Of a DNA stretch of 64,000 bases, positions 1 through 64,000 are shown piece by piece. The position numbers and the translations under genes are program-made. The DNA is from Tribonema minus (Eukaryota > Sar > Xanthophyceae > Tribonematales > Tribonemataceae), in contig JAFCMP010000044.1 in assembly GCA_017506865.1 (NCBI GenBank), positions 248,001 through 312,000 of the forward strand. Direction: 5' to 3'. A model generated the notes under the pieces. It did not search any database, was not told the origin of the DNA, and saw only the letters and a program-made list of their open reading frames with translations. Within the stretch, counting starts at the first letter, position 1; the number at the start of each line of letters is the position of its first letter.

Positions 1-298
1 CATGGTGGAACCTGCGTTTGTGTTGCGTCAAGCACTTCGCTTCAGAACTTGAAGTTTGTGTTGCTTTTCATAACTTTCAGGTTTGTGTCACCTCGGGCAG
101 AAGACGACATCAGAAACGTCACGTCCGGGCACGTCAATCTCATTCCTGAATACCCTTTAAGGGCCTCTAAGCATCGTTGGCACACGGAAGCTTGGCAAGG
201 TTACAAAAAGTTCAAGTGCAACCGGTTGCTCACTCCCCGCCCCCAAACTTCAATTGCCCGTTACATTACACCCCTCTTGCCCCCCCCCCCCGGCACAG

Positions 299-3200
299 GT
301 CTCTGACCAGCTCCAGACGTCGTACAGCCAGGGCTTCCTGGTCGGCACGGAGGAGCTCGGCAAGTTCTACATCAACAACGTGAGTGCTGCACGCGACCGC
401 CGCTGATGCTGCGCTCGACGACCTCTGCTGCATCAGACTCACGTCACGCATCGCCGCGCACAGTTGTGTCCGTTGACAGCTTGACCGCCTGCTCACGATA
501 CGCATGTCGCTGTTGCTGCGGAAACACCGCACACGGCACGCGCTGCCGCTCAATGCCGTGTCGTTGACAGCTTGCACAACTGCTCACGATACGCCTGTCA
601 CTGTTTCTGCTGGTTGCCAGCTTGACCATCTGCTCACAATACTCGTGCGCATCCTGCTGCACCAGTCAGTTGACAGCTTGACCAGCTGCTCATTATGTGC
701 CTGCCACCGTCCCCGCCGCCGCAGCACGTGCGCATCCTGCTGCAGTACTCAATTGACAGCTTGACCACCTGCTCATCATGTGCCCGCCACCGTCCCCGCC
801 GCCGCAGCACGTGCGCATCCTGCTAGACCACAACCCCCAGCATGACCGACCGCTGATGAAATGCATGTCACTGTCAGCGGCGGCCAGCATGATCACCTGC
901 TCATCATATGCCTGTCACCGTCGCCGTTGCCGCCGCAGCAGTGCGCATCCTGCTGCACCACTCAGTTGACAGCTTGACCACCTGCTTATCATCATATGCC
1001 TGTCAGCGTCGCCGCCACCGCAGCACGTGCGCATCCACCTGCTCACAAATCGCCTCCTGTCACCCGTCTCCGCCGCCGCAGCACGTGCGCATCCTGCTGG
1101 ACTACTACCCCATGGCGGCGACGCCCGACCCCCCCGCGCGCGTCGTCGGCGTCTACGTCGAGCCCTTCTCCGTGAAGCACGCGTTCAAGGCGGGCGCCAA
1201 GTGGGACGGCAGCGAGGCGAACGACATACCGCCGCTCGACACGTGCGCCGCGGGCAGCGACGTCGAGAGCCTGAGGCCGGGGACCCCGAAGCAGGAGGTC
1301 GTCGCCAACGCGCCGACGCTCTTCACGTACGACGTGGTCTGGCGCGAGAGCGACAAGCCGTGGGCGAGCCGCTGGGACATCTACTTGAACTTGAACGGGG
1401 CGGTGCCCGCGAAAGTGCACTGGTTCTCGATCCTCAACTCGCTGCTCATCGTGACATTCCTCACGGCGATGATCGCCATGATCCTGTTTCGGAACCTGCA
1501 CAGGTGCGCGCGCGCGGCCCCCGCTAGAGTTGGGGTTGAGAAAAGGCATGGGGGCATGCAAGTGTGCTGTTGCATTTGCATGACAAGTCATTGGTTTGTA
1601 GGTGACAGTAGTCATGGATCAATGGGTTGGGGGGGTACAGTAGGCTTGGGGGGGAATGTAAGGGTACTGTGGCAATTGCATGGAGAAGTGATACAGTAGT
1701 AGGGTCTGTGTGTTGTGTACTCTTACGTCTGTGCTGTGGCCAGAGTCGCGGCCGGGGGGTTGTGTCTGCCCTGCACACCAAAGCCATCAGTTAGGGTAAG
1801 CCAAAGAGAGTGCCATGATTTGTGCATGTCAGCATTCGGCATGCATTACGCACACAGGGCGCTTTGCGGCATTGACGAGGCGCTTGGACATATACCCCAT
1901 GTCTCTGACTGTGCAAGCGCGCATGTTACTATATGAATCGATGATTATCAGATGCGGGTGCACTAAGGTTACGTCTGGGGTTTGGTGACGTACTCAGCAG
2001 TCATGGCGTAGCGGAAGCATCCACTGCTCTAATGGGCGGGCGCAGTAGCGGTGTCTCACACGGCAAACGGCATGGACAGTACACGCCCGGGGAGGGGTAC
2101 AGGCTTGACGGTCATTGCAAGACCAGCTCTCAGAAGCGAACCGCCTCTTAGGGTGAGGGTTAGGGGTAGGGGTAGGGTTAGGGTTAGGGTTAGGTGTCGT
2201 GCAGGCATCACATGCTAGTGCAGAGATGCACAAGACTCGTCAAGTCGCCTGCTACTTCATACTGCCTTGACCCTCGTGATGACGTATTGCAGGGACATCA
2301 CGCGCTACAACCGCGTGCCCACTGAGGAGGAGAAGGCCGAGGAGCGCGAGGAGACAGGCTGGAAGCTCGTGCACGCGGACGTCTTCCGCCCCCCCGCCGC
2401 GTACCCCATGCTCTTCTGCGTCATGGTCGGCACGGGCGCGCAGCTCATTGCGGGCGCCTTTGCGACCATCGTGTTCGCGGCGATCGGCTTCCTGAGTCCC
2501 GCGAACCGCGGCTCGCTCATGATCGCCGTGCTGCTGCTGTACGTGCTGTTCGGCGGCGTCGCGGGCTACGTGAGCGCTGTCGTCTACAAGGCGTTCAAGG
2601 GGCGCAAGTGAGTGCGAATGCTGGAGGGTTGGGGTCAAGTGAGGGCTACAATGAGGCTACGGATGCGTAGGGGATGCTTGAACCGAGCCTTGAAATGGAG
2701 GTTGCGCTGCTCGGTCAGCACCACGCACTGTTGAGCCACAGCATCGTGCTGGCCAGCCCACGCACCTGTACATTTCATCACATGCACTTCTTCACGCTTG
2801 TCACAGCGCGTTTAACTTCAAGTACTACTTCAAGTGTTCACAGTGCACCTGCCCCTACGTACGGCATGATTCTGCACCTGCCCCTACGTACGGCATCATT
2901 CCTTTGAGCACGCAGAATGCACGCCCGCCACCAAGTCCTGGCGTCTGATCCGCCCTCCCCTCCCCTTCCTGTTTGTTCACGCGCCCGCGCTCCGCAGGTA
3001 CCAGGCGTGCACGCTGCTCACGGCGCTCGCGTACCCCGGCGTCTGCTTCAGCGTCTTCTTCATGCTGGACATTGCCAGCTGGTCGTACGGCTCCACGCAG
3101 GCGGTCCCCTTCCTCACGATGGCCGCGCTGCTGCTGCTCTGGTTCGGCATCTCCATGCCGCTCGTCTTCCTGGGCGCATACCTAGGGTACCGCCGCCCCG

Positions 3201-4351
3201 CGCTCGAGTACCCCGTGGAGACGTCCAACATACCGCGCCAGATCCCCGACACGCCGTGGTTCCTCGCGCCGATCTTCACAATTGCAGTTGGGGGGATACT
3301 GCCGTTCGGCGCCGTGTTCGTCGAGATGTTCTTCATCCTCAGCTCCATGTGGATGGGCCAGTACTACTACGTCTTCGGGTTCCTGTTCCTCGTGTTCCTG
3401 ATACTGCTGGTCACGTGTGCGGACATCACCATGGTCCTCTGCTACTTCCAGCTGTGCGCGGAGGACTACCACTGGTGGTGGCGCTCGTTCCTCACCTCCG
3501 GGTCCACGGCGGTGTACATCTTCTTGTACAGGTGAGCGATGCGCGTGGTGTGGAAGTTTTTTTTCCGCATCGTGAAGTTCCGATTATATCAATGATCATG
3601 TACAGGCAAGAAGCCGGCTCATCATGAATGTATCATGAATGCCATAGCTTCATCATGAGTAAATTGAACGATCGGTGACGCGCATTCTTCACTTCCTGGT
3701 CCACGGCCGCATACAAATTCATGTACAGAGGTTGCAAACAGAGCAGCTCTCATCCCTGCTGTCACATTGTTTTGTTGGCGTAACAAAGGCGGTAGTCGGT
3801 GGCACGGGAGGCCTGTGTCCGTCAAACAATTTGGCCCTCTTCATGAAAAAGGAGAGACCACAAATGTGCTCTCTGTCTAATCAAGCAAGCAAGACCTGCC
3901 CTATATTTGCCTCATCACCTCAACTACTGCACATGAAGTGCAATTTCGTACTGTTGCGCACTCTCTCACTTCATGAAAAGCTGCTACGCATGACTTTTCG
4001 ACATAGCACGCCATGTATCATAGCCCACTGCACAGCTGACATTGTGTCACCACCATCAGGGTCTGCCCTCTGCCCTTGCTCCGCCACCTTCAGTCATTGA
4101 CGCTGCATATTTGTCTTGGACACAGCAACACCGCTGACACGCTCTCTTGCCGGTTCCGTCGCCTGTCTGAGCGCTGCTGCAGCGCGCTGTACTTTTCGCA
4201 CCTGGAGAGCAACATGCTGGTCACCTACATGCTGTACTTTGGGTACATGGGGATCATCTGCCTCGGCGTGTTCATGCTCTGCGGCACCATTGGGTTCTTC
4301 TCCTGCCTCTGGTTCACGCGCAAGATCTACGGCAGCATCAAGGTCGACTAG
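299..4351 (+). CDS. TM9SF (nonaspanin/EMP70) nine-span membrane protein, 5' end missing
   Basis: Exons 299-379, 1082-1503, 2293-2607, 2998-3531, 4183-4351 (TAG). All junctions keep phase and join to 506 residues. The first exon begins after CAG in phase 0, so the N-terminus lies to the left of the window. Family hallmarks seen: WASRWDIYL and VHWFSI before the first membrane helix, SGWKLVHGDVFRPP-type segment (here TGWKLVHADVFRPPAAYPM), YPGVCF, WFGISMPLVFLG, IPRQIPDTPWF, GILPFGAVFVEMFFI, YYYVFGFLFLVF, YFQLCAEDYHWWW and a C-terminal KIYGSIKVD. TM9SF proteins are Golgi/endosomal membrane proteins; the short C-terminal tail matches the KxD/E-type COPI-binding tail of the family. Known family role: sorting of transmembrane cargo and adhesion. 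The closest human relatives by motif are TM9SF2/4, but I cannot separate them. Intron 1 carries repeated decoy 3' splice sites (see repeat at 471). Confidence 0.93.
471..1081 (+). repeat. tandem repeat carrying copies of the TM9SF exon-2 acceptor and exon start
   Basis: About seven imperfect units of roughly 80-100 bp fill most of intron 1. Each starts near GTTGACAGCTTGACC (471, 563, 669, 751, 965 and degenerate ones). Several end with CCGCCGCAG followed by CACGTGCGCATCC, the true exon-2 start. Acceptor-like AG plus exon-start copies lie at 723/724, 806/807, 937/938 and 1022/1023; the one used in the gene model is 1080/1081, because only it runs on into the conserved HVRILLDYYP segment. Confidence 0.85.
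2147..2194. repeat. interstitial telomere-like (TTAGGG)n, intronic
   Basis: Runs of TTAGGG and variants (TTAGGGG, TGAGGG) lie inside TM9SF intron 2. Similar short arrays recur in many introns of the window in both orientations. Confidence 0.85.
3677..3735 (+). repeat. degenerate copy of the TM9SF exon-4 3' edge
   Basis: The stretch around 3690-3730 (CTGGTCCACGGCC ... CATGTACAG) resembles the last ~45 bases of exon 4 (GGGTCCACGGCGGTG ... TTGTACAG, 3500-3531). The splice donor is lost (AGAGG instead of AGGTGAG). It lies about 195 bases into the following intron. Confidence 0.5.
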
Positions 4352-4804
4352 GCAGCCATAGCATTTGGCGCTTCTTCCTTGGCATCCGCAACTCGCAAAC
4401 ACAAATCTCAACCAAATCAAAATCAAAACCTGCGAGCGAGTGTGTCATGTGCTGATGCTCTGCGGCAAGTGTGTCCATTGCTGTGAGATGTTGAGCAATG
4501 CTGCATCAATGCAGCATCATTCATCCGCAAGAGAGCTCCACGCATTCAACGCAGTTGTCACTGAGTTGTGTCATGAACCAGCCAATGGGCAAAAGCAGCC
4601 AGTGATGCGCATGCAGGGTGCCTTGTGCCAGCATATATTCAAGTGTAGTCGAAACTTCTATTATAAGAGGAGAGTGCGATGCAAGACGCGCTCCAAAGAA
4701 CACAACTAGTAGGACAGCGCCGGCGGCGCTGGTGACACACAAAATTGGTGCTGCGCACAGGCAGCAGGGCGGCGGCAGCAGCTAAACTACTGCTGCAGCA
4801 GTGC
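4352..4804. other. intergenic, convergent 3' ends
   Basis: This 453-base gap separates the stop of the TM9SF gene (+) from the stop of the DRTGG-protein gene (-). It should hold both 3' untranslated regions. No open frame with recognisable content and no clear poly(A) signal seen. Confidence 0.6.
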
Positions 4805-7800
4805 TCACGATGCTGCCACGGCAGCATCGAGCAGCGGCTCATGCGCCACGTGCGTGGTGCTCCCTTTCCGCACCTCGCGCAGCATGAGCTCCAGATCTAT
4901 GTGCGGCGCCACCTGAGAGATGAGGGCGTCCACCGTGCCCGGATCTGAAGGATCCATTTTGGCCGTGTAGCCGGCTATTTTGCGCATCGTTTCGGCGGTG
5001 GTCTCGCGGCTCTTGAGGACCGGGAACTTGCTGCGGCTGAGGTAGTTGCACACGGACGCTGCAGCGTACGATGCAGCGCAACAGGGAACGTGCAAGCTCG
5101 GTGAGGGGGTTGGGGCTGAGGCATGACTGTCAATACACTGTAACGCAGGGTGGACCGCTCCGGTCCATCGATGAACTGTGGAACGACAGCAATGGTGCTG
5201 AAAATGGTGTTGTTCACGTCACAAACGTGGCATAGATGCTTGACATGCAGAGCTCAGGTCTACAGTATCTACGGACCTAAGCCTCACGGTGTCAGTGAGC
5301 AGATGACAGAGCTCATGCAGTTGCACCTTGCGAACATCCCAGTTCTACACTTGAGCAGAAGGCAGAAGGCAACGCAATTGTCACAGCTCAACATGGCCGT
5401 TCAAATGCACGCACAATGCAACCTGCCTTGCTTCATTAGACTCAAAGCAGCAAAAGTCTACCAAGCATAGGGTAGCAGGCCGGCGAAAGTCGCAACAATG
5501 TGTTCTTCCCCGAGAGCTGCTTGGCCTTGTAGACGGCGCATGCACCCAGCCGCCCAACACCCAGCCAAAAGCCGTTCATAGTCTACCCAAGAAGATGTGG
5601 ACAGTCGCTACGTACCACCAAGTGCAGTGCCGGCAAAAATTAACAATGGCAGTAGACTACATCATACCCCGAATTTCTGTACCAGCACTACACCGTGCTG
5701 CATCCAAATACTGGCTTTGGTGACGGCAGGTCAGCAGTGCTCCTCCGCGAAACCCACCTGGAAGCTGCACCCCCCCAGACAGAATGAGGCCGCACTCGAA
5801 CCTGTCCGCCCGCGCAGTGTTCATGACGTGCGTGTGCAGCCCCATGATGAGGTCAACGCGGCTCGCGTGCGTGATGAAGCACGTGCGCCCCAGCTGCTCT
5901 GGCGGCTCGCGGTTGATCTTCTCCATGAAGCGCCGCAGGGAAGTCGTCACCTGCTCTCGGCAGTTGACATTACTCGGTGAGGACTGTGAAGGTGAAGTAG
6001 GCGTGTTTATTTCACTCCAAAGGCAGTGTGATTGAGTTTGAAGTCGCATGTGAAGTCTATACTTGAAGCACGTGCGTCCCAGCTGCTCCGGCGGCTCGCG
6101 GTTCATCTTCTCCATGAAGCGCCGCAGCAACGTCGTCACCTGCACTCGGCAGTTGAAGTTGCTCATAGGGTTGAAGTTATTTTGGTGGTGGTCGCGCAGG
6201 TATGCTCAGGTGGAACACTTGCGTTGTCGCCAGAAAGCATAAGCGGCGTGTCATGTTCATTGAAGCGGTCACATTTGAAGTACACAGTTGAGGTAGGTGA
6301 CCTCAAGTCGCGCTATTGATCCTCGCTACATATGGATCTCCGCAGCAGCGTCGTCGCATGCAGTCGGCAACGCGTGGTTACTGTGGCTACCCCGAACGAG
6401 CGAATGATGTGGTTACTCCGAAGGCAGTTGAAGCAGTTGCAGTGAGTGATGTAATGGTCATGCTTGTCAGCACGTGTCGTTAGATATACATATATGCATG
6501 TCCATTATCCACTACACTTCTAAGTATACATAATGAGAGCGCGCAGAGCAGTGATCTACCTAATGTACTGCAATTCTCAATTTGGGCTGTAACAGAGCTC
6601 ACGTGTACTGCGATTTGCGATTCAACATAGTACAACAGAGTCCACAAGTGTACTCAGCGCATACCAGCTCGTAGCGGTTGAACCGCCGCAGCGCGGCGGT
6701 ACACTTCAAAGCACTGCATACATAACGAGAGCTCGTATACATAACGAGAGAGCTTAGAGCAGTACACCAGAGTTCACGAACGTACTCAGCGTGTATGTAC
6801 CAGCTCGTAGCGGTTGAACCGCCGCAGCGCCGGGTCCACTTTGAAGCATGCATAATGAGAGCTTAGAGCAGCCACCTACCAAATTGTGATTTGAGATACA
6901 ACATAGTACAACAGAGTCAACGAGTGTACTCAGCGCGTACCAGCTCGTAGCGGTTGAACCGCCGCAGCGCCGCATCCCGCCGCGACAGCATCTTCTCGCC
7001 AAACAGGTGCTCCAGATCCGCGCAAGACGGCGAGTCGAACCCCGCAGTGTGCGGGACGATGCCTAGCAGCGGCGCGCCCAACTGCTGACACGCCAGCGAC
7101 ATGTAGTGCTGCACCATGGGGAGCTTGCTGGTGCGCACCTTGTTGACGATCACGCCGCTCACGCGCACCTACGGCGGTGGCGCATCGCGGGGCGCGCGGT
7201 AGTTAAGGTTAGGGTTCGGGTGGGGCTGGAGGTAGGTAGCGTAGGGTGATGGTGTGAGTGGTCAGAGTGGCTTCAACGCGCCGAGCCTGCATGCGACGGT
7301 ATGATCCTGACGACAAGCGCCCTTCATTGCAGTAATACTTGAGATGATGCCGTGACGCGATGGCTTTCAGCACTCACCGTCACGTAAGTGAGGCGTGACC
7401 TCAGTGGTATGCTCACGTGTGGAGCCTGCAACAGTGCGACCCTCTATTACCACATCAAATGTGCCAAGTCATCGCCAACGTATCGACTCATGGTTTGCAT
7501 CTGTGCAGGTGAACGATTGACCCAACTAGCATGGCCCTAACCCTGACCCTAACCCTAACCCTAACCCGAAGGACACAGTCAAATGACTTGACTTCGTAAT
7601 GCCATCAGACACATGCACAGCCAGCGGGCCCACTAGTCTCACACCAGCGCTCAGATAATTGAAACACTTCACAGTATGTAGGTTCACCAAACTCTAATGT
7701 GGATTGTAGGTAGCTTCCGCAAACTTAGCAATCGCCAAGTAAAATGATCAACTTTGCGTGCGGCGAATTCACCATGTCATGATGCAGTATCCCAAGCATA

Positions 7801-9806
7801 CTGAAGGTATATGGTCGTCAAAGCGCCCAAGTCGAATGCTGATGAAGGCGGTTGACCATCACCCGCCAGGCGAGAACATCAGCTTGCTTGATAGCACACA
7901 GCATTGTGAATACGCTGCAGCCATGCCAGGAGCTGATGCAGCGGCACAAGCTATCGCCCCGGATTCTACTTGATGGTCAAAGTTGGCATGTTGAAGTAGG
8001 ACTCTCTTGAAGTAGGACGCTCTTTTGCAGCGATTGCTGAAACTGTCTGCATGATTATGACTTCGCCTGCTATAATTTGACTGTCGTGAGAACTCACTGC
8101 ACACAGCCGTTTCTGGTTATCTTGTGAACAAAACGCAAGTGACTCAAAAAGTAAACGCGGTAATTTAAAATTAAGAAGAAAGAGCGGTTTTGCGCATGTG
8201 CATACATGAAGGTTACTTCAGCACCATACACTTCAAATTGATAACCTACACTTCAGATTGTATACACGCCTGTAATCATGTGCCACCGGCAGCAGTGTTT
8301 CCATCATGGTTCACCCAATGTTTTCAGCTTCACTGCATCCTCAGCTGAGCTTTGGTTTATTTGCACATTGTCAATGATGAGGGCGCCTACACTATATGAT
8401 CCTCAAGGCAGAACCAGGAGCATGTTCTCAGTTTGACTCACAAAAGCACGTCAGTATTTTTGTGGACGGCTTGTGTGCATCGTGTGCAAATGCCTGCCAT
8501 TCCTGGCGGACTGAATTCATTGAATTCAACACAAAACAATGCTCAAATGTGGCGATTGTAGCACCTGCACTCCGGTGCCCTTGCTGCCGCATTTCCTCTG
8601 ATACCGCAAGCTCCCTATCGTTGCCAACACTCCTGGCTGCTCGCACTTGACGCAAAGAGCGCATTACAGTAGTGCAGCAGACACACCTAAGCTTCTCTGT
8701 GGCGCACCTAAAAAAATCATCTACGCATGAACTTGAAGTTCTGACATATTTGTCCGGCCGCGCACTCACCCCCAGGTTGTCGCACAGCTGCTTGTTCAGC
8801 GCCAGCTCGTCGTACGTGCTCCCCAGCCCCCCCGTCCCTATGAGCACCACCGGTATGCCCAGCCGCCTCGCCACCTCCGCATTGCTCAGCCCGACAACGC
8901 TACCTACCCCGACGTGCCCCGTACCCTCCACAATGGTGAACTCGTGAGAGTCCACGACCGCCTCGAAGCCGCGCCGTATGCGCTCCCACTGCGCGCGCGA
9001 GTCGACGCGCCCCTCGACGTACGCTTTGGTGTAGCCCTGCGGCGGCGCTCTCGGCGCGGGGAGAGGTGAGAAGTGTATATGTGCGTGGAGGTGTGCTGTG
9101 GTGCGCTTGATTCGGTCGTGTGCACTATCGTTGTTGACTGACCATCGCCTACGTACAGTAACTGCTGAGGTTTTCTTGCTGGATATTTTTGCTGACTGAC
9201 CATCGCCTACGTACAGTAACCGCTAAGGTTTTCTTGCTGGGCACCGCATGCTACATAACCACTTGCATGCCATGTCCATCCCGACTCGCAAACCTCGGCA
9301 TCCAACCAGCCTCATACTGAACGAGAAACGCGAGCATGAAGTGGTGCTTCCAATACCAGCACATGCTCAGTAGGTTACTGGCACACTGAGGGATGCAGCA
9401 AGCGCAGGCTGCGGCTTTGTTGCCTGTGTGAACAAGTTAGCGGCAATTGTGGCATCGGTCAACAGAAAAATTCACACAATTTGCAGGCCCCCATCGTAAT
9501 GACCATTTGAATATTGTGAGAAACAACTGACTGGCTCACCTGAGAGATGATTACTGGCGATAGGTTTTGTGGAGGGTCGCTGAGGCCAAAGTGAAGGCGG
9601 GCCAGGTTGGCGTCCTGGTCGATGCGGGCGCCTTCTTTGGTTTCCACCCAGCGCTGGCCCACAGGCTTGATGAACCCCACGTTGCCCTTTCCAAATCTTT
9701 GCCTGCAGGCGCTCATGAGGGCCATGCACATGGACGTCTTTCCAACATGCTGCTTCGTAGCCACCACCATGAGAGCTCGAGGTTGCCCAGGCATGAGCCC
9801 AGGCAT
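4805..9806 (-). CDS. BioD-like P-loop NTPase with DRTGG domain (COG0857-type, no PTA domain)
   Basis: Minus-strand exons in order 9806-9540, 9036-8770, 7168-6941, 5950-5758, 5058-4805 (TGA), joined in phase to 402 residues. The start ATG at 9806 has a perfect GCCGCCACC Kozak context; an in-frame GTG lies just upstream. Residues 14-25 hold a Walker A-like ATKQHVGKTS, followed by FIKPVGQ as in dethiobiotin synthetase and the N-terminal domain of bacterial phosphotransacetylase. The middle contains VEGTGHVGVGSVV and GVIVNKV, typical of the BioD fold. The C-terminal ~150 residues match a DRTGG domain (LILSGGVQLP, then FPVLKSRETTAETMRKI). The phosphate-acetyltransferase catalytic domain is absent. 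The function of stand-alone eukaryotic members is not established. Intron 3 (5951-6940) carries copies of both flanking exon edges. Confidence 0.85.
6065..6160 (-). repeat. intronic copy of the 5' part of DRTGG-gene exon 4, with its acceptor
   Basis: It matches the true exon start at about 5876-5972 nearly base for base, including the CAG acceptor, and would encode the same RRFMEKMNREPPEQLGRTCF. After the Phe codon it runs into unrelated sequence, so it cannot replace the full exon. A third, worn remnant of the same edge lies near 6335-6375. Confidence 0.85.
6515..6972 (-). repeat. ~138-bp tandem units carrying the 3' edge and donor of DRTGG-gene exon 3
   Basis: CAGCTCGTAGCGGTTGAACC occurs at about 6665, 6801 and 6941. 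Read on the minus strand, it is the exon end encoding RRFNRYEL plus a GT donor (GTATGC, GTACAT, GTACGC). Only the 6941 copy is contiguous with the rest of exon 3. Shared intron sequence (TAGTACAACAGAGT, ACTCAGCG, ATAATGAGAGC) accompanies each unit. Confidence 0.88.
7534..7568. repeat. interstitial telomere-like (CCCTAA)n, intronic
   Basis: Five or so CCCTAA/CCCTGA units in intron 2 of the DRTGG-protein gene. Confidence 0.85.
9135..9240. repeat. 58-bp tandem duplication in intron 1 of the DRTGG-protein gene
   Basis: Two near-identical copies start at 9135 and 9193 (TGACTGACCATCGCCTACGT in each). They differ at a few positions. No exon sequence is included, unlike the other repeats in this gene. 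Confidence 0.85.
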
Positions 9807-10171
9807 GGTGGCGGCTGGCACACAGTGTGCGGCGTTTCAGGGTCTGATAGGTATCGCCTGGCTCTGCGCTCCCGCCCCTCGCGTGCACGGAGTTCTGAAG
9901 TGTTTCACCTCAGCGGTTGCACTTCAACGTGGCGGTCTGAAGGGCAGAAGGGACTTGAAGGAGCGCCACTCAAAAAGGCTGACAGAACCGCAGGTGCCTG
10001 GGCACGACCGGGCCCCAGCAACGGAGGGCTGCTTTCGCGCGGTGTGTGCACTTGCACAGAAAACTCAACTGCACAACCTGATCTAACTTCAACGCTTGCT
10101 TGAAGTTGATGCCTTGAAGTTCATAAGCTTGACTCGTTGCTTGCTTGATCAAGCACGACGCCCAAGCAGAT
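9807..10171. promoter_or_regulatory. bidirectional promoter region, DRTGG protein (-) / SEN1-like helicase (+)
   Basis: The two start codons face away from each other with 365 bases between them, so this interval must hold both promoters and 5' leaders. No TATA box is evident. Copies of the TTGAAGT/ACTTCAA heptamer occur at about 9923, 10087, 10101 and 10115, three of them within 40 bases of each other just upstream of the helicase start. Confidence 0.6.
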
Positions 10172-13100
10172 ATGAGCTCTAATCGGCCTCCTCCCCCACC
10201 TTCGCGGCCCGGGGCAGGCCCTGGCCCTAAGCGCTCAAAACTGACATCGTTTGGAGCGGCTGTCGCAGCAGCTACGAAACCCAAGTCTGCGGCTCGACAG
10301 GCCAATGGTGGGGGCTCATCGACCCCCGTGGAACCGCCGAGAGTATACAAGAAGGCTCGGCTCACATCGGTGAGCTTGCGCACTGCTTATCGCCTCTTGC
10401 AGGCCGCAAATAGTCGTTCTTTCCGCCGCGCACCAATTTTCTGACACTTGGCTGCATTCTCTGATTTTGTCGCAGGCAATGCACCCTGATGCTCCTCTGA
10501 GGGCGTCGCCCACCCAGGGACGCACGCCCTCCCCCATGCCTTCGCAATCCGCTGGCGCCAGCGGCAACGGGCCCCGCATGGGCAGCATCGACCACTTCCA
10601 GGCAGGCCTGCTGCAGTGGGACGTGCTGGCGGAGCTGCAGGCGGAGGTCTCAGACGACCGCCGCGCGTACGAGGCCGAGCACCCCGACGACTTCGCCGAC
10701 GTCCGCGTCCCCGACCGCTTCGCGGACGTCGCCGCCTACGCCGCCATCTGGACGCCGCTGCTGCTGCGCGAGCTGCGCGCGCAGACGCTCAACTCCCTCA
10801 TCACGGATCCGCCCAGCGGCAGTCCCGCGACCGTTCTCCTGCGGCAGAAGGTGGAGGTCAGGGAGGGGTCGCTGGCCTCGATGGACGCGCGCGTGAGCGG
10901 CGGCAGCGGCAAGCAGCTCATGGGCAACGAGCTGGTGCTGATAGTGAGGGAGCAAGACATGCTGCAGCGCGCTCTGGAGGCGCCGCCGCGGGGATCGAGG
11001 GGCGCGAAAGCGGCGGCAGCGAGCAACGTCAAAGAGGAAGGGCTCGAGCTAGAGGTACGCGCAGCAGGGCATTGCATCTGCTCGTGTTTGGTGCCATTGT
11101 CCATATACGCATATACGTGCATCAGCAAAGCAGCAGCAGCGCCGTCACACACCCCACGCAGCGCCGCTCTCCTTTGCCAGCACATCACTGAGCACTGCCT
11201 ATGACACCACACGCGCATGCGCAGGCGCCGCCGCCGCTGCGCGCGCCGCTGCGCGGCATGCTGGGCGTCTGCACCAGCGCGGTGCGCTCGCAGGAGGGGC
11301 TGCGCATCACGGTGGACCGCGCCGCCGCGCGCCGCGTGCTGCCGCCGAGCGGCGAAGCCTTCCTTTACAACCTCGGCTCGCTCGCGGGCGCGGCGCGCGA
11401 GTGGGACGCGCTGCACAACCTCGCCGGCATCCCGCTGCTGCGCGAGATCCTCGCGGCCCCTGATAAAAGCGCCGCCGCCGCCGCCGCCGCGCCTGACGGG
11501 GACGACGACGCGGATGGCGGCGGCGGAGCGCAGGAGCAGCAGCGGCGCTGCCAGCAGAAGCGCGCGAAGCGCATGCGCGCGGCGGCGGACGACGCGCTGG
11601 CGCTCGCGTCCGCCGCCGCGACGGCGCAGGGCGTTGGCGCCGCGGAGGTCGGCGAGGCGTTCGCGGCGTGGCTTGAGTCGCGCTTCAACGAGTCGCAGCG
11701 CGACGCGATCGCCGCGGGCGCGCGCGGCGCGGGCTTCACGCTCGTCAAGGGCCCCCCCGGGACGGGCAAGACGACGACGCTCGTGGCGCTGCTCAACGCG
11801 CTGCACGTGCGCGAGTTCAACGCGTACTACCGCGCGATGCTTGCGCTCGCGCGCGCGGCGCCGGGCGCGGCCGTCGACGCCGCGTGGGAGGCGCTGCGGC
11901 GCCGCAAGCCGCACATCCTCGTCGTCGCGCCGAGCAACGCCGCGGTGGACAATGTGTTGCAGCGCGTCATGGAGAAGGGGTTCATGGATGGGACGGGGGG
12001 GCGCTATAACCCGCCGCTCGCGCGCGTGGGGAGGGGCGCAGGGGGGGTGGCGAAGGGGGTCACACTGGAGGACCAGGTGGAGGCGGTGCTGGGGGGCGAC
12101 GGGGGGTGAGTGACTGTGAACTCGCTTGAGCAGCTTGTGAATGTCCAGGGTTTGGGGTCATGGTGAGATTAGCTTGACGCCAGGTGTGAAAATGCCGTGT
12201 AGTCAGTGGTGTCATTGTGCGTGGATGCCTGAGAATCTTGGCAGTCCTCGCGGGTGATGATAGATGACACGTTGCTGGGCCTGCGTGGTGCAGTCGCTAC
12301 AATAGGGGTTGTCACGTCAGTAGGGCAAGGCGTGGGCGTGCAACGGCCTTGCTGCTGTTGCCATCGGACACGAGTGCACACTGCGCAACGTGTCAGAGAT
12401 TGCGCTGATTTGGAATGTGCGCATCGCTGTGCTGACTGTTGCAGAAGACAACGCAGCAGCAGCGCTGGATGGCATTCAAAATCTGTCCCTCATACAATCA
12501 TCAGAAAGGCCGCACAGTACCCTTTCACGCCATCCGTCAGGGGCATGATTTAGGCATTTGCAGCATACCTCAGTGAAGGCCCCCCCCCCCCCCCCCCACA
12601 CACACCCATGTAGCCCTCATACAATCATCAGAAAGGTCGCACATGACCCCCCCGCTCCATCCCTCAGCAGCACGGTCAGGCAATTGCAGCAAAGCTCAGC
12701 TCCCCCCCCCCGTGCAGCGCGCTGCAGCGCCGCCTGGAGGAGCTCCGCCAGCAGCTTGCGCGCCACCTCGCCGCCGTCATGGCCGCGCTGCTGCGGCTCC
12801 GCGCGCTGCACGCCGCCGTCACGCGGCCGCTGCCGCTGGGCTGGGAGGCGCGCGTGAACCCCGCCACCAACGCCGCCTACTTCGTCGACCACAAGAACCA
12901 GCGCACGCAGCCGGAGGCGCCCGCAGCACCGCTCAACCCGGACGCCGCCACGGTGCCGCTGGACGCGATGCCGGAGTACCAGATCTATGCCGCGCAGCTC
13001 ACCAAAGAGCTGGAGGGGCACGAGGCGGCGCGCGCGGAGATCAAGCGCATTGAGTGAGTAGGGGTTTGTGTGGGTTTGTGGGGCTAGGGTTAGGGTTGGG

Positions 13101-16100
13101 GTGGGGGCAGTCTGGGGAAGGGGCGAGGGGGTATAGCTTGTATTGTGGGGTCATGGTCCGGGTGAGCGCAGGATGGTCTGGGGTAGTTGTTAGGCTAGGG
13201 TTGGGGTGAGGGCTTAGAATAGGATTAGGGTTAGCGTATGGTTGGGATTAGGGTTAGCTAACCCTAACTTTCACACGTAACCTTCAGGGCCGGCGTGCGC
13301 GGAGGCGACGCGCGCCAACCATCGCATGGAGTGAATGGTGAAGATGCAGCTCATTTGTAAGGTTAGGATTAAGTAGGGCTGGAGTTGGGGCTAAGGTAAA
13401 GGTTAGGTATTGGCTGCTTGATGTATTTGTTGGAATAAGGACAAACGGTCAGGGTTGAGGGCAGGGCGTCGCGGCAGCTATGCAGAAGGTGCTGCGCCGC
13501 ACTGTGGCGGTCGCTGTGCTTGGCCACACGAATGCGGTAGGGCAGAGTTAGGGTTAGGGTCTGGCGCATGGAGCGATTGCGGGAGAGGGGCGCTGCCGTC
13601 ACGGCGAGCAGCTTGTTGTACATAGACACCTCAAGTTGGAGCCACTTCATCAACTTTGCCTGCCCAAAATGCGCCGGTACATCACTACTTGATCCTCACA
13701 GCTGCTGGTGTTGGTCGGCGCATGCCCTCTTTTGTGTAACCACCCAAACCTTAACCCGAACCAACCCACAGGCTTGCGCAGCTGGCGCGCACCACCGCCG
13801 CGCGCTGCTCGCGTCCACCTGCTCATCACCACCGCCACACCACTCACTCAGCGCTCACGCACACGCTGCTGCCGCTTCTTAAGCGCAGGTTTGCGCAGCT
13901 GGCGCGCACCAACCCCGCGAGCCGCCGCAGCGCGCGCGAGCAGCTCGAGTCGGAGCTCCTGGACGCCGCGCACCTGGTCTTCACAACGCTCAACTCGAGC
14001 GGGCTGCCGTGCCTGCAGGGCTCGCGCGCGTTCAACGTGGTCGTCGTGGACGAGGCCGCGCAGGGCGTGGAGCTGGCCACGCTCGTGCCGCTGCGCCTCG
14101 GGGGGCGCCACTGCGTGCTCGTGGGCGACCCGCAGCAGCTGTCGGCTACGGTCTTCGCGCAGGTGCGCAGCACGTCGGCGCAGTATATTCATGTCGATCT
14201 CTGGTATGTATGTATGTATATGGTGCGTCTCGACGGCTGCCACTGCGTGCTCGTGGGCGACCCGCAGCAGCTGTCCGCTACGGTGTTCGCGCAGGTGCGC
14301 AGCACGGCTCCGCAGTATGTGTCCATATATACATTGGTCGTTTTGCCGCACGGCTCGGCAGCATGTGTTCACAATATTGGTCTTTGGTATTTTCATGTTT
14401 TTGCCTCGGAGGGCGCCACTGCGTGGTCGTGGGGGACCCGAAGCGGCTGTCGGCTACGGTGTTCGCACAGGTGCGCAGCGCGGCTCCGCAGGGTGTTGAC
14501 CTCTGGTATGTATGTATATGGTGCGCCTCGGCGGGCACCACTGCGTGTTTTGTCGGTGGCCCGCAGCAGCTATGCGTTGCGGACCGCGGTGTCAGGTGCG
14601 GCTGCGGCGCTGCTTTCCTTTGCAGTATGTTTGTCTTTGGTATGTCTGTATAGTGGATTGGCGTGCTGCCGAGGCTTGACTTCTTACATGCACGGGGCTG
14701 GCAGCACCTGTGCCGTTAGGGTTGAAGTTAGGGCAAGGGCTAGGCAGCAGCGTCCCTTCACAGTGTTTGCACAAGGTAGTGGTGCGCGTTTGCTGACGCT
14801 GCCTGCTCAGTTCTCATCCGCGTGTTTCTCAGAATCCTTTTCATGGCATGTATATCCAGTTTTTGCCTAGTTGTTGCTGGCATGTCCTGTGTTCCAATGG
14901 ATGTTCAGTTCAGATATGTGCCGCTCAAGTCACAGATACGTAAGTTTGACACCGAATCGCCTTGTGCCGCCTTCCGCTGCTTGTCCAGGGCGGCGCAGCA
15001 TCCCAGTACGACCGCAGCCTGTTCCAGCGCTTGGAGCAGTGCGGCCACCCAGTTCATATGCTGGACACACAATGTGAGCCAAACCTGAGCAGCGCCGCAC
15101 ATCTAACCCCTGAGTCTATTTTTGAAGTTAGTGTGATTGGGCACTTAAAGTAGTGGTGGGATGTGAAGTAACTCTTAACCTGAGTTTCACCCTAATGATA
15201 CGTACACATGTTTGACACACAATGTGAGCCAACACTGAGCAGCGCTGCACATCTAACCCTAATCCCAAGTCCTACCCTAAACCTGAATTCAACCCTTACC
15301 CTAGGTCCTGTGTAATGGTCGATGTCGTGCATGCAGGGCCCGACGACGATACGCGACTGTGACCGTCTAGCGTCTGCCACTTGCTGGGTTTCCTGGTCGT
15401 ATCAGTTACAAAACGTAGCAGGCGCGCGTATTTTCATTGTACTTGTGTTGCACCATAGGCTTTGGTGGCGCGCAACCGCGTGCGAGTAAATGCCTGTGCC
15501 GCTTGCCATACGGGAACTTCAATTGTGTACCATGGAGCGTCACCCACTTTTCCTTAACTCACCTGCCTACCTTTGGCTGCTGTTCCCGTGAGCAGATCGC
15601 ATGCACCCTGCCATCAGCGCCTTCCCGAGGGCCGCGTTCTACGACAGCAAGCTGAAGGACGGGCCCAACGTCACGCAGCCAGATTACAGTCTGCCTTATC
15701 ACAGGGTGAGCCATGTGAAGTTGCCCTAACCCTACCCCTAACCCTGAGTGGAGTTGCCCCGCTCGCCCACCTTCGTAACGTGTCCGCCTCTTGGGTGTTG
15801 CACGGACGTCATTCATATCCTTTACGTTCTCGCAGGTCTGGAAGTGCATGCCACGTTTTGCAAATGTTTCATACGCAGGGGGGTGACGTTGGTGGAGACG
15901 TGGTGAGAATTGGTCCATTGGCAGAGTGTTCGTATTCTCATACAGGAAGAGATGACATTTGCAGTTTTGCGGCACTCTGGACATGCTGCGGAAGCTGCTG
16001 CTCTCGTTCCAGCGCCGTGCAATCTGCAGGGTGGGCTGCGGCGGCCAATACGACGCAGTACATTGCGGTTGTCGATGCGTGTTCGGCTTTTCTCAGACTG

Positions 16101-17016
16101 CCGCGGTTCTCTGTTGCATCTGTCCATCACTAGTCTCCGTTTGCCCTGACACATGACGCATGTCACAACTCAGGGCTTCAAGCGCGCCACAACCCAACAC
16201 ATTTGTCTGCTGACCACTCAGCCCTCCATGCCATCACGTCTCTCACGGCCGCCCTGCCCCCGCCCCCTCCGTGCGCTGCTGCCACACACACACCGTGCCC
16301 ACCCCCTGCCCCCCCAAACCCAGCTTGCCGCCTTCCAGCCATTCGTCTTCCTCAACCTGCGCGCCGGCGCGACGCAGCGCCAGTTCAAGTCGCTCAGCAA
16401 CCCCGCGGAGGCGCGCCTTGCCGTCAACGTCATCTCCACGCTGCTGCGCCTCACCAACGGCGCCGCCGCCGGCAACATCGGCGTCATCACCCCCTACGGG
16501 CAGCAGCTGCGCGAGTTGCGGGAGCGCTTCCGCGGCGCGTTCGGCGCGGACTGGGAGCGCACAACGGCGGAGGCGTCGACGGTCGACGGCTTCCAGGGGC
16601 GCGAGAAGGACGTCATCGTCGTGTCGCTCGTGCGCGCGAGCGGCGGCGGCGGCGTGGGCTTCCTGGCGGACGTGCGGCGCATGAACGTCGCGCTCACGCG
16701 CGCGCGCCACGCGCTGTGCGTCATCGGCCACGAGGCGACGCTGCGCGTGAACCCCATGTGGGCGGCGCTGCTCGCGCGCGCGCGCGCCGCGGGCGCGCTC
16801 CTCGACGTTGACGACCCTGACGTGGACCTTTCAAGCTACGGCGAGGCGGCGGCGGCAGCAGCGGCGGCAGCACCGGCAACGGGGACAGCAGCGGTAAAGG
16901 GGGAGCCGCTGCCGATGGACGCGCCTTCGCCGCGGGCGCGGCCGCCGCCGCCGCCGCTGCCGGCGGCGCTGGTGCCCAAGAAGGAAGAGGTAGAGGTAGA
17001 GGAGGGAGAGCTTTGA
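10172..17016 (+). CDS. SEN1/Upf1-type superfamily 1 RNA/DNA helicase with WW-like insert
   Basis: Exons 10172-10369, 10476-11054, 11225-12105, 12718-13053, 13889-14162, 14989-15073, 15596-15705, 16324-17016 (TGA); 1051 residues, all phases consistent. Motifs in order: Q-motif region FNESQRDAI, motif I GPPGTGKTTT (about residues 435-444), Ia VVAPSNAAVDN, motif II VVVDEAAQ (DEAA at 719-722), III GDPQQLSATVF, IV LDTQYRMHP, V TVDGFQGREKDVIVVS (from about 907), VI NVALTRAR (from about 942). This order is diagnostic of senataxin/Sen1, which resolves R-loops and terminates RNA polymerase II transcription. A WW-like segment sits between motifs Ia and II. The N-terminus is Pro-rich with a basic PGPKRSK patch (possible nuclear signal). 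The C-terminus ends in an acidic VEVEEGEL. Shorter than animal senataxin, since the large N-terminal domain is missing. Confidence 0.92.
13083..13267. repeat. telomere-like repeats ending in a 20-bp palindrome
   Basis: Scattered TTAGGG/GGGGTG variants in helicase intron 4. They end at 13248-13267 in a perfect 20-base palindrome made of TTAGGGTTAG facing its own complement. Confidence 0.8.
13755..13800 (+). repeat. intronic copy of the helicase exon-5 acceptor and exon start
   Basis: CACAG followed by GCTTGCGCAGCTGGCGCGCACC at 13767-13793 duplicates the true acceptor region at 13884-13911 (GCAG, then GTTTGCGCAGCTGG...). The copy stays open for about ten codons and then diverges; the second copy continues into the conserved helicase sequence. 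Confidence 0.8.
14100..14610 (+). repeat. four copies of the helicase motif-III exon edge with splice donor
   Basis: The exon-5 end (HCVLVGDPQQLSATVFAQ plus donor GTGCGC, 14106-14168) is followed in intron 5 by copies at about 14222-14305, 14407-14486 and 14527-14600. Copy 2 keeps the full peptide and donor; copy 3 has GDPKRLSATVFAQ and a donor; copy 4 is shifted and worn. TATGTATGTATAT-type linkers separate them, giving a unit of roughly 120-180 bases. Confidence 0.9.
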
Positions 17017-17371
17017 GCGGCCCGTGATGGCTACGTTTAGTGCTGGCGGAGGCAGCGGCGCCGCGCGGTTGTTGCCGGTGACTGGGTGTCCCCCTGTCAC
17101 GCGTCGGGCCTGCAGCAGTGCTCATCTGCAGATGCTTCGGATGCGGAGGACGTTGAGCTGCTGGCTTGCGTCGCGGCTGTAGCAACAGCACTGGTGACAC
17201 CTCTGGTGCCAAGCAGCAGACGGCTCCTGCCATCGCTGCTGCTGGTGGTGGTGGTGGTGGTGCCGCCGCTGCTCTGCTGCTGGTTGGTGGTGGTGCCGCT
17301 GCTGCTGCTGCTGCTGGTGGTGCTGCTGCTGGTGGTGGCGGTGTCGCTGCTGCTGCTGCTGCTGGTGGTGG

Positions 17372-17409
<38 letters not shown>

Positions 17410-18992
17410 GTGGTGGTACCGCTGCTGCTGCTGCTGCTGCTCCTGCCGCCACCCCCCCTCTGCTACGCCATGGGCCCACGACACGGTCGGCAGCGGAAGG
17501 CAAGCTGCGCTGGAGGTGCATCGGGCTGCAGGCGAGGGTGACACCTGGCACTGCATGGCTTACTGGCTTGCTGAGCACTGCCACTGCAAAGCGAAACAGC
17601 CTCCGCCGCCCCAGTCGCTGGCTGCGCTGCTGGCATCCGGACAGCTGCTGATAGCGCCAGTGACCCAACTGTTAAGCATCGCCACCGCGGCGGCCCTGCG
17701 CCAATGCCGTCAGACCTGCAGTGCAGTCCCCGCGAATTGTGTCACGTTTCACGCGTACACATGAGGCATCGGTGCTCGGCAGCAAAGCTGTGATTTCAGC
17801 TTAGCGCCCAAGCGTGGACACCTACGGTGCCAACGCGGGAACGAGCCATGTAGCTTGCTGGTCCACAGAAGGGGACCTGCCAAGCTCACGGCATGGTGTA
17901 TCTGTACAGATGATGGCAGCCTTGTCTGCGGAGACAAGGGGGCCCGGAGATGTGGGGAGGCGGGGAGCAGGGCACAGAGAAGTGCTGCTTATGCTGAGCT
18001 GTGTGCTTCACATAGCCTGTGTGCAGCGTTGGCAGGTTCAGGTCGAGCACTGCGCTTGACGGAGAGTGCTATTGCTGTAGTTGATGTCATGTCTCGAGCA
18101 CGCTCTTGCTTGGCATGTGTGTACGCCTCGCTCACATGCTGGTAGTAGCATGGTAAAAGCAGTGTGTGTGTCTCTGTCCGGTCAGGATAGGCACGTTGTT
18201 GGTGCTGTGCTCAGCAGCAAGTAGAGGTGCAGGATGCTTCACCTTGCTGCTCAGCATGGACACCAAGCGCGCCCTATCGTAACACACAGCGCGTGCTCCA
18301 CCAAAGCAGATCAACTAATGCGCACACGGGTGCACTTCTGGGAGATGATGCACATCTTGCTCTTGTCCTCAAATCGGCAGGGCACACCTGCCGCTACACA
18401 CATATGCATCAAACACCTGCATCGCAACGAAGATTGTAATAATAGTGTGTCACACACTTAACATGATTGTGATTGTCATGTGTTTCGATGCTTCTAAGCT
18501 GACACCTCTGCTTGTTCACACGTGTACAGCCGCAATGCTGGCAAGCATGCATGTCCACATTGCATGATTGATATCTGAACATGTGGTGACGCCCACACCT
18601 TGATCAGGGCCACAAATGGATATGGTATGGGCCTGTAGAGTGGTGCAAGACAACGTAGCAGCTCCTTCTTGGTTGCTTCTGCTTGAAGCGCAAGCACCCA
18701 AGACTTCATCACACTGCTTGGAACAAGCGAGATCCATGTCTTCAGCAAATGACACAACGCTTTATGGAGTGTCATGAATCGTCACAACACCGACAGGCAA
18801 TCAAAATCAAAGGCACCTTGCATACAGCACGTTCACTCGAATACAAATTTGTTTACAAAGCAAACAAATCTGAGTCTAGAATCGCCGAAAACATACCGCC
18901 TCGAAACTTTCCGAGTCGGAAGTTTCGACCTGAAACTCGCGAGCGATCATTCACACACACACACACACACCCTCTGCTTCACATAGAGTAAT
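17017..18992. other. intergenic region with low-complexity 3' flank
   Basis: Apart from the trinucleotide array at 17226-17460, I see no coding sequence that I can support. A (CA)n run (18953-18968) ends just before the next start codon. Long open frames on both strands across the array are products of its repeat structure. Confidence 0.55.
17226..17460. repeat. mixed (CTG)n/(GTG)n trinucleotide array
   Basis: Almost uninterrupted CTG, GTG and CCG triplets, about 230 bases, starting some 210 bases after the helicase stop codon. It is open in several frames on both strands (poly-Leu/Val, poly-Ala/Gly, poly-Gln/His), which is why I treat it as a microsatellite rather than a gene. Confidence 0.85.
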
Positions 18993-21393
18993 ATGGCGAT
19001 CAAGGCTCTGCTCCTGCTTGTGTGCACCGCCCTCCTGGGCGCCGTATCAGCTTTCGTCGGGACGGCGCTGCCTTCTGTGGTTCGCGCGCCATCGTCACTT
19101 TACATGGTGAGCGTCTACAGTAGGAATGCATCTGCGAAACATGCTCATGTGCGCTGGAATCAAAGATAACGACAGGGTGTTCAATGCCTCGCTGGCCCCT
19201 GTCGTGCTTATTGAGGCGCTCAGCGTTGAGTTGCAAGTATGTTGAACAGCGTCTGCAACGTACGTCAGCCTCTACTGCACATTGCCTAGCAGCTTTTTGT
19301 GCGGTACGGCTGTACAGGTTGTGTCCGCAGTGCCTGATTGATCATCTACCTCGACGCCACATCAAGCATCCTCGGGTCAAGGACGTACATTTCAAAGTTG
19401 TTTCAGTTGGATCACAGCTTGCCTCCAAGTAATGTAAAAAAAGTTGGTTTCTCTGATGCACACTCTCGAGGAAGTGATGTTGGGTCGGCGAACTCTGTTG
19501 ACGTTGTCGCTACAAGAACGCTCACTCAAATAGTTAGCATGACTCTGGTCGGTGCTTGTCATTGGCTTCAATGTCAAGTCACATTCCTTAACCAGACCTT
19601 TTGCTGCCCAAATTCTGCAGGCCCAATGTATATTCCCAGGGGGCAAGAAGGCAGAGGGGAAGCCAGGGGAGGCGCTCAAGGCGGTGGTGGCCAAGGCCAA
19701 GTATGACGCTCCCTACGGCTGTGAGGAGGGGAAGTGCGGATCCTGCGAGCACAAGGTCGGGGGGAAGAAGGTGAGAAGCACAAGGATTCCTAATGCAGTT
19801 CTTTGGCCACAGCACCGTGTGCGCACTGGGGGCAGGCTTTCAAGTTGACCGCCAGTTTTTGAAGCAGCACTCGTTGACCGCTACTTTTTGGAGCAGCACT
19901 CGCGCGGGTTGGCAGGTGCGCTGCTCTTGACAGTCGCAGCAGATGTCACGACTGTGGTCTGCCGTTTTATAGCGGCTCAGCATCACTCCCATGCAGCTCT
20001 CGCGTTGGGGCTCGTCGGAGGCTTTGGGCCACCTACTGGTCATGGCCACGCGTAGACGAGCGTCCGCAGCAGGTGCTGCCATGCCGCAGCATACGCTAGA
20101 TTGCTGACCTGGTGATGCTCGTGATGGAAAAAAAAAAAAATTGTTGTGTACGACACTGTAGTCGCCCTGTACAGTACTCGTGTAACGGCACAACCGACGA
20201 TTTGACACATAGTACCTGCACGCCATTGTTGAGCATCCCCTGCCCGGCAGGGCCTGCCGTAGTGTAAGACAAGCTTGTTGCCTGACGGCATGCAGCGTTT
20301 CACCTGTCAAAGAGCGATGAAGAGCAAGTGTATACCCAGTGCTGTAGGAGGAGCATGCCCCTCTGCTAAGCGAACTCCCTCCCCACTTGTGCCTTGGCGG
20401 TGTAGTGCTATGCAGTGTCGTACATGAAGCATGCCCTGCACAGACACCGCGCTTTGCATTGACAAAGACTCCATACCTCAGTCACAAGCTAGCATCCCCC
20501 CTTCACCTAGGACAGTGTGGTGCTTGCCGTCTTCACCAATGGGTACCCGCCATGCTGTTCAGAAAGGGGAGGGGGGGTGTTCCGGCGCACAGTGCCTGAA
20601 TATGATTATGATGTTCGCAGTACTCTGCTCCACAAAACGCATTACGATAACAACGGCGTGCACCGAACAACACAAGCCGCCACTGTCATGGGTGAGGATA
20701 GTGTAGTTGGGATGCAGCGCTCGCTAACTTTTCAGTGAGCGCCGCTCAGCAGGATCTGTTGCTGAGCACTGCCAACGGCCTCATAGGAGGTGTTGCGGGC
20801 TGCCGCATGCTGCTTCCGGTGCCAGGACTACTTGCTGGCATAGGGCTGCTACGGTGCTTCTGATTCCACTGCAACGCCGCTATGTCGCCAAGTACTGCTA
20901 CTCACCCCCCCCTAACAACTGGTTAGTAACCAGATGTCGTCTGTTGTGCTCACATGCGCTGCTCTACAATGCAAGCTTAAACTTGAGAGAGTGTCAGCAG
21001 CATCAGACACAGCCACCAGCGATATGACTGAAGAAGTCCGTACAGGATATTGTACTGTATCAGGTGGAGTAAGCAGCGGTATGCGCGAAATCACTGACCC
21101 ATCAAACTCCGTAGCATTGCGCATCTGCTCATTGGCCCTCGGCTCACTGACTGTTGCTCTGACAGGTTTGTGCAGGGTCGTACTGGCCGCAGGTCTGCCT
21201 ACACGACAGATTGCACTTGTGAACTACCTCTTTCGCAAGTGCCATGCACACATTGCCACCTGTCGACGCGCTGCTTTTGATACTGTCTGGGTTTTTTTAA
21301 ATGTAGTGCATCCTCCGCCGTGCTTCGTTGCAGGTGCGCCTCTGCATCGGCAAGGTACCCCCTGGCAACGGCCCCCACACCTTCACCCAGTAA
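18993..21393 (+). CDS. plastid-targeted small 2Fe-2S ferredoxin-like protein
   Basis: Exons 18993-19106, 19621-19770, 21334-21393 (TAA), 107 residues, all introns phase 0. Residues 1-20 are a signal peptide (MAIKALLLLVCTALLGAVSA) ending at VSA-F, followed by a basic, Ser-containing stretch to about residue 38: the bipartite import signal of red-lineage complex plastids. The mature part contains YGCEEGKCGSCEH, and the last exon adds VRLCIGKVPP, giving the spacing C-x4-C-x2-C-x11-C. That spacing differs from photosynthetic ferredoxin (C-x4-C-x2-C-x29-C) and equals that of the SdhB-type 2Fe-2S site. The fourth Cys is in the last 20-codon exon, so splicing is needed for a complete cluster site. 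Likely a plastid electron carrier; the partner is unknown. Confidence 0.8.
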
Positions 21394-21955
21394 AATGGCG
21401 ACTAGTGGAACCCCCCCTGGAGCCTCTTGAGTGTAGCTGTCCGCAAGTTATAAAACATCATGATGTACATCATGATCATTCTGTGTGATCTGCCGCATTA
21501 GAGGCATCCGACTGTAAAGCTGCGCCGTGTGCGCTACGGGTGCACATATTACAATACATGGTTTGTAGCACTTGTACAACAGCAGGTATGAATGGCAGTT
21601 CTCTTGTTTTTGTTGCATTGCAGCTGCAACACTTGCCATGCAGCAACAAGCGCTTGCATGACAATGTATGCATGTGCTGCGTCACATTTGACACACTCGA
21701 CAGCGTCAAAGCATTCGTAATATGGTCATTTGTGATATATGTCTTTGTTCTCAGCAAGGTGTTTTTTCAGCACCAGCCCGCAAACTGCAACTTCAAGTTG
21801 ATCTTGAACATTGTGTGCAAGCCATTGAGGAGCCTTGCGCCGGATCGCAGAATTGTAGAGAGGAAGGGCCTGGCAGTCTGCTGTTCCAGCAACCACCTTG
21901 TTGGGCATTGGCGACAAGAGGTGTGCCGGGCACGACACGCAGCTAGGATCTCGGA
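21394..21955. other. intergenic between two plastid-protein genes
   Basis: This 562-base interval on the same strand holds the 3' flank of the ferredoxin-like gene and the promoter of the phosphoglycerate dehydrogenase gene. It includes a 20-base perfect palindrome at 21457-21476. No coding sequence recognised. Confidence 0.55.
21457..21476. repeat. 20-base perfect palindrome
   Basis: ATCATGATGTACATCATGAT reads the same on both strands. It begins 63 bases after the stop codon of the ferredoxin-like gene. Candidates are a 3'-end hairpin or a dimeric-protein site; neither is proven. Confidence 0.8.
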
Positions 21956-24900
21956 ATGTCTGTGCGTAGGATCCTCTCATTGATCCTCTGCGGCTGTGTT
22001 CCAATGGCGACTCACGCATTTGCGGCAGCCTCTGTCGCGCGCAAGGTCTTGTGTCTGGATCCTGTATCAACAGCAGGGCAAAAGGTGAGCCAATGCGCTT
22101 TGGCGTTCACTGCAGGCTCAGGAAGTGTGTGCCATAAGTGCGGGTGCCTGTTATCAGTAGGCAAGACTAGTTGATCATTGTGCTGGTGCTCATTACTGGT
22201 AGGAACAAGAGTTGAGCTGGCAAGCATTTGCTGCAGAAACAGTTGCTGTATACCGCTTTTGAGCGAGTCAGGAGGTTTTTTGTTGCAACTTCAAACAGGC
22301 TCGAACACTCCGGACGAGAACGAGTCGCAGCTGCAAAGCGGTGCATACATTGATGGTGCCAACAACGGCTGCAAGGCATGCCTCAGTCCTGCGAGGCAGC
22401 TTTGCATTCACGCCAGAGCTTGCGGCAGTGTGCGAGACACTCCTTTCACAGTCAAATGCACCAAATTTGACTTCAAGCTTGCAACCAAACTGCCTCGCAG
22501 GAGCTGCAAGATGGCGGCTACGTGGTAGACTCGCGCAAAGCCGTTTCCAACGAGGAGATGGACGCGCTGCTTGCGTCGGGCGACTACTGCAGCGTCATCG
22601 TCAGGGCCGCCAACACGGTGCGCGCCGACACATTTGACGGCGCGAAGGGGAGCCTGGTGGTCGTCGGCCGCGCGGGGGTAGGTGAGCGCTGCTGCTGAGC
22701 AATGTTGCACCCTCGCGCTGCCGACGAGGCCTGCGGTGACAGAGCGCATATATGTCTGTATGTGTGGGGATGATGGTGTAGCAGCCGCTACGGCGCTGCG
22801 CCGTGTCTGGAGCCATGTTGCCGAGGCGGTGGGAACCATACCCATATGGTGTTGCTCTCGCTCCAAGGCAGCATGAATGAATGAGTGAAGTCAACGCTGC
22901 TTTGATGTCAGTGCCGGCTCCAATGCCAGCATCCACTCAGTGTCGCCGTATTCTCCGATATCAGCATGACCGCATTTTTCCCCAGCACTACGCTCAGCTT
23001 GCCTGTTGCGCCTGTGTATGTATGTATGCGCAGGCGTGGACAACATAGACCTGGAGGCGGCCAAACGCGCTGGGGTCACCGTCGTGAACGCGCCAAACGG
23101 CAACACGGGTGCCGTCGCGGAGCTCACGTTTGGCCTGCTAATAGCACAGGTGCTAGGCCACAAATGCTGTTCGCTGGTTGTCAGTAGTGTTTCATCCATT
23201 GTAGATGCTGTTGCGCGGCACGCTCCGCAATTGTTGCAGGGTCATTTGGTTACGATGTGGCTGTATTTCAATCACCGAGCAACGTGTGTGCATTCTGCTG
23301 ACCGCATCTGGCGAGCCGGCCTGCATACAACCTCGACGCTGGAGCGCTGTTGAAGTTGAAGTTTGAGACTCCACTAAGAAGAGCGTGCACACAGACATGA
23401 ACGAAATACTCATACTCAGATCCACATCTATCAATGAGGCAGTTGCCGCGGCGCCGATGAAGGTCACCTCACGCCCAGATCTACCGTCACACATGCAGGC
23501 CTTGCTTGCGTAGCCTCGACGCGCTAGAGCACTGTTGAACCGCGTAGCGCCAACATCAACTTCACTCCACTACTCATGAACGAAAGACTCAGACCCAGAC
23601 CTAGACCTAGGACCCAGACGACATGAGCTACTTGACGACCGTGCCACAACGCCCCTGCGCAGCCTTCTCATTGATCACGGCGAGCTGAACCGCTGCTTGT
23701 TTCCTTACAGGCAAGAAACATAATCGCGGCGCACAGGAGCATAGCAGAGGGGAAGTGGGACAAGAGCGCACTGCTGGGGCACAGCTTACAGGGGAAGACC
23801 CTGAGCATCGTCGGCATGGGGGGCATTGGCAGGGGGGTGGCGTCGCGTGCGCTGGCGTTCGGCATGAAGGTTGTCACGCCGCAGCGAAAGAGCGGGAGCA
23901 AAGCGCCAGGCAAGTCCGCGGCGAGTCCCTGTGCCCCGGCTCAACTTCAAGCAGTAATGTAACTGCCTCAAACGGTTGAAGTTAGGCCCCGAACCGCATT
24001 GACAACGAGTTGCGATGTAACTGCCACAGGGGACTGACGGGGCCATTAACGATGTGCATGACGAGACTCTATTTGCAGATCTCAAAGGTCAAGCGATTTT
24101 GACAGAAGTGCTGTAACTCAGCCTGTGAGCGCGGGACTCGTGCTTCGTCAGCTGCAGCTGCCACCGCTGCGGCACTGCGGGGCGGTGGCATGGCGGCAGC
24201 GCTCGAAGCGGTGCTCAGCGCGTAAAAGTGCGCACCGACAGCATGGATTTTTAACAAGTGATTTGTGGCTGCAACAGCAGATAGTAAATCGCATCAGCCT
24301 TGGTGTAAGAAAAAGGGTCAGGATCGGGGTCGAGGGCAGAGTGAGGATGACGGCTAGTTCAAGGGTTAGGGTAAGGGTGAGCCTAACCCTAACCCTAACC
24401 CTAAGCTTAGGGTGAGCCTGCAGCCGGACTGTGATAAGATGCCGTGGGGTGTATTCTACTCGAGCTCAGTTTGAAGTGCACTGATAAGGGCATCTGGAGT
24501 GCACTAATAAGGGCATGCCGCCCCACAAACCGCCGTACTCATCGTGCCCGGGGCAGCTGCAGAGGCCTCGCACCCGTTCATGTGGTCCTAGCACTCTGCG
24601 CATCTGCTGCTGAGCATGCCATTACAAAACGACCTGACACGGAGGTAATGTTCTGGTCGCCTGCTCTTGCGTACTCGCCATACTTGAGGTACAGTGCTCC
24701 AGCAAAAGCTCAAGATTCCTGCACGAACGTCCCTCCGTGACATGTCCGACATGCGTGCGGATTCATCGCAACTAAGTCGTGCCAGTCTGACGATCGGCAT
24801 GATCATACCCATGTATCGTCTTGTCATATGCAATTGATGGCGTGCGGGTAGTGGCAGCGCTCGATGACGTGCTCGCGGCGTACGCCTACCTGACGCTCAT

Positions 24901-26662
24901 ACCTACGTACCCCCTCGTCACATGCAGTCAACGGCGTACAGGTGGTGGCAGCACTCGACGACTCGCAGTGTGAGACTACCTGACACTCATACCTACATAC
25001 CCTCTCATCATACCTACGTACCTTCTTGTCACGCGCAGTCGACGGCGTGCAGGTGATGGCATCGCTCGACGACGTGCTCGCTTCGTGCGATTACCTGACG
25101 CTGCACGTGCCGCTGTCGGACAGCACGCGCGACATGATAGGGCGCGACCAGCTGGCCAAGATGAAGAGGACGGCAGTGCTCATCAACGCCGCGCGGGGGG
25201 GTGTGGTTGACGAGACAGGTGCAGTTTCAACCTCAACTTTGAAGTATTAGTGCACCGCGCCCTGAGCTGGTGTCGTGGCAGGCAGATAGATGTATGAGTC
25301 AGCAGCCGTCCGCGGCATTTGTGTGTGGGGTGTCAGGAGGCGCTGTTGCCACTGCTAACATGCGCGCAGCATTTGCTGTTTGAAGCTGTTGCTGCCTCAG
25401 AGGCAAATTGGCAGAACTGTGTCCACTACATAATGTGCATGACCGCTACCTAAACTGTCTCCATCAGTGCCCTCCTGTAGGCATGATTGCACATGAGCGT
25501 GTCTCCAGTTAGACGACAGGTACATCAAATTGACCATGAGGTGGTCGCCGTCCCTCCCTCATGTCCCTCGTGTCGCTGATATGAAAGTCAGTCTGCATGT
25601 GCAGGCATTAGCAGCGAAGGCCGCATTCACATCCACAATGTACGCACATGCGCATTGCTGCACCACGCGCCGCAAGCGTGTGTGCGCCAGGGCCACTGAC
25701 GTTGAACGGCTATGTTGCATTTCAGAAATGTACAACACAGGGTTCAGCGCAACACGCACGGCATGCTGTATAGGTACACACACGCGGCGGCACCCCGCGC
25801 CCGCTTCGCTTATACTTTCAAGTTCTTGTGTATGCGCACTTGCATATGTATACCCTCTTGACTACATGCGTATACGCTGCCCCGTTTTGCCCCCAGCTGG
25901 GCCAAGCGTCTGGCATTGCTCAGACTAGGCATGAACTGAAGCTCAGTGCATCTCCGCTGCTCACTCCCCGCCACCGCCACCAGCACTGCTCGAAGCGCTA
26001 GAAGGCGGGCGATTAGGGGGAGCAGCGCTAGATGTCTTCACCAATGAGGGGGCACCTCTAGACCCAATAGTGCAGAAGCTGGCTTTACATCCACGAGTGG
26101 TATGCACGCCACACCTGGTAAGCCATGCATATGGGGCTCGCGAGAGGCTGCAGAAATTTTGTGACGTGACTAGCTCGCGCGCTTGCCCGCATATATATCC
26201 TGACTGCGACTTCAGCCTCCAGTGACATTATCACAGATTGCGTGCGCATACAAATCGATGATGATAGAAGCATGTGGCAGGGCATTGTTGCTACAGTGGG
26301 TTGCAACCCAAAATGCACAAGCCTTTCCTGTACTTCTACAGTCAGAATGACACTGGTGGAATGCAAATTGATTGTATTGTCAACACCTTAGTTTTCAAAA
26401 GTGTCAGCGCACCTCTTTTTTCTGTGCAGAACAGTATGTACGCACGTAAAGCCCACGTGCGCCGCCTGCTTGCTGTGAATCCCAGTATGGCCGTACCGTC
26501 GTGATGTGGCATTATCTTTTAGGACTCTACATCTTGCTCTGCACTGCACAGGGCGCAGCAACGGCGGAGGCGGGCGATCTCGTCATGAGCGAGGTCTGCA
26601 ATGCCGTCAAGGCAGTGCTCGACGGGCAAGACCCGGGAGAGTGTCTGGTGCAAGGCACATAG
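21956..26662 (+). CDS. D-3-phosphoglycerate dehydrogenase (2-hydroxyacid dehydrogenase), plastid-targeted
   Basis: Exons 21956-22084, 22501-22681, 23034-23149, 23711-23909, 25039-25218, 25984-26117, 26552-26662 (TAG); 349 residues. Intron 4 is GC-AG (CAG|GCAAGT) and is confirmed by phase. The N-terminus is a signal peptide ending at ATHA-F, then AAASVARK: the plastid-import bipartite form. Seen: substrate-domain [15 protein letters not shown] and [20 protein letters not shown]-binding GMGGIGRG (177-184), [12 protein letters not shown], and the catalytic triad Arg261 ([10 protein letters not shown]), Glu290 ([10 protein letters not shown]), His312 (CTPHLGAAT). The family oxidises 3-phosphoglycerate to 3-phosphohydroxypyruvate, the first step of serine synthesis from photosynthate. 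The regulatory intervening and ACT domains of long SerA enzymes are missing, so this is the short form; another D-2-hydroxyacid substrate cannot be excluded. A second, peptide-identical last exon lies at 27871. Confidence 0.87.
24361..24418. repeat. head-to-head telomere-like repeats
   Basis: AGGGTTAGGGTAAGGGTGAG is followed at once by three to four CCTAAC units and then by TTAGGGTGAG, so the array folds back on itself. It lies in phosphoglycerate dehydrogenase intron 4. Confidence 0.8.
24808..25000 (+). repeat. two decayed copies of the phosphoglycerate dehydrogenase exon-5 start
   Basis: Copy 1 (24834-24900) keeps GATGGCGTGCGGGTAGTGGC and the following exon bases, but its acceptor AG has become AT. 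Copy 2 (24920-24990) keeps a CAG acceptor, yet hits an in-frame TGA after about 18 codons. The true exon begins at 25039. CATACCTACGTACC-like linkers separate the units. Confidence 0.85.
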
Positions 26663-28760
26663 CCGCGAGCGTTGCGTGGTGTACATACCTAGACTTTAAC
26701 CCTACAATTCCAATCTAAGACTGGAGGCAGAGTCTGGTGCACAGGGTTTAAATCCGGGCTTACGTGTGCTTTTTCAGTGTATACTTTGGCTGGCGTCGCT
26801 GCCAGCATGTGCGCATCGTTTGCTTCCCAAGGCCAAGTGGCAACTCACAATACATACAGTACATGGTTATCGTACATTTGCACCTCTTCAGACAAGATGT
26901 GCACTGCTCTTGTGATGCCACTGTCTGCACCTTTGCTCGTCATGGCCATGTGAAACCGCGTGCCATTCCAGCAATCATGTGCTCCAGTTGTATGAACAGC
27001 TAGTTGTGCCTGCAAGCCGATTGATGTGGCGTTACTACATCAAAGCACACGTTTGGTCGCCAAATGTCCCTAGCCAAATGTCCCTAGCCCATGCCAATGT
27101 TGCTCAGCTGTTCAACAGCACACGTCACAACATGATGTGCTCTACGTCCTTGACAAGCATTATGCGGTATACCCTACCGACGTGATAATACAAGCGTGGT
27201 CACCACAAGATCTCAGGTGCATGCCAACGTTACGTTGCGCATGCATACTTATTCACTTCCGCTTGAGGGGCAGCAACATTTGTACTTGAATCCCAGACGT
27301 CAAGGCATGTTGGATTGCCAACCTTCACAGCACTGCCTTGACTCACAATCTCTAAGCATGCGTCGCAAGTCTTGCATTGCGACTGCGCGCATTAGTATGA
27401 TCTACTTCCGCGTACAGCCAGCGACTCATCTGTACATCGCAACTGGTGAGTCGAAGTGATGCACCGCTGCATGCGTTGCAGTCCCTGCCACCTACAGTGC
27501 TTCTCTAATCACAGCTCAGTCATGTTGCTTATTGTGAATAACCTGCAATGATCACATCAGATAATGTGTGGCGTGTGCGCACCGCTGTAGAAGTAGTTGT
27601 GTGCAGGGCACTGTAGTTGTGTCGGGCTGCAAACCAAAATCACCGGCGATGCTCTTGCTAATGCACATTTTTTCAATCAGATTGGATGCCAATCAACTGC
27701 ATTGTAAGCACAGGCCAGCACGCTTGCTTAGTCGGGAATGCTGTGTCGAACATGAGAATGAATGCAGACAAGCCTGTGTGTGCCCTGGTTGCTGTGAAAC
27801 CCAGTATGGTCATAGCGTATTAAACTGACACACATACCATTATACACATATGTTGCCATGCACTGCACAGGGCGCGGCAACGGCAGAGGCAGGTGATCTC
27901 GTCATGAGCGAGGTCTGCAACGCGGTAAAGGCAGTGCTCGACGGGCAAGACCCGGGAGAGTGCCTGGTGCAAGGCACATAGCCGCGAGCGTTGCGTGGTG
28001 TACATACCTAGACCCTTGCCCTAACCCTAATCTCAGACTGGCAGCACAGTCTGGTGCGCAGGTTTAAATCCGGCCTTACGTGTGCTTTTACAGTATATAT
28101 TTCGGTCGCCGGCGCTGCCGGCATCGGCTCATTGTTGCTACGCGGCTGCCCTGATTCGCTTCCCACGGCCAAGTGGCAACTTACACTACATACAATACAT
28201 GGTGATTGTACATGCGCACCTCTTCAGAACAGGATGTGCACTGCTCTCGCAATGCCACCGTCTGCGTCTTGCTCGTCATGGCGCTGAAATCTCAGGAATT
28301 CCAACAATGATGTGCTCCAGGTGTACAACAAGCTGGTCGTGCCTGCAGGCCGGCCGATGTGGTGCAACTACATCAACGCACATGCCTGGTCAGCATTGTC
28401 CCCTGGCACATGGCACTGTTGCTTGGCCGTACTTCGACTGCACACGTCACGATATGATGTGCTCTATGTCCTGGACAAGTTGATCATGTCGGAAACCCAA
28501 CGACATAGTAATACAAAGCGTGGTCACATGATATCAGGTGCATGTGCATGCCAACGTTGCGCATTTGTGCGTGAACCCCACACCTCACGGAATGTTTGAT
28601 TTGCCAATCTTCTGAGCGCTGCCTTAACTCACCTCTCTTTAGAAAATGTGCTGCAAGTCTCGTATTGTGACTGCGCGCATGAGTGCAATCTGCATCCGTG
28701 TACAGCCAATGGCTCATGTGTACATTGCGAGTTGAAGTGACGCACTGTTGCAGGCATTGC
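26240..28760 (+). repeat. ~1.32-kb tandem duplication containing the phosphoglycerate dehydrogenase last exon
   Basis: Unit 1 runs from about 26240 to 27555, unit 2 from about 27560 to 28760. Matching landmarks: GGTTGCAACCCAAAAT (26298) with GGCTGCAAACCAAAAT (27622); last exon 26552 with 27871; TTTAAATCCGGGCTTACGTG (26748) with TTTAAATCCGGCCTTACGTG (28062). Non-exon parts have diverged visibly, with substitutions and indels, whereas the exon retains its peptide. Confidence 0.88.
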
Positions 28761-29080
28761 ATGCAATCTGCGCCATTGGTATGCCACAGGTCCAGCAGCT
28801 GAATTATCCACCACTCTACTGCAGTGCCAAATGTGCACAGTCAAGCAGCAGCAGCAGCGTGCTCTTGCTGCTCTGCTCACAGCAGCGACAACACGCAAAC
28901 ACTTGCTGCACAACCTCGCTAACAGGTGACACAGCGTGATGACGCATGCACACGTTTTCATGCGTCTACAAGGGCGATGTGCAGGCCACGCAAGCACAGC
29001 AGCAGCAGAATCAAGAACCAAGAGTCGTCAGTAGCTAGACACGCGTACTTGACTATTGCGCAGTGGTACATGCGAGGACG
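26663..29080. other. non-coding 3' flank of the phosphoglycerate dehydrogenase gene
   Basis: Apart from the duplicated exon at 27871-27981, this holds the rest of the 1.3-kb tandem units and the 3' end of the bL19m gene (which reads leftwards). No other coding sequence that I can support. Confidence 0.6.
27871..27981 (+). CDS. duplicate terminal exon of phosphoglycerate dehydrogenase (possible alternative last exon)
   Basis: Preceded by the same TGCACAG acceptor as the 26552 exon. It encodes the same 36 residues ([12 protein letters not shown] ... CLVQGT) and the same TAG. Eight of 37 codons differ, every one at the third position and synonymous. Spliced to exon 6 (donor at 26118) it would give an identical protein. 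Whether it is transcribed as an alternative 3' end, or is a recent copy not yet decayed, cannot be read from the sequence. Confidence 0.6.
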   Translation, partial: GAATAEAGDLVMSEVCNAVKAVLDGQDPGECLVQGT

Positions 29081-29686
29081 CTATTGTTTTGGCTTCCGCG
29101 GCGTCGTGTGGTGCGGATTTGAGAACTGCCGCCCCGTCACCTGCGAGTACTTGTTGTCCAGGTTGCGCAGGTAGTAGATCTTGGAGGGACGCACCCTCTT
29201 CCCCTCCTGCTTCCCCTCGTAGATGGCCCTCCGCTTGAGCACCGTTATGGACTTGAGCAGCGGCGAGTACAGCGGCACGCGCCGCTCTATCGCCTCGTCA
29301 TACAGCACGTCTCTCACGATGAAGCTGGAGGCGATGCCCCGCTTGAACCTCCCCAGGACTATGCCCCTCACCGGCTCCGCCTTGGGTGCCGTCATGTACG
29401 GCAGCATCTGGCACTCGATGGCGTCTCCAGTCTTGAAGTCCGGAAAGTCCAGCGGCCTGGCTGCTATGGCCTCCTTCTGCACGAACCCCAGTAACATGGA
29501 GGCCCGCTTCTCAGGGATTTTGTGCTTGATGCGCCGCTGCGGCTGCTGCTGCTGCTGGAAGCCCTCATGCTGCTCTGTTGACGATTGTGCAGTGCTCTGA
29601 GAGCTGAGCCGACGTAGCCCTCTGTACGCAGCCCCCCTGCACGACGCCAGCGGCTGCGCCAGAGCTCTCAAGCTGGACAAGCTCAT
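29081..29686 (-). CDS. MRPL19: mitochondrial large-subunit ribosomal protein bL19m
   Basis: Single uninterrupted exon, 201 residues from the ATG at 29686 to the TAG at 29081; the upstream in-frame TTG is not a likely start. Residues 1 to about 32 are rich in Arg, Ser and Ala without acidic residues (MSLSSLRALAQPLASCRGAA), a mitochondrial presequence. A Gln-rich linker follows. The L19 core is recognisable in the TGDAIECQMLPY, RGIVLGRFKRGIASSFIVRDV, ERRVPLYSPLLKSITVLKRR and RPSKIYYLRN segments; bacterial L19 has the matching GVVIARR...TFTVRKIS, VERIFPLHSP and RAKLYYLR elements. It sits at the 30S/50S-equivalent interface of the mitoribosome. It is the only intronless gene in the window. It shares a 218-base upstream region with the divergently transcribed L-galactonolactone dehydrogenase gene, which also encodes a mitochondrial protein. 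Confidence 0.88.
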   Translation of the reverse strand: MSLSSLRALAQPLASCRGAAYRGLRRLSSQSTAQSSTEQHEGFQQQQQPQRRIKHKIPEKRASMLLGFVQKEAIAARPLDFPDFKTGDAIECQMLPYMTAPKAEPVRGIVLGRFKRGIASSFIVRDVLYDEAIERRVPLYSPLLKSITVLKRRAIYEGKQEGKRVRPSKIYYLRNLDNKYSQVTGRQFSNPHHTTPRKPKQ

Positions 29687-29904
29687 CGCTGCTGTGGTTG
29701 CTATCGCCAAGTCTCAAACTCGCCTTCCGTCGAGCGGAGTCCGCTGCTGAGCGAAGCCAGTACTGTTTTGAAGTGCACGTGGTCTAGAGATCTCTGTTCG
29801 CGCTGCCAAACACTTCCAAGACGGATTGAAGTTGTGAGAAGTTGGTGCTGAAGTTGTGGGAAGTTGGCTGAGCTGACGAGAGGACACACCCGACAGCCGA
29901 AGAT
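29687..29904. promoter_or_regulatory. bidirectional promoter, bL19m (-) / L-galactonolactone dehydrogenase (+)
   Basis: Only 218 bases lie between the two diverging start codons. TTGAAGT-type heptamers occur at about 29769 and 29826, with a related CTGAAGTTG at about 29849. No TATA box is evident. Confidence 0.65.
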
Positions 29905-32900
29905 ATGATGTTGCGTGCTGTACTGCGCAATCGGCGCGCAGTGGTCAGATTGGCTGCTGCTCCATTGCAAGGGCAGCAACAACGAAATGTGCAGGGTGCT
30001 ACCGCTGCGTACGTAGCGCAGCACCGATGGAGAGACAACAACAACAGTGGTAGCTGGCATGATTACATGCCTTTGGCTGTGACAGCAGTGGGTGCAGCTG
30101 GGGCTGCTGCTGCCTGTTCAGCGGATACATCGGAGGATGTTGAGAACTGGAGCAGCACACACAAGGTCACAACCAAGCTGTACTTGAAGCCGGAGTCCAC
30201 TGAAGAGGCAAGTGACATTTGCTGTGTGATGTGTCGCTCGGTGCTCACAAGAGTTGCAGGTGTCGTGTGTGAGTGTCGCTGTGTAAAGGAGCATCAGTGT
30301 AGTAAGCTCACGGTCATCGAATCCTGTGTCTTTTCGCTCTGACATGCCTCAGTATCCTGCAGATGCGCCAGCCCCTACTGTGTTCAGCAGGCATCACCAG
30401 TATCATTGCCGTCATCCCCTTTGTGCTTGTGCTCATCATCCACAGGTGGAGCAGATCATTGCCGGTGCTCACAAGGCGGGAACGAAAGTGAGAGTCGTTG
30501 GTAACGCGCTCTCACCCAACGCCATAGGCCTCAGCACGGACACCATGCTGACGCTGGCACTGTGCGATAAGGTGCTGTCGGTGGACCCCATGCGCAAGAC
30601 CGTGCGGGTGCAGGCGGGGGCGCGCGTGCAGCAAGTGGTGGACGCGCTGACGCCATACAAGTGAGTAAAACGACTACATACAGTACTCAAGTAACCAATA
30701 GAGCAGTGAGTTGAGTATCCATTCACATCTGACTTCCGGAAGAGGTAGTGCTGGCCAGCAGGCATTTGGTTTGCGGACTGCTAGACATCGTACGAGGCGG
30801 CTGAGTGCTTGACGCATCCCATGCGGCGCTGCGGCGTACAGGTATTGGCCCTGCTGCCGAGTCGCTGCCTGTTGACGCCAGCCGCACCACCATGAGTGTA
30901 GTGGCCAGGCACGTATGTATGAATGTATGCATCACGCAGCAGTGAATGCGTTGCGCATTGCATGGGCACCTACAAGGGAGCACAGCGTATGCAAAAAGAA
31001 GCGCAGCATTTGCACTGCCATATGTCTCAGCCGCAGACCGGGAACTTCGTCTCACGGCCATACACGCATGAAGGCATCAGCTTGCGCGAGCACAGCATGG
31101 TCGAGCGCATGATTGTGAGAGCGTACATCTCGTAGTGAAGTGACTGCATCGCGCTCATGATCCTCGATGGCAAAGAGTCAAGCAAAGGTGGCAGACATTC
31201 GAGCACGTGTGGTGTGATACTGGTCATATGCTCACAGTGTCCATGTTGAAGTTACGACTTAATTCAGCTTAAGCTGACGGAGTTACAGTTCAGTATGGCG
31301 AAGTCTGGCGAATTGATGAGCAGTACAAGCACATTTTTTTTACATGAGGCAGTGGCTGAGCGCTGTCGTTGTTGACAACTGTTCGCTGACACGTTTTGTC
31401 TTGTTGTCAGGCACGTACGTGTATGGTATACATGCACACGTGTGCTTTTCCGGCTGAATGGCGCGGACACTGCTCGCAATACCTGACATGCACTCGTTCC
31501 CATGGTGCAATGTATACAAACTGTCATTGGCAGCTCACCAGCGTGTGCATGTATGCAGTATCGGCATGTGACTCTCACACTGCTCAGCAGCACCACAGGC
31601 CACTACAGTCTGTTCGCGCCCCATTGTTAACTGGCATTATTATTCTTGTTGTGTCCCCTGCAGCCTCACTCTGCAAAACTACGCGTCAATCAGCGAACAG
31701 CAGATTGGGGGCTTTCTTCAGGTGGGGGCTCACGGCACGGGTGTCACCATACCCCCCGTGGATGAGCAGATCATCTCTATGCGGCTGGTAACGCCGGGGT
31801 TAGGAGCAATAGAGCTGTCAGAGGTGAGCAAAACAGTTGCAAAAGTAGCAGGATACTTCAAGTAGGTGACTTTCCGATGTCGTGTGACTGCAGGCAGTTT
31901 GTCGTCCATGACGAAGCCCCTTCGTTCGGCCACCACGTCAGCACACAGAGTCGTGGGCGCAGAGTAGCAATAAGGTTCGGCAAAGAGGGGATCACACATG
32001 CGTGGAAAGCTGTGTTGGTGTACTTGAACTGACTCATGCTCTAGAACAAGTCACCACCACGTGGCAAGTCACGTCCGCCACTGCTGGCGAGCCAACGAAG
32101 TGAGCATCTCAATAGAACCGTCAGTGCTCACCCTAGTAGAGTACCTGCGAAAGAGTCGTTGTTTTGGATATGCTGTCTACTTTGCCTTCACTGCTAGCTT
32201 CAATTTCAGTATCAATTTCAAGCCCATTTTGTACAGCACACGCTGCTGTTCTCACCAACGGCGTCACCCAGTGTCAGGCACTGGTAGACCAACAGGTTCT
32301 TGCTCTTAGCGCCGCTTGGAGGTACAGTACGCAGTCAGTACATCGCTGAACTGCTCTGTGCTGACTAAATTGTGCTGTCGCGGCGCACATGACGGCACGT
32401 CACTCTTGCGCGCTTGCGCAAATAACGAGGCACCATGTGTCATGGCACGACGCGGAGTTGTAGGCGTTGCAACTTTGGTGAAAATCAGGGTTAGAGCCTC
32501 ACCACAATGGTCTGCATGCAGTTACTCCGGTGTCAACAACGTTGTCGCGTTCCTCAATGTGGAAGTGCAGGACTTGGACCCGGACCTGTTCAGGCTGGCC
32601 AAAGTGGGTCTCGGGGCTCTAGGCGTGGTGACAGAGGTGACCATTCAGTGTGTGCCGAGACACCTTCTCACTGAGAAGACATGGGTCTTGACCAGAGCAG
32701 AGGTGAGCGAGCATATGCAAGCTCAGTGTATTTGACAGATGGCATTGTCTTCAGGGCATAATTTAGGTTTTAATCGCAGAGAGTATAGGCTCATGCGCTC
32801 TCCTGCTTGCAGCTGCCCGCACTGACGCGTTGTGTAGCGACATACATGCGCAAGCGGCACCATTGTGTGCATTGGTGATGATGAGTCGCTTGTATGCGGA

Positions 32901-35012
32901 CAGTCTAGCTGCAGTCGTCAAGCGATGCATACATCAGACAGCGACTCCGTTGCGGCCTCAAACTTCTATGCTCTTGAAATGGCCGCCACAAAGCGCCAGA
33001 GTATGTACGTATGCTGCACATGCATGGTGCAGCAACGCTCAGTCAATGCGTTTGATAAAGTCATGGTGCAATATTGCCGCATGACAGCAGGCCATGTACT
33101 CATGCTGCATGTGAATGCCCTGCACACGTGTGGCCAGCCCCATGTAGCCCCCTCACCCCATTCAGCAGAGCACCTTTCCCCCATGCACTATCAGGCAACT
33201 GCGCATATACATACATACACCTACATGCTTACCCTTGCAGCGACAATGCCTGGGCACGCTATCCCCCAGGTCAAAGCGCAGCACCGCCGGCTACTAAAGG
33301 AGAACCGGCACATTCGGTACATGTGGATACCCTACACGGACGCGGTGGTGGTGGTGGCGTGCAACCCCGCAGAGCCAGGCGCATACGCAGGGGCGCAGTC
33401 GGCCAGCAGCGGTGACAGCGGCGTGGACGAAGCGAAGCCGCTGGTGGATCTGCTGCTGTCGTGCCCGGGGCAGGATGCCGAGCAGGTGCGGCGTACTTCA
33501 ACTTGAAGTAACTGTCGTCGGAACGACGACTGATGCGTGCGGGTAGCCATGACCGTCGCAACAACGAAGCGAAAACTCGTTCTGTTGCTATTGCTATGCT
33601 TCTCTTCGAAGGTCGGCACTAAGATGCTGTTGCTGCGCTGCTTTGTCAAGAGGCATTGTTGAAGGTGGCGCTGGATGGTCTCGGTGCCGGTTTTGCTGTT
33701 GCAAGAGCCACTCGGGCAGAGCATGAGGCTGGGCGCCTTACGCCCTACAGCGTTTCAGCGTATGTTTCACAACGACCGTTTAACATAGCTCTTTGAATGG
33801 TATGCACATGTCTTGCGGTCCCCCTTCCTTGTGCATCCCCCCCCACACACATTTCCTCCTTTTCAGCAGCCCCCCCCCCCCCCCCCCTTCCCTTCTCAAC
33901 AAACCCCCACACCTGCCCTCTACTGGCTGATTACACCCCCATCACCGTCTCCCATCTCACCACACCCGCCGCCGCCGCCGCCGCCGCCGCTGCTGCCGCG
34001 CCAGGTGCGCGGCATGGGGTTCGGCGAGCTGCGCGACAAGCTCCTAGCTGCGGACCCGCTGAACGCCGCGTGGGTCGCGCGCGTCAACGCCGCCGAGGCC
34101 ACCTTCTGGCACCAGCGCTCGGGCACGCGCACCGACTACTCCGATCGCGTCCTCGGCTTTGACTGCGGGGGGCAGCAGTGGGTCAACGAGGTCGCGCTGC
34201 CGGCGCGTGAGGCCGCGGACTTGAACTACGTACTTGAAGTTCTGGCGCTCATCGAGGAGGGCAACGTTCCCGCGCCGGCGCCCATAGAACAGCGCTGGAC
34301 GGCGCCGAGCGCGGCGCGCATGAGCCCCGCACGCGTGGCGGGGGGCGTGGCGAGCTGGGTAGGTATCATCATGTACCTGCCGAGCGATGAGGCACGGCAG
34401 CGCTCCGACATCACGCGCGCGTTCTTCGAGTACCGCGACCTGTGCAAGGAGAAGCTGTGGGACAGGTGCGGCGTGCGGAACGTCTGCGTGTGTGGCGGTG
34501 ACGTCACGTGATGAGGTTGTCATGTGCAGCAGCTTCAAGTACTGTAGTGGGCAGTGGTATATTGGTCAGTGATGGTGGGTTTGCTAAACGCGGCGCCATT
34601 GTTTTTCTGGTTGCGTGATCAGAGGCAATTTGAGCAGCTCGGCTATGCAAACTTCGCTGCTCATTGCTTCAGCCGCAAAGTAACAATGCTGGCACCTTTG
34701 CGTGACTGCATGCTTCGAAGTATACTGTTGTGACAGTATTATCACATGTGCTGCCATGGAGCCTCGAGACCTCACACGCCTTGCCTATTGTGCAAACTGA
34801 CTGTCAGGTACGAGTGCACTGAGCACTGGGCCAAGATTGAGAAGCCTGACACGCCCGAGGAAGCAGCATCACTACAGGCGCGACTGAGGCGCCACTACCC
34901 TGTGAACGCGTTCAATGCCGCGCGACGCAAGCTGGACCCACAAAACATAATGGCAAACGATCACATAGATGCGCTGTTTGGCACAGGACGCTGGACGCCG
35001 CAGCAGCAATAG
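29905..35012 (+). CDS. GLDH: L-galactono-1,4-lactone dehydrogenase, mitochondrial
   Basis: Exons 29905-30207, 30446-30660, 31664-31823, 32571-32702, 33270-33485, 34005-34465, 34808-35012 (TAG); 563 residues, all phases consistent. Intron 1 is GC-AG (GAG|GCAAGT). The basic N-terminus (MMLRAVLRNRRAVVRLAAA) is a mitochondrial presequence, with an Ala/Gly-rich hydrophobic stretch near residues 55-72. FAD-domain motifs: ENWSSTHKVTT, VRVVGNALSPNAIGLS, VQAGARVQQVVDAL, LTLQNYASISEQQIGGFLQVGAHGTG. Position 123 is Leu in GNALSPN, where animal gulonolactone oxidases have the His that binds FAD covalently, so FAD should be non-covalent as in plant GLDH. C-terminal LGFDCGGQQWVNE, PAPAPIEQRWTA, SWVGIIMYLP and EHWAKIE (501-507) match plant GLDH closely. 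It oxidises L-galactono-1,4-lactone to ascorbate, passing electrons to cytochrome c, at the mitochondrial inner membrane. Confidence 0.95.
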
Positions 35013-36235
35013 CACAAGTTGTAGTGATGGTTTTCCATTTTGGTGGCGAGGTCGCTGACTACGGCAGCACGATTCAGCAGGGGCAGCCAGGCGCATGCCA
35101 TGTCTGCATTCGCAGCAGGGGGCGCATGGGAGCTGGCGCTTCATTTGTAGAAACGCACGCACACACTCAGCGAGTCAGCACATGTGGGTCAATAATCATG
35201 ACAAGGATCATTGTATGCAACACACACGACACCCTCAATTGTGTGCAGCTGCTGGGGATAGTGTTGTATATCATTACAGTATATGCATTGGATGTGTCGT
35301 CAGGCATGCATGTGCATAGAACCTCTAAACGTATGAGTATGGTGGCATACAGTTTTCAGGCGTCTGTGATGTTTTTATCATGAAACGAACGTCTGCAGGT
35401 ATGAGTATGGCTGCAGATCCAACTGAGGTGACACACACAAGACACAATGTGCGAGCATTTTATCCACCCCCCTTAAGGGCCACCCTGGGCACCCCCCCAA
35501 CCCTGCAATTTTGTGACTGGGGGGGCAGGCTGGCACGATGGACGCATGGCATGCCCGAGCCATTTTTTTTCTGTGCCTCAGGTCAGAGCACCCAGTGGGT
35601 CTGTGTGTGGCCATTGGACCATGTGCCACACCATCGAATGGTGCGTCAATCGATTGCGCCACCTCGGGCAACGCAGTCCTGATTTGCCAAGTCTCACCAA
35701 GCATGGTCATACCTAAAGGTGCCTCGGCCCTGCATGCCCGTGGCCTGTGCAACAGAAACAAACACCACGAATCATCATCCATCACGCAAGGTCCAGCCCC
35801 CTCAGCAGGGGGTCTGAGACTCTTCAAACAACTCAACCTTCGCTGCTGCTCAACTCGCATGTTGTCGCTGCTGCTCAACTCGCATGTTGTCGCTGCTGCT
35901 CAGCCAGCAACATGCGAGTTGAGCAGCAGCAAGCAGCAGCAGCCTTGGCAACCCTGGAACAACCCGTAACACAGACTTTTCCGCAAGCCAATGGGTGTGG
36001 GTGGTCCCGTGCGGTGTTCAACTTTAAGCCAAGGCACACTTCAAATGTGAAGTTTTTTTCCGGTGTGCTCGTGCTGTTCTGTTCTGCTTTTGCTGAGGGT
36101 GGGCATCTGGTGAGGTTATCTACAGCAGTGAGCCTTGATACCTATTGCTGGCGGTAAGACTCCTGGTCTGGGGACTTCAAGCAGGTACACCCAGACTCGG
36201 CAAGACGCAGTTGTAGGTTTTTAGTGATCTCGTCG

Positions 36236-36269
<34 letters not shown>

Positions 36270-36293
36270 GCAGCAGCAGCACCACCAGGCAGC
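35013..36293. other. intergenic, no gene recognised
   Basis: Between the GLDH stop and the next supported start. It contains the inverted repeat at 35842-35930 and, at its right end, a CAG-rich tract (36239-36290). Open frames here show no family resemblance. Confidence 0.5.
35842..35930. repeat. direct plus inverted 23-bp repeat (long hairpin)
   Basis: GCTGCTGCTCAACTCGCATG and the next three bases occur at 35842-35864 and again at 35867-35889. The exact reverse complement lies at 35908-35930. Either left copy can pair with the right arm; the inner pair leaves an 18-base loop. Confidence 0.9.
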
Positions 36294-36904
36294 ATGACCG
36301 AAGACAATCAACACCACCAGGTGAGCGTGCTCTTGCTGGTTGCACTAGGAAACGCCCCCTTCTAATCTTGCAGTGGGAGACTTTTGTTTTGCTGGCCTGC
36401 CTGGCGGCTGCAGCAGCTGCCCCGACACGCCATGCGTGGCGCTTTGTCGTTAGGACTCTTGACGAAGCAGCGATGCAGCACTGCAGCACAGTCACCCTGG
36501 CAACCATCTTTCAGGCGCTTTACAGAGCGGTCATCGAATTCGACCATTTGTGGCTGCTGCTGGGGATGTCTTGGCGGTCCCGCTGCCGCTGTCGTCGCCC
36601 CCACATCGCTTTCAATGTGTGTTCGCCACCCCCGCTGCGCCTCCTCACCACCGGCGCACTTTACACCGTTGCTTGTCGCCTGCAGCCCATGGATGCACAG
36701 GGGTTGCCGCCTTTGGTCCGGTTGCTTGCGGTCAGGGTGGCTCGGGATAGCGTGTGCGCCTGCCTGGACGCCGAGTCCTTGGAAGCCCTCTCCTCCATCT
36801 CCGTCGAAGTCGAGTTCTGGCTTGAAGAGCAGGCCGAGATAGACCAGCTCTGGCAGGACGAGATGGCGGAGCTGGATCAGCTCAATGGGAACCTTGCTGT
36901 GTGA
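36294..36904 (+). CDS. unidentified 81-residue acidic protein
   Basis: Two exons, 36294-36320 (MTEDNQHHQ, then GTGAGC donor) and 36686-36904 (after TGCAG, to TGA), phase 0. The second exon reads PMDAQGLPPLVRLLAVRVAR and on through two predicted helices, ending in a strongly acidic amphipathic helix (FWLEEQAEIDQLWQDEMAELDQL) that looks like a short coiled coil. Codon use and GC match neighbouring exons, and the donor and acceptor are canonical. I do not recognise the family; a small subunit of a larger complex would fit, but this is a guess. An additional small exon inside the 365-base intron cannot be excluded. Confidence 0.5.
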
Positions 36905-38922
36905 ACCTTGCTGTGGACATGTGTTGGGTACCGGTGCTAGGGCATGTCCAGTTGTAGAGGGTGTTGCGTCACCGTATTTGATGTCACTTTGAAAGTTGTC
37001 CGTGTTGTTGCCTGCTTTGTGTGCATTGAGTGTGCTTCTACTTTTGTTGCTGCACCGCAGCGACGCCTTGTTGCTGGCATTGCGGGGAAGCTGAATGTGC
37101 TCTTGCCAGGTGACTGTGTGCACAAAAGTGCTGTGCTGGCGTTCTTAAGTGTGATCCTTGGCGGGAGCACTGCTCAATATTGAGACGTGCTGCCATGCGA
37201 CCTTGCATGCATATAATGAGCCACACTCGTCGACAATCACCACAGCACTGGCCCTGTGCCCTCACCAGATAGTGACGGCCAATGCCATATGCTGTGCCTG
37301 TTGCACCCCGCGCAGGTCGCTTCCCGGGCAGCGATGGGCGAGTCGCCAGGCGGGAAGGAGAAGCCGGTGATGGCTGCGCGCCTCTATAGCCTGTACAAGG
37401 CGTCTCAGAGCAGCTCAGTGCAGACTGGCCCTCAGCACCGCCACGTCGTACTGCGCGAGCTGCACCTGGTCCCTGTGGGAGTAGCGGATGCCTAGGCGAC
37501 CGATCCTCGTAGACTGCAGAATTATACTGTCTGCCCATCTTGGCACCCTCCCTTCATGGTCGAGCACTAGACAGCTGGGGCCGGCCATGGCATTCGCATG
37601 CTTATCGGACACTGTGATGATACTTGGACTACCAAAGGCACATGATGATAAGTTCGAGAAAGTGTGATGCAGGCCGGAACTCGACATCCCTGAGCGCGGC
37701 ATCCCCGTTGGCAGGGGTTTTGAGCTACAACGTAATACTATCACAGGTGGCGCACACCAGCAGTGCTGTCGCCCGTAGATTGCGTGAGCTGGCACTTGCG
37801 TCAAGCAACACAACACGCATTGGGGATTGTGCTCGCAGTTTACGCTGTGACAGTTTTGTGGCATTCCCAATGCAGATTTGTGCACATAGAGATGCATCAC
37901 AGGGGGACGCTACACTGGGGGACCCTTCACAGGGGGGTGCTTCACAGGGGGGCAATAACAAGTGCGTGGTTTACTCTTATTTCTGACTTTCTATTATTGC
38001 TTGCAGTGCATTGCTGTGCCTTTGTTGGTGTGCACCGTCTTGTGTTCGCAGTGGTGGGGTTCCAGTCCATGAACTGCAGAGATCAAGCAGGATTGTTCAT
38101 AGGCAGCCTATCTGCCTGCCGTCTTACCCTTGTGCCAGCCAAGGTCGCACTGTGTCTGCTTCCAAGCAGGTAGGTTGTACAAGTGATAGTGTAGTGGCGC
38201 AGTGGTCAGCAATGCATGAAGGGGATGAGCAGCAGAAAACTGAGATGATCAGGTCAAGAGACATCTGTGAATATTAAGCATGCCATGTGCAGTGAGTGTG
38301 TGAGCGTAAATCCTTTTATCATCATGCTAGTATGCTTTTCAGGCCAACACAAAACAAGGAATGTTGGCTGAACACACTGCGCTGGCAAAACGCATGCATG
38401 TCAATGGCACAAACGCAGATGCGCTGAAGCTGTATGCGCCAGGCGTTCAATAGTGTATGGTGCAGTGCGTGAACCAATGTAGCGTATCTGATGACAACTG
38501 TTGCCATGCTGGCTGCTCATCCTACACTGTTCACATAGACGTCCATATGCCGGACTTCTGGTTTTGAGGAGTCCGGCATACGTACTGTTGCGTACTGCTG
38601 TGTACCCAGCAGCAGAGAGGCGGCAGCAGCAGCAGCGGTAGTGGCTAGCGGATACTGGCTATCCATGTCAGAAGCAGCGCGCAGCGCAGCAGCAGCAGCA
38701 GCGGCAACAGCCACAGCAGCATCAGGAAGCATCGCAGCAGCAGCAGCAGTGCTTCAGCAGCAGGTAGCATCGCGGCAGCAGCAACAGCAGCAGCGCCATC
38801 AGCAACTTTTCCTCAGCAACTTCGGTTTTCCTCAGCAACTTCAATGGTTGAAGTTTGATTCCTCTGTGTATTTGTGTGTGTTCTGGTCGATCTACAGCGT
38901 GCAGCTGCCACGTGCCGCAGCA
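36905..38922. other. intergenic, no gene recognised
   Basis: About 2 kb with scattered short open frames on both strands but no recognisable protein. It contains a short G-rich direct repeat (ACACTGGGGG/TTCACAGGGG units, 37895-37960), the inverted repeat at 38546-38580, and a CAG/CAA-rich tract (38600-38800) in what is probably the promoter or 5' leader of the next gene. Confidence 0.5.
38546..38580. repeat. 11-bp inverted repeat, 13-base loop
   Basis: TATGCCGGACT (38546-38556) and its exact complement AGTCCGGCATA (38570-38580). It lies about 340 bases upstream of the NMNAT-like start codon. Confidence 0.85.
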
Positions 38923-41347
38923 ATGGCTTCGGCAGCGCCAGTCGCTCCTGCTGCGGACAGGAGGCTCAAGGTGCTGCTGTTCGGCACTTCCGGCAATCCA
39001 CCCACAGGGAGAGGAGGCCACGGTGGCATAGTGCACTACTTCTGCGAGTCAGGTACTGCTGCTCTCATTGTGCAAGCAATTCCGTCCATATGGGCCTTCA
39101 TTTGCTGCAGCGTCGCGCCTGTTGTGGTTTAAGACCGAGTTGGTGCATGAACTGCTCATGTCGGCGACTCATGTTTGGCACTGTTATGTGCCAAGGTCTC
39201 CCATCTAACGTGGGGCTTGCGTCTACACCTTGGAGAATCACAGAGTCGATGGGCTGTTGCAAACCGTGCTATTGCTCAGTGCTGCTCAGTGTGTCTTGGC
39301 ATGTGCGTATTGGCATGATGTTCTGATGTGTCGCTTGCTCTGTGTGCCGCACGCATCTCAGGCCTGTACGACGAGATCTGGATCATGCCAGTGTACCGCC
39401 ATATGTTTTCTCACAAGCGCACATCCATGTCGCAGCCAGGCGCCGCCACGTTCGACCAGAGATTAGAGATGTGCAAGTGAGTACCTACCGCGCAACATTC
39501 CGACTCTGCCCTGCCAGGTGCTGCATTATCAACTCAGCATGCTGCATGATTGCCACCAACTTCAACTGATTGAGGTCTGCTCTTTTGCGAACACATACAT
39601 TAGTCCTCCTCCTTGAGTCAATGATGACACGCATGCAATGCTCTCGAATCACTTGCTCACATGTCTTAGCTTTCCATCATGTGTGACTCTGCCCCCAGCA
39701 GAGTGCACTGCCCTTGCCGCTCTTCATGGGTCCTGTGAGGTTGGTCTGCTGGCTGTAATGTGCCAGTGGACGTGCGCGCCTATTGCTCGCTACTGCAGGT
39801 TAGCCTTTGAACAAGAGAGCTGCGATACTTGCTGCGTAAAGGCGCTACCCACAGAGCGGGAGGTGTTCGATATGCTGGCCGCTGCCGATCCGGATCCGCA
39901 TGCTGTGGAGAGGATCCGTGTGTGCACATACGATGTGCTGAAGTATCTACGGAAGCAGCACCCTGATGCGGAGGTGGGTGAGCGCTGCTGCCGGCACCTG
40001 CAGTGCACTGCACTACGCTTGAACTTGAAATGCACACTGACGAATATGATGTGCGCTATATGTAGCGGAATGTGTGTGTACACCAGCGCAACCGCCACTG
40101 CCGCTGCCAGCAAGAGTGTTTTGGTTGGTCTCAACATGTGCCCCTTTGCTGCGTCACGACGGGCATGGGCAGCATGCACGTGCAAGCAGCTGCACAGGAG
40201 CCACATGTGTGGCGGTGCTGCTGTGCAGCATTCATGTTGCTGTCTGCGCAGCGAGCAACACCACCGCTGTTGCTCCAAATACACAATCAACAAATTGCTT
40301 GCCCCACGCCACTTGACCCGCAACATCTCCAGCTCTCAATGTACATGTCGGCAACCACTACACGGTGCCCATCCCTGTTCCGCTTCGTTTGCCGTTCGTC
40401 TCGCATGTCGCAGTTCTCCTTTGTGCTGGGCATGGACGCGTATGTGGACCTGCTGAAAGGAAAGTGGGCGCACAGCAAGGAGCTGCTGGACGAAACGGAG
40501 TTTGTGGTCGTGGACAGTAAGTGATACATACCCATACCCTCTTGTAGGTATACATACCTACACCCCGCATCATCATTGCTGTTTCGGGTCGTCTGTCGTG
40601 ACGTGCTGTGAATCCTGCCAGCGGAAGTGGATCTGAGACTTGCGCATGCACACGGGACGAGTGCATTGCAGAGCGTGTAGTGCGCAGCGACAGCAGTGGG
40701 CGGCTGTGCAGAGGCAGCCGTTGCAAACAGCTGTTGTAATATTTTGCGGGGCTGCCAACACATGCATCATCCTTGTGTTTGGTGGAGCATAAAGTTTTAG
40801 TGTTTGGCGCCCTCGCGTTCTGCGCCCGCCAGCGTATGCTCAATGCTTCCGCATCGCCACGCCGCACTGCAGTGCTGTATTCCGATGCCACGCCAAGTAT
40901 CGCGCTCTTCCAACGCCTCATACCTTCGCACGCACCCCCATACCTCCCTCCGCGAAATCGCTCCCGAAACGCCATGCCATGCACTGAACCCCCCCCCTCC
41001 CCCCCGCCCACCCCCTGTACGCCCCTCCGCTGAACTGCGCAGGGCGTGGTGTAATGCCGCACCACGACGCCGTGCCGCACGGCACGCACATCCACCACGT
41101 GGGCGACCTGACGGCGGTCTCGTCGTCCGCAGTGCGCGCCTCCGACGACCTCGCATTCCTGCAAGACCCCACAGCGCTACACCACGCAGTTTACAGTTAC
41201 ATGCAGGCGCACGGACTGTACGCGTTTGGGCGGCGGCGTGCGGCGCGGCGACAGCGCGCCGCGGCGGCGGCGGCGGCGGCGGTGGCGCTTGGCGTGGTTG
41301 GCGCGTGGGCGTATCGGCGATGGGGCGCCAGGCCCGCGTCCCGATGA
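38923..41347 (+). CDS. NadD/NMNAT-type nicotinate/nicotinamide nucleotide adenylyltransferase, tail-anchored
   Basis: Exons 38923-39052, 39362-39476, 39799-39973, 40414-40516, 41043-41347 (TGA); 275 residues, phases consistent. Residues 17-35 read VLLFGTSGNPPTGRGGHGG, the nucleotidyltransferase (T/H)xGH-type motif, with GGHGG in place of HxGH. LYDEIWIMPVYRHMFSHK and FSFVLGMDAYVDLLKGKW fit the NadD core. VSSSAVR (200-206) is the second ATP-binding signature (ISSTxxR). The family joins ATP with nicotinate or nicotinamide mononucleotide to make NAD(+) precursors. The C-terminus has a basic stretch (RRRAARRQR), then a 16-20 residue Ala/Val/Leu helix (AAAAAAVALGVVGAWAY) and RRWGARPASR: a tail anchor, unusual for this family. 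The exact substrate cannot be assigned from sequence. Confidence 0.82.
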
Positions 41348-42325
41348 CACTGCGTGCGTTACAGGGTTTGTGCTGCTCACAGCTAAAGTGGGGAGGGGCA
41401 AAGCTGTGCGCAAGGGGAGGGAGGTGGTGTGAGTTTATATCAGAGTGATGGCGGTGATGGCGCTTGCTGGAGGCTACAGAAGCGCTGGCGCCACTGGTCT
41501 GGCCGCTTATGTGGCAGTGCTCAACAGGACGGCAGCACCGCTCAGCAATGCTGCGCCCGGCCAACTGCTGAGCACTGCTGCAGCTGTATGGCATGGAGCG
41601 GCTGGAGCATCGACAAGCAGGGGTGGGGATGGCAGGAGCGCTAGAGACAACGTAGTTTGGCGGCCACCGGTCACCTCTCTGCTCATGTGGGCTGCAGGGG
41701 TGCTGTGTGTGGGTTTCCTGCGTGTGTCTGGTTGCAGAACCCCGAGGCTTCGAGCGGGGTTTGGTGCTCTGCTGGGGACGATGGCATTGCCAATTGCAGC
41801 ATGCGCTGCGGTCCTGTAACTGCGTGTTGTTTTTCAAAATAGTCATATTTTAATTAACTCTGTGTCCAGTCCTGCTTGCGATTCGTTGCCGCCTATTGCC
41901 GTGTGTGCAGTGCAACTTCAATTGAATATATTGCCTCGTCAGGCTATGCTTAATCGTCATGTCCGGTGCTGCGTGTTTTGCTATACCTTCACCGCATTCG
42001 CATCTCGACTGTCACTGTTGACATTCATGTAGGCCCCTGGATAACGCGAGGAGGCGCGCCGTGTGTACCCCTCATAATGGCGTCACAGCAGGCTGCGGTT
42101 CTTGCTCTCCCTCCCTACTAAACGGACCATATTACTGTCACAGGCCACAACTTGGGAATCTTCTTCATCGAAGTTGAAGTTGTTCAAGTTGAAAATGTGA
42201 CCCACCGAGGCCCCGAGCTGTATTGTCCAACTGATCGTTGCAGCACGCCGTCGCCGACAGTATGACGGCGCCATGGCCATCGTAGCACTACCCGATCCAG
42301 GGCCAGGAGACTGCTCGGAGCTACA
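41348..42325. other. intergenic and promoter region of the VPS13-type gene
   Basis: Holds the 3' flank of the NMNAT-like gene and the promoter of the large downstream gene. TTGAAGTTG/TTCAAGTTGAA clusters occur at 42171-42193, about 135 bases before the start codon. A weak open frame at 41448-41819 is listed separately. Confidence 0.5.
41448..41819 (+). CDS. doubtful small membrane-protein open frame
   Basis: 123 codons from ATG to TAA without a family match. Two hydrophobic stretches near the C-terminus (VTSLLMWAAGVLCVGFL and GALLGTMALPIAACAAVL) could span a membrane. It starts 100 bases after the stop of the NMNAT-like gene and may just be its 3' untranslated region. No splice sites needed, no other support. 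Confidence 0.18.
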   Translation: MAVMALAGGYRSAGATGLAAYVAVLNRTAAPLSNAAPGQLLSTAAAVWHGAAGASTSRGGDGRSARDNVVWRPPVTSLLMWAAGVLCVGFLRVSGCRTPRLRAGFGALLGTMALPIAACAAVL

Positions 42326-42680
42326 ATGAATTTGAGCAAGAAGCTTGCCAACGTGTTGGCTCGCACCTTGGGAGAGTATGTCCAGAATGTGGACGAGGAC
42401 AGCCTGCAGGTTGGTCTATGGGCTGGCGATCTGCAGCTCAAGAACCTGGAACTGCGGCCCGATGCTCTGCGCAAGGCCGAGCTGCCGGTGGTGCTCAGGT
42501 CCGGGTCTGTCGGCACTGTCAGGCTCAAAGTGCCGTGGAAGAGCTTCGGCAGCGGTGGAGTTGCGTTGGTGGTGTCCGATCTGAAGGTCGTTCTGGAGCC
42601 CGTGAGCAGTGTATTCTATGACGAGGATGTGGAGGAAGCCATCAGGCTGGCAGGCAGCGCGCACAAGCAGACACTGCTTG
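42326..42680 (+). other. chorein N-terminal domain of the VPS13-type protein
   Basis: Residues 1 to about 118. The order (N-terminal amphipathic helix, LGEYVQNVDEDSLQVGLWAG, LQLKNLELRPDAL, then VKVPWKSFGSGGVALVVSDL-like with LEPVSS) is the chorein_N signature that caps the lipid-transfer groove and binds the donor membrane (ER in known cases). Confidence 0.9.
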
Positions 42681-45600
42681 CGGAGGCGGAGAGGCTCGTT
42701 GCCGGAGGGCGCCGGAGGGGAGGGAGGGGAGGCCTCTTTGCGAGGCTGCTGAACGGCCTGGCGGGCTCCTTTGTCGCGCGCGCAATCAAGGGCCTGACAG
42801 TGAAAATAGAGAATGTGGAAATAGCGTGGCACGTCGCCGCCTGCAGCGACGACAACCAGCCCATGACGTCCATCTGCTTCCGCCTCTCGACGTTCGTGTT
42901 GGCGCCCCTGGAGAAGAGCGCGCAGGCAGCGGCGGCAGCGGCGACGGCCTCGGCGGCAGCCGTCGCCGGCGAGAAGCCGTCGCCGCCCTCCGCCATAGCG
43001 GAAAAGCAGGTCGTCTGCAGCGGCATGTGCATCTACATTCTGGAGGAGCAGGCGGTGGCCAGCGTGGGCCAGCTGCTGCCCGCCGCCGGCACGCAGCCGT
43101 ACGTCGCGAGGCGCGAGGAGTACCTGCTGCAGCCCGTCGTCGCGGCGGGCACCTTCTCCAGCCGCCTGGCGGCGGCAGCAGCGCCGAGCGCGCCCGCTGC
43201 GCAGGCGGCCCCCTGGCTCACAGCAGCGCTCACCATCAACAGCGTCAACGCGTTGCTGAGCACGTCCACGTGCAGCGTGCTGTGCGACGCGCACGCCGAG
43301 TTCGCCATGGCGAGCCGCCGCTTCCGCTTCCGGCGCGCGCGCCCGACGGTCCCGATCCTGGACGATCCCGCTGCGTGGTGGCAGTTTGCGATCCTGTCCG
43401 TGCGCGCGGAGCTGCGCGAACACGCCCCCGGCAACTGCTCCCTGTCCTGGGTCAGCGTGATTCGTCGCGAGCGCCGGCGCAAGGCGTACATGGCGCTGTA
43501 TCGGCGCCTGCTGCTCTTCGGGCTCGCGGACACAAAGCCCGCTGCCGCCGGCGCCGCCGCCCGTACCGCCGCTGCTGCGGAGCCACCGCTGCCGCCGAAA
43601 GGCGGCAAGGCGGATGCGGGGGGGGGGCGCACTCCAACATCAGCGATGGCAGCGGCGGCGGCAGCGGCGGACCAGCTGGCGGGGCGGGATATGAGCACTC
43701 TGGCAGCTCAGATGCGCGGCGCGATACCGCGGGCGACGGCGGCGGCGGCAGCAGCGCAGGCGGTCGCGGTGGCGCCGGCGGCGCCGCGCGGCATCGCGGT
43801 CTCCGACCTCGCGGCGCTGCTCGCCGTGGAGGACGACCTGACGGTGTCGGAGGTGCTGCTGTTCAGGGGCGTGGCGCGCGCGCGCATCGCTCAGGAGGCG
43901 GCGGACGCGCGCGCGGCGAACCGCGGCGTCATCGGGCGCGCGTACGGCTGGCTGATGGGGTCGGACCAGCAGAAGTCCCCAGGGGGCGGGGGTGGGGGGG
44001 GAGGGGAGCGGCGCGCATCGGGAGGGTCGCCGTCGCGCGTGCGGACGCCGCCGCGCACGCCGCCCGGCGGCGCGCCGACGCACGCGAACGGCACTGCTGC
44101 TGCCACCGCCGCCGCCGCTCTGGGCAATGGCGCCGGTGAGGAGCCGGACTGGATGGGCATAGGCGACGACGAGTTTGAGCACGTGGCGGCGGTGATCTCG
44201 GAGACGCTCGGCAACGACGGCAGCGGCGGCGGCAGCGGCGGCGGCAGAGCGCGCGCGTACGACGGCGCACCGCTCTTCCGCCTGTCCGTCTCGCTGGAGG
44301 ACGCCGTCGCCGCGCTGCGCGACGACGCGCGCGCGCAGGAGGTGCTCTCGCTGCGCCTGCGCGGCGTCGCCACCAGCGCGTGCTCTTGGAGCGGCGGCGC
44401 GCTGGAGCTCAGCGCGTCCGTCGCGGGCGTCGCCGTGCGCGGCGTCGCCGGCCACCGCTTCCTCGACGCGCCCGGCGGCGCGACTGTGAAGCTGCGCCGC
44501 CGCTGGGTCGAGCCCGCGGACGCCGCCGCCGATGCCGCTGATGCGACGCTGTCGGACGACGGCGGCGGCGGCGGCGCGCAGCCGCACCTGGACGTCACCG
44601 CGGCGCTGTCGCCGCTGCAGCTGCACCTCGACGCGGCGGCGGGCGTCGCGGTGTGCGGCTGCGTGGAGGCGGTGCTGCGGCGCTGGCCGCGCGAGGGCGT
44701 CGGCGCGTTCGTCCCCGCGCCGCCCGCCGCGCACGAGGCGCTGCGCGCGCTCGCGGCGGCGCGGCGCGCGTGCGGCACGCCCGGCCACAGCGAGCTCGTG
44801 CGGCGCGACCGCGATGTCCTCAGCCTCGACTGCCGCTGCGACGGCGCGGCGCTGCTCGTGAGCTGCGAGGCGGCTGCGGCGCGCGCGCTGCGCCTCGACG
44901 TCGGCGCGCTCGCCGCGCGGCGCGGCCCGCCGCTCGCGGACTTTTTGGCGCAGGAGCCGGACGCGGTGGCGGACGAGGGCGTGCGGCGGCTGGCGGGCGG
45001 CGTGCCGCACGCGCTGGTGGAGACGACGCTGCTGCAGGTGCGCGGCGTCGCGCTCAACCTGGTGAGGCTGTGGCCGCCGCCGCCCGCGCCGCCGCCGCCG
45101 CAGCAGCAGCAGCAGCGCGCGCAGCGGCGCTCGTCGGCGGTGTCCATCGCGTCAGACGCCTTCGTGGCGGTCGCGCCGCTGGCGCCGCCGTCGCCGCCCG
45201 CGTCGCCGCGGCGCGACGCAGCGCGCGGTGACGATGACCCGGACGGCGACGAGCGCGCGTCAGAGGGCTTTGGCAGTCCGGGCGCGGGCAGCGACGCTGA
45301 AGTTGACTCGCCGCGCAGCGCTGCTGCTGCTGCCGCCGCGCGCGGCTTCGGCGCCGCGGGCGCGACGCCCGTCACGGCGCAGGCGGCGCCCTGGTCCGGC
45401 GACGTCCTGCTGTCGCAGTGCGTCGTGCTGGGGCACCCCGCGCACCCCGCGCTGCGCGTGGACGGCGCGCTGTCGCCGGTCGCGCTGCACGTCTCCGACG
45501 CCTTCATGCTCACGCTCGTGCAGCTGCGCACGGCGTTCGCGGCGGAGGCCGTCGCGAGCGCCGCCGCCGCCGCGACGGAGGCGGTCGTCGGCCGCCACCG

Positions 45601-48600
45601 CCACGCGGGCGACGCCGTGGTCGCGCGGAACGTTCCCGTACCGCGCCTCGCGCTGGTGAGTCCCCTGGTAAAGTTGCAGGTGGCGATGAGTTTGGCGTCG
45701 CTGGAGATACAGATGCTGGAGTGCGGCAGCGGCGATGCAGGCGGCAACGGCGGCGGCGCGGCACCTGACGCGTCATCGCCGGCGGAGGCGCGGTTGATGG
45801 AAGAGACACGGCGCTGCCTGCAGCAGGTGCGCTTGGATGTTCATGTAGCGGCTTGAAATGGTGTCAGGGTTTGGGGCTTGTGTGATGCCATTTATGCATG
45901 GCTTCTCTGTATATTCACTGAATTCAATTTTTTTCAAATCAGCTGGTCCTGAGAGCAGGCTCCAAGCGCGTGATCACCTTCAAAGAAGTTGTGGTATGCA
46001 GTTGATGGCCACTCGCACAATGCCACGAGTGCAACTGGTTTCAGCCATGAGCTGAGCACATCACACAAAGGTAATCGACCTGCTGTGGCCTACGTGACAA
46101 CAAGTTCTCCCTCGGTGATTGTTTTCATGCTCACAGAAGTGAGGTCAGGGTCAGGGCAAGGGGGCCATTGGGACAAGGGCACTTGGGATTGTAGAACTGG
46201 GGTTAGGCTTCCTGGTCCGCCTTCATACAGGCAGCTCTCTCAGGCAGCTGAGTATACCTCCTCCAAACCCCCAATGCATGCATTTCTTCAGCAGTTGCTT
46301 GTGGGGCCCCCTTTGCACAGCCGTGCGTCGCTCTCCGGGAGCCTTAGTCAACGCCACCGCCCGCACCCCCCCCCCATCTCGCTTCTCATCATCACAACCC
46401 CGACCCCCATCAGATCACGGCGAGCCTGCTGGAGTACGGCGACGCCGACGCCTCCGGCTTTGCGCACGCGCGCGCCCTGTTCCTGGATCAAGCCACAGCG
46501 CTCGGCCACACCGCGGACGCCGCCGCCGCCGCGCTCGCGCCGCTCGTCAGCCAGGTCGCCGAGCAGTGGGAGCTCGGGGGCCCCGGCAGCAGGCAGCCCT
46601 CCGACGCGCGCAGCGGTAGCACCGCCGCGGACGGCGGCGGTGGCGGCGGCAGCAGCGCGTTCAAGAAGAAGGCGGGGGGGTCGCCGCTGCGCAGCCGCTC
46701 GGCGTCCCCCATGCGCCCCCCCTCGCCGTCGCCCACGGACCTGCACGACATGATCGAGCGCGTGGTGGCGCGCCTGTGCGCGGCGGCGCCGCCGCAGCAG
46801 CAGCAGCGCGCGCCGCCGCCGCCCGCGCTCATCGCGCTGCGGCTGCGCGGCGCGTCGGCGTCGCTCGTGCAGCTCACGTACGACGTGCGCGCCGCCGTGT
46901 CGCTGGAGGAGGCAGTGCTCAGCGACAGGACCGGCGTCTCCGTGCTGCGCATCGCGACGGCGGCGCCGCCGCCGCCGCCGCTGGAGCCCGCCGCCGCTGC
47001 GCCCGCCGCGGACGACTCCGAGCAGGGGCGCAAGCAGCGGCGCATGACGCGAGCGGCGGGGCAGCGCGCCAAAGACGCAGCCGCCGCCGCTGCCTCCGCC
47101 GCTGCGGAGGCGGCGGCGGGCAGGGGGGCGGAGTCGGCGGGGGGGCGCAAGGGGCGCGCGAGAGGGTGGAGGCGGCGGTGGCCAAGGCGACGGAGAAGGC
47201 GGGAGCGACGGCGGCGCTGACGGTGAACATTTCGCAGCAGGACGTGCGCTACGTGTGGGGGCAGGGGGGGAGGGGCCTGCGGCGCTGGCAGCGGCAACGG
47301 CGCTGGCGACGGCGGTGATTGCGGAGGCGCCGCGGCGCGCGCTGGCGGAGGCGCTGAGGCGTGACCGCGAGGCGCACGTGACTGTCGCCGCGGAGCGCTT
47401 GCAGGTGAGCGCTGCACGCGCCTTTGGGTCGGTGTAGATGCAGAGTACTACACTGGGGATGTAGCTGGGGTGATTGCCAGCCAACAGAGGTGGATGCTCC
47501 ACGCCACCTGGAGTGCAGTGTACATGAGACGTTTGTGTGCTAATTCACTGCAAGGGTAGGGTGTTGATGTCGGCTACAGAGCTGTGCTGGTGATGATGCG
47601 CTTCGCCGTCATCATGGCACTCTGTTGTCACACATGTACGTATTGCTGCATTGATCACAATGATCACGTGCATCACGTCAGCTGTGAATAGTGTAGGCGC
47701 ACGGTCCGCCACAGCATGCATATTGTAATACAACTGGCGCTGCCAGCCACTTGGCGGTACCAGAGATCCATCATGCGTATACCTCGCCACGTGGCAGCGC
47801 TCCAACTGCAACTATGTAAACACAATGATAGTGCATGATCATGCAACGATCTCTTCTCCTGCGTTACACACATGCGCCTGACAGCGGGCAGCCGCTGTCT
47901 CACCACCACACATGGCATCGTGCCTATGTCGGATGCTTGTCAAACTGGTCCGTACATACGTACCTACCCCTTTGCGTGCACCGCGCGCGCGCAGGTCTGC
48001 CTGGACTCCGGCGGGCTGCACGCGTCGCTGGTGGGCCTGTACGACTTTGTCCAGCGCGTGCGCACGTCCGTGCCGCCCAAGGACACCATCACCGCGAACG
48101 TCGCGCACGCGTGGGCTGCGGCGGAGGAGGCGGCGGCGGCGCCGCCGGAGTTCCTGGTGGGCCTGCCCGTGCCGTCGCTGCAGCTCAGCCTCACGGTCCG
48201 CGTGGCGGCGCTGGAGGCGCTGCTGTCGCTGCGGTGGCGGCCGCTCGCGCACGTGTGCCTGCGCGGCGCGTCGCTGACCACGTCGCAGCTGCGGCAGTGG
48301 GTGAGCGAGGGCGGCAGCGGCAGCGGCGGCGGCGGCGGCGGCGGCGCGCTGCGGGGTCACTGGCACTCGGGCCTGCGCTACGCGCGCGGCGGCCTCGCGT
48401 CCATGCTCATGCTGGACCTCACGCCGGACGGGCAGCGTCACGAGGAGGTCATCACGTGCGCCGCGCTGCACACTGAGCACGCCGCGGCTGCGGCGCCGCA
48501 TGCAGCGGCTACGGCGGCGGCGGCGGCAGCGGCGACGCCGCCGCGCTTCGCGGCGTTCGCGCTGGACGCCGCGCCCGCGGGCAGCAGCGCCCCCACGCTC

Positions 48601-51600
48601 TTGACGGTTCAGCTGCACGGCCTGCGCGTGTGCTTCCTGGGGCGCTTCACCATAGAGCTGCGCGAGTACCTGGGCCAGTCGGGCCTGGCGCCGATCGCGG
48701 CGCTCGCAAAGTCCGTGGCGGAGGACGCGCGCGCCGCGGTACCGGCGACGGCGCCGCCGCCGCCGCCGGCCGGCAGCGGCGCCGGCCAGGACGTCAGAGA
48801 CGCTGCCGACGCGAAGGCGGGCGGCGGCGCGGGCGCGGCAGCGGCGGGCGGCGCGGCACAGCGCGGGGGCGGCCTCGCCGTGCGCGTGGGCATCCAGGAC
48901 CTGGTGGTGGTGTGCCCGCGCAACACGGGCTCCGCGGAGTGCGCGGGCCTCGCGGTGGCGTCCGCGGTGCTCGACGTCGGCCGCCGCGCCACCACGTGGG
49001 CGCTGCCGAAGGACGACACGCAGCCGAGCCGCAGGCCGCGCCACGCCCCTGCTGCCGCCACCGCCGCTGCCGCCGCAGAGCCGAGCCCGCTGTCGTCGTC
49101 GCGGTTCTCCGCGGCGTCCGACCGTGCGGCAGCGGCCAGCGGCGACAGCGGCAGCGGCGGCGGCGGCGGCGCTTTGGACAGGCCGCCTTCGATCGCGCGC
49201 CGCCCGCCGCCGCTGGTCATCCCGCCCCCCCCCGGCGGCAGTTTCGCGACGACGGCCGCAGCAGAGGAGCCCTCCAGCATCCACCTCGACACGGGCAGGC
49301 GCATCACCGCCGACGGCGGGCGGCTCACGCGGCAGGTGGGTTTCGCGGACGCGGTGCGCGCGGCGAACGCGGCGGAGCTGTCGCGGCGCGCGAGCGGCGC
49401 GAGCGACGCGGCGTACACGACGGACCATGACGAGTTCTTCGACGCAGCGGATGGCGAGGGCGCGGCGGCGTGGGCGGACGCGCTGGGCTCCAGCAGCGCG
49501 TTCGACCTCGACATGTTTGAGATGGCGCGCGAGTACTCGGCGGCGGGGGTGGAGGAGGACGCGGCGCCGCCGCTGCTGCTGCTGCTGCCGCACGAGCACG
49601 CCGGCGTGCGCGACGTGCCGCAGGCCTGGGCCGCAACGGAGGTGGCTCCCGCCGCTGCTGACGGCGGCAGCGGCGAAGACGATGGGGACGGGGATGGCGA
49701 TGGCGGCAGCGGCAGCGCGCCCGCCGCTGTCGTGAACCGCGTGGGCATCTCGCTGGGCGGCGCGCACCTGTTCTGCGCGCTGCTGCCGCAGCTGGACGAC
49801 GGCCAGGACCGCGGCGACGACGACGCCGCCGCAAGCGCGCTGCTGCCGCCCGCGCACGCGCCGCAGTCGTGGCGCCTCGCGGAGGGCGCGCCCGCGTACG
49901 CCGCGGCGGCAGCGGCGACCAGCAGCAGCGCCGCTGGCAGCAGCAGCAGCGCGCAGCCACTGGCGTGGACGGAGGTGACGGAGGAGCCGCTGGACCTCGT
50001 ACTGTACGTAGACACATGCGCCAGCCAGCCGCCGCGCATCCTCTTGGCGATGCCGGAGTACGAGACGGATGCGGAATTGGCCGCCGCCGCCACCACCGCT
50101 GCCGCCGCCGCCGCCCCCAAACGCCGCCCCCCAGGCTTCTACCTGCGCCCTTCGATGAGTGCGTACTGCCTGTGCCTCAGCGTCTACTTCGACAACTACT
50201 GCGAGCTCCCCCTGTTCCTCAGCCCGCTGGCGCCGGCGGTCGACAACGACGGCAGCGCTCCACTGCCGGCACCCCCAGATGACTGGCCGCCGTACGGGTC
50301 CGCTGCGATGGTCGACCGCGTCCTCGCCGAGACCGCCAACTGGCAGTTTGCGGTGTCCGTGCCCGTGCTCGAGGCAGCGCTCTACGTCGACACGGGCTAC
50401 TTTGAGCGCCCGATGGAGAGCGCGTGGATGGCGCAGCCGCCGCCGTCGCACGTCGCGCAGCAGCAGCAGCAGCAGCAGCGCGCCGCCGCCGCCGCGCCGC
50501 AGCGCAGCGCCGCGCCCGCCGCCGCCCCCGCGTGCCGCGTGCGCCTCACCAACGCCGTGGTGGACATAGCCGGCGGCCCCGCAGTCATGACCCTGAGCGC
50601 TGGCGCGGGCGACATTGTTGTCATGGATACGCGCGAGCCGCGGCGCACGGTGCACCCCATCGTGCTGCACGCCGGCGCCGCGCCGACGCGCGTGGCGGGC
50701 GGCAGCAGCGGCGGCGGCGGCAGCGGCGGCGCTGCGCAGTTGGCCCCCATGGATCCCATGGTCACGCGGCAGGGGTTTGCAGACCCCGAGTTTGGCTACA
50801 GGCTGGACCGGCGCAGCGCGATCAACGGCGCACTGGCGCTGCCGCTGCAGGTGAGCGAGCGCCGCTGTGTGCTGCTGGTCGCTGCTGCATGCGCGCATGA
50901 GCTGGTGCCGGTGCTGTACACTTCGGGTTGGGATTAGGGTTAAGGTTAGGGATAGCTAACCTCGGTGGTCGTGCTGCAGCGTGCACGTTAGCGCGAGCTG
51001 TGTTTAGCAAAATGGTCGGGGCGAGGGCTGGGGCCACGGTCAGGGGAAGGATGCCAACACATAGACTCCGCACCTGTTGTTGTCGTCAGTGAAACAGCAC
51101 ACACAAAGTGCTGGAAGTGCACGCCGCCAATGGTACTGTTCAGGATTGCGCATTTGACCATGACCCTTGGCTCATGCCCTGAGTCCTGGCTCATCCCCTA
51201 TCATGCTGAGCCGCACTCTCAACTCATTGGACATTCAGATACGCATGAAGTTGCTGTGCACACTTCTTGCGCAGCTCAGCATCAGGCGGCTGCTCGCCGG
51301 TCAGAATGTGTGACCCCCTCATGGACCAACACCAACCCTAGTGCCAACACGCATTACGGTGGAGACAAACGCTAGGCACTCCCGCTAACTCGAAGCAGCG
51401 CCACCCCTTTGCCGCGCCTCTCACGCGCGCCCTCCGCCGCCGCTGCCGCCGCCGCTGCTGCCGCGCCAGGTGTCGCTGCTCATGACGCACGCAGACCACT
51501 GGGTCGCGGTCAACGTGGGCGTCAACGCACCCGACATCAACGCCAAGGACCTCGCGCCCGTCTGGCTCCTGGTCGACTTCTTCTCCCTCTACCACCGCTT

Positions 51601-54600
51601 CGAGGAGTACGGCTGCCCCTTCTACCCGTGCGCCGCCGCTGCGGACGAGTCGGAGTCCGAGTCGGGTCCCGACGACGGCGGCGGCGGCGGCGGCTCGGAC
51701 AGCGACGACTCCGACGCCAGCACGAAGCGCGCTCTGAGCGCTGCTGCGCGTGATCTGAGGAAGCTGCATGTCGGGATTGCGGTGTCGCCGCCGCCGGATA
51801 TGGCCACGTCCATGGCGGCGGCGGGCGACGCGGCGGCAGCAGCGGCGGCGGAGGTGAGTGACTCGTCTGTGAGCGATGCGCGAGTGCTGTGTTGTAGTGC
51901 TGTGCGGCTGCCGATCAGCGCGCTGCCCACACATGAGTGCGCCATTGCCCCCGCAAAATCGCCCGTTGATGCCGCAGCTCGTGGCAGCGCTCAATCGATG
52001 CCACATACCAACCCTGTGCACACCCCTTCAAACCGTACAGTCAGGGTTTGCTGCATGCCGTGCATGTGGACCCTGTATGAACATGAGGAGTAATTATGCC
52101 CATGCATACTGCCTAATTGCTGCATGTCGACCCTGCATGTACTTCTACATACATACGCCCAAGCCCACTGCTGCCCCTGACTCACGCCCCCCCTGCCGCG
52201 CCGCCCGCACAGGAGGACCCCGCGGCGGCGGTCGGGCGCAGCATCGACGTGCGTGTGTGGGTCTCGCAGCCGCACGTGGCGGTGCTCGAGCAGCCGCTGG
52301 CGGCGCGCACGGCGGCGCTCATCATGGAGGCGCGCGGCGTACACTACCGCTGGCAGTGGCTCAACGCGCCGGAGCGCGTGCACATGGAGGCGGCGCTCGG
52401 CGGGCTCGCGGCGGTGGCGGTGAACAGCTACGCGGGCGTCGCGCGCGCGCGCGCGGCGTGCGCGGCACCGCCGGCAGCGGGCGCGGCGTGCGCACGCTCG
52501 TGGAGCGCCTGTCGCTCGGCTTCTGGCTCGACCAGTGGTTCATCGAGAACCGCCTCGACGTCCACGTCGCGCTGCCGCTGCCGGACGACGACGACGACAG
52601 GCTCAGCCGCGGCAGCAGCGGCGGCGGCGGCCTCGGCGCGTCCGCTGCGCTGCGCGGCTACGGCTTTGACCCGCCGCCGCCGGACCTGCCCATGGCGGAC
52701 CTCTGCTACCCGGAACCCACCGTCATAGGCACGTCATGGGGGACGCAGGCGCAGACCATGGACGTCAACGCCGCACGCGCCGGGGACATTGTCACGTCGT
52801 ACGAGGACCTGCTCTTTGCCGCGGCGTCGCTCATTGTGTTCCTGGGGCCGGAGCCGCCGCCGGCGCCGCCAGCGGCAGCAGCGGCGGCGGCAGCGCCGCT
52901 GCCGCCGGCAGCAGCGCTCGCGCGCATGGACAGCATGGCCACGTTCACGCCCGCGCGCGCCGGCGCGCTGCGCGTCGACGGAGGCGGCAGCAGCGGCGGC
53001 GGGGAGTGGCGCGATGACGCGATGCTGCGGGCGAGCATCGCCATGCTGCCGGCGGCGGAGGCGCCCGCGGGCGGCGGCGGCGGCTGGCACAGGAAGGCGC
53101 TGCGGTCGGAGGGGTGCATTGTGGAGGAGGACGAGGACGGCGAAGAGGAGGTGACTGACGCGTTGCGTGTTGCCGTGCGCAGTGACTGCCGTTGAGAGCA
53201 GATTCGGCAGGTGACTGACGCGTCAAGCGTTGCCGTGCGCAGTGACTGCCATCGAGAGCAGGTTGCGACGCTGTGAGAAGTTGAAGTTTCATGGTGTAAG
53301 TTGCGTTTACGACGACTCACACGCATACAACGTGCATGCAACGTTGACAACATTTGCATCTTACTGACGTGTGCTTCATGTCTTGTAAGCCTCTTTGCAG
53401 CTGCCAGACTTGACGGCGAGTGAGCGCCACGGGTAGGTCGGTATGACCAACATAGCAGCGAGCTCAGCCGGCCTGTGATCGTGCAGTTGTCTCTCAATGA
53501 GGCAGTGCTGAACAAAACACAGCACACACAGCTTCACTGTCAGTGCAGATGCGCTGTGCTCATCCCGTCGCCTCGCGTCCGTCCGCCTGCTCACCGCAGG
53601 AGGAGAGCGACGCGGACGGCGCGGGCGCAGCATCGCTCAGCATCCCCGGCTCCCCCCTCTCCACCGCCGCACTGGACCGCAGCAGCCCCACTTACTGGGA
53701 AGGCGGCAGCAGCATGTCGCCGCGCGCCGCAGAGCCATCTGCGGCAACGGCGACCGCGTCCGCGCTGTCGGCGACCATGGCGGCAGCGGAAGCAGCCACC
53801 GCCGCCGCCGCCGCGGCGCCGCCGTTCACCATGACGGCGGTGGTGCTGCTGAGCGGGCTACGCGTCGTCGTCGCGGACCACGTCCTCGGCATGCACCTGC
53901 CCATCGTCAAGCTGTGCGTCGGCACGCTCACGCTCGTCTGGGAGAACCGCCTGCAGTCCGTGGAGCGCGAGTTCTACCGCGCGATCGAGGCGGCCAACGG
54001 CGGACCCGTCGCCGCCGCTGCCGCCGCCGCGCCGCCGCCCGCGTCGCCCGTTGACCGCAACAGCAGCAGCCGCCCCGCCGCCGCCACCGCCGCCACCAAC
54101 AACCGCGGCTCTACGGCATCCAGCACTGCTGCCGCGGATGGCCCGGCTCGGCCCAAGACGGTGCGCTTCACGCGCGGCAGAACGTACCACGGGACGCCGC
54201 CGTCGCGCCGCCGCCACCAGCGTCGCCGCGGCCGCCGAGCAATCGGCCGCAGGCAGGCGCGCGCGGACCCGCGCGCCCGTCACCGTCGTCGTGGCCGCGC
54301 AGACGCGGCTGTGGGCGGAGTACTTCAACAACACGCTGAAGTGCTGGGAGGGGCTGGTGGACCCGTGGCACGGGTGGGCGCTGGCGGAGGCGGGCGGCGC
54401 GCGCGGCGCGGGCGCGAGCGTGCGCGCCGCGGCGCCGCTGCGGCTCAACGTCACCGGCGCGCTGCTCGACACGCTCGTCGACGTGCAGCACCGCATGGCC
54501 ACCTCGCGCCGCTCGTGACGCCGGGGCACTTCCAGCGCTGCGTGGACGCCATGCGCGCGGCGGCGGCTTTCGCGCCGCCGCCGCCGTCGTCCGCGGACTC

Positions 54601-57600
54601 CTCCTCCGGCGCGCCGCCGCCGCCGCCGCACCGCCCCGCGTCGGCGGACATCCTGCGCAGCGGCGCGCCGCCGCCGCCGCTGCTGCTGCCGCGCGCGGCG
54701 AGGAGGTGCGCGAGTGGTTTAAGGCGGGGGGGGACGAGAGGGGGGATGAGTCCATGGGGGACGGGGGCTGGGGGTAGGGGGGGGCAGCAGGGGGTCGTCG
54801 CTGAGCCCCGCGCGGCGGCGCCACCTGCGGGACCTGCGGAGCGTTGCCGTGGGGCGCGTGCCGCTGACGCACCAGTTCCTGGAGCCGCACGACGTGGAGG
54901 CGTCGACGGCGTTCACCATACTCAACCTGACGGGGCAGCGCGTGCGCTTCTTCCAGCCGCGCGTCAACGACCCCACGCGGCGCCTGCAGGTGAGGCGCCG
55001 CGCTGCGAGCGGTAGGTACACATGTATTGATGCGGCGAGGGATAGGTATGTATTGATGGGTTATGCATCGCTAGAAGACGTGGTGATGCTACGTGCAGCC
55101 GCGTCGGCGGCCCCACGCGGCCCCCGCAGATGAGACGCGCTGCGAGGGGTAGGTGTGCATGCATCCTCGGTGTGCATGCATCCTCGTCCTTCACTTGGAG
55201 ATGGAGTGCCATGCACAGTGCCCAGCGCCGCGATTGCCTGGTCAGCCACGCACACCTGCTGGCGTGCAGTCGCACTGCCCCCGCGTGCGCCACGCAGTGA
55301 CCATGGCATGCCCTTCCGATCCCCTGCTAGCGCACGCAGCCTGGACGAGGCCGGAAGCATTCCACAACTTCAACTTACCCCCCCCCCCCCCCCCCCCCCC
55401 CCCCCGGCCCCCCTCAGTACCTGCGCCACGCCGACCGCGGCACCCTCCTCTTCGGCGCGACCATCACCGTCATCCGCAACGGCCGCGTGTGCGAGGCGCC
55501 CTTCGACGTGCAGCACGAGGTCATCTGCGCCGGCGAGCCCGGCGTGACGATCCCCTCCGCGAACCCCGCCGCGTCCCCCGGCGGCGGCGGCGGCGGCGGC
55601 GGCGCGCGCAACTTCAACTCCACGGGCCACACCGTCGCCGTGCAGGTGTCGGGGTACCGCTGGCTGCCGCAGCTCGGGGCGGACCGCCTGGGCGCGCGCG
55701 CGCTGCCGCTGCAGGCGCTGATAGGGCAGGTCGCGGCGCGCGCCGTGTGCGCCGACGCGCGCCTGCAGCGCGCGCTGTCGCTCGTCTCGGAGGTCGCGCC
55801 CATGGACGGCGGCCGCCAGGTGGGCGCCGCGTGGGTGTGGAGCGCTGCTGCTGCACGTGTCTGCACGTGCACGCACGCACGTCGTTGTTGGGATGCCGCC
55901 ACCGCATGCTCGGGGTTGCCGACTCGCTGTACCTGCGATGCGCAACTTCTAGTGTTGAAGTTTCTTTTCCTGAACCACTGTGCAGTGCCGTCGCCATGCT
56001 CTCGCTTTTATCTTGCATGAGTGCGCCGCCCCCGCGTGATGTGCGTCCTGCTGCATCCCCCCCCCCCCTCATCCCCCTCGTGTCCGCTGCTGACCTCACA
56101 CTCAACCACCCGGCTTGTCCCCCCCCCCCCGCCGCGCCCCTGCCTCTCCACTCAACAGGTGACGCTCCGCAGCGTGTTTACCATCAAGAACTGCACGGAC
56201 CACCCCCTCTACATGCTCGCGCACCCGGACAGGAACTACGCCCCCCCCACCTACGCCCACGGCAGGGCCCCCGACCCCGCCGTCAAAGACTGGGTGGGGG
56301 GGGACCACATGGGGGGGGGCGGCGGGGGGGCATCCCTTCCCTCATCGCCACGTGGCGCCGGCTCTGCACGGTGGCGCACTGAGTACGTGTCGGTGGAGCC
56401 CGGGCGCGCGTACAACCTGCCGGTGCTGCTGCTGCAGCGCGCCGTGGAGCTGGAGCGCGGCGCGGCGCTGGGGTATGTATGGCTGCGGCCGGCGGCGGCG
56501 GCGGCGCAGCACCAGCAGGTGAGCGGCGCACAAATGTGAATTATCAGCAGTGGCTGTGGGGGAGTGTTTTGTTGTTTTTTTGAGAGGGTACAGTAGCCAT
56601 GCAGTTATAACCTGAGAGCTGCTCACATGTGCTTTGTTGAAGGGGCTACATAGCTGGCAACGAGGTGAGCAGGGCGGCGCACGGGTGCGAATCCACAGCG
56701 GTGGCAACTGTGCAGGTGCTTGGTTTGGGAAAGAAGTTCATAGGGGTGTTTCCATCGTCGCCTGCGTGCTGCTCACAGGTGCTTTGTCGAGGGGGGGGGG
56801 CTGGCGGCCGCTCCTCCATGGCCGCGCGGTCATATCTCAGGTCTACTTGCACGCACAAAAGTGTGTCATGCCGCATGCTTCCGAGCATCCTTGCAACTGA
56901 TTGCAGGTGCAACACTTCAACTCAGCATTGTGGCCCTGCTGCCTCTCCCCCCCCCCCTCCCCTCCATCCCCTGACACCCAATCAACTTCTTAACTGGCAC
57001 AGGCGCAGGCGGCAGCGCTGGCGGCGGCAGAGGCTGGCAAAGGCGCAGGGACAGGGGCGAAGGCGCCCGATGCGAGGGGGGCGGGGCGCAGGCACAGCGC
57101 GACCACTTCTCGGCGGCGGCGACAGCAGTTGCTGGAGGCAAGCACCCCGTGGCAGGCTAGCTTTGAAGCAACAGGCTCATCCATGACGAGCCGGAAGTAC
57201 ATTGCTTTGCCGAGACCGCATGCTTGGCACCTGGTACACTTCATGCAGTGTCAGCATCAGCTGAAGCGACTCATGATGTTGACTCGTGACTCATTCGATG
57301 CAGATCTGTGCTTCACTGGTGGGATGTGTTACCGTTGTGAGCTGGACTGCCGGCGGTGCAGGTTAACCCTAACCCTACGTGTCGCAGCTGCAGCGCTCAC
57401 ACCCTCGCTCCCCCCCCTCCCCCCACATCCCACCCCCGCGCGCAGGCGCAGCAGCCCGAGTTCGGCTACTGCACCAAGCCCCTACAGTTACACCAGCTCG
57501 TAACCGACACGCGCGCCGACGAGTGCAGCCCCCCCATCCACATCAGCTGCCCCGTCACGCACCAGCCTGCGGACTCCCCCCCCCTCCCCCCCCTGAGCTA

Positions 57601-60600
57601 CTGCCTCGAGGTGCGGCGCCGCTGCCTGGATGAGGACAGTGCGGGACTGCCAACGCCCGCGGAGTCGGCGGCGGCGATTGCGCGCTCGGAGCCGGTGCCG
57701 CTGGCTGTTGCGGCGCTCGCGCAGTCGCAGGGGGCGTCTGCTACGGGCCTGTCGCCGACAGGTGCGATCGCAGTCGCTTGCTGTGCACTCCCGACTCATG
57801 ACGCAACAGAGACCCTGTCTTACAGTGTATGTACGTTACATGGTAGACAGTGTACTGGTACACGCGTGGGCGCCACATGTTGCCATTGCAGTACTGCCGC
57901 CAGCAACGGCAGCGGAGCAAGCACAGACGCGCGCACTGCGGCGCCCGCCTGCAGCTCTGGCGCGCACGCCAACAACGACGCCATGTCCTCTCTGCCGCAA
58001 CTGCTTTTGACGGCAGCGTCTGCTCGTTTCAACCCTGTCGTTTCAACCCTGTCTTTGACCATTTCTGCGCAGGCGCGCGCCGAGCATCGCTGCTGGACAC
58101 GACGCGCAGCCTGCTGGCGCGCGCCGGCGTCGACAGCGCCGCGCGCAGCACGCGCGCCGCCGCCGCCGCCGCGGACGCCGGCCGCGCCGCCCCCGCGCCC
58201 CTCCCCCCCGCCTACGAGTACACGGTCGTCGTGCACCCGCCGCTGGTCGTGGAGAACCTGCTGCCGCACGAGGGGACGTTCGAGCTGGCGGACGAGGGGC
58301 GCAACCCGCTGTGGGCGGCGCGCCTCGAGCCGGGGACGTCCGTCGGCGTCTACTCCGTGGGCATGGACGTGCCGCTGCTGCTGCTGCTGAACCTCGGCTT
58401 CTGCAGGAACATGGACGGCGTGCACGTGCACGACGGGCTGCGCGGCGGCGGCGGCGGCGGCGGCGCGCGCGAGGACGGCGGCGACGAGTGCGCGAGCGGC
58501 ATCACGCTCACGGACGCCGTCGGCCAGCGCATCGCGCTGCGCGTGGAGAACCGGCGCGGCGGCGGCGGGCAGCGCCACGTCACCGTGTACGCGCCGTACT
58601 GGATGGTCAACACGTCGCACTACCGCATGCGCTTCCGCCAGGACGGCTCCAAGGCGCTGCCGGCGGGCACCGTGAGCGGCGCCGGCGACGGCTCCCGCGT
58701 CATCGGGCCCAGCGAGGACAACGCCGCGCTGTCGCCGTTCCCGTCGGCGTACAAGACAAGTACAGTGTACGGGGCGTCGGGGCTGCTGGGGGACAGCTCG
58801 TTTGCGGGGGCGCGCGCGGGGGGGGCGGGGGGTGCCGAGCGGCTCAGGCCGCGCCGCATCTTCCCCGGCACACCGGGCGCGATGCGCGAGGCCGCCGTCG
58901 CGGGTGAGGGTTGTGTTTGAGAGGGTGTGTGTGTATGTCGCTTGTTGAAGTCGGTGTTGTAGTTCCAAAGCGCATTCGATGATTGGCTGTTACAGCGTGT
59001 GTACAGGGTAGGTATGGAAAAGCGCGCAGCGTATGTACTGGGTATGTATGTCGAAGCGCGCAGCTGCTCGTCACGGCACCTGGCCCCGCCACGGTGCCCT
59101 CTGTTTTCAGGGAGTGCTGCGCATGAACCGCGTGCACTGCAGGCACACCACCTGCTCAAGATGACTCAGCTCAGTAACGCGCGGTGTGTCTCGACATTCA
59201 CGTGCCTCACCACCCTCCCATACACCCCCCACAGAACCCACCCGCCCGCTACCGTCCGTTGCTTCCCTGCACCTATCTATACCCATACCCATACCCCTCA
59301 CATACCTACCCACCCCCCCCACGCAGGCGGCGTGGCACCGCTCAGCCCTCCTCGCCCCGACAGCGGCGGCGGGGGTACGAGCATGGGGTCGGGGGGTGCC
59401 GCCCTGGGGGAGGCGTTCTTGCGCGAGGAGCTGTGCCTGCAGGAGCTGACGGACCTGGCGTGCATGTTCAGCTTCAACGACAACACGCTGCTGGGGTTCG
59501 GGGAGAAGCGCGTGTGCGTGCAGGTGGAGGACTCGGAGTGGAGCAAGCCCTTCAGTCCGGACACGCTGGGGATCGGTCAGGTGCGGTTAGGGTCAGGGTT
59601 AGGGGTAGGGTTAGGGCTAGGGTCAGGGTTAGGGTGGGAGCTAGGTGGAGGATTTGGAGCAAGCCCTTCAGTGCGGACACGCTAGGAATTGGTCAGGTGC
59701 GCTCAGGATTTAGGTTAGGGCTAGTGTTAGGGGCAGAGTTGGGGGTAGGGTTAGGGCTAGGGCTAGGGTTAAGGTTAGGGTTGGGGGAAGGGGTAGGGGT
59801 AGAGGAATGGACGGGTAAGGGGCAAGGGCAGGGTTGGGGGTAGGGTTAGGGTGAGGAGCGCACGCAACGTGTGCTCCAGCTACGCCTGCGCGGATTATCT
59901 GGCGTGGTTCGTGTATGCTGCGTCGCGCCGTGCCTTGCCATGCGTCAGCAGTGCTCTGCGCAGTGTCACGCGACGTGGTCGCTGTTTAGTGAGAGTTCAG
60001 GCGAGTCAAGTGCTAACCCTAACCCTTGCTGCGCCGCCACCGGCGCCTGAAGGTTGGGGGCCGCAGCTCCTCTTCTGCACCCCACTATTAAAAACCACAC
60101 ACCACACACGCAGCTATCATTAAACAAGCTGTCCCTTCAAAAAAGGAACCGCCCCAAACCGCCAAATATCCCCCGCCGCGCGGCCGCAGGTCCTGTCGGT
60201 GCGCCACCGCGGCACCGCGGACATGAACCCCGTGCTCGGCACCCTCATGGGCAGCAGCACACGCAGCGCGCACGGCGGCAGCGGCGCCGCCGACGCCGCC
60301 TTCCACATGGACGCCTGCAACCTGGAGCTGGGGTTCAACGTGACGGTGCCGCCCGGGCGCCTCGCGCACTTCACCAAAGTCGTGCAGTTCTGGCCGCGTT
60401 TTCTGGTGGTCAGCCGCCTCGACGTGCCGCTGGTGCTGGAGCAGTACGCGCCGCTGCGGCGGACGCGCACGCGCGTGGCCAAGGTGCCGCCGGGCGCCAA
60501 GGCGCCGTTCCACCTGCCGCAGGCGAGTGCTAGAGTGGGGTTGCACTATGTAGGGTTGCAGTATGCGGAGTGAGGGGTCTGTTGTGCTGTGGCAACGCGC

Positions 60601-63600
60601 ATTAATAGCTGCAGCCGTTCCACCTGCCGTAGGCGAGTGCTGACGTAGGGCTGCGGTGCGCAGGATTGCAGTGCATGTGCATTGGGGGTCTGTCGTGGAA
60701 ACTGTCCAGGAGGTTGTGCTGTGGCGCCGCACGCGCGCAGTAGCCGTTCCATCTGCTACCTTTTGTCGATACTGACCCTGATGGCTGCTCCGCGCGTGCA
60801 GAGGGACGGCGAGCGCCAGACGCGCCTTGAGTCTACCCTAACCCCAAATGGCCGTTGCACAAACACCCGCATGAGCATTATTCCGACCTATGCCTGACCC
60901 TGTCCACACCGCTGCCCCTAACCCTAACCCTAACTGCGCAGAAGGACGGCGAGCGCCAGCTGCGCCTGCGCGTGAGCGGGCGCTGGCACCACAGCACGTC
61001 GTTCCCGGTGGACGGCGCGGGGGAGTACACGCTGCGGCTGCGGCGCCGCGTGGACTGGCAGCTGCTCAACCACCTCAGCACGCGCGAGGCGGCAGAGTAC
61101 ACCGTCACGGTAAATAAATAACGAACTTGTCTCTTCCACTTATGGGTTGGGTCGAGGCAACGGGCGAGGGCTTCACTTGTTCGCCGTGTTGTTGTGCTGC
61201 GACGTTGGCGCGCACGCAGGCCAGGGGGCCCTAGCTAGCATCAGTGCTTTGAGCGAGGATGTCAATGCCTTACTGATAGTGGCGATGCTTCAAGGCGCAT
61301 GAAGGCCACTCACTGTCATACAGGGCGTAGGTCTATGTTCAGCACCGCCCGCAGGGAGGCACAGGCACCTCTTTCATGCCGCAGTTGAAGTCTGCGAACT
61401 ACACAAGTCATGAAGACAAACGTGAAGCGCCAGCGCCGCGTGCCTGTGTTGCCTCCACAATCTATGGCCGTTCTCACTCCGCCCCCCCCCCCCCTCCCCC
61501 GCCCCCCCCCCAGATCCCCCCCAACGAGACCGACGAGCTGGGCCTGTGGCTGGAGACCGACTGGTACCAGACGCAGGTCGTCGTGCGCGAGGTCAAGAAG
61601 GACTCCTTCCTGTACCACCACTCCGACGTGCAGGCGGGCGACGTGCTGCTTGCCGTCAACGGCGCGCCGACGCTGGGGCGCGCGTTCGATGACGTCATCG
61701 CCTCCGTGCGCGCCGCCGTTGCGCGCGGCGACGCCGCGGAGCTGCGCTTCCGCACCATGGAGGAGCGCTACCGCCTGCTGCGCGAGCGCGCGCTCGGGCG
61801 GCAGCGCCTGCGCGCGCAGCAGGAGCAGCAGCAGCAGCAGGCGCGCAGCGGCGCGGCGGCAGCATCGGTTGGCGGCGGTGGCAGCGCAGGTCCTCCGTCG
61901 CAGTGGACGGATGGGCCTTCGGAGGGGGAGGGGTGGCGCGCGTCGCAGGTGGGGGCTTTGACTTCACGTGATGATTTAAACTTCAAGTGAACTTGTCCAA
62001 GTTCTCAAGTATGAACTTCAAGTGTCAATCTTGAAGTGACCTACATAAATCTCTGCACTGAGCTGGCTGCAAGAGCAGCTGTGATGCGGTGCCAGCAGCG
62101 CTTCCCTGCATGCGCACCATGGAGCTTGTGACTCGGCATCCCTGTAAGCGAATGAGTGAGTGCTGGCTCGTGATCCCCGCGCACTTCCATCAGTACTGGC
62201 ACCCTCTCATTCGCCACCGAGCTGGACATCCCGCTTTAGAGTCAGGGTGACGGCACCTGCACTCACTCGTGCGCTAGACATGGCGCACCACCGCCGCCAG
62301 CGCACCACACACCGCTCTTGGAAGCGGCGTCCATCACATCTCCCACCCGCGCACCTGTTCCCTGTGCTCGTGATCGTCGCACATGTACTTGCAGTTGTGC
62401 TTCCGGGCATGGTGCGCATCGCTCCGCTGACATTGCGTGCACGGCACTGCGCCCCTCTCGCCCCACGCAGCACGACGCCGCCGTCCACCACCGCGCCTCC
62501 GCCGCGCCGTGCACGCCGTACCACGGCCGCGGCAGCGCCGCCGCCGCAGAGGCAGACGGCGGCCTCGCCAGCGGCTCCGACGAGGAGGCCGATGACCTAC
62601 TTATGGACGAACTGGAGAGGGCTTCGGGAGGCACGCACGCGGGCCCTGCGGAGGAGGAGCTGTTTATCAAGGTGGAGCTGCGGCCGATGGCGGCGAGCAC
62701 CGTGCTGGTGGTGTCCAAGCTGGAGCCGCAGCACGCGCCGTACATTGTGGAGAACATCGACATGCACTCGCGCGTGTACTTCCGCCAGAAGTGAGTTGCT
62801 AATTAGGGTTAGGGTTAACGTGACGTGCGCATCGCTCGAGGACTTCCTCCAGGAATGAGCTGTCCTACAAAAAGCTTGAGCCGCAGCATGCGCTGTACAT
62901 TGTGGAGAATGTTGACATGCACTCGCGCGTGTACTTCCGCCAGAAGTGAGTTCTGCGATGGCTATGGTTGCTGTATGATGTGCACATCGCATGTGTACTT
63001 TATGATAGACTGAGTTTCGTGGGTTGAAATTAGGGTCAGGCCTTCCCCTATGCCAGGTGCGCCGTGCATTGGCGCGCATGAAAGCATGCTGATGTCAGCA
63101 TGTTTATAAATAACGTTGTCGGCGGCAGCATTGAGCGTTTCCTCTTATAACGCCAATGTGCAACTACACTAGGGATTGCCGTGGTTGAGAAAGGTGGCGA
63201 CACTTTCTGAGCGATGACAGCGGAGGCCACTGTGATCTGCAGTGACAAGAATATTGTGGTGTCAGTATGCGGCACCTGACTGTCTGTTTTTTTTGTTTTT
63301 GGGGATAAAACGAGGGTTACAGACAGGCTTGACCTATCCCCCAACCTTCACCCTAACCCTGACCCTTCATTGTTCACCAAGGCATGCCACATGTCTCACC
63401 TTGCTGCCGCCACCCATGCCCCCCTTGTGCCCTGCCTCGTGCACGCTCTTGTCGCCACCGGCTCGCGCGTTTAGGGGCTGCGTCAGCCTGACGTTGCTTC
63501 AGTACTCACCATAGCGTGCCACTTATTGCACCCTTCTGCCACCACCCGTGCCCTGTCTCGTGCAGAGGAGCGGACTGGCACCCCTGGAATGTCGTGGGGC

Positions 63601-63656
63601 CTGGAGGCAAGGCCAGCTACACCTGGGAAGAGCCTATGCTGGCACACAAGCTAGTG
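42326..63656 (+). CDS. VPS13-type bridge-like lipid-transfer protein, 3' end beyond the window
   Basis: Exons 42326-45826, 46414-47404, 47995-50850, 51470-51853, 52213-53150, 53600-54989, 55418-55819, 56159-56518, 57003-57137, 57446-57761, 58073-58903, 59327-59580, 60190-60522, 60942-61109, 61514-61948, 62471-62790, 63566-63656, then a donor; about 4570 codons so far. The N-terminal ~115 residues are a chorein_N domain (LANVLARTLGEYVQNVDE, LQLKNLELRPDAL, LKVPWKSF, LSDLKVVLEP-like). Long Ala/Gly/Pro-rich VPS13 rod repeats follow. From about 54850 the VAB/SHR-BD region begins (FTILNLTGQRVRFFQP; VFTIKNCTDHPLYML; YWMVNTSHYRMRFRQDG; YTWEEPMLAHKL). The family forms a hydrophobic groove that moves phospholipids between organelles at contact sites. 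A PDZ-like insert sits in exon 15. Introns after 57137 and 60522 look GC-AG. Exons 2, 5 and 6 contain frame breaks in low-complexity tracts (see findings). Confidence 0.9.
50936..50955. repeat. short telomere-like repeat in VPS13 intron 3
   Basis: GGGTTAAGGTTAGGGATAGC, a few TTAGGG-like units about 85 bases after the exon-3 donor. Confidence 0.6.
53141..53256 (+). repeat. tandem copy of the VPS13 exon-5 splice-donor region
   Basis: GGTGACTGACGCG...GTTGCCGTGCGCAGTGACTGCC at 53149-53192 is repeated at 53210-53252. The true donor is the first GTGACTGAC after GAAGAGGAG; the copy carries CGGCAG in front of it. Confidence 0.75.
54950..55160 (+). repeat. copy of the VPS13 exon-6 3' edge in the following intron
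   Basis: The exon end (CAGCCGCGTCAACGACCCCA, then CGCGGCGCCTGCAGGTGAGG and GCGAGCGGTAGGT) recurs at about 55096-55153 as CAGCCGCGTCGGCGGCCCCA ... CCCGCAGATGAGACG ... GCGAGGGGTAGGT. In the copy the donor GTGAG has become ATGAG. Confidence 0.8.
55377..55406. repeat. ~29-base poly-C tract next to an acceptor
   Basis: A long uninterrupted C run 11 bases upstream of the exon-7 acceptor. C-rich tracts (8-20 C) precede many acceptors in this window (for example 12587, 33868, 56120, 61485), where most eukaryotes use T-rich tracts. Confidence 0.85.
59515..59700 (+). repeat. exon-12 edge of the VPS13 gene with an intronic copy
   Basis: The exon end (GTGGAGGACTCGGAGTGGAG ... GATCGGTCAG|GTGCGG, 59524-59586) is copied at 59646-59704 (GTGGAGGATTTGGAG ... 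AATTGGTCAG|GTGCGC). The copy lost one codon's worth of bases plus some changes but keeps the donor. TTAGGG-like DNA follows both donors. Confidence 0.88.
59584..59850. repeat. longest telomere-like (TTAGGG)n tract of the window
   Basis: Two blocks (59586-59640 and 59706-59850) of TTAGGG with TAGGGC, TCAGGG and TTGGGGG variants, in VPS13 intron 12, split by the echoed exon edge. Confidence 0.88.
60500..60760 (+). repeat. two intronic copies of the VPS13 exon-13 edge
   Basis: GCCGTTCCACCTGCCGCAGG at 60504-60523 (true exon end, GC donor GCGAGTGC) recurs at 60612 as GCCGTTCCACCTGCCGTAGG plus GCGAGTGC, and as a short remnant at 60741. Following intron sequence (AGGGTTGCAGT, GGGGTCTGT, GTTGTGCTGTGGC) is shared. 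Confidence 0.85.
60795..60980 (+). repeat. VPS13 exon-14 acceptor edge with one upstream copy
   Basis: The true exon start (GCGCAG|AAGGACGGCGAGCGCCAG, 60936-60959) has an earlier copy at about 60796-60820 (GTGCAG|AGGGACGGCGAGCGCCAG), followed by a short similar stretch and then a stop. Confidence 0.82.
61514..61948 (+). other. PDZ-like domain in exon 15 of the VPS13-type protein
   Basis: The exon encodes 145 residues. ETDWYQTQVVVREVKKDS is followed by LYHHSDVQAGDVLLAVNGAP and then by FDDVIASVRAAVARGDAAEL-RFRT, the PDZ pattern (binding loop, GD.LL.VNG, helix with [DE][DV][IV]...[IVL], final strand). After it comes a basic/Gln-rich segment (RERALGRQRLRAQQEQQQQQ) and a Gly/Ser linker. PDZ domains bind C-terminal peptides or phosphoinositides. 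Confidence 0.7.
62700..62955 (+). repeat. VPS13 exon-16 edge with a complete downstream copy
   Basis: Exon 16 ends KLEPQHAPYIVENIDMHSRV-YFRQ plus AA|GTGAGTT at 62790. About 155 bases on (62870-62954) the intron holds a copy encoding KLEPQHALYIVENVDMHSRV-YFRQ with the same AA|GTGAGTT. A CCAG acceptor-like site precedes the copy at 62852, but the reading frame from there is not open, so I use only the first copy. Confidence 0.88.
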
Positions 63657-64000
63657 GTAGGTCTCGTAAACCCTGTGCACCTGGCACTGCGCTGGCTTCT
63701 TTAGGGTTATATTCACGGTTACGGTTCAGGAACGTATTTCTTATCAATTAGGTCTCGTAACCCCTGTGAACCTGGTAATGGTGCTCAATGGAGCACGAGG
63801 GCCCGTTTCTTGCCATTAAGCAGGGAGATAGTGGCGGGCACTGCAGCCCGCCAAGCCCATGCAGTACACTTGCATATGCACTGAGCTGATGCATTGAGGG
63901 GAGTTCATGCTGCGGTCTGCTTGTCTGCGCAAAGACCCTTGAGCGCCAGGAATTGGTTTGAGGCCCAGGGTCAGGGGGTCTAAAATGGACGAGGGTGATG
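63657..64000. other. intron at the right edge, VPS13-type gene continues
   Basis: No exon recognised. The donor-side sequence GGTAGGTCTCGTAAACCCTG (63656) has a second copy near 63751 (AGGTCTCGTAACCCCTG), another local duplication next to a splice donor. Confidence 0.55.

Follow-up and report, generated by a model that had tools for sequence, protein, structure and literature searches.

Exon-edge copies in the 64-kb window

Exon ends in the window (the whole 64-kb stretch of DNA analysed here) were taken from gene prediction, and the encoded proteins were compared with Pfam. Cut-offs were passed by EMP70 in a TM9SF gene, by AAA_26, by AAA_11/AAA_12 in a SEN1-like helicase and by VPS13_N, while both 2-Hacid_dh and 2-Hacid_dh_C scored above cut-off in a phosphoglycerate dehydrogenase (PGDH) gene. 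The VPS13 identity is confirmed through its N-terminal exon alone. Pfam returned no DRTGG domain in three scanned pieces of the AAA_26/DRTGG-type gene, and no match in pieces 22501-22680 and 60051-60530.

A preliminary description of this DNA had proposed that introns of at least five genes carry echoes of the neighbouring exon edge, and this was borne out. At eight of the predicted exon ends, distributed over five genes, the edge—including its splice site—recurs on the intron side in diverged tandem copies, and shuffled sequence gave none. We counted an echo where at least 10 bases aligned on both sides of the exon end. Four other ends (3531, 13889, 53150 and 62794) fit the echo claim, yet fail this rule or are absent from the pair list, and so stand outside the eight. 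The relevant sites are:

440..610, plus strand: TM9SF, two-copy duplication in the same intron as the next array, lag 92, intron-only
644..1111, plus strand: TM9SF, acceptor-edge array, unit ~83 bp, predicted acceptor 1081, EMP70 match in the exon
3477..3728, plus strand: TM9SF, exon end 3531 with a copy at lag 197 (3477-3531/3674-3728), classed as 'mixed'
5875..6164, minus strand: AAA_26/DRTGG-type gene, echo of the acceptor edge predicted at 5950, 90% identical at lag 189
6609..6973, minus strand: AAA_26/DRTGG-type gene, array of the donor edge predicted at 6940, copies at lags 132 and 276
12487..12711, plus strand: helicase, intron duplication, lag 127, counted as intron-only
13769..13925, plus strand: helicase, acceptor-edge echo of exon 13889, lag 117 (13769-13808/13886-13925), 'mixed'
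14092..14582, plus strand: SEN1-like helicase, donor-edge array, predicted donor 14162, AAA_11 match
24802..25102, plus strand: PGDH, array of the acceptor edge predicted at 25038, copies at lags 94 and 205, 2-Hacid_dh_C match
53149..53261, plus strand: VPS13 region, 60-bp unit in tandem, its start at the predicted donor (53150)
54960..55154, plus strand: VPS13 region, echo of the donor edge predicted at 54989, lag 140
59522..59761, plus strand: VPS13 region, echo of the donor edge predicted at 59580, lag 121
60504..60697, plus strand: VPS13 region, echo of the donor edge predicted at 60534, lag 110
62717..62952, plus strand: last predicted exon end 62794, copy at lag 155, 92.6% identical (62717-62797/62872-62952)

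The TM9SF array holds five CCGCAG|CA(C)GTGCGCATCC sites, the predicted true acceptor at 1081 among them. In the helicase donor array, ...TTCGC(A/G)CAG|GTGCGCAGC is retained in the copies at lags 132 and 308, and a partial copy follows at lag 430. Elsewhere the alignments reach the boundary less fully: the copy at 3531 ends at the exon end, just 3 intronic bases align at 13889, and the duplication at 12487..12711 stops 6 bp short of the predicted acceptor. The echo at 59580 continues into TTAGGG-like repeats. At 62794, the prediction places a stop and the preliminary description a donor.

Eleven of the 12 edges named in that description were recovered, provided that its VPS13 donors correspond to 53150, 54989, 59580, 60534 and 62794; it numbered exons without giving coordinates, which makes this matching an assumption. 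Its VPS13 exon-14 acceptor was not recovered at E ≤ 1e-4. Among window repeat pairs lying ≤3 kb apart, 21 were direct and 4 inverted. Eight of the 15 window clusters span an exon end, as compared to 3.7 ± 1.6 for relocated footprints (P = 0.011).

Tandem duplications and their excess at predicted exon ends

Echoes were counted over 292.5 kb of sequence that includes the window, with exon ends set purely by ab initio prediction. They occur at 52 of 314 predicted exon ends, and the window is ordinary for this genome sample, not special. At lags of 40-1000, we found 232 direct repeat pairs versus 13 or 4 inverted ones, depending on the counting rule; three rounds of local dinucleotide-block shuffling, applied to the full 292.5 kb, yielded no repeat pairs. 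The median lag is 138, with 86 of 104 clusters below 190. In 66 of 104 clusters the aligned length reaches 0.7 of the lag or more, and many pairs align over part of the unit only. Only one complete pair is near-identical (97%; S00 13621-13776/13777-13933); its copies abut exactly, with 0 bp of microhomology. Junction overlaps of older abutting pairs (about -12 to +4) are not readable as microhomology. The partner copy lies outside predicted exons for 52 of 57 spanned ends. Dispersed relatives of the kind that an introner or transposon would leave were sought across the genome with a single 257-bp piece from the TM9SF array, which returned three places, all within the array and one of them the query itself. 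Direct repeats cover 0.228 of introns ≤1500 bp, as compared to 0.063 of DNA lying >1 kb away from any predicted exon. We read the echoes as tandem duplications at the DNA level, about 60-200 bp in size.

Within exon chains, the count is 39 spanning and 12 intron-only clusters, a comparison that leaves out seven 'mixed' and four exon-only clusters; uniform placement in the geometry of their own introns predicts 18.3 spanning clusters out of 51 (P = 1.9e-10). When whole footprints were relocated across the 292.5 kb, 26.8 ± 4.1 of 104 clusters spanned an end, as opposed to 53 observed, a value that none of 2000 runs reached. Three kinesin genes agree, with 14 of 18 clusters spanning against 4.9 expected (P = 2.8e-6; locus K4, with no cluster and no exon kept, is left out). 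The boundary-linked duplication put forward in the preliminary description thus stands as a statistical excess, and this excess at predicted exon edges is directly established. Many thresholds were chosen after the data had been seen. Score cut-offs of 15 and 20 returned the same 35 clusters, 26 of them spanning versus 12.2 expected. With the exons masked, spanning arrays accounted for 28 of 42 clusters, and 6 of the remaining 14 lay ≤20 bp from an exon end. Of the 104 clusters, 24 do lie >300 bp away from all predicted exons, a zone that makes up 53% of the DNA; coding-like sequence near these exon-distant clusters was weak and non-significant (P = 0.11). Stop codons offer exon ends free of splicing, and 2 of 13 predicted terminal exons were spanned, numbers that are few and uncertain.

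An initial reading of 'no boundary excess' rested on single-position coverage (0.182 at boundaries, 0.16-0.20 in introns) and was overturned at the cluster level; per position the excess disappears, since arrays at boundaries occupy the neighbouring intron as well. Whether duplications are equally frequent in exons and deep introns, which the preliminary description had raised against its own proposal, therefore depends on the unit of counting: they are not when counted by cluster, whereas single-position coverage is alike.

Could uniform tandem duplication with differential survival produce this pattern, making boundary-directed mutation unnecessary? An exon-anchored array would retain one intact copy, so that in-register recombination could continue and the array persist, whereas intron-only pairs would vanish. 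Multi-pair arrays make up 27 of the 39 spanning and none of the 12 intron-only clusters, single-pair clusters inside exon chains divide evenly between spanning and intron-only (12:12), copies within an array are often equal in exonic length, and the nearest echo is less diverged than the farthest in 18 cases against 6 (one tie; P = 0.023), all as this explanation would have it. However, young intron-only arrays should then grow as well, and none of the 12 did. Uniform simulations, which included decay, indels and, in some settings, unit-size deletions, gave spanning shares of 27-39% (means of four runs, five settings) and of 43% and 29% (two single runs), although they lacked identity-dependent in-register turnover. 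Two-copy pairs alone remain in excess over the 292.5 kb (17 of 55 spanning versus 9.3 ± 2.7, P = 0.009), as they do at lags 95-230 (16 of 32 versus 5.5 ± 2.1), a post hoc split. We regard survival without biased origin as rather unlikely.

Less probable still is an artefact, in which copies would be assembly errors or predicted exon ends would lie inside coding-like repeats. The prediction called exons in 14 repeat copies, which were dropped before counting, and in S03 it put two of the counted exons on the opposite strand from the main gene there. Yet the copies are mostly far from identical (per-cluster median 78%, 90th percentile 92%) and are therefore unlikely to represent collapsed or expanded assembly. 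The kinesin genes, whose excess is given above, match Pfam in 16 of 18 exons, the ends of these exons being predicted; where both flanking exons score ≥30, 15 of 20 clusters still span versus 7.1. The S07 control stretch encodes a predicted light-harvesting protein identical to PDB 9m4f chain 8 'XLH8', and the only two introns confirmed to the residue are confirmed by this identity. The match also marks the source of the DNA as a chlorophyll a/c ochrophyte, possibly a xanthophyte; a green alga or Haematococcus, considered at first, was rejected on this ground.

Decay of the copies and their splice sites

Across 51 ends, the exonic part of the echo is 0.895 and the intronic part 0.797 identical, the exonic part being higher at 42 (P = 2.9e-8), as compared to only 0.842 versus 0.812 at the ends of non-exonic pairs. 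Decay is thus one-sided: exonic divergence is half the intronic, as expected if the intronic copy alone drifts. Mismatches by codon position (0.095/0.073/0.150 for first, second and third) fit a drifting echo together with an exon changing mostly at third positions. Derived changes common to several echoes number 67, versus 10.4 under a star, and some copies therefore did not come straight from the exon.

A GT or AG is kept in 40 of 49 echoes (GT 20/27, AG 20/22), and unconstrained one-sided decay at a divergence near 0.105 predicts ~0.80. The copies decay neutrally, like junk DNA, and are not maintained as working splice sites. That selection maintains them as decoy or back-up splice sites—an idea of the preliminary description that found no support—or as alternative exons is very improbable: many copies have a good GT or AG, and the TM9SF and helicase arrays resemble strings of usable sites, but this retention equals the neutral value, first and second codon positions drift near-neutrally, and unit lengths ignore the reading frame (lag modulo 3 of 36/34/34 in 104 clusters).

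Possible origin of the echoes and known precedents

On balance, we think that the echoes arose by local tandem duplication biased to exon edges, were partly amplified into arrays and then decayed neutrally. Where a unit crosses a donor, splicing at the upstream, exon-side donor would keep the echo within the intron; across an acceptor, splicing at the downstream, exon-side acceptor would do the same. A boundary-straddling duplication could thus be tolerated with the protein unaltered, and a wholly exonic one would be purged. Purifying selection would freeze the exon copy while the echo drifts, so that the exonic part would diverge half as fast as the intronic. Some founding units may have been amplified in register into arrays, by which growth exon edges would go on feeding intron sequence.

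As to the bias itself, we infer that exons or their edges may be prone to duplication, for instance through staggered nicks in GC-rich exons, which fill-in and end joining could convert into duplications. In exon chains, GC is 0.736 in exons versus 0.57-0.59 in introns, with little difference between duplicated and other intron DNA (0.590 and 0.574). The exonic share of the unit is non-uniform (mean 0.43, 4 of 36 above 0.6; KS P = 0.003); uniform hotness of exons would not by itself produce this, which counts against it. In rice, short tandem duplications have reportedly arisen from staggered breaks (Vaughn and Bennetzen 2014); we know of no exon-edge bias reported for them. That an exon- or boundary-tied mutational process makes edges a repeated source of intron DNA, with introns growing partly from decaying copies of their own edges, is a tentative proposal that falls somewhat short of probable.

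Should the edge bias persist once exons are supported by RNA, it would provide a concrete, sequence-visible source of intron length and a source of new alternative splice sites. Echoes would also form an internal clock: with a frozen exonic copy paired to a drifting one, neutral divergence becomes readable from one genome. Splicing work would gain natural arrays of near-identical donors or acceptors, of which presumably one is used.

In the literature, we found single-gene precedents of exon-edge copies and no genome-wide report. Human factor VII carries a 37-bp repeat across exon 7/IVS7; the donor lies in the first of several homologous repeats, with the most upstream donor alone normally used (PMC6627357). 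Factor VII, however, is one gene with a shorter, highly homologous unit, whereas here many genes carry units of 60-200 bp that are mostly decayed and affect acceptors too. In the potato RdRp gene, a tandem duplication likewise crosses an intron-exon boundary, but there it produced a new intron, whereas here the echo would remain in the old one (PMC4974935). In the Rogers model, tandem genomic duplication accounts for the gain or relocation of introns (Drosophila, PMC2891723; reviewed in PMC3443670). It shares with our data an alteration of gene structure by short tandem duplications carrying splice signals; it starts from exonic AGGT and creates introns, whereas here existing introns lengthen.

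Prevalence and unit size of exon-edge echoes

We analysed 292.5 kb of DNA in total, comprising the window, ten 20-kb control stretches (chosen by contig number, coordinates fixed) and four kinesin loci, added later on the criterion of a Pfam PF00225 match to several exons per locus. The window covers 248001-312000 of contig C44 in assembly G000, which holds 158.2 Mb in 554 contigs. Exon ends are the output of an ab initio predictor trained on window and controls, which recovered two light-harvesting gene introns exactly: the joined peptide matched PDB 9m4f chain 8 in full, save one extra chain residue at each of two junctions (split codons). In control stretch S07 (loci L018-L019), the predicted light-harvesting protein is identical to that chain (XLH8), which points towards a chlorophyll a/c ochrophyte and away from a green alga. 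Names of window genes were checked with Pfam, those outside the Pfam- or PDB-checked set being readings rather than tests; several thresholds were picked in the course of the analysis.

Copies of exon edges on the intron side (echoes) are common. A direct repeat spanning the exon end, with its partner outside predicted exons, was present at 52 of 314 predicted ends (99 pairs). Eight of these ends lie in the window and shuffled sequence yielded no repeat pairs, so the echoes noted in the preliminary description are real. Duplication is local and direct: self-comparison of the window returned 21 direct and 4 inverted pairs at most 3 kb apart. The window is not exceptional, with 3.4 direct pairs per 10 kb and no enrichment over the controls (2.0-23.5) or the kinesin loci (0-35).

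Unit length, measured as the lag between copies, had a median of 138 bp, was below 190 in 86 of 104 clusters and was indifferent to reading frame (lag modulo 3, 36/34/34). Across the window and the 14 other stretches, tandem unit lengths fell steeply above ~190-200 bp (14 clusters at 160-190, two at 190-220), close to the nucleosome repeat length.

Echo copies decay neutrally and one-sidedly

With each exon end represented by a single pair (51 ends, at least 15 columns each side), identity was 0.895 in exonic and 0.797 in intronic columns, the exonic part being higher at 42/51 ends (P 2.9e-8); the window alone gave 0.894 versus 0.816 (7/8 ends). End segments of non-exonic pairs showed only a small effect (0.842 versus 0.812, n=115). 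The exonic/intronic divergence ratio of 0.52 matches the expectation for one frozen and one drifting copy. Mismatch at codon positions 1, 2 and 3 was 0.095, 0.073 and 0.150. Splice dinucleotides were kept in 20/27 donor and 20/22 acceptor echoes, a retention close to the 0.80 that free drift of both bases would give at 10.5% divergence. This counts against alternative exons and against the earlier suggestion that selection maintains decoy splice sites.

Excess of duplication clusters at predicted exon ends

Positions deep within exons were almost never repeat-covered (0.018). Coverage at boundaries (57/314, 0.182) resembled that of introns (0.190, 0.202 and 0.160 by distance from the end), so that by position the pattern resembles plain neutral duplication; cluster counts differ. 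Introns of at most 1500 bp had a direct-repeat coverage of 0.228 and longer same-strand gaps one of 0.123; it was 0.082 in exons and, outside genes, 0.071 near genes and 0.063 at >1 kb from predicted exons.

Among 97 introns of at most 1500 bp (32 exon chains), 39 clusters crossed a predicted exon end, 12 were intron-only, 7 mixed and 4 exon-only. Own-intron geometry predicts 18.3 spanning clusters of 51, against the 39 observed (P 1.9e-10); where both flanking exons scored at least 30, the figures were 7.1 and 15 of 20. With exons masked, leaving only intron sequence detectable, 28/42 clusters still belonged to spanning arrays; of the remaining 14, six lay at most 20 bp from an exon end. Relocating whole footprints gave 26.8 ± 4.1 expected versus 53/104 observed overall, 17.5 ± 3.2 versus 34/71 in controls and 3.7 ± 1.6 versus 8/15 in the window. 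In three kinesin genes, whose exon ends are predictor-derived and 16/18 of whose exons have a Pfam match, 14/18 clusters were spanning versus 4.9 expected (P 2.8e-6).

In forward simulations, duplications were placed uniformly, purged from exons and subjected to one-sided decay with small indels, some settings also allowing unit-size deletions. Spanning clusters then made up 27-39% of the spanning and intron-only total (four-run means at each of five settings), and 43% and 29% in single runs at two rates, versus 76% observed. The boundary-linked duplication proposed in the preliminary description is thus supported by cluster count, as a statistical excess over uniform placement, but not by position. 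The counter-case, duplications as frequent within exons and deep introns as at boundaries, did not hold for clusters; by single positions, introns were as densely covered as boundaries.

Echoes reached 18-94 bp into the exon (median 51, 52 ends); the exonic share of the unit averaged 0.43 and exceeded 0.6 at 4/36 ends whose exon was at least unit length. Multi-pair arrays made up 27/39 spanning and 0/12 intron-only clusters, often with identical exonic length among the copies of one array. At 25 ends with at least two echoes, the nearest was less diverged than the farthest at 18, more at 6 and equal at one (P 0.023). Derived changes common to echoes numbered 67, versus 10.4 expected had each copy come independently from the exon; by codon position they fell 24, 6 and 37, and at some of these sites it was probably the exon that changed later.

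Such arrays are well accounted for by the main rival explanation, in which duplications are founded uniformly and exon-anchored arrays live longer. It explains less well the excess among two-copy pairs alone (17/55 spanning versus 9.3 expected, P 0.009), which, on a post hoc split by lag, was 16/32 versus 5.5 at 95-230 bp and 0/12 versus 1.0 below 95 bp. In the favoured reading, exons or their edges may be in a duplication-prone state, with arrays probably growing in register and the exon-proximal splice site presumably the one spliced, as PMC6627357 reports for factor VII repeats. Duplications might arise when staggered nicks undergo fill-in and end joining, a route put forward for rice (summarised in PMC7407515); this would fit the unit size and the sole readable breakpoint, which lacks microhomology. 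Individual genes offer known cases of tandem duplication across exon-intron boundaries, which is also a recognised source of new introns (PMC4974935, PMC2891723 and PMC3443670); our literature search, mostly outside subscription papers, found no account of decaying exon-edge copies in excess across a whole genome.

Other features of the window and genome

2148-2194, 7535-7567, 24387-24404, 59585-59851, 60916-60933: short interstitial telomere-like TTAGGG/CCCTAA runs
17235-17446: GCT/GGT-rich triplet array, 212 bp, within predicted exon 17149-17485, which lies downstream of the helicase exon matching AAA_12
55378-55413: near-pure C run, 36 bp, shortly before an acceptor predicted in the VPS13 region (exon 55418)

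One of the telomere-like runs adjoins a VPS13-region donor echo. A 1-kb direct duplication (26465-27480 / 27784-28761; lag 1319, 74% identical) bears two intact-looking copies of a stretch that reads as the last PGDH exon. A PF00225 search of G000 gave 132 kinesin-motor exon matches, some genes having the same motor segment matched twice at short distance; these double matches would be echo exons, detectable from coordinates alone.
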